Origin: Clostridia bacterium
GTDB taxonomy: Bacteria > Bacillota > Clostridia > Oscillospirales > CAG-272
Assembly (NCBI GenBank): GCA_017503865.1
Contig: JAFVSI010000011.1
Coordinates: forward strand, 1-46,737
Reading direction: 5' to 3'
DNA: 46,737 nucleotides
Below, one piece after another: positions 1 through 46,737 of this stretch. The notes below the pieces were generated by a model. That model saw only the letters and a list, made by a program, of their open reading frames with translations, was not told the DNA's origin and made no database searches. Made by a program: the position numbers and the translations under genes. Position 1 is the stretch's first letter. The number at the start of each line of letters is the position of its first letter.

Positions 1-1
1 T

Positions 2-2485
2 ACAATAGTATTTGGAACAGAGCCTCCTGCAAGCAAGACTTGTAATTATACAGCTCACAACACCGATGATCTTTACTATGCAGGTAAGGATGCAGAGGGC
101 AATAATCTTTACTATCACAGCTGTCCTCTTTGCGGAGATGCTGTGAATGCAAAGACTTTCTCTGAAAAGACTTGGACTGCGGCAACTTGTACCGAGCCCA
201 AGATTTGTACGATTTGCGGTGAGAGCGAGGGGGATGTTCTTGATCATAACTTTACCGGTGCTTGGTCTAGCGATGCAGACGGACACTGGCACGTATGTGC
301 AAACGAGGGCTGTAACGAGACCGATACAAAGGCTGACCACATCTCGAGTGGCGATGCTACTGAGGATGCAGCAGAGGTTTGTACAGAGTGTGGTTATGAG
401 ATAGCTCCCAAGCTCAACCACGTACACAACTATACCGTTCTTAATAATGACGAGACAAACCACTGGTACGAGTGTGCTTGTGGAGTAGCTGACGAGGCAA
501 CTCGCGTAGTTCATACAGGTACTGACGATAACAACTGCGAGACCGAAGTTAAGTGCTCTGCTTGTAACTACGTTGTAGTTGCGGCTAAGACACATGACTA
601 TACAGGTGCTTGGTCTAGCGATGCTGAGGGACACTGGCACGTATGTGCAAATGACGGATGTAACGTAGCTGATACAAAGATTGGTCACACCGACATTGAA
701 GATGATAACGATTGTACAACTGCTGTTAAGTGTTCTGCTTGTGAATTCGTTGTAATCGAGGCTAAGGCTCACGACTTTGACGATGCAACTTGTACAGCCC
801 CCAAGACTTGTACTGTATGCGGAACAACCGAGGGTGAGGCACTTGATCACGACTGGGATGAGGGCAATGTAACAACCGTTGCTTCTTGTACGGTTCCCGG
901 TGTAAAGACATATACTTGTAAGAATGATGCAACCCATACATACACCGAGGATCTTGGAATTGACGAGAATGCTCACGTCTATGACGACGGCTTTGTAACA
1001 ACCAATCCTACATGTATGACAGCGGGTGAAAAGACCTATACATGTTTACTCAATTCTGAGCATAAGAAGTATGAGCCCGTAGACATCGATGATGATGCAC
1101 ATAACTTCAACACTGAAACTCTTGCTAATGATGCAACCGGACACTGGTACGCATGTGCTAATGAGGGCTGCGAGGTTAAGAATGAGTTTAATGCACACAT
1201 CTCGAGTGGAGCTGCAACCGAGGAAACAGCTGAGGTTTGTACAGTATGTGGCTTTGAGATAGCTCCTAAGCTCGATCACGTACACAACTACAACGTTCTT
1301 GATAAGGACGCTACAGACCACTGGTACAAATGTGCTTGTGGTGTAGCTGATGAGGCAACTCGTGAGGCTCACGCAGGTACTGACGATAACAACTGTGCAA
1401 CAGCGGTTAATTGTACTTGTGGTTACGAAATAACAGCAGCTAAGTCTCACGACTACACAGGCGAATGGGTAAAGGATGCAGAAGGTCATGCACATAAGTG
1501 TGCAAACGAGGGCTGTAACGAGACCGATACAAAGGTCGGACATATCTCCGGTGGCGCAGCAACCGAGGAGGCAGCTGAGGTTTGTACAGTGTGTGGATAC
1601 GAGATAACTCCCGCACTTGAACACTCACATAACTACACTGTTCTCGATAAGGACGAGACCGAACACTGGTACAAGTGTTCTTGTGGAGCAGTTGACGAGG
1701 GAACTCGCACGGCTCACACCGGTACTGACGATAACAACTGCGAGTCTGAGGTTGTTTGTAACGTTTGTGGTTACACAATAACCGCTTCAAAGACACACGA
1801 CTACACAGGTGCTTGGAACAGTGATGCTAACGGACATTGGCACGTATGTGCAAATGCCGGCTGTACAGTGACAGAGACAAAGGCTGATCACGTTTACGAT
1901 AACGATGCCGACGCAACTTGTAACGATTGTGGCTTCGAAAGAGAGGTTTCCGGTGGAGACATCGGTGGCGGTGATGATGTTGGCGGTGGAGCCACAGGTT
2001 CTAACTCGCAGACAATCACATCTATTGGCGGTAGCGTAAGCATTGAGGTTACTGCAACCTACAAAGAGGGTGGAACTGAAATAGATGAAACTCCCATTTA
2101 CTCGGTAATCATTACATGGGATGATATGACATTTGAGTACAACACGGCTACAGCAGAGTATGTATGGAATCCCGACACACTCGAGTATGATGAGGTTGAA
2201 AGTTCTAATCCCGGCGGATGGACTGAGCATCAAGCAAAGATTTACATCGAAAACAGATCCAATGCGGCTGTAATTGTTACAGCAATATGGCAGCCTGCTG
2301 AGGGTGTTAACGCATCTCCTGTAATTTCTAAGGATTCCGTCAAACTTGATTCTGCAGTAGGATGTGTAGGAACAGGAAAAACCGCTGAGATCATTGTGTC
2401 TAATCCTACATCCGGATCTATTACAGGCAGTTGTACGCTCGGAACTATCGTTCTTGAAATAAAAGCTGACACTTCAGCTGAATAA
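2..2485 (+). CDS. Cassette A gene 1: giant secreted Cys/His-repeat protein, 5' truncated by window edge
   Basis: The frame is open from base 2, so the GTG at 143 is internal and the true start lies left of the window. About 640 residues consist of degenerate repeats with HWxxCxxxGC, CxxCGYE and HxHNY motifs, giving dozens of paired Cys and His like strings of small zinc-ribbon or disulfide units. Such repeats are common in extracellular proteins of gut Firmicutes. A Gly/Asp linker (bases 1950-2000) leads to a C-terminal module of about 150 residues with TWDDMTFEY, VWNPDTLEY and IENRSNAAVIVTA. That module recurs in the small secreted protein at 3068 and in both matching proteins of cassette B. 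No LPXTG or membrane anchor is present at the C-terminus. The next gene follows after 15 bases. A structural or adhesive surface protein is inferred; no enzyme motif is seen. Confidence 0.85.
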   Translation, partial: TIVFGTEPPASKTCNYTAHNTDDLYYAGKDAEGNNLYYHSCPLCGDAVNAKTFSEKTWTAATCTEPKICTICGESEGDVLDHNFTGAWSSDADGHWHVCANEGCNETDTKADHISSGDATEDAAEVCTECGYEIAPKLNHVHNYTVLNNDETNHWYECACGVADEATRVVHTGTDDNNCETEVKCSACNYVVVAAKTHDYTGAWSSDAEGHWHVCANDGCNVADTKIGHTDIEDDNDCTTAVKCSACEFVVIEAKAHDFDDATCTAPKTCTVCGTTEGEALDHDWDEGNVTTVASCTVPGVKTYTCKNDATHTYTEDLGIDENAHVYDDGFVTTNPTCMTAGEKTYTCLLNSEHKKYEPVDIDDDAHNFNTETLANDATGHWYACANEGCEVKNEFNAHISSGAATEETAEVCTVCGFEIAPKLDHVHNYNVLDKDATDHWYKCACGVADEATREAHAGTDDNNCATAVNCTCGYEITAAKSHDYTGEWVKDAEGHAHKCANEGCNETDTKVGHISGGAATEEAAEVCTVCGYEITPALEHSHNYTVLDKDETEHWYKCSCGAVDEGTRTAHTGTDDNNCESEVVCNVCGYTITASKTHDYTGAWNSDANGHWHVCANAGCTVTETKADHVYDNDADATCNDCGFEREVSGGDIGGGDDVGGGATGSNSQTITSIGGSVSIEVTATYKEGGTEIDETPIYSVIITWDDMTFEYNTATAEYVWNPDTLEYDEVESSNPGGWTEHQAKIYIENRSNAAVIVTAIWQPAEGVNASPVISKDSVKLDSAVGCVGTGKTAEIIVSNPTSGSITGSCTLGTIVLEIKADTSAE
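281..1930 (+). repeat. 348-bp tandem coding repeats in cassette A gene 1
   Basis: The GGACAY(T/C)GG-type landmark occurs at about 281, 629, 1139, 1484 and 1832. The spacings are 348, 510, 345 and 348 bases, so the unit is about 116 codons, with one more divergent segment interposed near 770-1100. Long stretches are near-identical at DNA level, for example around 300-420 and 1160-1280, which suggests recent duplication or gene conversion. Confidence 0.8.
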
Positions 2486-2500
2486 AATTTAGAAAGATTT

Positions 2501-3001
2501 ATGAAGATAATAAAAATACTTATTATTGCAGTTGCATTGATCTTGATTTCGGCACTGATGTTGACGGGTTGTAAATGGGGGGACAAAACTCCCCCCGACT
2601 ACCCCGATCCGCCCGTGGAGTCGAACGCAGAGACCTTTGTTGAAACAGATGCACCAAAGCTTGAAAAGAAAGACGGTGGCGGTGTAGCAGGGCTAACTTA
2701 TAAAACAGATGTATATGTTTATATATCTTCCGGTACAGCTTCATTATATTTTGCAAATCCCAATATTTCGGTGGATAACGTTTTGGTTAAGATTTACGCA
2801 GATGGTTTTAGAATTGCCGAAACGGGAATTCTTGAACCGGGTACGAAGATTACAACGTTGCCTCTAAATGACGTAGGCATTAGAACAATTAAAACTGCCG
2901 GTGATTTTGAAGGGAAGTTCGTAGTTGAATTTTACGACTCGGAAACAAATGAAAAGTCAGTACTTAATACTGAGATACCTATTACCGTAAAGGTAAGATA
3001 A
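2501..3001 (+). CDS. Cassette A gene 2: lipoprotein with single extracellular domain
   Basis: The 166-residue protein starts with a type II signal peptide (MKIIKILIIAVALI, then the lipobox LTGC, Cys24), so it should be lipid-anchored on the outer face of the membrane. A Pro/Asp/Glu-rich linker (residues 29-58) precedes a domain of about 105 residues with VYVYISSGTASLYFANPN, VLVKIYADG and ETGILEPGTKI. The same domain, by eye, ends the 300-residue protein at 28828 and is related to the domain of the lipoprotein at 3765. It sits 15 bases after gene 1 and is probably cotranscribed with it. It may anchor or cap the fibre made by the module proteins. That role is inferred; the family is not recognised. 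Confidence 0.8.
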   Translation: MKIIKILIIAVALILISALMLTGCKWGDKTPPDYPDPPVESNAETFVETDAPKLEKKDGGGVAGLTYKTDVYVYISSGTASLYFANPNISVDNVLVKIYADGFRIAETGILEPGTKITTLPLNDVGIRTIKTAGDFEGKFVVEFYDSETNEKSVLNTEIPITVKVR

Positions 3002-3013
3002 CAAATCTTGATT

Positions 3014-3035
3014 TACAGTACCATAGAGGTACGTA
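3014..3035 (+). other. Small hairpin between cassette A genes 2 and 3
   Basis: GTACC-ATAGA-GGTAC with flanking TAC/GTA pairs and a one-base bulge. It lies just upstream of the strong AGGAGG site (3055-3060) of gene 3. A hairpin in the same relative position occurs in cassette B at 29742-29764. Possible roles are mRNA processing or 5' protection of the gene 3 message. Confidence 0.5.
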
Positions 3036-3067
3036 AAAATAAAAAAATATTTTAGGAGGATTTTATT

Positions 3068-3613
3068 ATGAAAAAAATTCTTGCACTCGTTCTCGCTCTT
3101 ACAATGATCGTTGGTATGAGCATCCCTGCATTTGCTGCAGAAATTACTGAATCCGGTGACAAAGCAACCGTTGGTGACACTGTAACGATTACTGTTAGTG
3201 GTACCGTTAATGACAGTGGTGATAATGTTTACGGAACTACATATTCTGTTGTCGTTGAATGGGATTCTATGACATTTGAGTACACTTCTGAAAAAGAAGT
3301 GTATACTTGGGATGCTGAAAATCTTGAGTATGTTAAGGATACTAGTCAGTCTGTTACTGCTCATTGGGATAAGTCAGAGGCAGAGATTACAGTTACTAAC
3401 AGATCGAATGCTAAAGTTTACGTAACTGCAACTATAACCGGTGATGTCTTTGAGGTTACATCAAGTGCTGAGGTTGCTGCTTGCACAGAAGATACGACTG
3501 AACAGACACTTCCTTCTGAAAAACTTTATGTAAGACCTGTTAAGGCTATCGAGGCGCCCGTAACAGCAACGGTTACACTTACGATTTCCGACCAGGCTCC
3601 TGCTAACTCCTAA
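3068..3613 (+). CDS. Cassette A gene 3: small secreted module protein
   Basis: The 181-residue protein has a clear type I signal peptide (cleavage near AFA-AE, residue 23) and no anchor. The mature part is nearly a single copy of the module that ends gene 1: VVEWDSMTFEY, YTWDAENLEY, ITVTNRSNAKVYVTATI, then a Thr/Val-rich final strand region. A perfect AGGAGG lies 7 bases before the ATG and a strong hairpin follows the gene, which suggests that this is the most highly made product of the cassette. A self-assembling subunit or partner of the giant protein is inferred from the shared module. The family is not recognised; the repeated strand pattern suggests a beta-sandwich. Confidence 0.85.
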   Translation: MKKILALVLALTMIVGMSIPAFAAEITESGDKATVGDTVTITVSGTVNDSGDNVYGTTYSVVVEWDSMTFEYTSEKEVYTWDAENLEYVKDTSQSVTAHWDKSEAEITVTNRSNAKVYVTATITGDVFEVTSSAEVAACTEDTTEQTLPSEKLYVRPVKAIEAPVTATVTLTISDQAPANS

Positions 3614-3659
3614 TGTGATTTAGTAATCCTTAAAAAATTTTTTTAATACGATCAAACGT

Positions 3660-3690
3660 CAAGGCGGGGCCTCGCGCCCTGCCTTGGCCT
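3660..3690 (+). terminator. Strong GC hairpin after cassette A gene 3
   Basis: CAAGGCGGGGC / GCCCTGCCTTG pair over 11 bp (one G-U) with loop CTCGC. The tail (GCCTTTTAC) is poor in T, so it may be a partial terminator or a 3' stabiliser that leaves some read-through into gene 4. The equivalent hairpin in cassette B is at 30321-30348. Confidence 0.7.
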
Positions 3691-3764
3691 TTTACAAATG
3701 CTCATCAATGTTTTGGTATTCGTGAGTGTTTGTAAGAGATTTTAATATTTAAGAGGATGCTAAT

Positions 3765-4244
3765 ATGAAATCAATGACGTTACTTCGTATATTTGCTTTA
3801 ATAATTTCGGTGATGATGTTTTGCCTATGCCTCTCCTCTTGCGGTGGCGAGGAGCTTGAATTTGTTCCGCCCCCATTTGACTCGAGTGCAGTTGTCGGTA
3901 GCCCTGATATAGAAGACCCCGATGCGATTGGTTACACCGAGCTTGATGCAAAGGCGTACAAGGTTGCCGTTTGCGGTCTTGTCAAGCTTTCCGGTGATAG
4001 TGCTGACATATATTTTGCCAATCTCGAGACAAACGAGGTGTGGCTAAAGCTTCGTATAATTGATGAGAAAGGCAATATTCTTGGAGAAACCGGTCTTATA
4101 AAGCCGGGAGAATACGTGAGGAGTATTACTTTCACAGAGAAAGTGCCTAAGGTTGGTACTAAGATAACAATGAAGATAATGGGATATCAGCCTGATACCT
4201 ATTATTCGGCAGGGGAAGTAAAGATTAACACACAAGTGTCATAA
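3765..4244 (+). CDS. Cassette A gene 4: lipoprotein paralogous to 30379-30870
   Basis: The 159-residue protein has a lipoprotein signal ending in LSSC (Cys26) and an extracellular domain. EFVPPPFDSSAVVGSPDIE, KVAVCGLVKL, IYFANLETNEVWLKLRIID, GETGLIKPGEYVRSITF and YQPDTYYSAGE align closely with the cassette B gene 4 product (VPPFEENAIFGKP, GEYVRSVTL, YEPDTYYSMG). The central part also resembles gene 2 (YFAN, ETGxLxPG), so genes 2 and 4 look like an old duplication. The ribosome site is GAGGAT upstream of ATG 3765. A membrane-proximal anchor or assembly factor is inferred. Confidence 0.8.
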   Translation: MKSMTLLRIFALIISVMMFCLCLSSCGGEELEFVPPPFDSSAVVGSPDIEDPDAIGYTELDAKAYKVAVCGLVKLSGDSADIYFANLETNEVWLKLRIIDEKGNILGETGLIKPGEYVRSITFTEKVPKVGTKITMKIMGYQPDTYYSAGEVKINTQVS

Positions 4245-4250
4245 TTTGTT

Positions 4251-4394
4251 TCTTAAAGGAAATTTGAGACTGCTGTTTATTGTACAAGAACTGGAAAAAT
4301 CGGTGCAATCGTTGTATCGATTTCGATATTCGGAACAATCACAGGTGACCGTACGCTCTGAACTATCGTTCATGAGATAAAGGCAGCTGAATAA
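4251..4394 (+). pseudogene. Decayed C-terminal fragment of a cassette A gene 1-type module
   Basis: In one frame from 4266, the bases encode ETAVYC, RTGKIGAIVVS, GTITGDRTL, a TGA stop at 4359, then TIVHEIKAAE and a TAA. This matches the end of gene 1 (DSAVGC, GTGKTAEIIVS, GSITGSCTL, GTIVLEIKA...AE stop) nearly codon for codon, with a Gly codon turned into TGA. No start or upstream body remains. It is the relic of another module gene or a duplicated 3' end. Confidence 0.8.
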
Positions 4395-4417
4395 AGTTTA
4401 ATAACAACTAAAGCTTG

Positions 4418-4456
4418 GCAAGGCGATTCGTTTGAATCGCCTTGCTTTGGTTTTTT
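4418..4456 (+). terminator. Terminator of cassette A
   Basis: Perfect 12-bp stem GCAAGGCGATTC / GAATCGCCTTGC with a GTTT loop, followed by TTTGGTTTTTT. Confidence 0.85.
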
Positions 4457-4493
4457 AATGAATGAGATAAATTTATGGGGTTCTGCAAAAGGA

Positions 4494-4535
4494 AAGGCAG
4501 TGATTTTTTCTTTCGAAAAATCACTGCCTTTTTTA
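4494..4535. terminator. Bidirectional terminator between cassette A and the lactate dehydrogenase operon
   Basis: 15-bp stem AAGGCAGTGATTTTT / AAAAATCACTGCCTT, loop TCTTTCG, T-run on the plus side and TTTCCTTTT on the minus side. It lies 20 bases past the stop of the minus-strand oxidase gene. Confidence 0.8.
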
Positions 4536-4554
4536 TTTAAACGACAGGGAAATA

Positions 4555-5949
4555 TTAAAAGCAAATTTTTCCCGGATTAAGAATGTTCTTTTCGTCAAAG
4601 ACCTTCTTGATGCCCATCATGAGTGCTATCGGGGTTTGGCCATACTGTGATTTCAAATATTTTTTCTTAGCATAACCAATACCGTGCTCGCCCGAAACAA
4701 GACCGCCAAGCTTAGCGGCAGTATCATACATTCGGTCAAATGCGTTATTAAGCACGTTCTCCCATGCCTCGTCGTCCAAGTCGTCACGACAGATGTAAAT
4801 GTGAAGGTTTCCATCACCGGCATGACCAAAGCTTGGAATACGAACTCCAAGCTCTTTTGCAAGCGAGTGAGTGAATTTAATAAACTCGTCGATTTTATTT
4901 ACGGGAACAACAACGTCGCATTCGTCCATTTCGGTTGTTGATGCTTTGATAGCTTCAAGGAAAGCGCCTCTTGCAGACCAAACAGCCTTTTTTCTTTCAT
5001 CTGTATCAACGATATAAGCATCAAGCGCACCAATGGAAAGGCAGAGCTCTGCAACCGTGCTCATATCAGACTCGACCTGAGCCTCGGTATTGCCGTCAAA
5101 GGTGAGAAGAATATAAGCATCGTTCTTTGTATCGGGGAACTTCTTTCCGAGGTAGCTTTCCGAAAAGAGAATGGTGTCGCGAGACATATACTCGATCGCG
5201 GTGGGGATGACCTTTGATGTGAAGATTTTCGGAACCGCCTCAATTGCCGATTTCATATCGGCAAAGGGAACCAACAAGCTGACGGAGAATTTCGGAAGAG
5301 GGATGAGCTTGAGAACCGCCTCAGTGATTATAGCAAGGGTACCCTCTGAACCTATGACAAGGTCTTTCAAGCTATATCCCGACGAGTTTTTTGCAACTGT
5401 GGCACCAAGCTTGAGTATCTCTCCATTTGGCATGACGACTGTGAGGGAACGAACGTAGTCACGTGTTACACCGTACTTTACCGCTCTCATTCCGCCTGCA
5501 TTTGTAGAAATATTGCCGCCGATAGTGGCAGATTTTTCTCCCGGATCAGGTGGGTACAAGAGGTCATTTTCTTCAGCAAAGGCCGCAAGCTCCATAAGAA
5601 GAACACCGGGCTGAACTGTTACGGTAAGAGTGTCGCGGTCAAGAGCAATAATTTTATTCATCTTTGTGGTTTCAAGAAGAATGCCACCCTCAACAGGAAC
5701 GGCTGAGCCGACAAGTCCTGTTCCGCTACCTCTGACTGTTACGGGAATGGAGCGCTCGTATGCGAGCTTCATTATCTCAGAGATTTGCTCGGTAGACGTT
5801 GCTCTGACAAGCACGTCGGGCATTCTTTCAATACCGCCAAGCTCATCGTGAGAGTAATCGGGATTTATAGCGGCACCCACAAGAACATCGCCCTCTCCGA
5901 CGATGCCGCAGAGCGTTTTTATATCGTTTTCGTTAATCTTATTATACAT
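4555..5949 (-). CDS. lctD: FAD-linked D-2-hydroxyacid (lactate/glycolate) dehydrogenase, Etf-coupled
   Basis: The 464-residue protein is a complete GlcD-type flavoenzyme. It has an N-terminal FAD-binding (PCMH) half with [13 protein letters not shown] and [17 protein letters not shown], and a C-terminal FAD-oxidase half with [11 protein letters not shown] and [17 protein letters not shown]. The two genes upstream encode EtfB and EtfA, the arrangement of the Acetobacterium-type LctBCD complex. In that complex, lactate oxidation is coupled to NAD+ reduction at the cost of reduced ferredoxin (established for that family). The start has a GGGGGAG site and lies 2 bases after the etfA stop. The substrate could also be glycolate or another 2-hydroxyacid; no lactate permease is adjacent. 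Confidence 0.88.
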
Positions 5950-5951
5950 TA

Positions 5952-7136
5952 TTACTCCCCCTTGATTTTGTTTATAAGCTTAGGAAGGATTTCTGCCACG
6001 TCACCAACGACACAGTAGTGTGCTATGTCAAAAATAGGGGCGGTATTGCACGTGTTGACGGCAACTATACAGTCCGATGACTTCATACCTGCGGCAAACT
6101 GTACGGCACCCGATATTCCAAGGCAGATTATTAACTTCGGTTTTACAGTTCTGCCGGAGAGACCTATCTGATGCTTTGCATCGAATATATTTTCCTCAAC
6201 GAGAGGTCTTGTGCAAGCAACAACACCACCAAGCATATTTGCAAGTGCTTCTGCTTGTTGCCTTATCGCATCGCTTGCGGCACCTCTGCCTACTGCAACG
6301 ATTACGTCTGCTTCGGCAATGTCTATATCTTTGGGCTTTGCGAAGGATTTGATGACGTCTATTGCCGACATGGTCATTTTATCTGTTACCGTCATATTAA
6401 CGATTTTACCTGTGGGGTTGTCCATAGGTGTCGGCTCTGTAAATACCTTGTATCTTACAGTGCAAAACTGAGGTCTTGTTGCGGGAGTAATTATCTGTGC
6501 CATAATGTTTCCGCCAAAGGCAGGACGTATCTGCACAAGGTCGGTATTCTTTTTCATTTCAAGCACTGTGCAGTCAGCGGTAAGTCCTGTGCGGCAACGT
6601 GCGGCAACACGAGGTGCGAGTTGACGTCCGAGATTGGTAGCGCCAACGAGTATGCTTGAGGGCTTGAATTTGTCAATGAAGTCACAAAAAGCCGAGGTGT
6701 ATGGCTCTATTCTGAAGTCTGCAAAGGCAGGGTCATCATATACAAAGACCTTGTCAGCTCCAAAGCGCAGCAGCTCGTTCGCACACTCATCAAGGTTGGT
6801 TCCGATTGCAATAGCATATACGGGGTGGTCTATAACGTTTGCCAGCTCGCGGGCTTTGCCAAGCAGCTCAAGAGTTACTTTGTGTATCTTACCGCCCGAG
6901 CAATCGGCATAAACGCAAACACCGCGCCAAAGAGATTTGTCGATTTCCTTGACATCATCTTCAATAAAGTCTACAAGACCCTGCCCCTTCTTTACGCACA
7001 TTTTACACATTTTACAGGCGGACGTAATGTCAAGGCTTCCGTCCTTGTATGTAATTGCATTGAAGGGACAAATTTTTATAAGAGAGAGGGCCTTTTCCTC
7101 TGTTACGAGATTTTTGTTGATTATAAGCTTTCCCAT
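5952..7136 (-). CDS. etfA: Electron transfer flavoprotein alpha subunit with ferredoxin-like N-terminus
   Basis: The 394-residue protein is longer than a plain EtfA (about 320). The first 75 residues carry Cys23 (ICPFNAI) and Cys41, Cys44 and Cys47 (CKMCKMC), enough for one [4Fe-4S] cluster, as in the LctC/EtfA subunits of confurcating lactate dehydrogenases. The ETF alpha body follows ([53 protein letters not shown]). The C-terminal FAD site includes [25 protein letters not shown] and [21 protein letters not shown]. The ribosome site GGAG is 8 bases before the ATG. It forms a heterodimer with the etfB product and passes electrons between the dehydrogenase, NAD and ferredoxin. Confidence 0.92.
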
Positions 7137-7148
7137 TTCGATTTCTCC

Positions 7149-7937
7149 TTATATCATTTTTTTCGTACGAAGAAGCTCGAATATCGCGGTTGCCTGTTCG
7201 TCGGACGTGCCGCTTATAGAGTATTTGTTGTCGTTTTTCTCGGGCGGGAAGATCCTTTCAACCTGAGTAGCAGAGCCTGCAAGACCGTAGTGCTTCTCGT
7301 CCTGGTCGTCAAAATCGTTAAATGAGAAAAATTCAACGGCATTATCGCTGATGTTCTTTTTTATCTTGTAAGAGGGAAGTCTTGGTGTGTTTATATCAGC
7401 ATCTACCGATATAAGGCAGGGAAGAGAAACTCTCATTTTCACATTCTTGTCGTCAAGAGATGCTGTGACGTAGATATGACCGTCTTTTATTTCATCAATG
7501 CTGAGTACGTTTGAGACGTTAGGGATTGAGAGATATTCGGAAATTTCAGCTCCAACCTGAGCAGTGTCCCCGTCGGTCGTCTGCTTGCCGCAAATTATAA
7601 GATCGTATTCACCGAATTTCTGTATTCCCTGGGAGAGTGTGTATGCTGTTGCAAGCACGTCGGCTCCCGCAAATTTTCTGTCAGAGAGAACTGCGCCGTG
7701 CGATGCTCCCATTGCAATGGTTTCATTAATGACCGCCTTTGCTTGTGGTGGGCCCATTGTTATGCAGTCAACGTTTCCCCCATACTGCTCTGCAAGACAG
7801 AGCGCGGTCTCTATTCCGTAGAGATCATAAGGGTTGATCTTGCTCTGAATACCGTTTCTTTTTAGAACGCCCGTTGCCGGATCGACTTCGACGTTGTTTG
7901 ATCCGGGGACTTGTTTTACACAAACTAAGATGTTCAT
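7149..7937 (-). CDS. etfB: Electron transfer flavoprotein beta subunit
   Basis: The start is set at ATG 7937 (MNILVCVKQVPGSNNVEVD), four codons inside the longest frame, because GGAG lies 7 bases before it and this is the normal EtfB N-terminus. The 262 residues include NPYDLYGIETALCLAEQYGG, CITMGPPQAKAVINETIAMGASHGAVLSDRKFAGADVLATAYTL-type nucleotide-binding segments and CGKQTTDGDTAQVG. It is the first gene of the operon with etfA 12 bases downstream, and a promoter is visible at 8051-8080. The product carries the FAD at the NAD-reactive bifurcation site in this family. Confidence 0.92.
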   Translation of the reverse strand: MNILVCVKQVPGSNNVEVDPATGVLKRNGIQSKINPYDLYGIETALCLAEQYGGNVDCITMGPPQAKAVINETIAMGASHGAVLSDRKFAGADVLATAYTLSQGIQKFGEYDLIICGKQTTDGDTAQVGAEISEYLSIPNVSNVLSIDEIKDGHIYVTASLDDKNVKMRVSLPCLISVDADINTPRLPSYKIKKNISDNAVEFFSFNDFDDQDEKHYGLAGSATQVERIFPPEKNDNKYSISGTSDEQATAIFELLRTKKMI

Positions 7938-8050
7938 AGTTTTCTCCATTCTGCTGTTTTTGGACAGCTGTTTTATAGTCGTTTATTTGTGCATTGAAGA
8001 GTTTTTTATTTTAAATATAGCCTGGACTTGAAGTAACACAAAAATTATTC

Positions 8051-8080
8051 ATTATACACTCTAATTATAACACAAGACAA
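8051..8080 (-). promoter_or_regulatory. Probable sigma-A promoter of etfB-etfA-lctD
   Basis: On the minus strand, TTGTCT (8075-8080) and TATAAT (8051-8056) are separated by 18 bases, about 115 bases before the etfB start. The rest of 7938-8509 is very AT-rich and gene-free. A short GCTGT/ACAGC hairpin lies at 7950-7972 in the leader. Confidence 0.6.
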
Positions 8081-8227
8081 ATATTTTTTCTACACATTTA
8101 TTATATTTTTATTATTTTCTTTTGAAAAATATTTGATTTTTTATACCCTCTATCTTTTTTTTAAGCGTTTTGACATCGTAATAATGTCCATTTTCAAGAG
8201 TTTTTGTTTCAGAGGTACTCTATATTT

Positions 8228-8255
8228 CATAATAATAGTAGAAACATACACACGG
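8228..8255 (+). repeat. Leader repeat, copy 1 (copy 2 at 9104-9131)
   Basis: CATAATAATAG followed by a GAAACAT...ACACGG-type tail and a GGAG. It recurs at 9104-9131 with an upstream TCAGAGG in both copies. Copy 1 begins an A-rich, G-poor, nearly unstructured leader of about 260 bases before the gene at 8510. CATAAT could serve as a -10 element, but no convincing -35 is seen. Confidence 0.45.
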
Positions 8256-8509
8256 AAGGAGGAAACCAAAACAATAACAATATCAAAACAAAAAACACCT
8301 TGTGAATTCTTTTCGGTTGTGGAGTGTGCTCAACCCACATACTTATATCAAAACATAAACACGTGTGGAGAAAACAAACCAAACACCGATATGTTCACAA
8401 AGGAGAAAAGGAGAAACAAACCTATGTAGAGGAAAGTAAAAAACAAAAAATTAAAAATGAAAACAGAAAACCTAAAACAAATCAATTTTTAAAAAGGAGA
8501 AAAACAAAT

Positions 8510-8977
8510 ATGAAGCAGAATGTTATTTTTAAGACAACTAGAGAAATGAATGAAAAAAGAGAAAAGCCCGAATACATTAGGATAGCTAATCACAACCCTT
8601 GTCCCTGTTGCGGCGGAGATGTTTACGGCGTTGTATCACCGGAAGGTATCTATCATGTGGAGTGCATAGAGTGTGCTTATAGACGTGATGCGAGTACACC
8701 TTTTTCAAGCGTTGAGCCCTCAAGTGCAATTTTGGAGATGAGGCTTGATTGGAATCGTGGATTCCTGCTTTCGAGCTTTAGTTCGGATGCACTTGATGCT
8801 ATGGGGCTTGAGGAAGGCGATTACCTTGCGGTTGACCCTGCTGAAGACATTGTGCTTCTTGTTGCAAGAAGCACAGAAGAGATTTGGGAACACTTTTTAG
8901 GCTACATGGAAGACGTATACTTTAATATTTACGTTGTCAAAGACGGGACTCTTGTTGAGGTTTATAAAATAACTTAA
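8510..8977 (+). CDS. Small zinc-ribbon protein, Lar-like N-terminus
   Basis: The start is placed at ATG 8510 (MKQNVIFKTTREMNEKREK) because AAGGAG lies 10 bases upstream; the longer frame to 8324 is low-complexity A-rich leader. The 155-residue product has CPCCGGDVYG and CIECAYRRDAS, four Cys in a ribbon like the restriction-alleviation (Lar) and phage zinc-finger families. An acidic, aromatic C-terminal half follows (DALDAMGLEEGDYLAVDP, EEIWEHFLGYMEDVYFNIY). Its place just ahead of recombinase genes suggests cargo of the mobile island. An anti-restriction role is only a possibility. Confidence 0.6.
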   Translation: MKQNVIFKTTREMNEKREKPEYIRIANHNPCPCCGGDVYGVVSPEGIYHVECIECAYRRDASTPFSSVEPSSAILEMRLDWNRGFLLSSFSSDALDAMGLEEGDYLAVDPAEDIVLLVARSTEEIWEHFLGYMEDVYFNIYVVKDGTLVEVYKIT

Positions 8978-8997
8978 AACAATGGGAATGATAGCGG

Positions 8998-9024
8998 ACC
9001 CCCTCTCGCATAAGCGAGGGGGGA
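8998..9024 (+). other. Stable GC hairpin after the zinc-ribbon gene
   Basis: CCCCCTCTCGC and GCGAGGGGGG pair around an ATAA loop, 20 bases past the stop. There is no T-run afterwards, so it is more likely a 3' stabiliser than an intrinsic terminator. Confidence 0.5.
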
Positions 9025-9103
9025 CACCCCCGCTTTCCTATCTTTGTTTCCTTTCAAATTGTCTTTCGATTTTTTCTTCATGTCAGAGGAGGTTGCAATA
9101 TTA

Positions 9104-9131
9104 CATAATAATAGAGAAAACATCTACACGG
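9104..9131 (+). repeat. Leader repeat, copy 2
   Basis: Second copy of the 8228-8255 leader motif. It is followed by about 120 bases of purine-rich sequence (9132-9253) with no credible gene; the open frame at 9044-9274 is low-complexity. Confidence 0.45.
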
Positions 9132-9253
9132 CTGGAGATACAATGCTTCGAATGAGAAACAAAACGAAACTAATAATGAAAGAAAAAATGAAAGGAGAAC
9201 AAAACGATGGAGAGGGACAGACGAAAATGAGACAGATGGAGTGGAGAGGAAAA

Positions 9254-9304
9254 CATAACGGTTACTCTGCATGAAATGCTAGAGTAAACAGTTATGTTTC
9301 ATGC
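9254..9304 (+). other. Possible H-type pseudoknot or paired recombination hairpin
   Basis: CATAAC-GG-TTACTCT pairs with AGAGTAA-ACA-GTTATG (13 pairs, 9254-9296). The loop bases GCATGAAA (9269-9276) are perfectly complementary to TTTCATGC directly 3' of the stem (9297-9304). This is pseudoknot geometry in RNA, or nested inverted repeats in DNA, about 190 bases before a recombinase gene. Confidence 0.5.
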
Positions 9305-9381
9305 TTGGTTGAATTTTGAATCGCTTTTTATATAAAGAAATTGTGAAATTTAGAAATTTCTTATATAGGAGAGTGACTGAT

Positions 9382-9483
9382 TTGACCGAGAAGCACTATG
9401 CGCACGGCGGTCCTACCGCGCCGTATATCAGGTGGGGATGCTTCGGCTTTAACAACCAATGGCACAAAAAATTCTTTATATAA
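9382..9483 (+). CDS. Possible 33-residue ORF coupled to the recombinase
   Basis: A TTG (or GTG at 9373) start with AGGAG 10 bases upstream opens a frame reading MTEKHYAHGGPTAPYIRW and GCFGFNNQWHKKFFI, rich in aromatic residues and Gly. Its TAA (9481-9483) sits against the CGGAGG site of the next gene, an arrangement that allows translational coupling. There is no recognised family. It could be a leader peptide, a small DNA-associated protein or chance. Confidence 0.3.
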   Translation: MTEKHYAHGGPTAPYIRWGCFGFNNQWHKKFFI

Positions 9484-9495
9484 CGGAGGTTTATC

Positions 9496-10524
9496 GTGGG
9501 ACGACACAAGGCAACTAAATCGCTTATACAACAGGTCAAGGAAACTCTTGACTCTAAGCTTGCAATCGGTGAGAGCAAGTATCTCGCCAAACTTAACGGT
9601 ACATATACTAATTATATCTTTTCTTGGGAGACTTATCGCAGTTATTTGAAGCACAGCTGCTACTTTGTTCAGTGGTGCAAAGAGCAGCCGATCGATCCTG
9701 TGCTTGGACACAAGCCACGTACTTTAGAGGAGTGTCGTATTTTTGCGGAGAGGTGGCTGCAGAGTACGATAGATAGAGGACTGTCGGCGTATACCGTCAA
9801 GCTCGAGGGTTCGGCTCTTGCTAAGCTCTACGGATGCTCTACAAAGGATTTCAATATCCAAACTCCTGCAAGGAAGCGAGCTAATATAAAACGCAGCAGA
9901 GGAGATGTAATTATGGACAAGCACTTTAGTATTACAAAAAACAAAAATCTTATTACGTTTTGTCGTTGTACGGGACTTCGTCGCTCTGAACTTGAGCAAA
10001 TTCGAGGTACAGATCTTATTGAACACGAAGGCAAGCGTTGCCTTGACGTGCATAAGGGAACTAAGGGAGGGCGTCTTCGTATCAGCGAAATTTGCGGAGC
10101 AGAAGATGAGCTTGAAACAGTAAAAAGACTTTGTGCAGAAGCAGGGTCTAACAAAATTTTCCCTGATCCTCACTCTAATGCCGATATCCATTCTTATCGT
10201 GCTGATTATGCAAAAAGGGTTTATGAGAAGTATAAGAGGGAATACAGCGAGTTTAAGCACGAAAGACTTATCGTTTATAAAAATAAGGTCGTTGCCTCGT
10301 ACATAACAAAAAACGGAAGAAGAGATGTTAGCAAATTTCCCGAGCTTTACAAATTGGAAGGCAACCGCAAGAGAATGCTTCCGGGGTACAGGGACGTATC
10401 AAGTGCTTTCTACTGTCGTGTTGACCGTAAGGGTGAGTGCTTTGATCGTAGAGCCTTATTTGAGGCAAGTAATGCGTTGGGGCACTCAAGGGAAAGTATT
10501 GTTGCTGAGCACTACTTAGATTAA
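9496..10524 (+). CDS. Tyrosine recombinase/integrase, divergent
   Basis: The GTG start has CGGAGG 6 bases upstream. The 342-residue protein has a SAM-like N-terminal part (residues 20-125, ETYRSYLKHSCYFVQWCKEQ) and a complete catalytic domain: the first Arg in CTGLRRSELEQIRG, the Lys in HKGTKGGRLR, H-x2-R in DIHSYRADYA, and LGHSRESIVAEHYLD with the final His and nucleophile Tyr at the very C-terminus. The spacing between the first Arg and the His-Tyr end is normal, so it is probably active. It is not close to the Tn916-type integrase 450 bases downstream, so the island carries two different recombinases. Strand exchange at an attachment site is the expected role. Confidence 0.82.
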   Translation: MGRHKATKSLIQQVKETLDSKLAIGESKYLAKLNGTYTNYIFSWETYRSYLKHSCYFVQWCKEQPIDPVLGHKPRTLEECRIFAERWLQSTIDRGLSAYTVKLEGSALAKLYGCSTKDFNIQTPARKRANIKRSRGDVIMDKHFSITKNKNLITFCRCTGLRRSELEQIRGTDLIEHEGKRCLDVHKGTKGGRLRISEICGAEDELETVKRLCAEAGSNKIFPDPHSNADIHSYRADYAKRVYEKYKREYSEFKHERLIVYKNKVVASYITKNGRRDVSKFPELYKLEGNRKRMLPGYRDVSSAFYCRVDRKGECFDRRALFEASNALGHSRESIVAEHYLD

Positions 10525-10692
10525 GACCTTAACTTCCAAAAAAATAAGCATCAAAACACCATCAAAAATGAAATAATAACGGAAAATTAAACTCATCCGT
10601 CGTACTAAATACAGAGGCTTAAACAAAACAAAATCTAAAAATTAAAACAAAACGAACGGACTGCCTCGAGTAATCGAGAAAGGGGACAAGCC

Positions 10693-10893
10693 ATGAATGA
10701 AAACACTGTGCTAATCAAGGACAAAGTGTTGCTTACAGTCAGAGAAGCAGCAGCCTATAGCAACATTGGTATAAACAAGCTTGATAGCTTGCTTAGAGTG
10801 CCAAACTGTCCGTTCGTTTTGTTCGTTGGAACAAAGAAACTTGTGAAGCGCAAGGAGTTTGAAGAATTCCTTGCAAAAAGTTTAATTATTTAA
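10693..10893 (+). CDS. xis: Tn916-type excisionase (Xis)
   Basis: The 66-residue protein has the winged-helix excisionase layout LTVREAAAYSNIGINKLDSLL, then FVLFVGTKKLVKRKEFEEFL. This matches the Tn916 Xis pattern of LT-x-EEA-x-Y-x-IGxNKLRRL followed by an RKxFExF wing. The ribosome site is AAAGGGG. It lies 50 bases before the integrase promoter, the normal xis-int order. It bends DNA at the element ends and directs the integrase to excise. Confidence 0.85.
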   Translation: MNENTVLIKDKVLLTVREAAAYSNIGINKLDSLLRVPNCPFVLFVGTKKLVKRKEFEEFLAKSLII

Positions 10894-10904
10894 TTTTTAA
10901 GGTG

Positions 10905-10933
10905 TTGCAAAAGTTGAGCCATTGTGGTATAAT
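10905..10933 (+). promoter_or_regulatory. Promoter of the Tn916-type integrase
   Basis: TTGCAA (10905-10910), 17-base spacer, TATAAT (10928-10933), 45 bases before the int start. Confidence 0.75.
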
Positions 10934-10977
10934 TAGATGTTACATTGGCTCCTTTTGCACACCGGAAAGGAGTTAAT

Positions 10978-12153
10978 ATGGGTAAAAATCTAAAAGGAAA
11001 AGAAATTGGCAAAGGACTTTGCCAAAAGGGGGACGGTACATATCTTGCTCGATTTGTTAACTGTCGCGGAAAAAGAGTAGAGAAGTGCTTTAAGACACTC
11101 CCTGAAGCAAGGAACTGGCTTGATGAAGCCAGACAGGCAGACAAAGAGACGAATGCTTTGCTTTCACCGGAAATTACAGTCGATAAATGGTTTGAGTTTT
11201 GGATCAAAAATCTCGTTGCAGATTTAGCTCCCAATACACTCAGAAATTATCGTGAGCGTTATACGAGGGATGCACGCCCTATTATTGGTGGTTTGAGATT
11301 GAGTGATGTTAAGCCTATGCATTCGCAGATGATCTTAAAACAAATGGAAGCTAATTATGCGGGCTCAACTATGAGACAGACATATATTATGCTTGGTACC
11401 ATGTTTAAGTCTGCGCTTGTTAACGGTATGATCACTAAGCATCCTCTTGATAATGTCAAGACTACAAAACCTGTAAAAGCCATTAACGACATAAATTTTC
11501 TCACTGTGAGAGAACAGGAGAAGTTTTTGGAAGTCGCCAAAAAGTCGCCGCACTATCTTCAGTATTGCTTCTTGCTTGAAACCGGACTTCGTACCGGGGA
11601 GTTGGTGGGTTTGACGTGGGACAAAATTGACTGGGAAAAGAAAACACTCACAGTCAATAAATCTCTTGAATATAGGCACAGTACGAAATATTGGCGTGCG
11701 GGACCGCCTAAGTCTTTGTCTAGCTATCGTACAATCCCTCTTACGAAGAGAGCGTTTACAATTCTTATAATGCTCCATGCAGAACGTGCCAAAATAAAAG
11801 AGTCACCTGAGCTTTCTCAGGTGCTTGAGTTTATGGATCTTCGTTCGGGAAAGATAGATTCGTTCGTAATGCGTGATCTTGTCTTTATAAACAAAAGGAC
11901 AGGGATGCCGACAAAAAACAGCACGTATGATACGAATCTTTATAAGGTGTGTGAAAGAGCTGAAATAAAGCATATCTCTATGCACTCGCTTCGTCACACA
12001 TACGCAACAAGAGCAATCGAAAGAAGTATTAATCCTAAGGTCTTGCAGAAGTTACTCGGGCACTCAACTGTTCAAATGACAATGGATAGATACGTGCATG
12101 TTTCAGAGGATTCTATGTACGAGGCTATCGAAAAATTTGAAAAAGATGCCTAA
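10978..12153 (+). CDS. int: Tn916-family integrase
   Basis: The start is at ATG 10978 (MGKNLKGKEIGKGL) with GGAAAGGAG upstream; earlier codons would overlap the promoter. The 391 residues have an AP2-like arm-binding domain (GDGTYLARFVNCRGKRVEKCF, LPEARNWLDEAR), a core-binding domain (residues 65-165, TVDKWFEFW, LAPNTLRNYRERY) and a catalytic domain with the Arg in ETGLRTGELVGL, HSLRHTYATRAI, LQKLLGHSTVQM and nucleophile Tyr in MDRYVHV. All catalytic residues are present. It is the last gene of the mobile island, and probable arm-type sites lie just past it. Confidence 0.93.
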   Translation: MGKNLKGKEIGKGLCQKGDGTYLARFVNCRGKRVEKCFKTLPEARNWLDEARQADKETNALLSPEITVDKWFEFWIKNLVADLAPNTLRNYRERYTRDARPIIGGLRLSDVKPMHSQMILKQMEANYAGSTMRQTYIMLGTMFKSALVNGMITKHPLDNVKTTKPVKAINDINFLTVREQEKFLEVAKKSPHYLQYCFLLETGLRTGELVGLTWDKIDWEKKTLTVNKSLEYRHSTKYWRAGPPKSLSSYRTIPLTKRAFTILIMLHAERAKIKESPELSQVLEFMDLRSGKIDSFVMRDLVFINKRTGMPTKNSTYDTNLYKVCERAEIKHISMHSLRHTYATRAIERSINPKVLQKLLGHSTVQMTMDRYVHVSEDSMYEAIEKFEKDA

Positions 12154-12159
12154 TTTTTT

Positions 12160-12194
12160 TTGAAATAAAAAGGTGAAACTACCTTTAATTTCAA
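12160..12194 (+). terminator. Hairpin after int
   Basis: TTGAAAT and AAAGGT pair with ACCTTT and ATTTCAA (13 pairs, small bulge), loop GAAACT, followed by an A-rich tail. It may end int transcription or be part of the element end. Confidence 0.5.
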
Positions 12195-12202
12195 AAAATC
12201 AA

Positions 12203-12224
12203 AAAATGGTGTAAAAATGGTGTA
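12203..12224 (+). repeat. Tandem 11-bp repeat, candidate integrase arm-type or attachment site
   Basis: Two perfect head-to-tail copies of AAAATGGTGTA directly downstream of int and 44 bases before ychF. Short direct repeats in this position are typical of integrase arm-binding sites. No matching copy was found by eye at the left end of the island. Confidence 0.5.
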
Positions 12225-12267
12225 AGGAAAATAAAAAACCTTGTAAAATAAAGGAGAATAGACATAT

Positions 12268-13362
12268 ATGAAATTAGGTATAGTAGGTCTTCCTAACGTA
12301 GGAAAGAGTACGCTTTTTAATGCGCTTACAAATGCGGGGGCGGAGTCGGCAAACTATCCGTTCTGTACTATTGAGCCGAACGTCGGTGTTGTAACCGTGC
12401 CCGACAAGAGACTTGATTTTCTCAACGATATGTATCACGCTGAGAAATACACGCCCGCTGTGATTGAATTTGTTGATATTGCAGGTCTTGTTAAAGGGGC
12501 GTCAAAGGGAGAGGGACTTGGAAATAAGTTCCTTTCAAACATTCGCGAGGTTGATGCAATAGTTCACGTTGTGCGTTGTTTTGAGGATGACAATATCATT
12601 CACGTTGACGGCTCGGTAGATCCTCTCCGCGACCTTGAAACGATAAATCTTGAGCTTATATTCTCCGATATGGAGATGGTCGAGAGACGTATAGACCGCA
12701 CAAAGAAGGCAATGAAGGGCGACAAGACGCTCGCGAGCGAGCTTGCACTCTTTGAGAGACTTCACGCTCTTCTTTCCGAGGGTAAGTGTGCCCGTGAGGC
12801 AGAACTTGACGAGACGGAGCGTTCATACCTTCACGACACGCCTCTTCTTACGATGAAGCCCGTCATTTACGTTGCAAATGTTGGCGAGGACGAGATTTCC
12901 GAGGAGCCCCTCTCAAATCCTCACTATGCGGCCCTTAAAGAGCAGGCTGACAAGGAGAAGTCGGGTGTTCTTGCGGTATGTGCACAGCTTGAGGCTGAGA
13001 TTGCCGAGCTTGACGGCGAGGAAAAGGCGATGTTTCTTTCTGACCTCGGTATTGAGGAAAGCGGACTTGACCGTCTTATCAAGGAAAGCTATTCGCTTCT
13101 CGGTCTTATCAGCTATCTTACGGCAGGTCCTCAGGAGGTCCGTGCTTGGACTATCACAAGAGGAACAAAGGCACCGGGGGCAGCGGGAAAGATACACAGC
13201 GACTTTGAGCGTGGCTTTATCCGTGCTGAGATAGTTTCCTATGATGACCTCGTTAAGTGCGGCACGATGGCGGCGGCACGTGAGGCAGGTCTTTATAGAA
13301 GTGAGGGAAAGGATTACGTAATGAAGGACGGAGACATAGTTCTCTTTAGATTTAACGTATAA
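12268..13362 (+). CDS. ychF: Redox-regulated OBG-type ATPase YchF
   Basis: The 364-residue protein has normal family length. Its G domain has [15 protein letters not shown] (P-loop), the switch region [31 protein letters not shown] and a YVANVGEDE-type element. A coiled-coil insert (residues 140-205) and the C-terminal TGS domain ([31 protein letters not shown]) follow. YchF binds ATP rather than GTP and associates with ribosomes. AAGGAG lies 11 bases before the ATG. The mobile island ends directly upstream and may have separated the gene from its original promoter. Confidence 0.97.
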
Positions 13363-13367
13363 AAAAG

Positions 13368-13398
13368 AAATGCAGTTGCACCTTGTGCAACTGCATTT
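13368..13398. terminator. Bidirectional terminator between ychF and the DUF975 gene
   Basis: AAATGCAGTTGCA / TGCAACTGCATTT, 13 bp perfect, loop CCTTG, between two convergent stops. Confidence 0.8.
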
Positions 13399-13412
13399 GA
13401 TAATTATTCGGT

Positions 13413-14045
13413 TTAGAAGTAGTTACCCGTGTCAGCGGTGTCTGCCGAGAAGTTTACGTCACCCTTAAGCTCCTTGTAAAACTCGGTGCGAGCGGCATAC
13501 TGGTAGGGAGTTACCCAAAGGGTGCCTATGCCGAAGCAAAGAGCACCGACAAATATCCAGCCGATAAAGCTGAAATCAAGGCAAAACAGCTGCCACTTGT
13601 GACCTCTCATCATATTGCGGCTCTCGGTTATGCAACGGTTCCAGTCGTAATCGGGATTGTCTACCATTATGTAGTATGCCATTGAGTAGGAATACGCTTT
13701 TACAATTCCGGGAATGACGAAGAGAAGCGACCAAAGTGCAACGAAGATAGACTGCATAAGTCCGAGAAGCAAGGTCTGACCGAAATTCTTAAAGCCGTCA
13801 AAGGCATTGTCAAAGGTTATCTCGCTCTGTTCTCTCGAGGACACAAGAAAGGTCTTGAGGAGACCGAAAGTGATAGGTCCTGTGAGAATTAAGCTGGCTA
13901 TGCCTGAGGTTATGGTCGATGCCGTGCCGAGAATTGCCGACATAACGAAGCATATCGCAAGTCCCATAAGCCATTTCGAGCCGAATATCCGTCCGCCGAG
14001 TGTCTGACGGGCTCTTCTGCGGAGCTCTGAATTTGTTATGTTCAT
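13413..14045 (-). CDS. DUF975 family integral membrane protein
   Basis: The 210-residue protein starts with the typical NSELRRRARQTLGGR amphipathic segment. Four to five hydrophobic segments follow (residues 24-50, 53-70, 92-122, 165-190), with VIPGIVKAYSYSMAYYIMVDNPD and ESRNMMRGHKWQLFCLDFSFIGW, the signature stretch of the DUF975/YciC-like family. The ribosome site is AGGGGGG. The family function is unknown. It stands alone between convergent ychF and divergent trmB. Confidence 0.85.
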   Translation of the reverse strand: MNITNSELRRRARQTLGGRIFGSKWLMGLAICFVMSAILGTASTITSGIASLILTGPITFGLLKTFLVSSREQSEITFDNAFDGFKNFGQTLLLGLMQSIFVALWSLLFVIPGIVKAYSYSMAYYIMVDNPDYDWNRCITESRNMMRGHKWQLFCLDFSFIGWIFVGALCFGIGTLWVTPYQYAARTEFYKELKGDVNFSADTADTGNYF

Positions 14046-14132
14046 AAATAATCCCCCCTATGGATTTATAGTAATTTTATATTATCACAAGACGAAAAAA
14101 ATGTCAATAAATTTAGATTGGAAAAATAGATT

Positions 14133-14792
14133 ATGAGAATGAGAAAAAAGAAAAACGGAGAAAAGCGAATAGCCGCTTGTGCCGCATATCTTGTGAGCGA
14201 GCCGATAACTTCCTTTGCCGAGCTTTTCGGCAACGAGAGAGAGGTTCACGTTGAGATTGGCTGCGGAAAGGGAAATTTTGTCTGCGGAATGGCAGAAAAA
14301 TATCCCGAGGTCAATTTTCTTGCGGTCGAGAAGGTAAGCGACGTTTGCTGTATCGCACTCGAGAAGGCAAAGGCGGCACTCGAGGCAAGCGGCACTGACA
14401 ACGTGCGTTTTTACATAGCTGACGCAAACTCTCTTTGCGACATTATTCCGCCTCACTCGGTTGACTGCATATATCTTAATTTCAGCGATCCTTGGCCGAA
14501 GAAGGGGCACACAAAACGCCGCCTCACCTACAGAGGATTTCTCGAAATATACCGTAAGCTTCTTAAAGAGGGTGGAGTTCTAAAGCTTAAGACCGACAAC
14601 GTAGGACTTTTTGACTTTAGTCTTGAAGAATTTGAGGCTGAGGGACTTGAATTTCTTATGCAAACGAGAGATCTGCACCACTCAGAATATGCCGAGGGCA
14701 ACGTTATGACCGAGTATGAGAAGAATTTTTCGGACAAGGGAATGAATATTTGCTCGGCACACGTAAGATTTATTAAAAAGGAGAACGAATAA
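14133..14792 (+). CDS. trmB: tRNA (guanine-N7-)-methyltransferase
   Basis: The 219-residue enzyme methylates G46 in the variable loop of tRNAs using SAM. It has the SAM site VHVEIGCGKGNFVCGMAEKYP, the acidic AVEKV, IADANSLCDII and the family hallmark NFSDPWPKKGHTKRRLTYRGFL. The C-terminal TEYEKNFSDKGMNI is also standard. It starts MRMRKKK, as many homologues do, though the upstream ribosome site is weak. Its stop overlaps the start of the nitroreductase gene (TAATG). Confidence 0.97.
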   Translation: MRMRKKKNGEKRIAACAAYLVSEPITSFAELFGNEREVHVEIGCGKGNFVCGMAEKYPEVNFLAVEKVSDVCCIALEKAKAALEASGTDNVRFYIADANSLCDIIPPHSVDCIYLNFSDPWPKKGHTKRRLTYRGFLEIYRKLLKEGGVLKLKTDNVGLFDFSLEEFEAEGLEFLMQTRDLHHSEYAEGNVMTEYEKNFSDKGMNICSAHVRFIKKENE

Positions 14793-15364
14793 TGTTAAAA
14801 GAGCTTGTTGAAAAATCAAGGAGCTACCGTTCCTTTAAGCCGAATACAAACATTGAGGAGAGTGTTCTTCTCGAGCTTGTTGATATTGCGAGAAAATGCC
14901 CTGCGGCTATGAATACACAGCCCCTTAAATACAGACTTGTTACGGGCGGCAGCGAGCGTGACGAGCTTTTTGCTATCACTCGTTGGGCGGGCAAGCTCGG
15001 CATAAAGCTTCCCCCCGAGGGACACGAGCCGTCTGCTTATATCGTTATCTGTCACGACAAAAACGTTGCGGCTGAGAGACCTATTTTTCTCTATGATATA
15101 GGAATTGTAACACAAACGATTATGCTTGCCGCTGCCGAGAGAGGTCTTGGCGGCTGTATAATCGGCTCTGCAACCGAGGAGGCTATGTCAAGGGTACTCG
15201 GTCTTAGCGAGAACATAGTTCCAAAACTCATACTCGCACTCGGTGTGCCCGATGAAAAGGTCGTTCTTACCGACGCGAAGGACGGTGACACCTCTTATTT
15301 CAGAGACGGAGAGGGAACGCACTATTCACCGAAGCGTCAGCTTTCTGACATCATAATTAAGTAA
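14792..15364 (+). CDS. Nitroreductase-family FMN oxidoreductase
   Basis: The 190-residue protein has the family N-terminus SRSYRSFKPNTNIEESVLLELVDIARKCPAAMNTQPLKYRLV. FMN-binding segments follow: DIGIVTQTIMLAAAERGLGGCIIGS and the GVPDEKV stretch. A C-terminal pattern DGDTSYFRDGEGTHYSPKR follows that. The gene overlaps trmB by one base and has AAAGGAG upstream, so the two are cotranscribed. The substrate cannot be told from the sequence. Confidence 0.88.
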   Translation: MLKELVEKSRSYRSFKPNTNIEESVLLELVDIARKCPAAMNTQPLKYRLVTGGSERDELFAITRWAGKLGIKLPPEGHEPSAYIVICHDKNVAAERPIFLYDIGIVTQTIMLAAAERGLGGCIIGSATEEAMSRVLGLSENIVPKLILALGVPDEKVVLTDAKDGDTSYFRDGEGTHYSPKRQLSDIIIK

Positions 15365-15382
15365 TAACGAAGGGGAACCGAT

Positions 15383-16291
15383 ATGCAAATATCTCCTTGC
15401 GGGGTACTTACCGTCAATAAGCACGGGGGAGTTACCTCACACGATATAGTTGGCAATATAAGAAGGCTTTACGGCACGCGGGCTGTTGGGCATACGGGTA
15501 CGCTTGATCCGCTTGCGACGGGCGTGCTTGTCGTTCTTATAGGAAGGGCGGCAAAGGCGGCTGAATATCTTGTCTCCGATAAGAAAAAATACCGTGCCAC
15601 GCTAAAGCTCGGTATCGAGACCGACACCGAGGATATTACGGGCGAGGTGACCGAGAAGAGTGACAGTATTCCGCCATTTGACGAGGTCGTGCGTGCTTGC
15701 GGTGAGTTTGTAGGAAAATCGAAGCAGATCCCACCGATGTACAGTGCTCTTAAGGTGGGCGGAAGAAAGCTTTGCGACCTCGCACGAGAGGGCAAGGTCG
15801 TTGAGAGAGAAGCGAGAGATATCGAGATTTTCTCACTTGACGTAAAAAGCACCGATAAAAACAACGAGTATATAATTGACGTGAATTGTTCATCGGGAAC
15901 TTATATTCGCACCCTTTGTGCCGATATAGGCAAAAGGCTCGGCTGCGGCGGAGTTATGGCAACACTTGAAAGGCGTGAGGCGGGCGGCTTTGATATTTCG
16001 GAGTCTTATAGCATTGCAGAGCTTGAAAATATGAGTGAGGCGGAGAGACTTTCTCTCTTAAAGCCCACCGAAAGTCTTTTTGAGGATATACCAAAAATAA
16101 TTCTTCCCGAGTTTTACGAAAAGCTTTCGCGTAACGGTTGTGAAATTTATCAAAAGAAGATAAAGACCGATTTTAAGACGGGCGAGAGAGTTCGCCTTTA
16201 CGGCAAGAGCGGAGTTTTCTTCGCACTCGGCGAAGTCCGCGAGTACCCCGACGGCAGTGCCGTTAAGGCAATAAAAATATTCGATATATAA
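15383..16291 (+). CDS. truB: tRNA pseudouridine(55) synthase
   Basis: The 302-residue enzyme forms pseudouridine at U55 of tRNA. It shows GVLTVNKHGGVTSHDIV, catalytic Asp in GHTGTLDPLATGVLVVLIGRA, the Tyr/Leu-containing KKYRATLKLGIETDTEDITG, QIPPMYSALKVGGRKL and the insertion-domain motif CSSGTYIRTLCADIGKRLG. AAGGGG lies before the ATG, 18 bases after the nitroreductase stop. It is probably the end of the trmB operon. Confidence 0.97.
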   Translation: MQISPCGVLTVNKHGGVTSHDIVGNIRRLYGTRAVGHTGTLDPLATGVLVVLIGRAAKAAEYLVSDKKKYRATLKLGIETDTEDITGEVTEKSDSIPPFDEVVRACGEFVGKSKQIPPMYSALKVGGRKLCDLAREGKVVEREARDIEIFSLDVKSTDKNNEYIIDVNCSSGTYIRTLCADIGKRLGCGGVMATLERREAGGFDISESYSIAELENMSEAERLSLLKPTESLFEDIPKIILPEFYEKLSRNGCEIYQKKIKTDFKTGERVRLYGKSGVFFALGEVREYPDGSAVKAIKIFDI

Positions 16292-16297
16292 AAAGAA

Positions 16298-16325
16298 ACG
16301 GAGCAGAAATTCTGCTCCGTTTTTT
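16298..16325. terminator. Terminator after truB
   Basis: ACGGAGCAGAA / TTCTGCTCCGT stem followed by TTTTTT. The minus side ends in CGTTTCTTTT, so it can also serve the convergent phosphoesterase gene. Confidence 0.85.
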
Positions 16326-16330
16326 AGTTT

Positions 16331-18085
16331 TTATTTCTCTTTCTTCTTTGCAACAAATGCTGTACAAGTGCTGAGAGCTGCTACAAGCGAGAGTCCTATG
16401 AGGGAAACACTTGAGCCACATCCGTCTTCGGTCTTGGACGGTTCGGTTTCTTGTAAGGATTCACTTGCAGTATCGGTAGTCTCGACAGGCTCTACTGCTA
16501 CGCCCGAGCCGATAACGTTGAGTTCAAGGCTGAACTGATTTTCTTTGCAGTAAAATGCCTCTCTATCAGTGGAATAATATTCAACGTCCACGTGTCTACC
16601 GTCATTTGAAAAATAGAGCATTGCCACAAGACCGACACCTTCAAGGTTTTTGTCGGTACCCTGTGGGTCAACAAGCATTTGAACTACCTCGTTACCCTTG
16701 TCGCCTGTCGCACGGCTTACGGTGATATAATCGGTAGGATCGTGTCCGCAAAGCACGAGTATAATATTTTCGTGCTTGGAGATAAACTTCTCCCACATCT
16801 TCTCACCCGTATTGATGCCGCCGTAATTGACGGCATTGGTGCTCTCTCCCTCGTCAATGGTAGTACCGTCTGCACCTTGGATATATATGTGAGTTGTAAC
16901 GATTACGTTATGCTCGGGGTGTTTTTCAACAACCTCGTTTGCCCATTTTAGAACCTTGTCGGACGGACCGAAATCAAGATTTACTACAAGATATTTGATA
17001 GTGCCAACGGTAAACTCTTGATAAGTGTTACACATAGTATCGTCAAAGCTACCGCTTACGTTCTTGCCAAACTCGGAGAGAGGGAAGAATCGATTAAAGT
17101 AATACTCGGGGCGGTCGTGGTTGCCTCGTATGATAGAATAGGGAACTAAACCGTCAAGCTTCGTAATTTCTTTTTTAGCTATTTTCCATTCACTTTGTGC
17201 ATTAGTATCGGTTATATCACCAAGCCCAAAAACAAATTTTATCTTTTTGGATTCTACATTATCTACTATCCAATCATACATAGTGGTAAGCTTTTCGGGA
17301 TAATATCTTGTAAGTATCTGCGTGTCACCCACTACGGCAAAGGAGTATGCGTAGTCGCTCACACCCTCGTAATCCTTCAAAAAAGGATCGTTGTAAATGA
17401 AATCGGGGCCGTTTTTCGTAGTGTCGGAAATCGTTTCATTGCCTGCCGATAGCTCGTAAAAGCCTATAAGTCCGTTTGTGTCGAGAGTGCCCTTGCTGTC
17501 GGCAAGAATTTCGTTTGTTGTACGCACGTCTTCATATATAGCGATGTTTTTGAGTGTTCCCTTAAAATACTGACCGTTTCCGCTTCTAATGTCACCGCCA
17601 AGTCCCATTACGTTCTTAAAGGTTACGCTTGAAGGTGTAGCTACCGTCTGTGTTTCCTTTAGTTCGCCGTTTAAGTAACAGGAAAGAGTACCTGCCGCCG
17701 AATCCTTAACGATAGTAAGGTGAACGAATTCTCCCGTAAATACGTTTACCTTTGTAAATTTGACGTCATAAGTCTTTGCATTGTCATCAATGATGTAAAG
17801 GCGGGGAACACCTTTTTCGTGAATTTCAAAGTTGACACAAGCCGAGCCCGAGCCAAGATAGTTTCCTAAAATAACACCACCTCTTCCCGAGGTGTTTGTG
17901 GGAAATTTTAGGGTAGCCTCAAATGTAGAGGGAAGTGAAGAAAGCGGGGATTCTGTTTGATACAAGTCTTCGGCAGTAAAGGTCATTCCCTCATCTACGT
18001 TGGCTGCGAAAATGGGGAATGAGCATATAGCTCCCACCAAAATAACTAAAGAAAAAATCAGAGTGGTAAATCTTATTGTTTTCAC
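16331..18085 (-). CDS. Secreted metallophosphoesterase with LamG/concanavalin-like domain and C-terminal membrane anchor
   Basis: The start is placed at GTG 18085 (MKTIRFTTLIFSLVILVGAI). AAGGAG lies 9 bases before it, whereas the ATG at 18094 directly abuts that site. A signal peptide ends near FAA, residue 28. Residues 30-220 form a concanavalin/LamG-like fold (HLTIVKDSAAGTLSCYLNGELKETQTV, GLGGDIRSGNGQYFKGTLKNIAIYED). A calcineurin-like phosphoesterase follows with all metal motifs: VVGDTQIL, FGLGDITDTN, IRGNHDRPEY, TTHIYIQG and LCGHD. The C-terminus has DGCGSSVS, a hydrophobic stretch and KKKEK, a sorting-signal-like end. The substrate is unknown. Confidence 0.87.
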   Translation of the reverse strand: MKTIRFTTLIFSLVILVGAICSFPIFAANVDEGMTFTAEDLYQTESPLSSLPSTFEATLKFPTNTSGRGGVILGNYLGSGSACVNFEIHEKGVPRLYIIDDNAKTYDVKFTKVNVFTGEFVHLTIVKDSAAGTLSCYLNGELKETQTVATPSSVTFKNVMGLGGDIRSGNGQYFKGTLKNIAIYEDVRTTNEILADSKGTLDTNGLIGFYELSAGNETISDTTKNGPDFIYNDPFLKDYEGVSDYAYSFAVVGDTQILTRYYPEKLTTMYDWIVDNVESKKIKFVFGLGDITDTNAQSEWKIAKKEITKLDGLVPYSIIRGNHDRPEYYFNRFFPLSEFGKNVSGSFDDTMCNTYQEFTVGTIKYLVVNLDFGPSDKVLKWANEVVEKHPEHNVIVTTHIYIQGADGTTIDEGESTNAVNYGGINTGEKMWEKFISKHENIILVLCGHDPTDYITVSRATGDKGNEVVQMLVDPQGTDKNLEGVGLVAMLYFSNDGRHVDVEYYSTDREAFYCKENQFSLELNVIGSGVAVEPVETTDTASESLQETEPSKTEDGCGSSVSLIGLSLVAALSTCTAFVAKKKEK

Positions 18086-18124
18086 GTTAAGCATCTCCTT
18101 TTTGTGTGAAATAATCTTGATTTC

Positions 18125-18154
18125 AGTATAGCACTCGTGCAATTGTGTTGACAA
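18125..18154 (-). promoter_or_regulatory. Promoter of the metallophosphoesterase gene
   Basis: Minus-strand TTGTCA (18149-18154), 18-base spacer, TATACT (18125-18130), 40 bases before the start. Confidence 0.6.
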
Positions 18155-18202
18155 TGGTGTTTTTTCTTATAATCGTAGTAAAATTAAATATTTGTTTTTC
18201 TA

Positions 18203-18231
18203 TTGCTTTTTTTCTTTGCAAATGTTATACT
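18203..18231 (+). promoter_or_regulatory. Promoter of the AraC regulator at 18254
   Basis: TTGCTT (18203-18208), 17-base spacer, TATACT (18226-18231). Transcription would begin near 18238, which argues against the ATG at 18239 as start and for TTG 18254. Confidence 0.6.
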
Positions 18232-18253
18232 GTGAAAAATGGGGGTGAGAGCT

Positions 18254-19117
18254 TTGAAAAAATGTATGATTCGAGATTATATACCCGAGATGCGTGCATA
18301 CGGTGTCAGAAAGGGTACGTGTCTGCCGGATTCTTCCCGTTGGCAACACTGTCACGAATTTGTCGAGATAGTTTACGTTAGCTCGGGCAAGGGAGTTCAC
18401 TATGTTGACGATAAGCCGTTTGAGGTCGGGCGTGGCTCGCTTTTGTTTATTGATAGTGATGTTCCTCACTCTTTCTATGCCGAAGAAACTATGACCTATT
18501 TCAATTTTTATATTTCGCCATCTATGGTTGATAAAAGACTTGCGGGTGTAATAAGTATTTGGGAAATACTCGCCTTTATTTTTCCCGAGGGCGAGATAGC
18601 GAAGGAAAAAAAACAGCCATTTTTGCAGCTTGACAATTCATTTTTGCCCGAAATACAGCTTTGTGCCGAAAATATTCACCGAGAGATACTTTCGAGAAGA
18701 ATAGGGTGGGAGCTTGCGGTTGACGGATATATGCGTCTTATTTATGCAGGAATTTTGCGAACGGTTTTAAGGACATCTGCCAAAAGACGAAAAATAATAT
18801 CCTCGGATATTTTAGATTACGTCGAGAAAAATTTTGCGGGGCGTATAACTCTTGCCGACCTTGCCGATAGATTTTATTACAGCCCCGTATATCTCGGGCA
18901 GCTTTTTAAGAGTTCATTTGGCGTCTCGTTTAAGAAATACGTTAAAGATAAGCGCCTCGAAGCAGCAGAGAGGCTCCTTATAGAAACCGATATGACAGTC
19001 GAGGCTGTGACGGCGGCGGTCGGCTTTTCGGACAAAAAATTTTTTTACCAATCCTTTGAGGATAAGTATAACTGCACACCCTTGCAGTACCGTCAAAAGC
19101 ATTTGGATACGCAATAA
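18254..19117 (+). CDS. AraC-family transcriptional regulator
   Basis: TTG 18254 is preferred over ATG 18239 because GGGGGTGAG lies ahead of it and the likely transcript start falls at 18238. The 287-residue protein has an N-terminal cupin (residues 20-95: HCHEFVEIVYVSSGKGVHYVDDKPFEVGRGSLLFIDSDVPHSF) for effector binding. The C-terminal AraC double helix-turn-helix reads ITLADLADRFYYSPVYLGQLFKSS and VEAVTAAVGFSDKKFFYQSFEDKYNCTPLQYR. It is divergent from the phosphoesterase gene and convergent with the GH3 gene, so either could be its target. The ligand is probably a sugar or glycoside. Confidence 0.88.
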   Translation: MKKCMIRDYIPEMRAYGVRKGTCLPDSSRWQHCHEFVEIVYVSSGKGVHYVDDKPFEVGRGSLLFIDSDVPHSFYAEETMTYFNFYISPSMVDKRLAGVISIWEILAFIFPEGEIAKEKKQPFLQLDNSFLPEIQLCAENIHREILSRRIGWELAVDGYMRLIYAGILRTVLRTSAKRRKIISSDILDYVEKNFAGRITLADLADRFYYSPVYLGQLFKSSFGVSFKKYVKDKRLEAAERLLIETDMTVEAVTAAVGFSDKKFFYQSFEDKYNCTPLQYRQKHLDTQ

Positions 19118-19146
19118 AAGAGGTCAGGAAAGTTCCTGACCTCTTT
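19117..19146. terminator. Bidirectional terminator between AraC gene and GH3 gene
   Basis: AAAGAGGTCAGGAA / TTCCTGACCTCTTT, perfect 14-bp arms, T-rich on both strands. Confidence 0.85.
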
Positions 19147-19149
19147 GTT

Positions 19150-21477
19150 TTAATCAAATTTAAGGAAAAGCTCGAGAAGTCGCTTAGCACACACCTCAAG
19201 ATGCTCGCGGCGAAGTCTGCCGTTTGCGAGGGACTCGAGCAAGTTGTCTCTGTCGCCCGTAGGCATACGGACGTCGTTTCCTGCAAGCACACAGTTAGTG
19301 TGGTCTGAGGGAGTATTCCAGTCGGTGGTGACGGCACCGCGAAATCCCCACTCGTCACGGAGAATACCTTGAAGCTGCTCGTAGCTCTCGCAGCATCTTC
19401 TCTCGTTTATAAGATTGTAGCTTGCCATAACCGTATAGGGTTGAGACTCCTTAACGCATATCTCAAATCCGCGAAGATATATCTCACGCAAAGCACGCTC
19501 TGAAACACGGCTGTCGCTGTGCTTACGGTTGATTTCCTTATTGTTACAAGCAAAGTGCTTTGCGGACGCGGCAATGTTCACACTCTGTATTCCGTTTACC
19601 TTGGCGGCGGCGAATTTGCCCGAAATAAGCGGGTCCTCGCTGAAATATTCAAAATTTCTTCCGCAAAGTGGATTGCGGTGGATATTGAGTGCGGGAGTAA
19701 GCCAAATGGGGAAGCCCGTCTCCTTTGCTTCAAGACCGCCCGCACGTCCTACCTCAAAAGCAAGCTCGGGGTCCCACGTGCAAGCAATAAGAGTAGCGCA
19801 GGGCCAAGCCGTTGTCGCTATTCCCGCTACCGTGTAAAGACGAACGCCCGCAGGGCCGTCAACCGTCATAAATACGGGAACTCCAAGACGGTTTATGCCG
19901 CCGAAGCCACCTGTATTTGTAATTGTAGTTCCATTGTTAGGCACACCGCAAACGAGGTCTACAAGCTCTTCGTCGGTCATTTGTGCCATAAATTCGTCAA
20001 GAGTCAGCTTGCCAAAGGCTACCTGTCGGAGATTCATTTCTTCCTCGGGTACCTTTGCCTCATTTTTTGGAGCTGTAACGTCTGAGTAATCAATTATCGG
20101 GAAAGAGGGAAGAGCCTCAAACGTTCCGTCAGAGAGCATTCTCTTTTCGAGCTTATTGGGGGCACACTTTTGCGTGAGCTGCTTTGTAACGACAAATTTT
20201 TCCTCAACTACGTATTTGTAGTCAGCGAGGACAAGATTGCGGCAGCAGTTTCCGACAAGGAATGTGTACGCACCGCCCTCAAGCACGTATGCCGACATCT
20301 GAAGCTTGCCGAGGTCATCGTAGCTCGCCATAGCAGATACGGGGAAGGAAAGCTCTATCTCCTCGCTCTCGTCGGGAACGAGGAGCTTTGTTTTCTTAAA
20401 TGCGGCAAGAGAGATTTTTGCCTTGCCAAGCACACCCTGAGGTGCTGAAAAGTAGCACTGAACGACCTCTTTGCCCGCGACCTTTCCCGTGTTTTTAACG
20501 GTGACAAGGACCTTTATATCATCGCCGTCAAGCTTTGCCTCGGGCTTTGAAATATCGAAGGTCGTATAGGAAAGACCGTATCCAAAGGGGTAGTTTACCT
20601 TGTCCGCTACTCCCTTGATAGTCTCAAAATAGCGGTAGCCAACATAAATATCTTCGTAATAGCAGACGTAATCCTTGCTCTCGTTAAAGCTGTCGGCACT
20701 CGGGTAGTCGGAAAATTCCTTTGCAAAGGTGTCGGTGAGCTTGCCCGAGGGGTTGACGTCGCCCGAAAGAATATCGGCAACGGCAAGACCGCCTTCCATA
20801 CCTGCCTGCCAAGCAAGAAGAGCCGCGTCGATTTTAGGATTGTTCTTTATCCACGAAACGTCTATCATTCCGCCAACGTTAAGTACGACCACACTATGCT
20901 CGAAAGCGGCGGTGACGTCGTCAACCATCTTTTGCTCGACGTCGGTTAGGTAAAAGTCACCCTTCTCACTGAGGCGGTCAAGTCCCTCGCGGGAGAAACG
21001 GTGAATGGTGATGATTGCCACGTCGGAGTTCTTTGCCGCGTCACTTATAAGTGAGGCGGGAACGTCGATCTCATCATAGAGAACATAGCCTGCGTGATCA
21101 GGCAAAAGAGGTACTGCATAGTCATAATAAAATCTCGTTACGGGCTCATAAACCGAAAGTCTTGGAGATTTTTCCATAAATCCCTCGTAGATATTGCGAA
21201 CGTAAGCTGAATATACCATTCCGCTTCCACCGCCGCCCTTGACGTAGTCAATAGAGCCGATGCCGAAAAGCGAAACGGTCGTTCCTTCCTTGAGAGGAAG
21301 AATTCCGTTGTTCTCAAGAAGGACCATACCCTCGTCTGCAACCTTCCTCGAAAGTGCGATATGCTCATCACAGCCAGCGAGGTGCTTTCCGCCCTCACCT
21401 ATGGCGTTTGTGAGGCAGTATTTGTATCTTGCCCATTTTTCCGGCTTCGGTATCGTATTGCTTCGTGTGATATTCAT
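19150..21477 (-). CDS. GH3 beta-glucosidase, domain-permuted
   Basis: ATG 21477 (MNITRSNTIPKPEKW) is chosen because GAGGTG lies 10 bases upstream. The 775-residue protein has the GH3 domains in swapped order. The alpha/beta sandwich comes first (DEGMVLLENNGILPLKEG, with candidate acid/base Glu164 in FSREGLDR), then a fibronectin-III-like domain (residues 300-430). The (beta/alpha)8 barrel comes last (VPVFMTVDGPAGVRLY, GRNFEYFSEDPLISG, AKHFACNNKE, nucleophile Asp719 in VTTDWNTPSDH). Such permuted enzymes are known from Ruminococcus and Butyrivibrio and cleave beta-glucosides from the non-reducing end. No signal peptide is seen, so it is cytoplasmic. It shares a divergent promoter region with an AraC gene. 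Confidence 0.93.
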   Translation of the reverse strand: MNITRSNTIPKPEKWARYKYCLTNAIGEGGKHLAGCDEHIALSRKVADEGMVLLENNGILPLKEGTTVSLFGIGSIDYVKGGGGSGMVYSAYVRNIYEGFMEKSPRLSVYEPVTRFYYDYAVPLLPDHAGYVLYDEIDVPASLISDAAKNSDVAIITIHRFSREGLDRLSEKGDFYLTDVEQKMVDDVTAAFEHSVVVLNVGGMIDVSWIKNNPKIDAALLAWQAGMEGGLAVADILSGDVNPSGKLTDTFAKEFSDYPSADSFNESKDYVCYYEDIYVGYRYFETIKGVADKVNYPFGYGLSYTTFDISKPEAKLDGDDIKVLVTVKNTGKVAGKEVVQCYFSAPQGVLGKAKISLAAFKKTKLLVPDESEEIELSFPVSAMASYDDLGKLQMSAYVLEGGAYTFLVGNCCRNLVLADYKYVVEEKFVVTKQLTQKCAPNKLEKRMLSDGTFEALPSFPIIDYSDVTAPKNEAKVPEEEMNLRQVAFGKLTLDEFMAQMTDEELVDLVCGVPNNGTTITNTGGFGGINRLGVPVFMTVDGPAGVRLYTVAGIATTAWPCATLIACTWDPELAFEVGRAGGLEAKETGFPIWLTPALNIHRNPLCGRNFEYFSEDPLISGKFAAAKVNGIQSVNIAASAKHFACNNKEINRKHSDSRVSERALREIYLRGFEICVKESQPYTVMASYNLINERRCCESYEQLQGILRDEWGFRGAVTTDWNTPSDHTNCVLAGNDVRMPTGDRDNLLESLANGRLRREHLEVCAKRLLELFLKFD

Positions 21478-21509
21478 ATTGAAAAAACACCTCATTTAAT
21501 GAATTCTAC

Positions 21510-21538
21510 TTGCATTTTATCATAAAGTATGGTAGAAT
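21510..21538 (+). promoter_or_regulatory. Promoter of the AraC regulator at 21592
   Basis: TTGCAT (21510-21515), 17-base spacer, TAGAAT (21533-21538). It overlaps the oppositely directed promoter of the GH3 gene. Confidence 0.7.
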
Positions 21539-21542
21539 GCAA
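21514..21542 (-). promoter_or_regulatory. Promoter of the GH3 gene, face to face with the AraC promoter
   Basis: Minus-strand TTGCAT (21537-21542), 17-base spacer, TAAAAT (21514-21519). CTTGCATT (21509-21516) and AATGCAAG (21536-21543) form a perfect 8-bp inverted repeat, so polymerase can occupy only one of the two promoters at a time. Confidence 0.65.
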
Positions 21543-21591
21543 GAAAATAGTGTAATTGTTTTCGGACAAAATGTGCAAAAAGGAGTATGCC

Positions 21592-22422
21592 GTGGCAAAT
21601 CAGTATAAAGAGATAAGTGAAATAAAGGGCGAAAAGATATTTCGGGAGATAAGCAACATAAAGGGAGTTTTTCACTTCAAGCTCGAAGAGAAGCTCGATT
21701 ATTTTGCTCATATACACGAAGATATCGAGCTTGTGTACGTAAAACGCGGTGATGCGACTGCCTTTTGTAACGGAGCAAAATACAAGCTCACCGACAATTC
21801 CTTCTTTATGGTATTTCCTAATCAAATACATCATTATACTGACAGCGTTCGAGGCGATTATTTCGTCATAAAGATAAATCCGTCTCAGTTGCTTAGCTAT
21901 AACAACATATTCCTCGAGGGTGAGCCCGTATCGGCACTCTGGCATTTTGAAGATGGCGAGGACGATAATACGGCAAATCTTGTAGAGACCGCTTTCTGGG
22001 AATTTAAAAGAGACGGACACAGCCCTATTATAGATGCCTATCTTACGGCTCTTTTCGGTAAGCTACTTAAGCATTACAAGATAGAAAAGGGCAAGCTTTC
22101 AAGGGATACGGTCCTTAGGATATTGCAGTATTGCTCGGAACATTACAAGGAGCGTGTTACCGTGGGGGATGTGGCAAGCAAGCTTTCTATAAGCCGAAGC
22201 AGCGTTTCGCATATATTCAGCTCCCGACTTGGTATAAACTTCTGCGAGTACATAAATTCCTTAAGACTTTCCGAGGCAGAGCAACTACTTAAGAACGGAA
22301 ATTCCCCTATTACTGAGATCTCGGATATTGTAGGTTTTTCGGACGTCAGAACGTTTAACAGAGCATTTCTAAAGAGGCAAGGGGTTTCTCCCTCGGTTTA
22401 CAGAAAAATATTGAAAAAATAA
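21592..22422 (+). CDS. AraC-family regulator, divergent from the GH3 gene
   Basis: The start is GTG 21592, 6 bases after AAAAAGGAG; upstream in-frame codons have no ribosome site. The 276-residue protein has a cupin domain (FHFKLEEKLDYFAHIHEDIELVYVKRGDATAFCNGAKYKL, PNQIHHY) and two C-terminal helix-turn-helix units (VTVGDVASKLSISRSSVSHIFSSRLG, ITEISDIVGFSDVRTFNRAFLKRQGVSPSVYRK). The divergent overlapping promoters make it the likely regulator of the beta-glucosidase gene. The inducer is probably the imported glycoside. Confidence 0.88.
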   Translation: MANQYKEISEIKGEKIFREISNIKGVFHFKLEEKLDYFAHIHEDIELVYVKRGDATAFCNGAKYKLTDNSFFMVFPNQIHHYTDSVRGDYFVIKINPSQLLSYNNIFLEGEPVSALWHFEDGEDDNTANLVETAFWEFKRDGHSPIIDAYLTALFGKLLKHYKIEKGKLSRDTVLRILQYCSEHYKERVTVGDVASKLSISRSSVSHIFSSRLGINFCEYINSLRLSEAEQLLKNGNSPITEISDIVGFSDVRTFNRAFLKRQGVSPSVYRKILKK

Positions 22423-22442
22423 TATTTGAATAAGAGGTAAAA

Positions 22443-22775
22443 ATGGAGAGAATAAAGCTTCCGCTATATAATTGGTTTGTTTGCACGCAAGAGGGCAAGC
22501 CCGTCAGCAATTTTTATACAGGCTCATACGGCACGGACGGGGACGAGGGCTGTCTTTGCAGAAGGACTTTTAACTATCGCGTATTTACGGAAAAGAAGAA
22601 TATAACCGAAAAAGAAACGGTAGAAATATTTGTCGCGGAATCGTACGTTATCGAGGCGTTTGAGGACGGCGGCGGGAAGACGAATTTCGAGCACGAGGAA
22701 TTCGAACGCACCGAAGAGGGACTTTCAGCAATTGCCGATTGGCTCACAAAAAATGCAATAAATCAAGGTTTTTGA
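22443..22775 (+). CDS. Hypothetical protein, 110 residues
   Basis: The product is not recognised. It is soluble, with no signal peptide or membrane segment, and acidic (many Glu in the second half, FEHEEFERTEEGLSAIADWL). It has three Cys in the first half (WFVCTQ, GCLCRRTF). AGAGGT lies 4 bases before the ATG, 20 bases after the AraC gene, so it may be cotranscribed. Codon use resembles the neighbours. Confidence 0.6.
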   Translation: MERIKLPLYNWFVCTQEGKPVSNFYTGSYGTDGDEGCLCRRTFNYRVFTEKKNITEKETVEIFVAESYVIEAFEDGGGKTNFEHEEFERTEEGLSAIADWLTKNAINQGF

Positions 22776-22781
22776 CAAAAG

Positions 22782-23177
22782 AAAAAAAGAGCGAAACGGA
22801 TTGGCGTGATACTCTTATCGGAGTATCACGCCAGTTCTATTCGCCTGTGGCGAGTGATATTGCTACGCAGTGATATTCGGCTCGCACCGAGTGGTATTCG
22901 CTTCGCGAGTTTCAGGGCGAATAGAATACCACTGAAGCCGCAAGGCTTCAATATCACTATTGCGGTAGCAATAATATCACTCTTTGCGAAAGCAAAGAAT
23001 ATCACTAAAAAAGCAGAAAAAGAGAGAGCTTCACGGAATTTTGTAACCGCGTTACTCTCTCTTCTGTTTTTATTGCCAGTTTCGCTTTTGTTTAACAAAT
23101 GCACAGGGCTATGCCCATACCCCTTATAAAATTTCTCCGATAAGGACATCACGCTTTTCGTTTCGCTCTTTTTTGCA
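22782..23177. mobile_element. MITE-like element with long terminal inverted repeats and nested palindromes
   Basis: The left end (22782-22822) and the reverse complement of the right end (23135-23177) match over about 40 bases: A-run, GAGCGAAACG, GCGTGAT, CTTATCGGAG. The left end also holds a perfect hairpin GGCGTGATACTC / GAGTATCACGCC (22803-22832). The inside has GTGATATT or GTGGTATT at 22854, 22870 and 22891, mirrored by AATACCAC or AATATCAC at 22925, 22950, 22973 and 22998. Each is separated by a small GC hairpin such as GAAGCCGCAAGGCTTC. No protein is encoded. It fills the gap before cassette B. Confidence 0.75.
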
Positions 23178-23291
23178 CTTGAAAGCTTGAAGCTTTAGGT
23201 TCCATTTTTTGGCATAAAAAACGACAGCAAAAAGGTGTTCGAAAAATTATTCCAAAAGAGAAATATATTTACCTAAAAAAGATTGAAGCTC

Positions 23292-23320
23292 TTGACTTTT
23301 CTCTATGTTGGTGGTATCAT
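23292..23320 (+). promoter_or_regulatory. Promoter of surface cassette B
   Basis: TTGACT (23292-23297), 17-base spacer, TATCAT (23315-23320), 78 bases before the start of the giant protein. The stretch 23178-23291 holds nothing recognisable. Confidence 0.7.
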
Positions 23321-23397
23321 ATTTATTATAAAACGATTTAATTAAGATGATACGTTAATATAAATGACAACCAAGACTTTGCGAGAGGGGGAAATGT

Positions 23398-26300
23398 ATG
23401 GCAAAAAGAATTTTTTCGCTGTTTTTGGCTTTGTCTATAATTCTTAGCTGCTTTGTCTTTTCTCCTGCAGTGGGTGCTCTTGAAGTACTCAGCCACGAGG
23501 ATTTTGTCGCCGTTTACGGTGCTCACATAAATTATAACAGTAAGATTTCCGCAAATCCCGACGGAACGTTTAAGCTTGACGTTGATATTTATTCATCGTA
23601 TTCGGTATCGCCCGAGAACGTAAATATCCTTTCCTCTGAGGACGATTATTACGTTGTTGACAGAAACGGACGCTATCTTGTTGAGCTTTGGGGAGCTGAC
23701 GGAGCTACGGCTGTCGGTAAAGGCGGTGCGGGCGGCTACGTTTACGGCATAATAGAGCTTAAAGAGGGCGATACCCTTTATTACACACTCGGCGGTGAGG
23801 GAAGTAAAACAAGCGTTGCAGGACAGGGCGGCGGAGCTAACGGCGGCGGTGGCTACGGAGAAAACGGAAGCACAACTGTCGGTGGCGGTGGCGGATATTC
23901 GGCACTCTTCCTTTTTGACAGCGACGATTTCAGCAACAGATACCTTGATGCTGACGGTCACGTAAAAGACAAGCTTACATCAGCGGACAGAACCTCGAAA
24001 TATATAATGATTGCAGGCGGCGGTGGCGGTGGCGGTTCATACGGAGCTGACTCGAATGCAACTGCTGACGGCGGAGCGGGCGGATACATAGGCTCGACCT
24101 CGGGTGTTCTTGGAGACGGCTATGACGTTTCGGGAACCTTTTTCTCGGGACTTGACGGACGTTCCTCGGGTACGTCCACGCAGTACGTCGGTAAGGGCGG
24201 AACGAACGTTCCCGGCGAGCGAGTAGGAACTTGGCTCGATTGGGGTATGAGCGACCAGGCAAACGACTGGAAGGGAACTTACAATTTAAACACAGAGGGC
24301 GGAGCAGGCGGCTCTGGTAACTATCGAGGCGGAGCAGGCGGTGCAGGCTTTTGCGGTGGCTCGGGCGGAGTTATGTCGAGCGTCATACTTGCCAACAATG
24401 TTGGCGGTGGCGGTGGCGGCTCGTCATTCGTTTCATCTGTTTTCTCTTATGAAGATCTCACCGACAGAGACGACAGCTTCCGTATAGGAAGAGAAAACGG
24501 CAAGGGCGGCGGTGAAATGCACCTTGTCTACCTTGACGAGCAGGACGACGATTATCTTAAGGATATGGACATTACGCTTGCACGTACACCTTACTTTTAC
24601 GTAAGTGACATCAGTGCAACGGGTAAGGTTTGGAACAGTGAGACCGACGAGTATGAGGACAAGACCTATGCTATCGATTATCGCTTTGTGGAGTACGCAA
24701 CGGATCCTGAGGTAATCGAGTTTATTATTGAGGGCGTATCTCTCGCTCCCGAAAAGGACGGAAACGGACGGGATCATCTCGATCTTATTTTGACCTTCCA
24801 CCCGAAGGACGAGTTTGCGGGCGGTAATAACGTACCGCTGCTTAAGGACGACCTTATAGTTTGTACGCCTTCGGACACAAATTACGATGCGGTAGAACTG
24901 CCCTTAAAGAATTATTGCGGATACGTAAACGTTCCGCTGAATTTTGACGTGTCCCCCGTAAACCACACTCCTCAGGGACTTGACCCTGAGAACGTAAATC
25001 ACAAGGTCACGTCGCTTTACAACGACCTTTACGCTTCGGTGCGTTCTCAGCCTGACGCGGATTGGAGATACAGATTTATCGAGACTATAGGGAATCACGT
25101 TGTTACCGATGAGAGTGGTGTTGAGATCACGACCGAGACAGTGTCTCCCGATGAGACGACTCGTTTCCCGATAAGTCTTACGGTAGTGCCAAAAGAGCCA
25201 CCTGTCAAGAATTACGCAAGGTTAAGTGCGAGGGTGTACGAAAAGACCTTTGTGGGCGTTTCGGTCATTACTATCGCCGGTTCGGGAATGGATACACTTA
25301 ACAGTAACGTTCTCGTATATAACAAGGCCCTTTCATTTGCGTTAGAGGAAGAGGCCTATACACTTACTCTTCACGTAAGTTCTGACTCGAGTGGATCTAT
25401 TGCAGACAACAGTAAAATTCCAACGTTTAATTCTATAAGCTATGCCGACGGAACTCGCGAGAGTACCGTTACCATACCGATAACCGGTACTTATACCATA
25501 AGTATTAAGGGCGGCAATGGTGGAACGGGAGGTTCGGTTAATATGCTTGGTACCAAGGGTGGTGCCGGAGGTGCCGGAGGAAATATTACCGCTACCTACA
25601 TTCTTAAGGCAGGAACAACCCTTAGATTCTTTGCGGGAGCAAATGCACACGACGCGTCTGCCGCTTATGCAGGAGCTGACGGAGGAGAAGCCTCGTACGT
25701 TGCAGTGCTTGACAGCGCGGCATCGGGACAGATAAAGTATTATCTTATGATCGCCTCAGGCGGAGGCGGCGGAGGCGGTGCTTACCTGTGGACCAAAGGT
25801 AAGGACGGAACAACTCCCACTCAAATTAGCAATTCCTATACGGGCAGCATCGAAAGCTACAACGGAGGAAAAGGCTCAAACGGTGGCTCGGGCGGCGGTG
25901 CAAGCGGAAGTGCTGTTTCTAACTTCGTTTACAACGGAACAGCCGACGAAAACGTAACCTACAGCACCTCGGGTACAGCATCGCTTTCGGGGGCGGGCGG
26001 CTCAGCAAGCCTTGTGTGTAAGTCTATAGGTGCGGGCGGAAACGGTAACAGCGAAAACCTCAAGAGCTATACCTTCGAAGCAGATATTGCAAAATACTTT
26101 GAGGTCAAGGACGTTTCGCTTAACGTAATAAAGGCTGAGAACGGTTCTTTGTCAAATAAGCAAATAAGTGAGGTCAAGGACGCAAACGGTGAGCTTTTGT
26201 ATACAAGAGTCACCGCAACAGTAGAATTAGACCCCTATTTAATGGGTGAGAGCGAGATACTTAACGAGGGAATCGCCTCGTCGACGGGGGATTCCGATAA

Positions 26301-28806
26301 TGACATCTATAAGGTCGAATACGACCTCAGTATTATTACCTCTCCACGTGAGGGATTCCTCGGCGGAAACGACGTTATGTTCCTCTACGCGAGCGGAGAC
26401 AATCAGCTAAAGACAGGTATGAGGATCGCCCAAGAGGGAATGTCGGACTTTATAAACGTTGACGAGAGCAGAGTCAAGGACTACGCAAACGTAGATATTC
26501 CCGAGAGCATTATATCGTCAATTACTGCATTTGAGGTGCAGGATAAGGTTTATATTTACGGCGGAGAGCCCGTAATAAAAAATACACTTGTAAAAACACT
26601 TGAGGGCATGCCGACTCTTTCTGGCTGGCAGGCTGATTACGTACAGCTTGTAGATCCCCGTGAGGACACCACACCTCTCACACCCGATAAGACGACCGAT
26701 TATGACGTGTCGGTGGGGGTTGCTCCTAAGTACAGCGATCCTTATGCTGATACTAAGGACGCCGTCTCAGCAAGACTTATCACTAAAACGGCTACCGTGC
26801 ATACGGACGCAGAGGTAACCTTTGAGTTTGAGGGAGTTGAGCTTGTAGACCTTCAGCCTAATGCTGAGGGAAAATACCTTATCGAGTTCAGCGAGGCAGG
26901 ATACGCTGCCGCCGACTATAATTTCAAGATAAAAACTGAAGATTTAGGTGAGGAGCATCACCATCACTTGCCGAGCGAGATAAGTATAACGGTTGGGGAC
27001 ACCCTTCTTTCTGTGGGTGACGGATACGAATATAATCGTATTGATGACGACAATGCAACGGTAAGTATTTTTGCAAACAAGATAAACGGAAACGTAACAG
27101 TAAGGGTTATTGCTTGTCACGAATTTGTAACTCTTTATTACGTGTACCAAAATGAGCCGGAGAGTAATGAGTCAACTACGCTCGAGCTTCAGCGCCATTT
27201 TGGCGAAGCTATCAATATAGAGGCGGATTTCGTGGGAGCAGGAAAAACTCTCCCAAAAGATGATTACGAGCATTACGACCTCGTTTGGGATTACGGCCTT
27301 GAGGACGGTGCGGTTCTCGAAACTATGCCAAAGCAAAACGTTTGGATAATTGGAACTTACGTACCCAAGACCTATGAAATAACGGTAGATTATAAGTACG
27401 AAAACGGTGATAAGGCTGCCGATAGTGTTACAAAAGAGGTAAGCTATAACAGTGAATATCATATCACCTCGCCTATAATCGAGGGATTTTCTCCCGATAA
27501 AACGACCGTCAGCGGTCTGGCAACGAGAAATGAGACCTTCGAGGTAATCTACTCCTCGACCGAGGGACAGCTTAGAATAGTGTGTCTCTATAAAGATAGC
27601 GGCGAGGTCATAACCGACCTTAGCGACGCATATTTCACCGACGGAGAGTATACCGTTACTCTTGCGACGGGAAGAGAATATAATGTTACGATGCCGACAC
27701 TTGCAGGGTTCGTGCCCGACAGGGATACCGTCTCGGGAACGATGACGGCGGCAGGTATTACTGTTTACGTATATTACGGTGCAGAGACTTACACAGTCAC
27801 CTTTGACGATGGAGTCGACGCGACCGAGAACGTCACAAAGCAGGTAAAATACGGCGAGACCTACGGCTACAATGCCGAGACGGGTACGTATGACGGTCTT
27901 CCCACACCTATCAGGGTCGGATATCAGTTCGAAGGCTGGGCGTTTAACAACAGAGCAGTTGACGAAAACACCACCGTAAATGCAACGAGTGACCACACGC
28001 TTGTGGCAAGATGGAAGGCTATGACATTCACTCTTACCGTCAACTACAAGAAGGACGATGGAACAGAGGCGTATGCAAGTCTTACGCGTGTTCTTGATTT
28101 TGAGTCCACGTACTCGTTTGATTCGCCAAGTATAAGAGGATATACCCCCGATATTGCAACGGTTTCGGGAAGTGTACCCGCACAGAATACGGTAGTTACT
28201 GTAACTTATAACAGAAATACATATACTGTTACAGTACAGTTCCTTTATTCTAACAATTCAAAGGATGCATCTCCCGCAGTACAGCTTTCCCTCAAGCACG
28301 GTGATACCTATGAGGTAGACGTTCCGCAAATAAGCGGTTATTATACAAGTAACGACGGGGAAACTGTTACGGGAACGGTAGATGCGGCAAACGTCGATAT
28401 AGTTATTTACTACTATAAGGATGAGCCCAAAATGAACTTTACCGTTAGCTGGTCGGGTATGAACTTTATGTACAATAAGGGCACGTGGAATCCCGAAAAG
28501 CTTGACTACGAGGGTGGATATTTTATCCCCGTTGATGACAGTAATAAGGTAACGGTAAAGAATGAGGCAACGTCAAATGTCCAGATAGTTGCTGAAATCA
28601 ACTTTACACCTGCAAGTGAGTATGATACCGTTGATGGATACTTTACTGCATCGAATCAATCGACTGCCGAGAAGATAACGTCAATGAGTATTGCCGTGGG
28701 AAAAGAAAAAACGGCATATCTCCACCTTGACGGTGAGCTTGATGAGAGAAATATTCCCCAAAACTTTACTATAGGCACCTGTACCGTAACGGTACGAGGC
28801 GGCTGA
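23398..28806 (+). CDS. Cassette B gene 1: giant secreted glycine-rich repeat protein
   Basis: The 1802-residue protein has a signal peptide (residues 1-27, cleavage near VGA) and a GAGGGGG ribosome site. It has two glycine-rich beta domains (about residues 95-355 and 700-890) of the type VELWGADGATAVGKGGAGGY with runs of GGGGG. Mixed beta-rich regions come next. Residues 1320-1680 hold MucBP/InlB-like repeats (ITVDYKYENGDKAADSVTKE; VGYQFEGWAFNNRAV...LVARW). The last 125 residues are the cassette module: VSWSGMNFMY, GTWNPEKLDY, VTVKNEATSNVQIVAEI, FTIGTCTVTV. There is no LPXTG and no C-terminal membrane segment. It is the counterpart of the protein ending at 2485, with a different repeat body but the same terminal module. 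An adhesin or fibre role is inferred. Confidence 0.9.
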   Translation: MAKRIFSLFLALSIILSCFVFSPAVGALEVLSHEDFVAVYGAHINYNSKISANPDGTFKLDVDIYSSYSVSPENVNILSSEDDYYVVDRNGRYLVELWGADGATAVGKGGAGGYVYGIIELKEGDTLYYTLGGEGSKTSVAGQGGGANGGGGYGENGSTTVGGGGGYSALFLFDSDDFSNRYLDADGHVKDKLTSADRTSKYIMIAGGGGGGGSYGADSNATADGGAGGYIGSTSGVLGDGYDVSGTFFSGLDGRSSGTSTQYVGKGGTNVPGERVGTWLDWGMSDQANDWKGTYNLNTEGGAGGSGNYRGGAGGAGFCGGSGGVMSSVILANNVGGGGGGSSFVSSVFSYEDLTDRDDSFRIGRENGKGGGEMHLVYLDEQDDDYLKDMDITLARTPYFYVSDISATGKVWNSETDEYEDKTYAIDYRFVEYATDPEVIEFIIEGVSLAPEKDGNGRDHLDLILTFHPKDEFAGGNNVPLLKDDLIVCTPSDTNYDAVELPLKNYCGYVNVPLNFDVSPVNHTPQGLDPENVNHKVTSLYNDLYASVRSQPDADWRYRFIETIGNHVVTDESGVEITTETVSPDETTRFPISLTVVPKEPPVKNYARLSARVYEKTFVGVSVITIAGSGMDTLNSNVLVYNKALSFALEEEAYTLTLHVSSDSSGSIADNSKIPTFNSISYADGTRESTVTIPITGTYTISIKGGNGGTGGSVNMLGTKGGAGGAGGNITATYILKAGTTLRFFAGANAHDASAAYAGADGGEASYVAVLDSAASGQIKYYLMIASGGGGGGGAYLWTKGKDGTTPTQISNSYTGSIESYNGGKGSNGGSGGGASGSAVSNFVYNGTADENVTYSTSGTASLSGAGGSASLVCKSIGAGGNGNSENLKSYTFEADIAKYFEVKDVSLNVIKAENGSLSNKQISEVKDANGELLYTRVTATVELDPYLMGESEILNEGIASSTGDSDNDIYKVEYDLSIITSPREGFLGGNDVMFLYASGDNQLKTGMRIAQEGMSDFINVDESRVKDYANVDIPESIISSITAFEVQDKVYIYGGEPVIKNTLVKTLEGMPTLSGWQADYVQLVDPREDTTPLTPDKTTDYDVSVGVAPKYSDPYADTKDAVSARLITKTATVHTDAEVTFEFEGVELVDLQPNAEGKYLIEFSEAGYAAADYNFKIKTEDLGEEHHHHLPSEISITVGDTLLSVGDGYEYNRIDDDNATVSIFANKINGNVTVRVIACHEFVTLYYVYQNEPESNESTTLELQRHFGEAINIEADFVGAGKTLPKDDYEHYDLVWDYGLEDGAVLETMPKQNVWIIGTYVPKTYEITVDYKYENGDKAADSVTKEVSYNSEYHITSPIIEGFSPDKTTVSGLATRNETFEVIYSSTEGQLRIVCLYKDSGEVITDLSDAYFTDGEYTVTLATGREYNVTMPTLAGFVPDRDTVSGTMTAAGITVYVYYGAETYTVTFDDGVDATENVTKQVKYGETYGYNAETGTYDGLPTPIRVGYQFEGWAFNNRAVDENTTVNATSDHTLVARWKAMTFTLTVNYKKDDGTEAYASLTRVLDFESTYSFDSPSIRGYTPDIATVSGSVPAQNTVVTVTYNRNTYTVTVQFLYSNNSKDASPAVQLSLKHGDTYEVDVPQISGYYTSNDGETVTGTVDAANVDIVIYYYKDEPKMNFTVSWSGMNFMYNKGTWNPEKLDYEGGYFIPVDDSNKVTVKNEATSNVQIVAEINFTPASEYDTVDGYFTASNQSTAEKITSMSIAVGKEKTAYLHLDGELDERNIPQNFTIGTCTVTVRGG

Positions 28807-28827
28807 TAATGTGAAAGGAGAAAGGCT

Positions 28828-29730
28828 ATGGCCGGATTTAGTCACGTATTCAGACAGGATTACGATAAGCGAGTCAAAGTCGGCAACGAGTACGTATTTT
28901 GCTACTCAAAGAAAAAGCTGAAGGAGCTTTATCCCGAAAACGATTACAATCTTTCGGGTGAGGCGAGAAAGGGAACGGCAAAAAGCCAGGAGTCCTTTGA
29001 TGCAAGGCAGGCAAAGAAGCTTGCAAGGCTCAAGGAGAAGGGACTTAAGGAGTCTGACGTTGAGACTTTAAAGATCGGTGATCTTAAGATAGGAAACAGT
29101 GTTCTCAGCGTCTATCCCGAGGGAACTAATAATAAGATTTTAGGGAAGACCGACGGCTTCGTCTGCGTTTCCGAGGGCAACTTTATAGCTCTCCACGCAA
29201 GCCGTGTACCGTTCCTTGCAATCATTTTTTCAATGTCAGCGGCAATAATAGGTGCAACCTTACTTACGGTGAGCCTTTTAATGAATCCCGCTCCCCCCGA
29301 AATTGTTGAGCCCGATAATCCTTTGCCTGTTGTTGATCCGCTGGCAAGGCCTATGGAGGATGATGATAGTGAGAAGATATCGTCTGAAAAAGGTGGAGGG
29401 TCTATAACTATAGCATTTAGAGGTCCTATATACGTGTACCTTGATCAAAATATAGCAACACTTACATATGGAAACCCCAATGCGTCAAATCAAGATGTTG
29501 TTGTTGAAATTTATCTTAAAGATGAAGGCAACGAGTATTTTCTCGGGCGTTCCGGTCGAGTACCTTCCGGTAGTGCTCTTTCACAAATATCAATAGCTGA
29601 CCGCGAAGCAGGAATTGCTACTGGGTATTACAAGGCTAAACTTTATTTTCATGCCTACGAACCCAATACAGGTGACAAAGCCATTGTTGTTTCAAGTGTC
29701 AACGATGTTGATTTGATTGTAGTACAATAA
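28828..29730 (+). CDS. Cassette B gene 2: membrane-anchored protein with gene-2 type domain
   Basis: The 300-residue protein has a cytoplasmic N-terminal part (residues 1-127, with basic KKLARLKEKGLKESDVETLKIGDLKIG and LGKTDGFVCVSEGNFIALHAS). One membrane segment (128-152) and a Pro/Asp/Glu linker (153-190) follow. The extracellular domain (191-300) reads IYVYLDQNIATLTYGNPNASNQDVVVEIYL, LGRSGRVPSGSALSQI. That domain matches the cassette A lipoprotein at 2501 (VYVYISSGTASLYFANPN). Cassette B has therefore replaced a lipid anchor with a transmembrane anchor and a cytosolic domain. AAAGGAG precedes the ATG, 21 bases after gene 1. Confidence 0.82.
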   Translation: MAGFSHVFRQDYDKRVKVGNEYVFCYSKKKLKELYPENDYNLSGEARKGTAKSQESFDARQAKKLARLKEKGLKESDVETLKIGDLKIGNSVLSVYPEGTNNKILGKTDGFVCVSEGNFIALHASRVPFLAIIFSMSAAIIGATLLTVSLLMNPAPPEIVEPDNPLPVVDPLARPMEDDDSEKISSEKGGGSITIAFRGPIYVYLDQNIATLTYGNPNASNQDVVVEIYLKDEGNEYFLGRSGRVPSGSALSQISIADREAGIATGYYKAKLYFHAYEPNTGDKAIVVSSVNDVDLIVVQ

Positions 29731-29741
29731 ATCGTATATTG

Positions 29742-29764
29742 CAAAGGTGATAAAAACATCTTTG
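29742..29764 (+). other. Small hairpin between cassette B genes 2 and 3
   Basis: CAAAGGTG and CATCTTTG pair (one G-U) around ATAAAAA, upstream of the AAGAAAGGA site of gene 3. It occupies the same place as the hairpin at 3014-3035 in cassette A. Confidence 0.5.
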
Positions 29765-29804
29765 TGAAAATAATTAATTTTTTTATAAAGAAAGGAAAAA
29801 AAAC

Positions 29805-30305
29805 ATGAAAAAACTTTTAGCAATTACCCTGGCGTGCCTTATGATGCTTACTCTCTGTGCGAGTGTTTCCGCAGCGGATGGTGATGTAAATGTCACTGTA
29901 ACAATCGAAGACGTTGTGCCTATTCTTATGACCGAAGTATCTTGGGACAGCTTTGATTTTACCTATACCTTCAAGGAAACTTGGACAGAAGGTTCGTTTG
30001 AAGTTGGTTATGACGAAGTGGGATGGAATAAACCGAGTGCTACTGTTACCGTTGCAAACAAGTCCGCTGGTGATGTAAACGTAAAGATATCTTACGAACC
30101 CAAAGGTGATGTTGAGCTTCCCGGAACAGTTGATTTCGCTATGACGGCTGTTAATCAGGATCTTTCGACTGCTGAAGGCAGATCTGAATTTGATTCGGTT
30201 TCTGCTACCTTAACTGTATCCGGTGTACCTACGGTAGATTCTGCTGATACATTTAATTCAACTTTGGTTGGAAATGTTGTTGTAGAAATTGTAGAAAAGT
30301 GGTAA
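29805..30305 (+). CDS. Cassette B gene 3: small secreted module protein
   Basis: The 166-residue protein has a type I signal peptide (cleavage near VSA-AD, residue 23). The mature part begins GDVNVTVTIEDVVP and carries the module pattern VSWDSFDFTYTF, a Trp-rich second segment, ATVTVANKSAGDVNVKISY and a final strand NVVVEIVEKW. It corresponds in position and fold pattern to the protein at 3068. It has no anchor of its own. A strong hairpin follows the stop. A small, abundant extracellular subunit is inferred. Confidence 0.82.
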   Translation: MKKLLAITLACLMMLTLCASVSAADGDVNVTVTIEDVVPILMTEVSWDSFDFTYTFKETWTEGSFEVGYDEVGWNKPSATVTVANKSAGDVNVKISYEPKGDVELPGTVDFAMTAVNQDLSTAEGRSEFDSVSATLTVSGVPTVDSADTFNSTLVGNVVVEIVEKW

Positions 30306-30320
30306 TATCAACTAAAACAA

Positions 30321-30348
30321 CAAGCACACGGCAAAAGCCGTGTGCTTG
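30321..30348 (+). terminator. Strong hairpin after cassette B gene 3
   Basis: CAAGCACACGGC / GCCGTGTGCTTG, perfect 12 bp with an AAAA loop. Only a weak T tract follows (ATCTTTTTC about 10 bases later). It is placed exactly like the hairpin at 3660 in cassette A. Confidence 0.7.
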
Positions 30349-30378
30349 TGACTTAAAAATCTTTTTCTCGGAGTGCGT

Positions 30379-30870
30379 ATGGATAAGCAACAGAAAATTA
30401 CAATTTTAATATTTGGTGCAGTTTTGCTTCTTGCACTTATAGTGCTTTTCTCGGTGCTTTTCGGCAGAGAAAGAGAGATTCAAGTGCTTGAGTTTGAGGT
30501 ACCGCCCTTTGAGGAGAATGCTATTTTTGGCAAGCCTTATGTTGAGGCAAGTCTTTCCTACCGTGATATTGACGTAAACGGCAACTTTGTCTTTTCTCTT
30601 TGCGGAATGCCAAGGGTTGAGGACGGAGAGCTTGTCTTGTACTTCTCGTCAAACGAGAAGAACGTACCTTGGCTGCTTATAAAGGTCTATGACACTGACG
30701 GAAACGAGATAGGAAAAAGCGGAATGCTTCGTGCGGGTGAATACGTAAGAAGCGTGACTCTTTCCACTGTCCCTGAGGACTCGGAGGTGAGAGTGAAGAT
30801 AGTCTCATACGAGCCTGACACCTACTACAGCATGGGCACCGCCTCTGCAACACTTGAATTTAGTAAATAA
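30379..30870 (+). CDS. Cassette B gene 4: membrane-anchored paralogue of 3765-4244
   Basis: ATG 30379 is preferred to GTG 30373 because GGAG lies 5 bases before it. The 163-residue product has one N-terminal membrane segment (residues 7-29, ITILIFGAVLLLALIVLFSVL) with no lipobox. The extracellular domain (VLEFEVPPFEENAIFGKP, FVFSLCGMPRV, LVLYFSSNEKNVPWLLIKVYD, KSGMLRAGEYVRSVTL, YEPDTYYSMG) aligns with the cassette A gene 4 lipoprotein along its whole length. It ends the cassette and is followed by a terminator. An anchoring or assembly role is inferred from context. Confidence 0.82.
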   Translation: MDKQQKITILIFGAVLLLALIVLFSVLFGREREIQVLEFEVPPFEENAIFGKPYVEASLSYRDIDVNGNFVFSLCGMPRVEDGELVLYFSSNEKNVPWLLIKVYDTDGNEIGKSGMLRAGEYVRSVTLSTVPEDSEVRVKIVSYEPDTYYSMGTASATLEFSK

Positions 30871-30884
30871 TAGAATACGTCTAT

Positions 30885-30930
30885 AAATCTCCCATTTGCA
30901 GATAATAGAAATCGTAAATGGGGGATTTTT
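30885..30930 (+). terminator. Terminator of cassette B
   Basis: AAATCTCCCATTT pairs with AAATGGGGGATTT (one U-G), then TTTTT. The left part with its downstream bases (CCCATTTGCAGATA) is repeated at about 31098-31112. Confidence 0.75.
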
Positions 30931-30955
30931 ATATCTTGCACCGTTCGATGTTGGA

Positions 30956-31075
30956 ATGATGTTGATTGTTGTGATTTTAGTTACCCTGTCATATGATTCG
31001 CTTTTGATATATTTGGAGAAACATTACGATTTGGATCGTAATGAACTTGAAAAAATAAAAAGTAATTATCTATAA
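30956..31075 (+). CDS. Possible 39-residue membrane peptide
   Basis: The frame encodes MMLIVVILVTLSYDSLLIYL and a charged tail EKHYDLDRNELEKIKSNYL: one hydrophobic helix plus an amphipathic charged end. It lies in a 370-base gap between cassette B and spoVT, flanked by the two copies of CCCATTTGCAGATA. No good ribosome site is seen. It may be a small membrane peptide, the relic of a larger gene, or chance. Confidence 0.3.
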   Translation: MMLIVVILVTLSYDSLLIYLEKHYDLDRNELEKIKSNYL

Positions 31076-31144
31076 TTGAGATAAGTATAAATCTTTCCCA
31101 TTTGCAGATACTAACAGTACAAATCTGTAAATCAAGGGAGATTA

Positions 31145-31215
31145 AGCGTGAAAGCCCTAATTTTGAGATATATGTAGCACAAATTCTTTCACGCTGCTCT
31201 GCACAAGTGCAGAGC
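31145..31215 (+). promoter_or_regulatory. Structured leader of spoVT
   Basis: AGCGTGAAAG (31145-31154) pairs with CTTTCACGCT (31186-31195), and immediately after comes GCTCTGCAC-AA-GTGCAGAGC (31196-31215). The two stacked hairpins lie just before the AAGGAG of spoVT. Confidence 0.45.
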
Positions 31216-31241
31216 TGTTAATAAAAAGGAGATTTATACAA

Positions 31242-31802
31242 ATGAAAGCAACAGGAATTGTAAGAAGAATCGACGACCTCGGACGTGTTGTCATTCCCAA
31301 AGAGATAAGAAGAACCATGCGTATCCGAGAGGGCGACCCTCTTGAAATATATACCGATAGAGAGGGAGAGGTCATCTTTAAAAAATATTCACCTATTGGC
31401 GAGCTTGCGTCTTTTGCGGCACAGTATGCGGAGACGCTTCACAAGACTGCTAATATGTCGGTAATAATCAGCGACCGCGATGCGGTTATTGCTTGTGCGG
31501 GTGTGCCTAAAAAGGAATACAACGATAAGCATTTGTCAGCTGAGCTTGAAGAAATTATCGAGTCTCGCGGTCTTTACACTTGGCACGAGGGAAGTGACAG
31601 GATTCCCGTCATAATTGATGGAACTTCTCACTTTGTTAGCTGTGCTATGCCTATAATCAGCGAGGGTGACGTTGTGGGTTGTGTTGCGGCTCTTTGCGAC
31701 AGCTCGGGCAATGACCGTGCACGCGACAGCGTGGGTGTTGAGATTGAGTCAAAGCTCATTCTTACCGCATCTTCCTTTCTCGGTAAACAGCTCGAAAGTT
31801 AA
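31242..31802 (+). CDS. spoVT: Stage V sporulation protein T, AbrB-type regulator
   Basis: The 186-residue protein has an N-terminal AbrB swapped-hairpin DNA-binding domain (MKATGIVRRIDDLGRVVIPKEI, MRIREGDPLEIY) and a C-terminal GAF-like domain (VIISDRDAVIACAGVPKKEY, HFVSCAMPIISEGDVVGCVAAL). Length and layout are those of SpoVT, which tunes sigma-G dependent genes in the forespore. AAGGAG lies 12 bases before the ATG. It follows surface cassette B and precedes spoIIA, so sporulation genes flank the cassette on one side. Confidence 0.93.
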   Translation: MKATGIVRRIDDLGRVVIPKEIRRTMRIREGDPLEIYTDREGEVIFKKYSPIGELASFAAQYAETLHKTANMSVIISDRDAVIACAGVPKKEYNDKHLSAELEEIIESRGLYTWHEGSDRIPVIIDGTSHFVSCAMPIISEGDVVGCVAALCDSSGNDRARDSVGVEIESKLILTASSFLGKQLES

Positions 31803-31815
31803 AATATTAAAAAAC

Positions 31816-31850
31816 AAACAGCCTTTGTATCGTGCGATACGGGGCTGTTT
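31816..31850 (+). terminator. Terminator of spoVT
   Basis: AAACAGCC...GTATCG pairs with CGATAC...GGCTGTTT (14 pairs with a small internal loop), followed by a T-rich tail. Confidence 0.75.
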
Positions 31851-31867
31851 TCGTTGTTAATCAAATT

Positions 31868-32188
31868 GGTATTTATGGGTGTTGTTTTATGCGGGGGCAG
31901 GTGTTTTTTGAAAAAACCACCCGCCCCCGCACCCCCACTCTTAAAAACTTTTTTAACCCTTTTATTACATAATTTAGAGTTTTCGTTTCTACGCAAAGTC
32001 TCTTAAAACCGAGCAATAGCAAGGCGTAATCTCTCCGTAGAAGCATAAGCGTAGTTCTTTTTTTAAAATGGTTTGAAAAGTTTTTTGTGGAAGGGGGTGC
32101 GGGGGAAGAGACGGCTTCGTCGTGACGAAGCTATTTTCCTAAAAAAGGCGGTTCCCCCGCATTTACATAAACACACCCATAAATTACC
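31868..32188. mobile_element. MITE-like element between spoVT and spoIIAA
   Basis: The ends are GGTATTTATGGGTGT (31868-31882) and its near-complement ACACCCATAAATTACC (32173-32188), followed inwards by ATGCGGGGG and CCCCCGCAT. A near-perfect 40-base hairpin lies at 31891-31930 (GCGGGGGC...GCCCCCGC with T/A tract at the tip), and GGCTTCGTC/GACGAAGC lies at about 32113-32131. No coding capacity is seen. The remaining bases to 32334 are AT-rich, with a possible TACAAT -10 near 32299 but no good -35. Confidence 0.65.
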
Positions 32189-32334
32189 TAAAGGTAGAAA
32201 CTTCGTTTGCAAAATTTGAAGATTTATTATTGAGAATATATTTATTATAATAATTTTTGTACTCGTCTATATATGACAATTTTTTCAAAAAGCTCGTGCT
32301 ACAATTAGGACAAGCTTAGCTTGGGAGGTAAAAA

Positions 32335-32670
32335 ATGATAATCAAAAAGGGATGTAATTTTGAAAGTGAATATGAAGACGGCACGCTTCGTGTTTCTCTT
32401 ATCGGCGAGATAGACCATCACAGTGCCGTCTCGGTACGCACCGCAATTGACGAGAAGATATACTCGCTTCGTCCTCGAAAAATGATAATGGACCTATCGA
32501 AAATTGATTTTATGGACAGTTCGGGGCTTGGTCTTATTATGGGAAGATATGCCCTCATAGGAAAGCTTGGCGGTGACTTCTGTATAAGCGAGCCAAGCGA
32601 CAGGGTAATGAGAGTCTTTGAGCTTTCAGGGCTCGGCAGGATAATCAAAATCGAAAAGAGCGGCAAATAA
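32335..32670 (+). CDS. spoIIAA: Anti-sigma F factor antagonist
   Basis: The 111-residue STAS-domain protein reads RVSLIGEIDHHSAVSVRTAID, then MIMDLSKIDFMDSSGLGLIMGRY with the Ser that SpoIIAB phosphorylates (second Ser of DSSG). When dephosphorylated it binds SpoIIAB and frees sigma-F. GGGAGGT lies 6 bases before the ATG. It is the first gene of spoIIAA-spoIIAB-sigF, 16 bases from the next. Confidence 0.95.
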   Translation: MIIKKGCNFESEYEDGTLRVSLIGEIDHHSAVSVRTAIDEKIYSLRPRKMIMDLSKIDFMDSSGLGLIMGRYALIGKLGGDFCISEPSDRVMRVFELSGLGRIIKIEKSGK

Positions 32671-32686
32671 AGAAAGGGGAAACAAA

Positions 32687-33166
32687 ATGAAAACTAAAAC
32701 CGAAAAGAGTGTTACTATCAAGGACGTATCTTCGAAAAAAACGGTCAATGAGATAAAGATAAAGCTTCCGTCACTGTCGGTAAACGAGGGGGTGGCACGA
32801 GCCGTTTGTGCGGCATTTTGTGCCCAGCTCGATCCTACCTCGACCGAAATTGCTGACGTAAAATGTGCCGTCTCCGAGGCGGTTACGAACTGTATCGTTC
32901 ACGCCTACAAGGATACTGTGGGAATTATTTACATAACGGTAAGGCTTTGCGAGGGTAGAATTGCACGGATAGACATTCGCGACAGAGGCTGCGGAATTGA
33001 GGACGTGACGCTTGCCCGTCAGCCTCTTTTTACGACTGATGCCGAAAACGAGCGAAGCGGAATGGGATTTACCGTAATGGAGAGCTTTTGCGACCGTGTA
33101 AAGGTCACCTCAAAAAGCGGGGTTGGCACTACCGTGACGCTTATTAAGCAATTCGCAGGGAAATAA
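32687..33166 (+). CDS. spoIIAB: Anti-sigma F factor, serine kinase
   Basis: The 159-residue GHKL-type kinase has the N box AVSEAVTNCIVHAYKD, the G1 box DIRDRGCGIEDV, QPLFTTDAENERSGMGFTVME (G2 and lid) and a final GVGTTVTLIK. It holds sigma-F inactive and phosphorylates SpoIIAA. The N-terminus is about 13 residues longer than the usual 146-residue form (a Lys/Thr-rich start before NEIKIKLPSLSVNEGVARA). Gene order and spacing are the classic spoIIA operon. Confidence 0.95.
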   Translation: MKTKTEKSVTIKDVSSKKTVNEIKIKLPSLSVNEGVARAVCAAFCAQLDPTSTEIADVKCAVSEAVTNCIVHAYKDTVGIIYITVRLCEGRIARIDIRDRGCGIEDVTLARQPLFTTDAENERSGMGFTVMESFCDRVKVTSKSGVGTTVTLIKQFAGK

Positions 33167-33180
33167 AGGAGTCTTAAAAT

Positions 33181-33939
33181 ATGTGCACAGAGCCACTAAA
33201 GCGTGAATTTGAGAACAACAGTGAGCTCATTTATATCGCACAGTCCGACGATGAGGAGCGGGCACTCGCCGCCACCGAGGAGCTGATTGAAGCAAACCGA
33301 GGGCTTGTAAGAAGTATAGCCCTTCGTTTTCGTGACAGAGGTGTGGAATTCGAGGACCTTATGCAGATAGGCACTATCGGTATGCTAAAGGCAATAAGAA
33401 GCTTTGATCTATCAATGGGCACCGCCTTTTCGACCTATGCCGTACCGCTCATTTTCGGTGAGATAAGGCGGTATATACGTGACGAAGGGCCTATAAAGGT
33501 TGGCAGATATTACAAAAAGCTCGGAGCTATGCTTATGAACGAGAGGAACAGGATCCTATCCGAAGAGGGAAGGGAGGCTCACATCGAGGAGCTTGCAAGA
33601 CTTTGCTCGGTGAGTGTCGAGGAGGCGGCAACCGCTATTGACGCTACCTCGCCTGTAGTCTCGCTTTACGATAACGTCTACGGTGAAGAGGGAATGACGC
33701 TCGAAAACACTATCCCCGACCTTGAGGCGTCGAGTGATATGGAAAGACTTTTCGACCGCATCGCACTCGGTCAGGCAATTAAGAAAATGCCAGAGCTTTG
33801 GCAGAAAATAGTCCTGCTTCGATATTACCGAGATATGACGCAGACCGAAACTGCCACAAACCTCGGTCTCAGTCAGGTAAAGGTCTCGCGTGAGGAGAAA
33901 AAGATATTCGATTTTTTGCGTTCGGAGATGCTCAGATAA
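33181..33939 (+). CDS. sigF: RNA polymerase sigma-F (forespore sigma factor)
   Basis: The 252-residue sigma-70 family protein has region 2 (NRGLVRSIALRFRDRGVEFEDLMQIG, MLKAIRSFDLSMGTAFSTYAVPLIFGEIRRYIRDEG), region 3 (EAHIEELARLCSVSVEEAATAID) and region 4 (WQKIVLLRYYRDMTQTETATNLGLSQVKVSREEKK). Its place as third gene of spoIIA identifies it as sigma-F rather than sigma-G. AAAGGAG precedes the ATG, 14 bases after spoIIAB. Confidence 0.95.
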   Translation: MCTEPLKREFENNSELIYIAQSDDEERALAATEELIEANRGLVRSIALRFRDRGVEFEDLMQIGTIGMLKAIRSFDLSMGTAFSTYAVPLIFGEIRRYIRDEGPIKVGRYYKKLGAMLMNERNRILSEEGREAHIEELARLCSVSVEEAATAIDATSPVVSLYDNVYGEEGMTLENTIPDLEASSDMERLFDRIALGQAIKKMPELWQKIVLLRYYRDMTQTETATNLGLSQVKVSREEKKIFDFLRSEMLR

Positions 33940-33954
33940 TTTTTTGTTATTTTA

Positions 33955-33983
33955 TTGACCTTTTGGACTTAAAGTGATATAAT
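33955..33983 (+). promoter_or_regulatory. Promoter of the CobW gene pair
   Basis: TTGACC (33955-33960), 17-base spacer, TATAAT (33978-33983). Transcription would begin near 33990, 30 bases before ATG 34020. Confidence 0.75.
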
Positions 33984-34019
33984 TCTATTTGTAAAAACTT
34001 TATGGAAGAAGGAATAATA

Positions 34020-35225
34020 ATGACAAAGATCGATATAATCTCGGGCTTCCTCGGTGCAGGAAAGACCACTCTTATTAACAAGCTTATCAAAGAGGGATAC
34101 AAGGGAGAAAAGCTCGTTCTTATTGAAAACGAATTTGGTGACATCGGCATTGACGGCGGATTTTTGCAGGACGCGGGAATAAATATAACCGAAATGAATT
34201 CGGGCTGTATTTGTTGCTCACTTGTAGGTGACTTTGGCAATGCACTTCGCAAGGTCATTCGTGAGTATCACCCCGACCGTGTGCTTATCGAGCCCTCGGG
34301 TGTAGGTAAGCTCAGCGACGTTATGAAGGCTGTTCGAGGCGTTGAGACCGACGAGGTTAAGCTCAACTGCCACACAGTCGTTGTCGATGCGGGCAAATGC
34401 AAGATGTATATGAAGAACTTTGGCGAGTTCTTTAACGACCAGATAGAGCACGCAAGCTGTATCATATTCAGCCATGCGGACAAGGTCAGCGAGGACAAGC
34501 TTCACGAGGCAGTAAAACTTGTGCGTGAGCATAACGAGACGGCAAGAATCATCAGCACCGCTTGGGCGGAGCTTGATGCCGCACAGATGCTTTATACGAT
34601 GGAGGGGGCGAATTCTATCGAAGAGGAGCTTCACGAGATGCTTGAGCATCATCACGAGCACCACCATCACCATCATCATCATGAGGGCGAAGAGTGCCAC
34701 TGTCACGATCACGAGCACGAGGAGCACCATCACCATCACCACGACGGTGAGGAGTGTCACTGTCACGATCACGAGCACGAGGAGCACCATCACCATCATC
34801 ATGAGGGCGAAGAGTGCCATCACCATCACCACGAGGGCGAAGAGTGCCACTGCCACGACCACGAGCACGAGGAGCACCATCACCACGACGGTGAGGAGTG
34901 CCACTGCCACGACCACGAGCACGGACATCACCATCACCACCACGCTGACGAGGTATTCACAAGCTGGGGCAGAGAGACTGTCAAGGCGTACAACATAGAC
35001 GGAATGAAGACTATACTTTCGGCACTTTCAGACGAAGAAAAGTACGGAACTGTGCTTCGTGCGAAGGGAATCGTCAAGTGCGAATGCGGCAAGTGGATCC
35101 ACTTCGACTACGTTCCCGGTGAGCCGGACGTTCGCACGGGCTCTGCCGCTGTAATAGGTAAGATATGCGTTATCGGTGCAAACCTCAACGAAAGTGCCGT
35201 AGCTGAGCTTTTCGGTGTCAACTGA
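34020..35225 (+). CDS. G3E-family (CobW/ZNG-type) metallochaperone GTPase with very long His-rich insert
   Basis: The start is ATG 34020 (MTKIDIISGFLGAGKTT), the usual family N-terminus, with AAGGAA upstream. The 401 residues have Walker A GFLGAGKT, the switch segment LVLIENEFGDIGIDGGFL, the metal motif CICC in MNSGCICCSLVGDF, EPSGVGKLSDV and FSHADKV as guanine specificity region. Residues 208-315 are a tandem His/Cys/Asp/Glu insert (HEHEEHHHHHHDGEECHCHD type) that should bind many Zn, Ni or Co ions. The CobW C-terminal domain follows (VLRAKGIVKCECGKWIHFDYVPGE). It probably delivers a metal to a client or stores it. The partner gene follows after 12 bases. Confidence 0.9.
   Translation: MTKIDIISGFLGAGKTTLINKLIKEGYKGEKLVLIENEFGDIGIDGGFLQDAGINITEMNSGCICCSLVGDFGNALRKVIREYHPDRVLIEPSGVGKLSDVMKAVRGVETDEVKLNCHTVVVDAGKCKMYMKNFGEFFNDQIEHASCIIFSHADKVSEDKLHEAVKLVREHNETARIISTAWAELDAAQMLYTMEGANSIEEELHEMLEHHHEHHHHHHHHEGEECHCHDHEHEEHHHHHHDGEECHCHDHEHEEHHHHHHEGEECHHHHHEGEECHCHDHEHEEHHHHDGEECHCHDHEHGHHHHHHADEVFTSWGRETVKAYNIDGMKTILSALSDEEKYGTVLRAKGIVKCECGKWIHFDYVPGEPDVRTGSAAVIGKICVIGANLNESAVAELFGVN
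34646..34945 (+). repeat. Tandem His/Cys codon repeats
   Basis: Units of roughly 60-66 bases coding HHHH(D/E)GEECHCHDHEHEE repeat about five times with very similar DNA. The tract should expand and contract by slippage or recombination. The opposite strand is open but gives only Val/Met/Leu low-complexity sequence. Confidence 0.8.
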
Positions 35226-35237
35226 TGGGGGTAGGCT

Positions 35238-36185
35238 ATGAGTAACAAGAAAATTCCCGTATATCTTTTCTGCGGTTTTCTTGAGGGCGGAAAGACCTCG
35301 CTTATTCAGGAGTCGCTTGAGGACGCAAGATTTAACACGGGCGAAAAAACTCTCGTCATTCTCTGCGAAGAGGGTGAGGTAGAGCTTGATCCCACAAAGT
35401 TCTGGGGACAAAACGTAAGTCTTAAAATAATCGACGACAAATCGAAGCTCACACGTGAAAACCTTACCGATATGACAAAGGGACGCATACTCGACAGAAT
35501 AATTATCGAGTATAACGGAATGTGGCTTATGAACGAGCTTTACGAGGCTATGCCCGACAACTGGGCAATTTATCAGAACGTCACCCTTTGCGATGCCAAG
35601 AGCTTTCTTAGCTACAACGCAAATATGCGTCAGCTCACCTACGATAAGATATGCGGCTCGGAGATGGTCGTGCTTAACCGCACGCCCGACGACATCAACA
35701 AAGACGAGATTCACAAGGTGATAAGAGGAATTTCGAGACGAGCGGCAATAGTTTACGATTATCCCGACGGACACGTTGAGTATGACGACATGGAGGACCC
35801 GCTTCCTTTTGATATGAATGCAGAGAAAATCGAAATTGCCGACGGTGACTATGCCGTTTGGTACAGAGACCTTTCGGAGAATATGAAGGCTTATGACGGC
35901 AAGGAAGTAAAATTCAAGGCACTTCTTGCGAAGAACAGCCGAGTAGAGAAGAATATCCTTCTCGGTGGCAGACACGTTATGACGTGTTGCGTTGACGATA
36001 TACAGTTCTGCGGACTTGCGTGTGTCTTCAAAAATGCTCCCGCACTCGATACGGGTGACTGGGCAATAATTGAGGGCAAGATAAAGGTTGAGAAAAACAA
36101 GCTTTATCGCACCGAAGGCCCCGTTATCTACGTAAGCTCCTACTCACTCACAAGTGCCCCTCGTCAAGAGGTTGCGACCTTTTGA
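35238..36185 (+). CDS. CobW-like GTPase fused to a YcgQ/TIGR03943-type C-terminal domain
   Basis: The 315-residue protein begins VYLFCGFLEGGKTSLIQESL, a valid G-x4-G-K-T P-loop. The usual CxCC metal motif is missing; the corresponding region reads VILCEEGEVELDP. FLSYNANMRQLTYDKICGSEMVVLNRT matches the later G3E elements. From about residue 215 it changes to an OB-like domain with EVKFKALLAKN, GRHVMTCCVDDIQFCGLACVF and YSLTSAPRQEV, as in the C-terminal domain of the permease-associated YcgQ family. It is cotranscribed with the His-rich CobW gene 12 bases upstream (GGGGGTAGG site). A joint role in metal handling is inferred. Confidence 0.75.
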   Translation: MSNKKIPVYLFCGFLEGGKTSLIQESLEDARFNTGEKTLVILCEEGEVELDPTKFWGQNVSLKIIDDKSKLTRENLTDMTKGRILDRIIIEYNGMWLMNELYEAMPDNWAIYQNVTLCDAKSFLSYNANMRQLTYDKICGSEMVVLNRTPDDINKDEIHKVIRGISRRAAIVYDYPDGHVEYDDMEDPLPFDMNAEKIEIADGDYAVWYRDLSENMKAYDGKEVKFKALLAKNSRVEKNILLGGRHVMTCCVDDIQFCGLACVFKNAPALDTGDWAIIEGKIKVEKNKLYRTEGPVIYVSSYSLTSAPRQEVATF

Positions 36186-36194
36186 TTTAAGATT

Positions 36195-36229
36195 AAACAC
36201 GGCGGAGAGTTGTATCTCTGCCGTGTTTG
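36195..36229 (+). terminator. Terminator of the CobW pair
   Basis: AAACACGGCGGAGA pairs with TCTCTGCCGTGTTT (one mismatch), loop GTTGTA. It overlaps the -35 box of the following promoter. Confidence 0.7.
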
Positions 36230-36238
36230 TGGTATAAT
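36210..36238 (+). promoter_or_regulatory. Promoter-like sequence before the transposase relic
   Basis: TTGTAT (36210-36215), 17-base spacer, TATAAT (36233-36238), 10 bases before ATG 36249. Confidence 0.5.
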
Positions 36239-36369
36239 GGTGTGGGTGATGAAAATGGAAGAAATAAAGAATCGCAAAACTACTCGTTTGAGGGGTGCGG
36301 ATTACAATCGTAACGGAGCCGTTTTTTTAACGATATGTACAAAAGAAAGACGTTGCATACTTTCTCGCA

Positions 36370-36397
36370 TTGTAGGGACCGGCGTCCCCGACGGTCC
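36370..36397 (+). repeat. REP-like repeat, left copy inside the transposase relic
   Basis: Begins TTGTAGGGACCGGCG and ends CCCCGACGGTCC. It is perfectly complementary over 28 bases to 36545-36572. It also folds alone: GGACCG / CGGTCC around a 10-base loop. Confidence 0.85.
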
Positions 36398-36544
36398 GTA
36401 CGACGTTGAATTATTGCCATACGGAAAAATTGCAGATAAATATATAAATCAATTAAATGATTTTTATGATGATCTTTCGGTAGAAAGTTATGTGATTATG
36501 CTAATCATATTCATATTTTATTGTGGGTTAAAGGCAATGAAAAT

Positions 36545-36572
36545 GGACCGTCGGGGACGCCGGTCCCTACAA
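36545..36572 (-). repeat. REP-like repeat, right copy inside the transposase relic
   Basis: Exact reverse complement of 36370-36397. The copies are 147 bases apart and flank the region coding the expected catalytic motif. Confidence 0.85.
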
Positions 36573-36772
36573 CGGAGCAAAACACTATCCCTGCGAGATT
36601 TTTGTCAACGTTCAAACGTTTTTGCAACAAAGAATACGGAAAAAAATATTTGGCAATACCGTTCAAATGACCACATTATTCGCAACCGCGAGGATTACGA
36701 GGAGCATCTTCGGTATATCCACGAAAATCCTATGCGGTGGTTTTATGACGAATTATATGCAGAAGAATAACA

Positions 36773-36804
36773 AAAAAGGAACCGTTTCGGTGCGGTTCCT
36801 TTTT
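36773..36804. terminator. Terminator between transposase relic and lipoprotein gene
   Basis: AAAAAGGAACCG / CGGTTCCTTTTT, 12 bp perfect, loop TTTCGGTG. It serves both strands. Confidence 0.8.
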
Positions 36805-36813
36805 GCTTTGTGT

Positions 36814-37551
36814 TTAGGTATTGCCGAGTCTTTCGTCCCAATAATATTTGAGAGCTTTGTTGATTTTTGAAATATTGAAGATGTCTTCGTTGTTTGTTTC
36901 TATGGTTACGTGATCACCAAGTTCTACGGTGTTTCCAATGTAATTTTTCGCATCTTCTGGTGAACAATATTTATTTCCATCATATTTTTTTATGAAATCT
37001 TTATATTCTTGACGGCTATCGAAGGTCTTTTTTGGATATTCCTCTTCGCTTTTGCATCTGTCCCAGTAATGTTTAGCTAGGGATTCAGCATGATCTTCAA
37101 GATATTCTTGCAAATTATCTATAATATAACTATCGAAAGAGTCCAATCTGACAAGATAATAATGATTTAAAGTGCCACCAACTCTATTTTCACCTTGAAG
37201 TTTGACAATAATGCAATTGAAGGTTCCTACGCCCATTATTTCCTCTAATCGGCTTATATTTAACGAAAAACGTTTGGCAAGAGAGGTTTCATCAAATTTT
37301 TCGTAATCCCCTACTTCCATTAGTTTAACACCGGCAGGTTCATAGAAGTCTGCCGATATTTTCTTTAAAGCTTCAAACAGCAGCAATTCTTTTTCCGTTA
37401 ATAGTTCAATCGGTGTTTTCTCTACCTCAACAAGCTCTTCGTTTCCACAAGCGGATAATATAGAAACACTCAAAAAGACGACGAGAATAAGACTTATTGT
37501 TGACAACAGTTTGTGTTGTTTTCTGCTTTCAAGTAAGTTGTTTGTTTTCAT
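36814..37551 (-). CDS. Lipoprotein of unknown function
   Basis: The 245-residue protein has a lipoprotein signal with basic start, hydrophobic core (residues 17-33) and lipobox LSAC (Cys35). The mature part is acidic with no recognised motif: KELLLFEALKKISADFYEPAGVKL, NHYYLVRLDSFDSYIID, LAKHYWDRCKSEEEY. It overlaps the end of the HTH gene by 23 bases and must be cotranscribed with it. AT content is higher than in the neighbours, which may mean recent acquisition. Confidence 0.7.
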   Translation of the reverse strand: MKTNNLLESRKQHKLLSTISLILVVFLSVSILSACGNEELVEVEKTPIELLTEKELLLFEALKKISADFYEPAGVKLMEVGDYEKFDETSLAKRFSLNISRLEEIMGVGTFNCIIVKLQGENRVGGTLNHYYLVRLDSFDSYIIDNLQEYLEDHAESLAKHYWDRCKSEEEYPKKTFDSRQEYKDFIKKYDGNKYCSPEDAKNYIGNTVELGDHVTIETNNEDIFNISKINKALKYYWDERLGNT

Positions 37552-37726
37552 TTTTTGTTTTCCTTTCTTTTTCGGGTTTTAGTGCATCAACAGGTATTCT
37601 CCAAGGGCTGCCTTTTTTATCTTGTTCTGCACCCGGAATTTTTCCTTCTCTACACCACTTTGTAATTTGCGATTGGGGACAATCCCACAGTTCAGCCATA
37701 ATCTTTGTTCCAACGAAATCTCCCAT
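37529..37726 (-). CDS. Small helix-turn-helix protein (excisionase/MerR-like)
   Basis: The 65-residue protein reads VGTKIMAELWDCPQSQITKWCREGKIPGAEQDKKGSPWRIPVDAL, the winged HTH_17/excisionase pattern (helix-turn-helix, then GxIPGA and a WRIP wing). AAAGGAG lies 5 bases before the ATG. Its last codons overlap the lipoprotein start. A structured leader with a terminator hairpin lies directly upstream. It could be a repressor of its own operon or a mobile element remnant. Confidence 0.7.
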   Translation of the reverse strand: MGDFVGTKIMAELWDCPQSQITKWCREGKIPGAEQDKKGSPWRIPVDALKPEKERKTKNENKQLT

Positions 37727-37749
37727 AAAAACTCCTTTAAATTAAAAAA

Positions 37750-37775
37750 GTGCGTACGACCGAGGTCGCACGCAC
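37750..37775 (-). terminator. Attenuator-like terminator directly before the HTH gene
   Basis: Read on the minus strand, GTGCGTGCGACC and GGTCGTACGCAC pair over 12 positions (one mismatch) around TC, followed at once by TTTTTT and then AAAGGAG and the HTH start. No other minus-strand gene lies upstream, so the terminator sits in the leader of this operon. Confidence 0.7.
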
Positions 37776-37800
37776 CGAAAAACGCCAGCCTCGAATCGTC

Positions 37801-37910
37801 GCCAAACAAATTCAATTTCCCAATAAGAATACGGAAAAAACAGGCATAGCATTTTTACCTAAAATAAAAACACGTATCCCCTTGGGAAATTAGTATTGAA
37901 TTTGTTTGGC
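37801..37910 (-). promoter_or_regulatory. Long 5' leader hairpin of the HTH-lipoprotein operon
   Basis: GCCAAACAAATTCAAT (37801-37816) is the exact complement of ATTGAATTTGTTTGGC (37895-37910). TTTCCCAA (37816-37823) pairs with TTGGGAAA (37882-37889). The predicted transcript starts at about 37910, at the foot of this stem. Confidence 0.6.
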
Positions 37911-37916
37911 ACTTTT

Positions 37917-37945
37917 ATTCTATCACAAAAAAATAACCTTGTAAA
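37917..37945 (-). promoter_or_regulatory. Promoter of the HTH-lipoprotein operon
   Basis: Minus-strand TTTACA (37940-37945), 17-base spacer, TAGAAT (37917-37922). The leader to the HTH start is about 185 bases. Confidence 0.65.
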
Positions 37946-38069
37946 CACTTTTTTATCAATTTTTGAAAATGTACTATTTTATGTCTTTTCCTCAATTTTT
38001 TCTCTCGTATTTTGCTTTCGCTTTTGAAAACAATAATAGCAGACATCAAAATAAAAAGGGGAAAAGACT

Positions 38070-38864
38070 ATGAAAAAGATAATAAAAAAGACGGTAATAA
38101 CTTTGTTTTCAGCTTTGCTTATATTCTCAATGGCTACCGTTTCTGCCTTTGCCGAGGCGGGGAGCTGGTACACCAAGAGAAATAAGGAGCATAAGCAGCC
38201 CACACTTGATTCCTCACAAGAGATAATCGAGAAATACGGCGGTTATTACGTTGATAAAAAGCACGCAGAGAGTGATGAGGATAAGGTGGTCTATCTGACC
38301 TTTGATGCGGGATACGAGAACGGAAACATCGAAAAAATTCTCGATACTCTAAAAGAGGAAGACGTAAAAGGTGCATTCTTTATTCTTGAAAACCTTATAA
38401 TCAGGAATCCCGAGCTTGTCGGTCGAATGGCAGACGAAGGGCATACGGTCTGCAATCATACCGCAAAACACAAGGATATGACGAAGGTAGAGAAATTTGA
38501 AGAGTTTCGGGCGGAGCTTTCGTCACTCGAAGCTCTTTACACCGAGAAAACGGGCAAGACTATGGCAAAATTCTACCGTCCACCCGAAGGAAGATATGAT
38601 GAGAAATCTCTCGGATTTGCAAACGAGCTTGGATATAAGACGATATTCTGGAGTCTTGCTTATGCCGATTGGGACAACAACAATCAGCCAAGTGCACAGG
38701 GGGCTATGAAAATACTCCTTGATAATATTCACAACGGTGCAGTGATACTCCTTCACCCCACGTCGAGCACAAACGCCGAGATATTGCCTCGACTAATATC
38801 TGCTCTCAGGGCAGAGGGTTATCGCTTCGGAACGCTCGATGAGCTTGTGAGCGAAAAGGCATAA
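38070..38864 (+). CDS. pdaA: Polysaccharide deacetylase PdaA-type (spore cortex muramic delta-lactam)
   Basis: The 264-residue protein has a signal peptide (residues 1-28, cleavage near AFA). The NodB domain shows the PdaA signature IEKYGGYYVDKK, VVYLTFDAGYENGNIEKILDTL (the usual second Asp of the TFDDG motif is Ala here, as PdaA enzymes also vary), GHTVCNHTAKHKDM (metal His pair), KFYRPPEGRYDEKSL and VILLHPTSSTNAEIL. PdaA removes the N-acetyl group of muramic acid during cortex synthesis. It fits the sporulation genes nearby. AAGGGG precedes the ATG; the next deacetylase follows after 4 bases. Confidence 0.9.
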   Translation: MKKIIKKTVITLFSALLIFSMATVSAFAEAGSWYTKRNKEHKQPTLDSSQEIIEKYGGYYVDKKHAESDEDKVVYLTFDAGYENGNIEKILDTLKEEDVKGAFFILENLIIRNPELVGRMADEGHTVCNHTAKHKDMTKVEKFEEFRAELSSLEALYTEKTGKTMAKFYRPPEGRYDEKSLGFANELGYKTIFWSLAYADWDNNNQPSAQGAMKILLDNIHNGAVILLHPTSSTNAEILPRLISALRAEGYRFGTLDELVSEKA

Positions 38865-38868
38865 ATGA

Positions 38869-39561
38869 ATGAAACGAAGGTTATTTGTGCTGTTTGTCAC
38901 CTTTGTTGTGTTACTATTCTCGCAAAACACAAGGGCGGGAGCCAAGGCGGCAAACGTTTATCACAAGATAGAGACGGACAATAGCGAAAAAAAGATAGCT
39001 CTTACCTTTGACGATGGTCCTCACCCGAGAATTACGAGGGAGATAATCTCAATTCTAAAGGAATACGGCGTTACGGCAACCTTTTTCGTAATAGGTCAGA
39101 ATGCCGACAATTATCCCGACACGATGAAGCTTCTTTCAGAGTCGGGATATGAGATTGGCAACCACACCTATTCACACAAAAATCTTAAAAAGATGAGTGA
39201 GGACGAGGTCGTAGAGGAATTTAGAAGATGCAATGAAACACTCTTGAAATTCGGTGTCGAGCCGAATCTTATGCGTCCGCCCGAGGGATTTTTCACGGAC
39301 GACGTAATAAAAGTGAGCAGTACTATGGAGTACGATATTATTCTATGGAGTATCGATACTCGCGATTGGGCACACACGCCATCTGAGTGTATCGTTAAAA
39401 ACGTGCTTGAAAACGCAAAGAGCGGAGATATAATTCTTATGCACGATTACCTTTCGGGATATGGCGGAACGTGTGAGGCACTTCGTATTATAATTCCCGA
39501 GCTTGCCCATAGAGGATTCGAGTTTGTTACGGTAAGTGAGCTTATAGGCGAAAATGCGTGA
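38869..39561 (+). CDS. Secreted polysaccharide deacetylase (NodB family)
   Basis: The 230-residue protein has an N-terminal signal (RRLFVLFVTFVVLLFSQNTRAGA) and a complete NodB domain: IALTFDDGPHPRIT (catalytic base and metal Asp), NHTYSHKNL (metal His), LMRPPEGFFTDDV, ILWSIDTRDWAHT and DIILMHDYLSG. It probably deacetylates peptidoglycan sugars. It directly follows pdaA, so the two act on the same wall substrate or at the same time. It is not specific enough to call pdaB or pgdA. Confidence 0.88.
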   Translation: MKRRLFVLFVTFVVLLFSQNTRAGAKAANVYHKIETDNSEKKIALTFDDGPHPRITREIISILKEYGVTATFFVIGQNADNYPDTMKLLSESGYEIGNHTYSHKNLKKMSEDEVVEEFRRCNETLLKFGVEPNLMRPPEGFFTDDVIKVSSTMEYDIILWSIDTRDWAHTPSECIVKNVLENAKSGDIILMHDYLSGYGGTCEALRIIIPELAHRGFEFVTVSELIGENA

Positions 39562-39567
39562 TTTTTT

Positions 39568-39598
39568 GAGGCGAAGCCTTTTGGCTTCGCCTCTTTTT
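39568..39598 (+). terminator. Terminator after the deacetylase pair
   Basis: GAGGCGAAGCC / GGCTTCGCCTC with TTTT loop, then TTTTT. Confidence 0.9.
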
Positions 39599-39609
39599 GT
39601 TAAAAACTA

Positions 39610-39638
39610 TGTACAAATTTGTAATTTTGTGTTATAAT
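39610..39638 (+). promoter_or_regulatory. Promoter of rlmB
   Basis: TGTACA (39610-39615), 17-base spacer, TATAAT (39633-39638), 34 bases before ATG 39672. Confidence 0.6.
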
Positions 39639-39671
39639 GTATCTGTATATTTATGTTTAGAGGATACTTAT

Positions 39672-40523
39672 ATGGAAAAAAAGTATAACAATAATAAAAA
39701 TAGGGGCTACCGCAACGATAACAATGGGGCGGGAAAAAGACCTCAGTATAAAAGCAGGGCTTTCGAGCGTGAGGCAGACGTACCCGAAGAGGGGCTCGTT
39801 GTAGGCAGAAACGCTGTGCGTGAGCTTCTTAAGAGTGACCGTGACATTGATAAGATATTCGTGCAGAGAGGTGAGCGAGAGGGCTCTATCGTAGTCCTTG
39901 TGGCAGAGGCAACTGCAAAGCATATTCCTCTTGTCGAGGTTGACCGCGTAAAGCTTGACAGTATGACGGGCGGAGCTAACCATCAGGGAATAGTCGCTAT
40001 GGCGGCACAAAAGGAATACTGTACTGTCGAGGACATTCTCGAAATTGCCGAGGAGCGAGGTGAAAAGCCCTTTATCGTTATTTCCGACGGAATTACAGAC
40101 CCTCACAATCTCGGTGCACTCATAAGATGTGCTGAGGGTGCGGGTGCACACGGAATCATAATTCCCAAAAGACGTGCGGTGGGCATTACCTCTGCAGTTT
40201 CAAAATCGTCTGCGGGAGCTATAGAGCATATGGCGATAGCAAAGGTGTCGAATATTGCCGCAACGGTTGAGCTTCTTAAAAAGAAGGGCGTCTGGGTATT
40301 TGCCGCTGAGGCGGGAGGAGACGCTTACTACGATACCGATTTTAACTGTGCCGCGGCGATAGTTCTCGGCAGTGAGGGCGACGGTGTTTCCCAAATAGTA
40401 AAGGAAAAATCCGATTATATCGTGTCTATCCCTATGTACGGAAAGGTCAATTCGCTAAACGTCTCAACTGCGGCGGCTGTCATTCTTTCCGAGGTCGCAA
40501 GACAGCAGAAATCGGGAAAATAA
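39672..40523 (+). CDS. rlmB: 23S rRNA (guanosine-2'-O-)-methyltransferase, SpoU/TrmH family
   Basis: The start is ATG 39672 (MEKKYNNNKNRGYRNDNNG) with AGAGGA upstream; earlier codons overlap the promoter. The 283-residue enzyme has a basic Asn/Arg-rich tail (1-40), an RNA-binding domain (GLVVGRNAVRELLKSDRDIDKIFV, GGANHQGIVAM) and the SpoU knot with ISDGITDPHNLGALIRCAEGAGAHG, IVLGSEGDGVS and IPMYGKVNSLNVSTAAAVIL. It methylates G2251 in the peptidyl-transferase loop in E. coli; TrmH-type tRNA activity cannot be excluded. Confidence 0.92.
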   Translation: MEKKYNNNKNRGYRNDNNGAGKRPQYKSRAFEREADVPEEGLVVGRNAVRELLKSDRDIDKIFVQRGEREGSIVVLVAEATAKHIPLVEVDRVKLDSMTGGANHQGIVAMAAQKEYCTVEDILEIAEERGEKPFIVISDGITDPHNLGALIRCAEGAGAHGIIIPKRRAVGITSAVSKSSAGAIEHMAIAKVSNIAATVELLKKKGVWVFAAEAGGDAYYDTDFNCAAAIVLGSEGDGVSQIVKEKSDYIVSIPMYGKVNSLNVSTAAAVILSEVARQQKSGK

Positions 40524-40564
40524 GAGCTTTACTTATAAAATAATTTCGATGGAAGGAGAGGACA

Positions 40565-43500
40565 ATGGATAAGGAAAAGAACAACGATATTGAAAATAAT
40601 ATTGACGATATCCTGAAGCATCTTAAAGAAAAGTATGAAAATCAAGATGTTCCATTAGCTGATACCGAGACCTTTGAAGAGGATAATAGCGGGGAAATGA
40701 GCCTCGATGAAATAAACGAATTACTTAAAAACAAGTATAAGAGCAGTACTAAAGGCTCGTCAAAGCCGACAAAGAGCGAATACGCTATCGACGAGGATCT
40801 TATGTCGGAGTTTATAGAGGAAGCTGAGGCGTCAGAGCTTGTCGAAGAGAGCATTGATGAAAAAGAGGTGACTTTCGATGAGGAGCCTTTGCAGGAAGAA
40901 AAGGTAGAAAAAGAAGCCGAAGAGACGGAAGAGGATACCGAAGAAGATGCTTCTGAGTCTGAGATAGTTGAGATAGTAATTCCGATAATTGATGCCGTAA
41001 GCGGTGCAGAGCCTCTCGCTTTAGAGACAGAGGAGGACGGAGAGGACTTCGGAGACGACGGTGAGTCCGATGATTTCTTCGGTGAGGAAAGCTCCGAGAA
41101 TTCATTTGTTTGCTTTGCCGATGACGAGGTGAACGATGAGGATATATTCCTCGAAGAAGAGGAAGACGAGGAGATATTCGTCGAGGACGAATACGAAAAT
41201 GAGACCGATTTTGAGTCGCTTGACGAAGTAAGTGTCGAAAACGAAGCTCGCGAGGTCAAAAAAGAGGAAGAGTCAGACGACCTTCCCTGGTACACTGACG
41301 AAGAGCTTTCGGTAGGTGCAAATAATGTGTCGCCAGCGGTGATTGAAGAACAAAAAGAGGACGAAGAGGTCGAAGCACTTGAGTCCGCTACGATAATACT
41401 TCCGCTTGACGAGGACGAGATAAACGTTGACGAGGATGCCCCCGATGAATTTGAGAGGGCACTTGACGAGGAGCTTGAGTCTGAGGAAGAGGAAAAGGTT
41501 ACGGTTGAAGCTGAGGTTGAGGTCGAAAATGTTGTTTTAGAGGACTTGACCGACCTTGACGAAGAGAGCTCGACAAACGAAGACGAAGTACAAGAAATGT
41601 CTCTTGAAGAGGAAAAAGAGGAAGAAAAGCCTGCATATTCTTTGTTTGGCGACAAAAAGCAGGACACTCAGGAGAGTGTGACCGATGACGCTGACTCGGT
41701 GAGCTTTTACAAAACGATTATTGCCGCGAGGACCGAAAGAGAGCTTCAGTACGGCTATCCAATTACCGAGCCCAGCAATCTTGCAGACGTATACGAGGGA
41801 GACTTTAAGGCATCTGACATCGAGCCCGTAGACCGTGCGTTTGACGAGATATCTATTGATAATATACCCGAAAGCGAAAACGTCAAGGATGAGGAAGCCT
41901 TTACTAAAAGCGAGATTCCTGCCAAAATCGGTGCAGACGTAGCTGAGGAAAAAGTCGAGGACGATTACTACAATTCTTCAGAGCTTTCTGTTGAGGACGA
42001 GACAAAGTCGGGAGACGAAGAATTCCACCCCATAATAGAATTTGAGCAGGATACGGGGGACGACGGAGAGGTCGAGGAGAAGGAGCTATCAAAGATAGTA
42101 AGACTCTTAAAGCGAATTTGTATGTTTGCGTTGCCGCTTCTTATTCTTTGGCTTGAGATGATGCCGATACTCGGCATCGTTCCCGAGGGATTTCTCGATT
42201 ACGAATCCTTCCGTGCGGCGTACATACTAATAGACGCACAGCTTCTTATATTTATGGCGGCACTCAATTACGAAAAGCTGCTTGACGGATTGAAGAAGAT
42301 TCTAAGCCCTGCCGCAAACTTTTATTCGGTACTGTCGATGACGGTAATCGCAACATTTCTTGGCAGTATTCTGTCTTGCTTCTGTATGACAGACGACGTG
42401 CCGAGACTGTTTAATTTCATAAGTGCACTCTATCTTCTCGTGTCTTACGTGCTTGAGCATTTTGAAAGACGCCGCAGAAAAGAGGGAACAGAGATGCTCG
42501 AAAAGGGCGAGGGAGTGTTTACCATACATCGCTCACAGGGAAAAAATTCTGCCGCCGAAAAGATGTATGCGGGCGGAGTTGATCCCGATAAGAGTATTTT
42601 TGAGATAGCTGAAGTTGAGTCCGAAAGCTACTATCCTGCCTTTTCGCGTGAGAAGGTCGAGAAAAACAAGAATTTTTCAAACGGCTTGATAATAGGAGCA
42701 ATAACTCCCGCAATAATCTTCGGTATTATTATGGCGGTAGTTGCAATAGTCTTTGAAAGAGGAATTTATACGGCATTTAATGCATTTACCTTCGCGGTGG
42801 TTGCGACCTCGCCCGTTTCGGCAATGGTTGCATACTATCTGCCCCTTCTCATTTCGCACAAGCGTCTTTCTGTACGCGGTTGCGTAATTGCGGGATACGA
42901 GAGTGCCTCTGAGCTTTCAGACTGTGACGCACTTATCTTTAACGACACACACTTGTTTAAGGAATGTGACGCGAAGGAAGCGGGAATCAAGCTCTTTTGC
43001 GATGAGTCGAAAACGCGTGAGCTTTTCGTCTCTCTCGCGTGTGCTTATGCGAAAATTGGCGGGCCGATGAAAAACACCTTTTCGTCAGTGCTTGGCAGCG
43101 AGTCGCATAAGGTAAGTATGATAAGAATAACCCGAAACGGATTTGAGGCGGTCATTGACAACAAGAACAATCTTATTGTGGGAAGTGCGGAATATCTCGG
43201 TCGTTACGGAATATACGTTGAGGGGGCACTTGACAACAAAGAGGCGGGCGTTATATACGTTGCTCTCAATTCGGTGCTTAGTGCAAAGATAAGCGTCTTT
43301 TACAGAACTCAGCCCTTGTTTGAGGCTCTTCTCGAAATACTTGACGAGTACGGTGTTCGTGCTGTTATAGAGACGTATGATCCTATGATAACGGGAAAAT
43401 ACGTGGCAAAAGCGAGAGACGCATTCCTAAGCCCGGTAAGCGTCGTTCACAAGAACATAAACGATTATAAGGCAGACAGCAAGGCAAAGCTTCCGCTTTC

Positions 43501-43831
43501 AAGATTCGGTGCGTTTGCTACCGCGTCAAGACTTAAGCTCGTTGAGCTTATTTGCTTCTGCAAGAGTCTTTGCAAGATACGAAAGATAAACAACGCTATA
43601 CTTATAGGCTCGTATGCTTTTTCGGGACTGCTTTGTCTGTCCTTCGTGATAAACGGTGCTATTATGAGTGCAAATATGCTCTGGGTGCTTTTTTATCAGC
43701 TTGCACTTATGGGAATTTATGCTTTCTCGGCAATAAAGCTTCTTCCTTTGTCCTTTGAGGGAATGCAGGAAAAGAGGAAGAGAGAGGAACAAAGAAAACA
43801 AGAGAGAGAAAACAAAGAGAGATATGAATAA
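40565..43831 (+). CDS. P-type-ATPase-like membrane protein lacking the catalytic Asp, with long acidic N-terminus
   Basis: The 1088-residue protein has about 500 highly acidic, Ser-rich, probably disordered residues, then membrane segments (about 512-545, 555-575, 590-612, 620-640, 705-730, 738-765 and two near the end). After VVATSPVSAMVAYYLPLLISHKRLSVRGCVIAGYESASELSDCDALIF comes NDTHLF (Asn793, Asp794). The order matches the CPC segment, the SVRG-type linker and the DKTGT phosphorylation site of metal P-type ATPases, with the Asp replaced by Asn. Later stretches NLIVGSAEYLGRYGI and VFYRTQPLFEALLEILDEYGVRAVIETYDP resemble the N and P domains, but TGD and the Mg-binding GDGxND are absent. A pseudoenzyme is inferred. 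It overlaps the next gene by 8 bases. Confidence 0.7.
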   Translation: MDKEKNNDIENNIDDILKHLKEKYENQDVPLADTETFEEDNSGEMSLDEINELLKNKYKSSTKGSSKPTKSEYAIDEDLMSEFIEEAEASELVEESIDEKEVTFDEEPLQEEKVEKEAEETEEDTEEDASESEIVEIVIPIIDAVSGAEPLALETEEDGEDFGDDGESDDFFGEESSENSFVCFADDEVNDEDIFLEEEEDEEIFVEDEYENETDFESLDEVSVENEAREVKKEEESDDLPWYTDEELSVGANNVSPAVIEEQKEDEEVEALESATIILPLDEDEINVDEDAPDEFERALDEELESEEEEKVTVEAEVEVENVVLEDLTDLDEESSTNEDEVQEMSLEEEKEEEKPAYSLFGDKKQDTQESVTDDADSVSFYKTIIAARTERELQYGYPITEPSNLADVYEGDFKASDIEPVDRAFDEISIDNIPESENVKDEEAFTKSEIPAKIGADVAEEKVEDDYYNSSELSVEDETKSGDEEFHPIIEFEQDTGDDGEVEEKELSKIVRLLKRICMFALPLLILWLEMMPILGIVPEGFLDYESFRAAYILIDAQLLIFMAALNYEKLLDGLKKILSPAANFYSVLSMTVIATFLGSILSCFCMTDDVPRLFNFISALYLLVSYVLEHFERRRRKEGTEMLEKGEGVFTIHRSQGKNSAAEKMYAGGVDPDKSIFEIAEVESESYYPAFSREKVEKNKNFSNGLIIGAITPAIIFGIIMAVVAIVFERGIYTAFNAFTFAVVATSPVSAMVAYYLPLLISHKRLSVRGCVIAGYESASELSDCDALIFNDTHLFKECDAKEAGIKLFCDESKTRELFVSLACAYAKIGGPMKNTFSSVLGSESHKVSMIRITRNGFEAVIDNKNNLIVGSAEYLGRYGIYVEGALDNKEAGVIYVALNSVLSAKISVFYRTQPLFEALLEILDEYGVRAVIETYDPMITGKYVAKARDAFLSPVSVVHKNINDYKADSKAKLPLSRFGAFATASRLKLVELICFCKSLCKIRKINNAILIGSYAFSGLLCLSFVINGAIMSANMLWVLFYQLALMGIYAFSAIKLLPLSFEGMQEKRKREEQRKQERENKERYE

Positions 43832-45686
43832 GATTTCAAGTACTATTCTTAAATCCGTGACCAAGCCCGGCAGATATGCGGGCGGTGAGTACGGACAAAT
43901 AATAAAGGACAGGGAGAAAGTCAAGGCACGCTTTGCCTTCTGCTTTCCCGATACTTACGAGATAGGAATGTCAAACCTCGGTGTAAGAATACTCTACGGA
44001 GCACTTAACGCACACGAGGACATCTGGTGCGAGAGAGTTTACACTCCTTGGGTGGATATGCAGGAAAAGATGCGTGAGCATAATTTGCCCCTCACCGCAA
44101 TTGAAAGCGGTGACGAGCTCTTAAGCTTTGATTTCGTCGGTTTTACGCTTCAGTACGAAATGAGCTATACCAACGTGCTCGCTATGCTCAATATGGCAAA
44201 AATTCCGCTTCGCACAAAGGACAGAGGTGAGGACGCCCCCATAATCATAGGCGGTGGACCTTGTGCCTACAACCCCGAGCCCGTTGCCGACTTCTTCGAC
44301 CTTTTCAATATCGGAGAGGGTGAGGAGATGCTTCCCGAGATAGTAAGACTCTATATTAAGATGAAGGACGAGGGAAGATATACGAGAGCGGAATTTTTGC
44401 ACGAGGCGGCAAGGACTATAAAGGGCGTTTACGTCCCCTCGCTTTATGACGTCAGCTACAACGAGGACGGTACGATACGTGCATACACTCCTGTTTATGA
44501 CGATATTCCTACAAAAATAGAAAAAAGGATAATTGTCGATATGGACAAGGCATATTTTCCCGAAAAGGTGGTTATGCCTTACATCGAGACAGTACACGAC
44601 CGTGTTATGCTCGAGGTCTATCGTGGCTGTATAAGAGGCTGTCGCTTCTGTCAGGCAGGTATTATCTACCGTCCTGTAAGAGAAAAGACGCCCGAGGTGC
44701 TTGACAAGCAGGCAAAGTGTCTCTTTGAATCAACGGGCTATGATGAGATTTCTCTTACCTCGCTTTCAATCAGTGACTATACTCAGCTCGAAGAGCTTAC
44801 AAACAAGCTTCTTTGTTGGACGGACGATAAGATGATAAATCTTTCGTTGCCCTCACTCCGCGTCGATAGCTTTACAAAAGAGCTTATGGATAAGATAGCA
44901 ACCGTTCGTTCTTCCTCGCTCACCTTCGCTCCCGAGGCGGGTACTCAGCGTCTGCGTGACGTAATAAACAAGAACGTCGCCGAGGACGACCTTTTGCGTG
45001 CGGTAAACGTGGCGTTTGAAGCGGGAAAGACGAGTGTTAAGCTTTACTTTATGGAAGGTCTCCCTACCGAGACCGACGAGGACCTTGCAGGAATTCCCGA
45101 GCTTGCGTCAAGCGTTCTTCGCACCTTCTATAAGTGTCCTACTCACAATAAGGCTAAAAAGCCACAGGTAACGATAAGCGTTTCTTGCTTTATCCCGAAG
45201 CCCTTTACCGCTTTTCAGTGGGAAGCTCAGGATACTATCGAGGAGCTTGAACGCAAGCAGGAATATATCGGCTCGAAGATAACTGACAGAAAGATAAGAT
45301 ATCAGCACCACGACGCAAAGGTCAGCCGTATTGAAGCAGTGCTTGCACGCGGTGACAGAAGACTGTCTGACGCACTCGAGCTTGCCTGTCGCGAGGGTTT
45401 TATGTTTGACGCTTGGGACGAGTATTTTGATTATGATAAATGGATATCAGTCCTTGAGAGAACGGGTGCAGATCCTGCTTTCTACGCTAACAGAGCGTTC
45501 GGACTTGACGAGACACTTCCTTGGGATATCATAGACTGTGGTGTAACTAAGGAATTTTTGCTCCGTGAGAGAGCTAAGGCATATGCCGAGAATACAACAC
45601 CGAGCTGCCGTGAGAATTGCAGTGGCTGCGGTGCAAATAAGCTTGGGGGTGAACGCACGTGCTGTCCGAAAGCAAAACAGAAATAA
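43824..45686 (+). CDS. TIGR03960-family B12-binding/radical SAM protein
   Basis: The start is ATG 43824 (MNKISSTILKSVTKPGRYAGGEYG), inside the end of the previous gene; the longer frame is that gene's basic tail out of frame. The 620-residue product has a B12-binding-like N-terminal part (RFAFCFPDTYEIGMSNLGVRILY, IIIGGGPCAYNPEPVADFFD) and a radical SAM core with the cluster motif CIRGCRFC and GIIYRPVREKTPEV, SLPSLRVDSF and TFAPEAGTQRLRDVINK. The C-terminal Cys cluster is CRENCSGCG. The family often precedes a DUF2344 protein, as here. The biochemical role is not established. Confidence 0.93.
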   Translation: MNKISSTILKSVTKPGRYAGGEYGQIIKDREKVKARFAFCFPDTYEIGMSNLGVRILYGALNAHEDIWCERVYTPWVDMQEKMREHNLPLTAIESGDELLSFDFVGFTLQYEMSYTNVLAMLNMAKIPLRTKDRGEDAPIIIGGGPCAYNPEPVADFFDLFNIGEGEEMLPEIVRLYIKMKDEGRYTRAEFLHEAARTIKGVYVPSLYDVSYNEDGTIRAYTPVYDDIPTKIEKRIIVDMDKAYFPEKVVMPYIETVHDRVMLEVYRGCIRGCRFCQAGIIYRPVREKTPEVLDKQAKCLFESTGYDEISLTSLSISDYTQLEELTNKLLCWTDDKMINLSLPSLRVDSFTKELMDKIATVRSSSLTFAPEAGTQRLRDVINKNVAEDDLLRAVNVAFEAGKTSVKLYFMEGLPTETDEDLAGIPELASSVLRTFYKCPTHNKAKKPQVTISVSCFIPKPFTAFQWEAQDTIEELERKQEYIGSKITDRKIRYQHHDAKVSRIEAVLARGDRRLSDALELACREGFMFDAWDEYFDYDKWISVLERTGADPAFYANRAFGLDETLPWDIIDCGVTKEFLLRERAKAYAENTTPSCRENCSGCGANKLGGERTCCPKAKQK

Positions 45687-46396
45687 AAACTAATGAAACG
45701 GTTGACGAAAACAAGGACAGATTCGTCGTTCGTCTCAAATTCGTAAAGGTCGGAAATCTTCAGTATATTTCCCACCTTGATCTTCAAAGAACCTTTAACA
45801 GAGTGATAAAACGCTCGGGTATTCCCGTGTGGTACACAAAGGGCTTTAATCCTCATATGAAGCTCGTTTTCTCATCGCCGCTTTCAATCGGCAGCGAGAG
45901 CATTTGCGAATATCTCGACCTTTCAATGCAGGGGGTTATCTCCTGTGAGGAAATTATGGAAAGACTCAATCGCGAGCTTACCGACGAGCTTCGCATAAAA
46001 GAGGCGTATATACCCGAAAGAAAGTTTGCTGATATAGCTTTTGCCGATTATAGCTGCGAAATATTTACCGAGGGGGCGGACGAAGAGCTTGCAAAGAAAA
46101 TTGAAAAGCTTTTCTCGACCTCACCGCTGAATATGATAAAAAGCACGAAGGCAGGCGAGAAGGAGATCGATATTATTCCTCTTGTAAAAAAGCTTACGGC
46201 AAGGTTTGATGATGAGAAGGGAACTGTCGTTATTGCGGCGAGACTCTCTGCAACGCAGACGAATTTCCTCAATCCCGAAATGCTTATAACCGCAATGAAG
46301 CAAAAGCTTTCTATACTTTCGGGCGATCCATCTGTCGAGTGGTACAGGATTTTAAGAGAGGAGCTGCTTGACGAAAAAGAAAAGCATTTTGAATGA
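45659..46396 (+). CDS. DUF2344/TIGR03936 radical SAM-linked protein
   Basis: GTG 45659 has GGGGGTGA 6 bases upstream and overlaps the radical SAM gene by 28 bases, which indicates translational coupling. The 245-residue product shows FVVRLKFVKVGNLQYISHLDLQRTFNRVIKRSGIPVWYTKGFNPHMKLVFSSPLSIG, the family signature. The C-terminal part is alpha/beta without metal motifs. In many Clostridia this pair lies upstream of ribonuclease G and rplU. Here a transposase interrupts at that point. Confidence 0.92.
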   Translation: MLSESKTEIKTNETVDENKDRFVVRLKFVKVGNLQYISHLDLQRTFNRVIKRSGIPVWYTKGFNPHMKLVFSSPLSIGSESICEYLDLSMQGVISCEEIMERLNRELTDELRIKEAYIPERKFADIAFADYSCEIFTEGADEELAKKIEKLFSTSPLNMIKSTKAGEKEIDIIPLVKKLTARFDDEKGTVVIAARLSATQTNFLNPEMLITAMKQKLSILSGDPSVEWYRILREELLDEKEKHFE

Positions 46397-46681
46397 TGTT
46401 TTTTATAATTTTTCGCATTTGAAATTCCTATAAAACAAGTGACGAAAAATATAATAAAAATAAAACTGAATACTTAAAAACAGATGCGTTTTTTCTAATC
46501 ATTGTGTTTAAAAAAATAACGGGCTATCGTTTGCGAATGGTGTTGACAGGATTCGGTTTGTGTGACAAAAATTAAAACAAAAAGACCAAGCAATTTGTGA
46601 ACAAGTCCGTTAAAAACGGACAATAGACAAAAACCCCCTTGATGTGGTAGAATTAATATACCATGTCAAGGGGGTAATTAT
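46397..46681 (+). other. Gap with the probable left end of an IS element
   Basis: The first 200 bases are AT-rich with no gene or clear promoter. From about 46600, GTCCGTT-AAA-AACGGAC, then an AATAGAC stretch with CCCCC resembles an IS3-type terminal inverted repeat. CCCCCTTGATGTGGTA (46634 on) pairs with TACCATGTCAAGGGGG just before the transposase start. TAGACA, 18 bases, TAGAAT could be its promoter. Confidence 0.45.
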
Positions 46682-46737
46682 ATGCCAAGGAAATATACGA
46701 AGATCGAAGAACACGAGGAAGAAATAATCAAATTAAA
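46682..46737 (+). CDS. Transposase OrfA, IS3-type, truncated by window edge
   Basis: Only the first 18 codons are present (MPRKYTKIEEHEEEIIKL). They match the usual start of IS3/IS150-type OrfA helix-turn-helix proteins, which begin M-x-RKYTKIEE. The GGGGGTAAT stretch before the ATG is both the right arm of a hairpin and the ribosome site, so the hairpin could limit transposase translation. The remainder lies outside the window. Confidence 0.5.
   Translation, partial: MPRKYTKIEEHEEEIIKL

What the first reader, a model, noticed from the sequence alone, without database searches (positions are those of the whole stretch)
2..30870. Two paralogous four-gene surface cassettes in the same order (2-4244 and 23398-30870)
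Each unit is: giant secreted repeat protein, anchored protein, small secreted protein, second anchored protein. Gene 2 aligns with gene 2 (VYVYISSGTASLYFANPN versus IYVYLDQNIATLTYGNPN). Gene 4 aligns with gene 4 (GEYVRSITF...YQPDTYYSAGE versus GEYVRSVTL...YEPDTYYSMG). Genes 1 and 3 share one module in both units. The giant proteins have entirely different repeat bodies (Cys/His units against glycine-rich plus MucBP/InlB-like), so the conserved assembly part appears to carry interchangeable surface tips. No sortase, chaperone-usher or LPXTG is visible. I know of no named system with this layout. It may be a fibre or adhesin display system of spore-forming Clostridia.
Basis: partly seen in the sequence, partly recalled or inferred. 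Interest (0 to 1): 0.9.

Follow-up and report, generated by a model that had tools for sequence, protein, structure and literature searches.

The report
Clostridial surface-display gene cassette
Gut Clostridia carry a conserved run of genes that probably builds a protein complex on the cell surface to display very large, variable proteins; its protein families match no known family in the searches made, but its layout strongly resembles a known system of lactic acid bacteria.

Summary
The window has two four-gene cassettes; the genome has a third on contig C85, with two giants in tandem. Each cassette is built from two families: W, a secreted domain of about 130 residues (at the C-terminus of giants and alone as gene 3), and B, a membrane-anchored domain (genes 2 and 4, homologous to each other). 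Of 53 relatives' loci with at least 4 kb upstream of gene 4, 48 have B1 and at least one W on the same strand.

In 21 of 32 type I units with room, a fifth secreted gene follows B2. Its C-terminus is a swapped anchor (by eye 20 of 28 LPXTG-like; others membrane helix, choline-binding repeats, dockerin). The window's cassettes lack it and no sortase was detected in the genome.

The layout works like Csc/WxL clusters, but profile tests link neither W to WxL nor B to WxLIP (DUF916/DUF3324). Best reading: a non-covalent surface-display complex in which W docks variable giants on anchored B proteins.

The parts
2..2485 (+). Cassette 1 giant, C-terminal part only (cut by the contig start): Cys/His repeats, then W domain at about 2024-2470
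   Evidence: W domain of the small-protein type in the tree
2501..3001 (+). Cassette 1 B1, putative lipoprotein (lipobox LTGC by eye)
3068..3613 (+). Cassette 1 small W protein, signal peptide then W domain
3765..4244 (+). Cassette 1 B2, putative lipoprotein (lipobox LSSC by eye)
4417..4446 (+). Terminator-like stem of 13 pairs after cassette 1
   Evidence: consensus scan only
23398..28806 (+). Cassette 2 giant: signal peptide, ALK/LTK glycine-rich domain, MucBP and List_Bact_rpt repeats, C-terminal W domain at about 28378-28800
28828..29730 (+). Cassette 2 B1 (type II): N-terminal part of about 130 residues, membrane helix, B domain
29805..30305 (+). Cassette 2 small W protein
30320..30349 (.). 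Perfect 13-bp inverted repeat between small W and B2
30373..30870 (+). Cassette 2 B2 with N-terminal membrane helix

Best explanation
Each cassette encodes one cell-surface display complex. B1 and B2 are related extracellular domains tethered to the membrane by a lipid or a single helix. W is a secreted docking or assembly domain: small W proteins consist of it alone, and giants carry it, mostly at the C-terminus, so that their variable bodies point outwards. W domains most likely bind non-covalently to B1 and to each other, holding several small W proteins and one or two giants at the surface without sortase. Where a fifth protein is present it adds a tie to the wall. Shown: the homologies, the gene order, the fifth gene with differing C-termini, no detectable sortase here. 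Read from sequence by eye: signal peptides, lipoboxes, membrane helices. Inferred: W-B1 and W-W binding, excess of small W, outward display.
For: Order and strand kept in 48 of 53 loci found with B2 alone. W is shared by giants and small proteins and is within about 35 residues of the C-terminus in 56 of 65 large W proteins. B proteins are membrane-anchored by sequence. A fifth gene with a conserved part and differing anchors follows B2 in 21 of 32 type I units. Large W and B1 genes nearly abut (median 8 nt), and lead W distances track B1 in 16 type I units (rho 0.49, 0 of 500 permutations). Same layout as Csc/WxL, proposed to form surface complexes.
Against: B2 distances do not track W (rho 0.17-0.20; 47 and 62 of 500 permutations), so the role of B2 is unexplained. 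There is no control for the host tree. Five of 53 loci lack B1 or W. The LPXTG-like signals were judged by eye; Pfam's anchor model matched only 1 of 28.
Confidence: 0.6

Rival explanations
1. A true fibre: small W subunits polymerise, perhaps by exchange of their N-terminal strand, the giant is the tip, and the B proteins are base or assembly factors. This is a stronger form of the best explanation.
For: One to five small W genes per unit. W domains split by position in the tree: 27 of 29 lead W fall in one group (support 80, few columns). A stem of 9 bp or more lies between the last W and B2 in 14 of 36 long spacers against 1 of 35 between B1 and W, which fits high expression of small W. A short N-terminal motif occurs in 48 of 110 small W and 11 of 28 fifth proteins against 2 of 21 other secreted ORFs.
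Against: Some proteins between B1 and B2 carry C-terminal cargo after W, awkward for a polymer. Similar stems occur in 9 of 37 W-W and 4 of 8 lead W-B1 spacers. The motif match is weak (profile probability 24). No structure or microscopy.
Confidence: 0.25
2. W and B are extremely diverged WxL and WxLIP (DUF916/DUF3324) domains, so this is a Csc/WxL cluster that sequence methods cannot see.
For: Nearly identical layout. WxLIP domains are predicted Ig-like beta-sandwiches, a fold B may share (my guess).
Against: Profile comparison W vs WxL finds only the signal peptide or nothing; B vs WxLIP nothing. Pfam reports no WxLIP domain in 53 B2 and 45 B1 members and one at E=0.018 among 76 W. My WxL and WxLIP profiles held only 5 and 2 sequences.
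Confidence: 0.2
3. Unlinked adhesin genes that share a common wall- or glycan-binding domain, without forming one complex.
For: W is found on many different bodies; no interaction was tested.
Against: Fixed order and strand with two related anchored proteins over genomes labelled Oscillospiraceae, Lachnospiraceae and others, found with B2 alone.
Confidence: 0.1

Closest known systems
Csc / WxL clusters (CscA-D; WxL with WxLIP = DUF916-DUF3324) of Lactobacillus, Enterococcus, Listeria
   Same: Small secreted proteins made of one domain (1-4 CscB), a large protein with variable N-terminus and the same domain at its C-terminus (CscC), a membrane-anchored partner (CscA), and an LPXTG protein (CscD) in one cluster; several clusters per genome (passages of PMC1534035).
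   Different: W is not detectably WxL and B not WxLIP. Two related anchored proteins (B1, B2) instead of one. Anchor by lipobox or N-terminal helix, not a C-terminal helix. The fifth protein is larger, has a conserved domain and is missing here.
Sortase-assembled pili of Gram-positive bacteria (recalled)
   Same: Surface operon with repeated subunit-like proteins and a large adhesin.
   Different: No sortase detected in this genome and no sorting motif on W proteins.
Cellulosome cohesin-dockerin display
   Same: Varied cargo is thought to be held by a shared docking domain; a dockerin ends the fifth protein in 2 of 28.
   Different: Neither cohesin nor dockerin was reported for B members or in the W list, of which 25 of 51 families were shown.

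Membership tests
Csc/WxL cluster | WxL domain (PF13731) in the small and large secreted proteins | tested here: not met
   Absent from the window proteins and from the 25 of 51 families shown for 76 W members; profile comparison gives only signal peptide or no match. No WxL in this genome. The WxL profile held 5 sequences.
Csc/WxL cluster | WxLIP partner with DUF916 and DUF3324 and a membrane helix | tested here: not met
   All families listed for 53 B2 and 45 B1 members lack them; profile comparison negative (2-sequence profile).
Csc/WxL cluster | Layout: large protein with the shared C-terminal domain, 1-4 small ones, an anchored partner | tested here: met
   48 of 53 loci have B1 and W before B2, 42 of 53 a W protein of 300 aa or more. 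Some units have five or more small W.
Csc/WxL cluster | LPXTG protein (CscD) | tested here: not met
   Not met in the three cassettes of this genome. A possible counterpart follows B2 in 21 of 32 type I units, with LPXTG-like ends by eye in 20 of 28 aligned but a Pfam anchor match in 1 of 28.
Csc/WxL cluster | Anchored partner binds the secreted domain | not testable with these tools
   Structure prediction switched off; only co-variation was measured.
Sortase pilus | Sortase gene and sorting signals on subunits | tested here: not met
   No sortase match in this genome, which is about 95% complete; no motif on W proteins.
TasA/camelysin fibre | Peptidase_M73/TasA-type domain and signal peptidase SipW | tested here: inconclusive
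   Domain not among the families reported (25 of 51 shown); SipW was not searched.

The most novel reading that the evidence does not exclude
A widespread, undescribed non-covalent surface fibre of gut Clostridia: small W subunits polymerise through an N-terminal strand, a position-specific W domain caps the fibre with giants of many kinds, B proteins form the membrane base, and lineages tie the base to the wall with whatever anchor they own.
Probability: 0.25. Interest if true: 0.8.

Novelty: new variant of a known kind. Interest (0 to 1): 0.62.

Why it matters
Gut and rumen Clostridia must hold on to fibre, mucus and each other, yet this genome has no detectable sortase. A conserved cassette with its own docking and anchoring families would explain how such bacteria display giant adhesins and enzymes, would give a role to many unnamed surface proteins, and would be a case of independent or extremely diverged invention of the WxL-type architecture.

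Tried and rejected
PDB sequence searches with the W, B1 and B2 profiles gave antibody chains matched mainly at the signal peptide, designed proteins and short or low-complexity matches; rejected as chance. One WxLIP_PGBD match at E=0.018 in 1 of 76 W members was treated as chance. The idea that the cassette is two W-B pairs (large W with B1, small W with B2) got support only for the first pair. The idea of a recent insertion beside sigF: in 15 fetched same-genus regions next to sigF no W, B1 or B2 was found, but spoVT does not lie beside sigF there either, so no clean empty site was shown. No B2 match (query: B2 of cassette 1) and no W match (query: one W of L045) on 72,556 plasmid records. 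In viral contigs 47 stretches matched the B2 patterns and none was confirmed.

Rows dropped before counts; seven loci that repeat contigs, plus the window and C85 loci, were left out; of the 82 loci left, 53 had 4 kb of room, 24 less, 1 was odd and 4 had no six-frame hit; some genomes give more than one locus; 7 of 65 large W proteins left out to meet a size limit; 4 of 29 near-identical units dropped, then 16 type I units used for permutations. Sortase link: ten cassette genomes were examined; in two of them (G074, G021) the contig ends within 400 nt after B2, so the fifth gene cannot be judged. Counting only the rest gives 2 of 2 with it having a sortase and 0 of 6 without it (1 in 28 by hand; one search gave p=0.02 with all eight). 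One of the two sortase hits (G108) is marginal.

Literature: searches (open-licence PMC only); judged from the listed titles and abstract starts, which for searches are 6 of 5,662 and 8 of 30 papers. None of the listed ones described this cassette.
Full report
What is there. The window is a complete 46,737-base contig (C52) of a 2.14 Mb genome in 90 contigs. BLASTP confirms gene 2 with gene 2, gene 4 with gene 4, and one shared domain in genes 1 and 3. It also shows that genes 2 and 4 are related to each other, confirmed by profiles (probability 98.4; mature parts 97.6). A cassette is therefore made from two families. I call them W (consensus with W..M.F.Y, WNP and N.SN) and B. W and B show no relation to each other. 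No Pfam or NCBIfam family covers either in the window. Over relatives the scans gave only weak or signal-peptide matches: 76 W (Pfam, 25 of 51 families shown; NCBIfam), 53 B2 and 45 B1.

A third cassette. Searching the genome with B2 and W finds a third cassette on contig C85 in the same order, with two giants in front: one of at least 3102 aa, cut by the contig end, and one of 4460 aa, which holds a DUF4886 domain. Cassettes 1 and 3 are close (B1 63% identical; B2 77%). Cassette 2 is a different subtype. The W domain of the cassette 1 giant is nearest to the small W of cassette 3 (56% identity, support 99), which suggests that W domains move between giants and small proteins.

How widespread. 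In the same family 15 of 146 genomes match B2 at E 1e-3 or better, ten of them below 1e-12; three other species of the genus do not match. At class level 8 of 391 match at 1e-5. A scan of one genome per species gave 79 loci, mostly metagenome-assembled genomes labelled Clostridia, Oscillospiraceae or Lachnospiraceae, many from gut samples of ruminants or rabbits by title, and a few named isolates such as Robinsoniella peoriensis. A human faecal record named Bacteriophage sp. also carries W, B1, two W, B2 and a fifth gene, with regulator-like genes beside them; I think that label is wrong.

The order is conserved. A six-frame search with iterated profiles and a count show that of 53 distinct loci with at least 4 kb upstream of B2, 48 have B1 and at least one W upstream on the same strand. 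The exceptions are L046, L048, L076 (no B1), L081 (no W) and L092 (neither). A W protein of 300 aa or more was detected in 42 of 53; L095 and L098 have one below threshold that is plain by eye. Loci were fetched with B2 alone, so W and B1 were not selected for, but some genomes give more than one locus. Sorting 82 units by B1 length and order gives four layouts: type I, B1 under 240 aa (34 units, including cassettes 1 and 3 of this genome); type II, B1 of 240-310 aa (13, including cassette 2); type III, long B1 first, then the giant and five more W (5); type IV, W proteins, then long B1 and B2 (11). One unit was other and 18 could not be classed.

The giants. W lies within about 35 residues of the C-terminus in 56 of 65 W proteins of 300 aa or more. 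Proteins between B1 and B2 are W alone, W with an N-terminal extension, or W followed by C-terminal cargo. Pfam over 58 large W proteins finds List_Bact_rpt in 9, LRR_5 in 5, InlB-like repeats in 5, ALK/LTK glycine-rich in 5, MucBP in 4, GLUG in 3 and CBM26 in 1. Bodies vary but are not freely exchanged: dense glycine runs mark 6 of 9 type II lead giants (two of the other three are cut) and 0 of 20 type I.

A fifth gene. Comparing neighbours finds one recurrent gene directly after B2. In 28 loci it lies close to B2, overlapping it by exactly 4 nt in 13. With a profile it is present in 21 of 32 type I units with room, 9 of 18 unclassed, and 0 of 12, 4, 9 and 1 of types II, III, IV and other. 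It has a conserved N-terminal domain and a C-terminus that differs by lineage: of 28 aligned, by eye 20 end in an LPXTG-like signal with a membrane helix, 3 in a helix alone, 2 in choline-binding repeats, 2 in a dockerin and 1 in an Ig-like domain. Pfam confirms the choline-binding and dockerin ends but its LPXTG model matches only 1 of 28, so these signals are loose. A conserved part with differing anchors is what one expects of a wall tie for a complex. None of the three cassettes of this genome has it, and no sortase is detected in the genome. Among cassette genomes in which it can be judged, both with the fifth gene have a sortase match (one marginal) and none of six without it does; two more without a sortase cannot be judged.

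Expression anatomy. Large W and B1 genes nearly abut (median 8 nt), while B1-W (median 65) and last W-B2 (median 82) are spaced. A stem of 9 bp or more lies between the last W and B2 in 14 of 36 spacers of 40 nt or more, against 1 of 35 B1-W spacers, 9 of 37 W-W and 4 of 8 lead W-B1 spacers. In cassette 2 it is a perfect 13-bp repeat at 30320-30349; in cassette 1 the best stem is 7 bp. This fits small W being made in excess, which is an inference.

Co-variation. Over 16 type I units, lead W distances track B1 (rho 0.49, 0 of 500 permutations) and W proteins track each other (0.58-0.66), but W does not track B2 (0.17-0.20; 47 and 62 of 500). This favours B1 as the partner of W and leaves B2 unexplained. 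There is no control for the host tree.

How it most likely works. Secreted W proteins dock on the membrane-tethered B1, and probably on each other, and so hold giants with outward-facing bodies at the surface without sortase; the fifth protein adds a wall tie where present. Whether small W forms a fibre is open. For: several small W genes; position-specific W groups (27 of 29 lead W in one group, modest support 80, few columns); and an N-terminal motif shared by small W (48 of 110) and the fifth protein (11 of 28) against 2 of 21 other secreted ORFs, with a weak profile match.

Comparison with the known. The Csc clusters hold one CscA (membrane-anchored, DUF916), 1-4 small CscB (WxL alone), usually one large CscC (variable N-terminus, WxL) and an LPXTG CscD (passages of PMC1534035). 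WxLIP is proposed to bind WxL, with a strand inserted, from AlphaFold2 models (abstract and first part of Results of PMC10599100). WxL is described as a peptidoglycan-binding display domain (passages of PMC5817068). The cassette works like this but fails the sequence tests of membership: W vs WxL and B vs WxLIP give no signal, with the caveat that my WxL and WxLIP profiles were thin (5 and 2 sequences). I therefore call it a new variant of a known kind, not a member.

Verdict. Observation confirmed and extended; interpretation partly supported. It is not an artefact, and more than a pair of ordinary repeat proteins.

Noticed in passing
window 10945-12153: A tyrosine recombinase (phage integrase family) lies between the two cassettes, beside two ORFs without a clear family (8324-8977, 9496-10524): a possible small mobile element.
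   Followed up: no
L158 (MT837052.1), 1-7861: A GenBank record named Bacteriophage sp. from human faeces carries a W-B1-W-W-B2-fifth gene cassette with regulator-like genes; it looks like a bacterial fragment that was mislabelled.
   Followed up: partly
L100 8416, L105 6295, L108 8356 and other type III/IV loci: Long B1 proteins begin with GLUG-like repeats (by eye) before the B domain; if the membrane helix lies between, this repeat part would be inside the cell, which would be odd.
   Followed up: no
L080 8913-9767 and 10384-11277; L084 2539-3396 and 4012-4905: Here the W protein ends in what looks by eye like a starch-binding module, and the fifth protein ends in a dockerin: a hint of a link to a cellulosome-like system.
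   Followed up: partly
L086 1184, L056 3395, L043 3695, L100 4774 and others: Response-regulator-like and kinase-like genes recur near some cassettes (9 and 12 loci in two clusters, at varying distance).
   Followed up: no
window 22443-22775 and 22806-23129: Two small ORFs directly upstream of cassette 2 without any Pfam match.
   Followed up: no
window 40565-43831: A 1088-aa ORF with no Pfam family above its cut-off.
   Followed up: no
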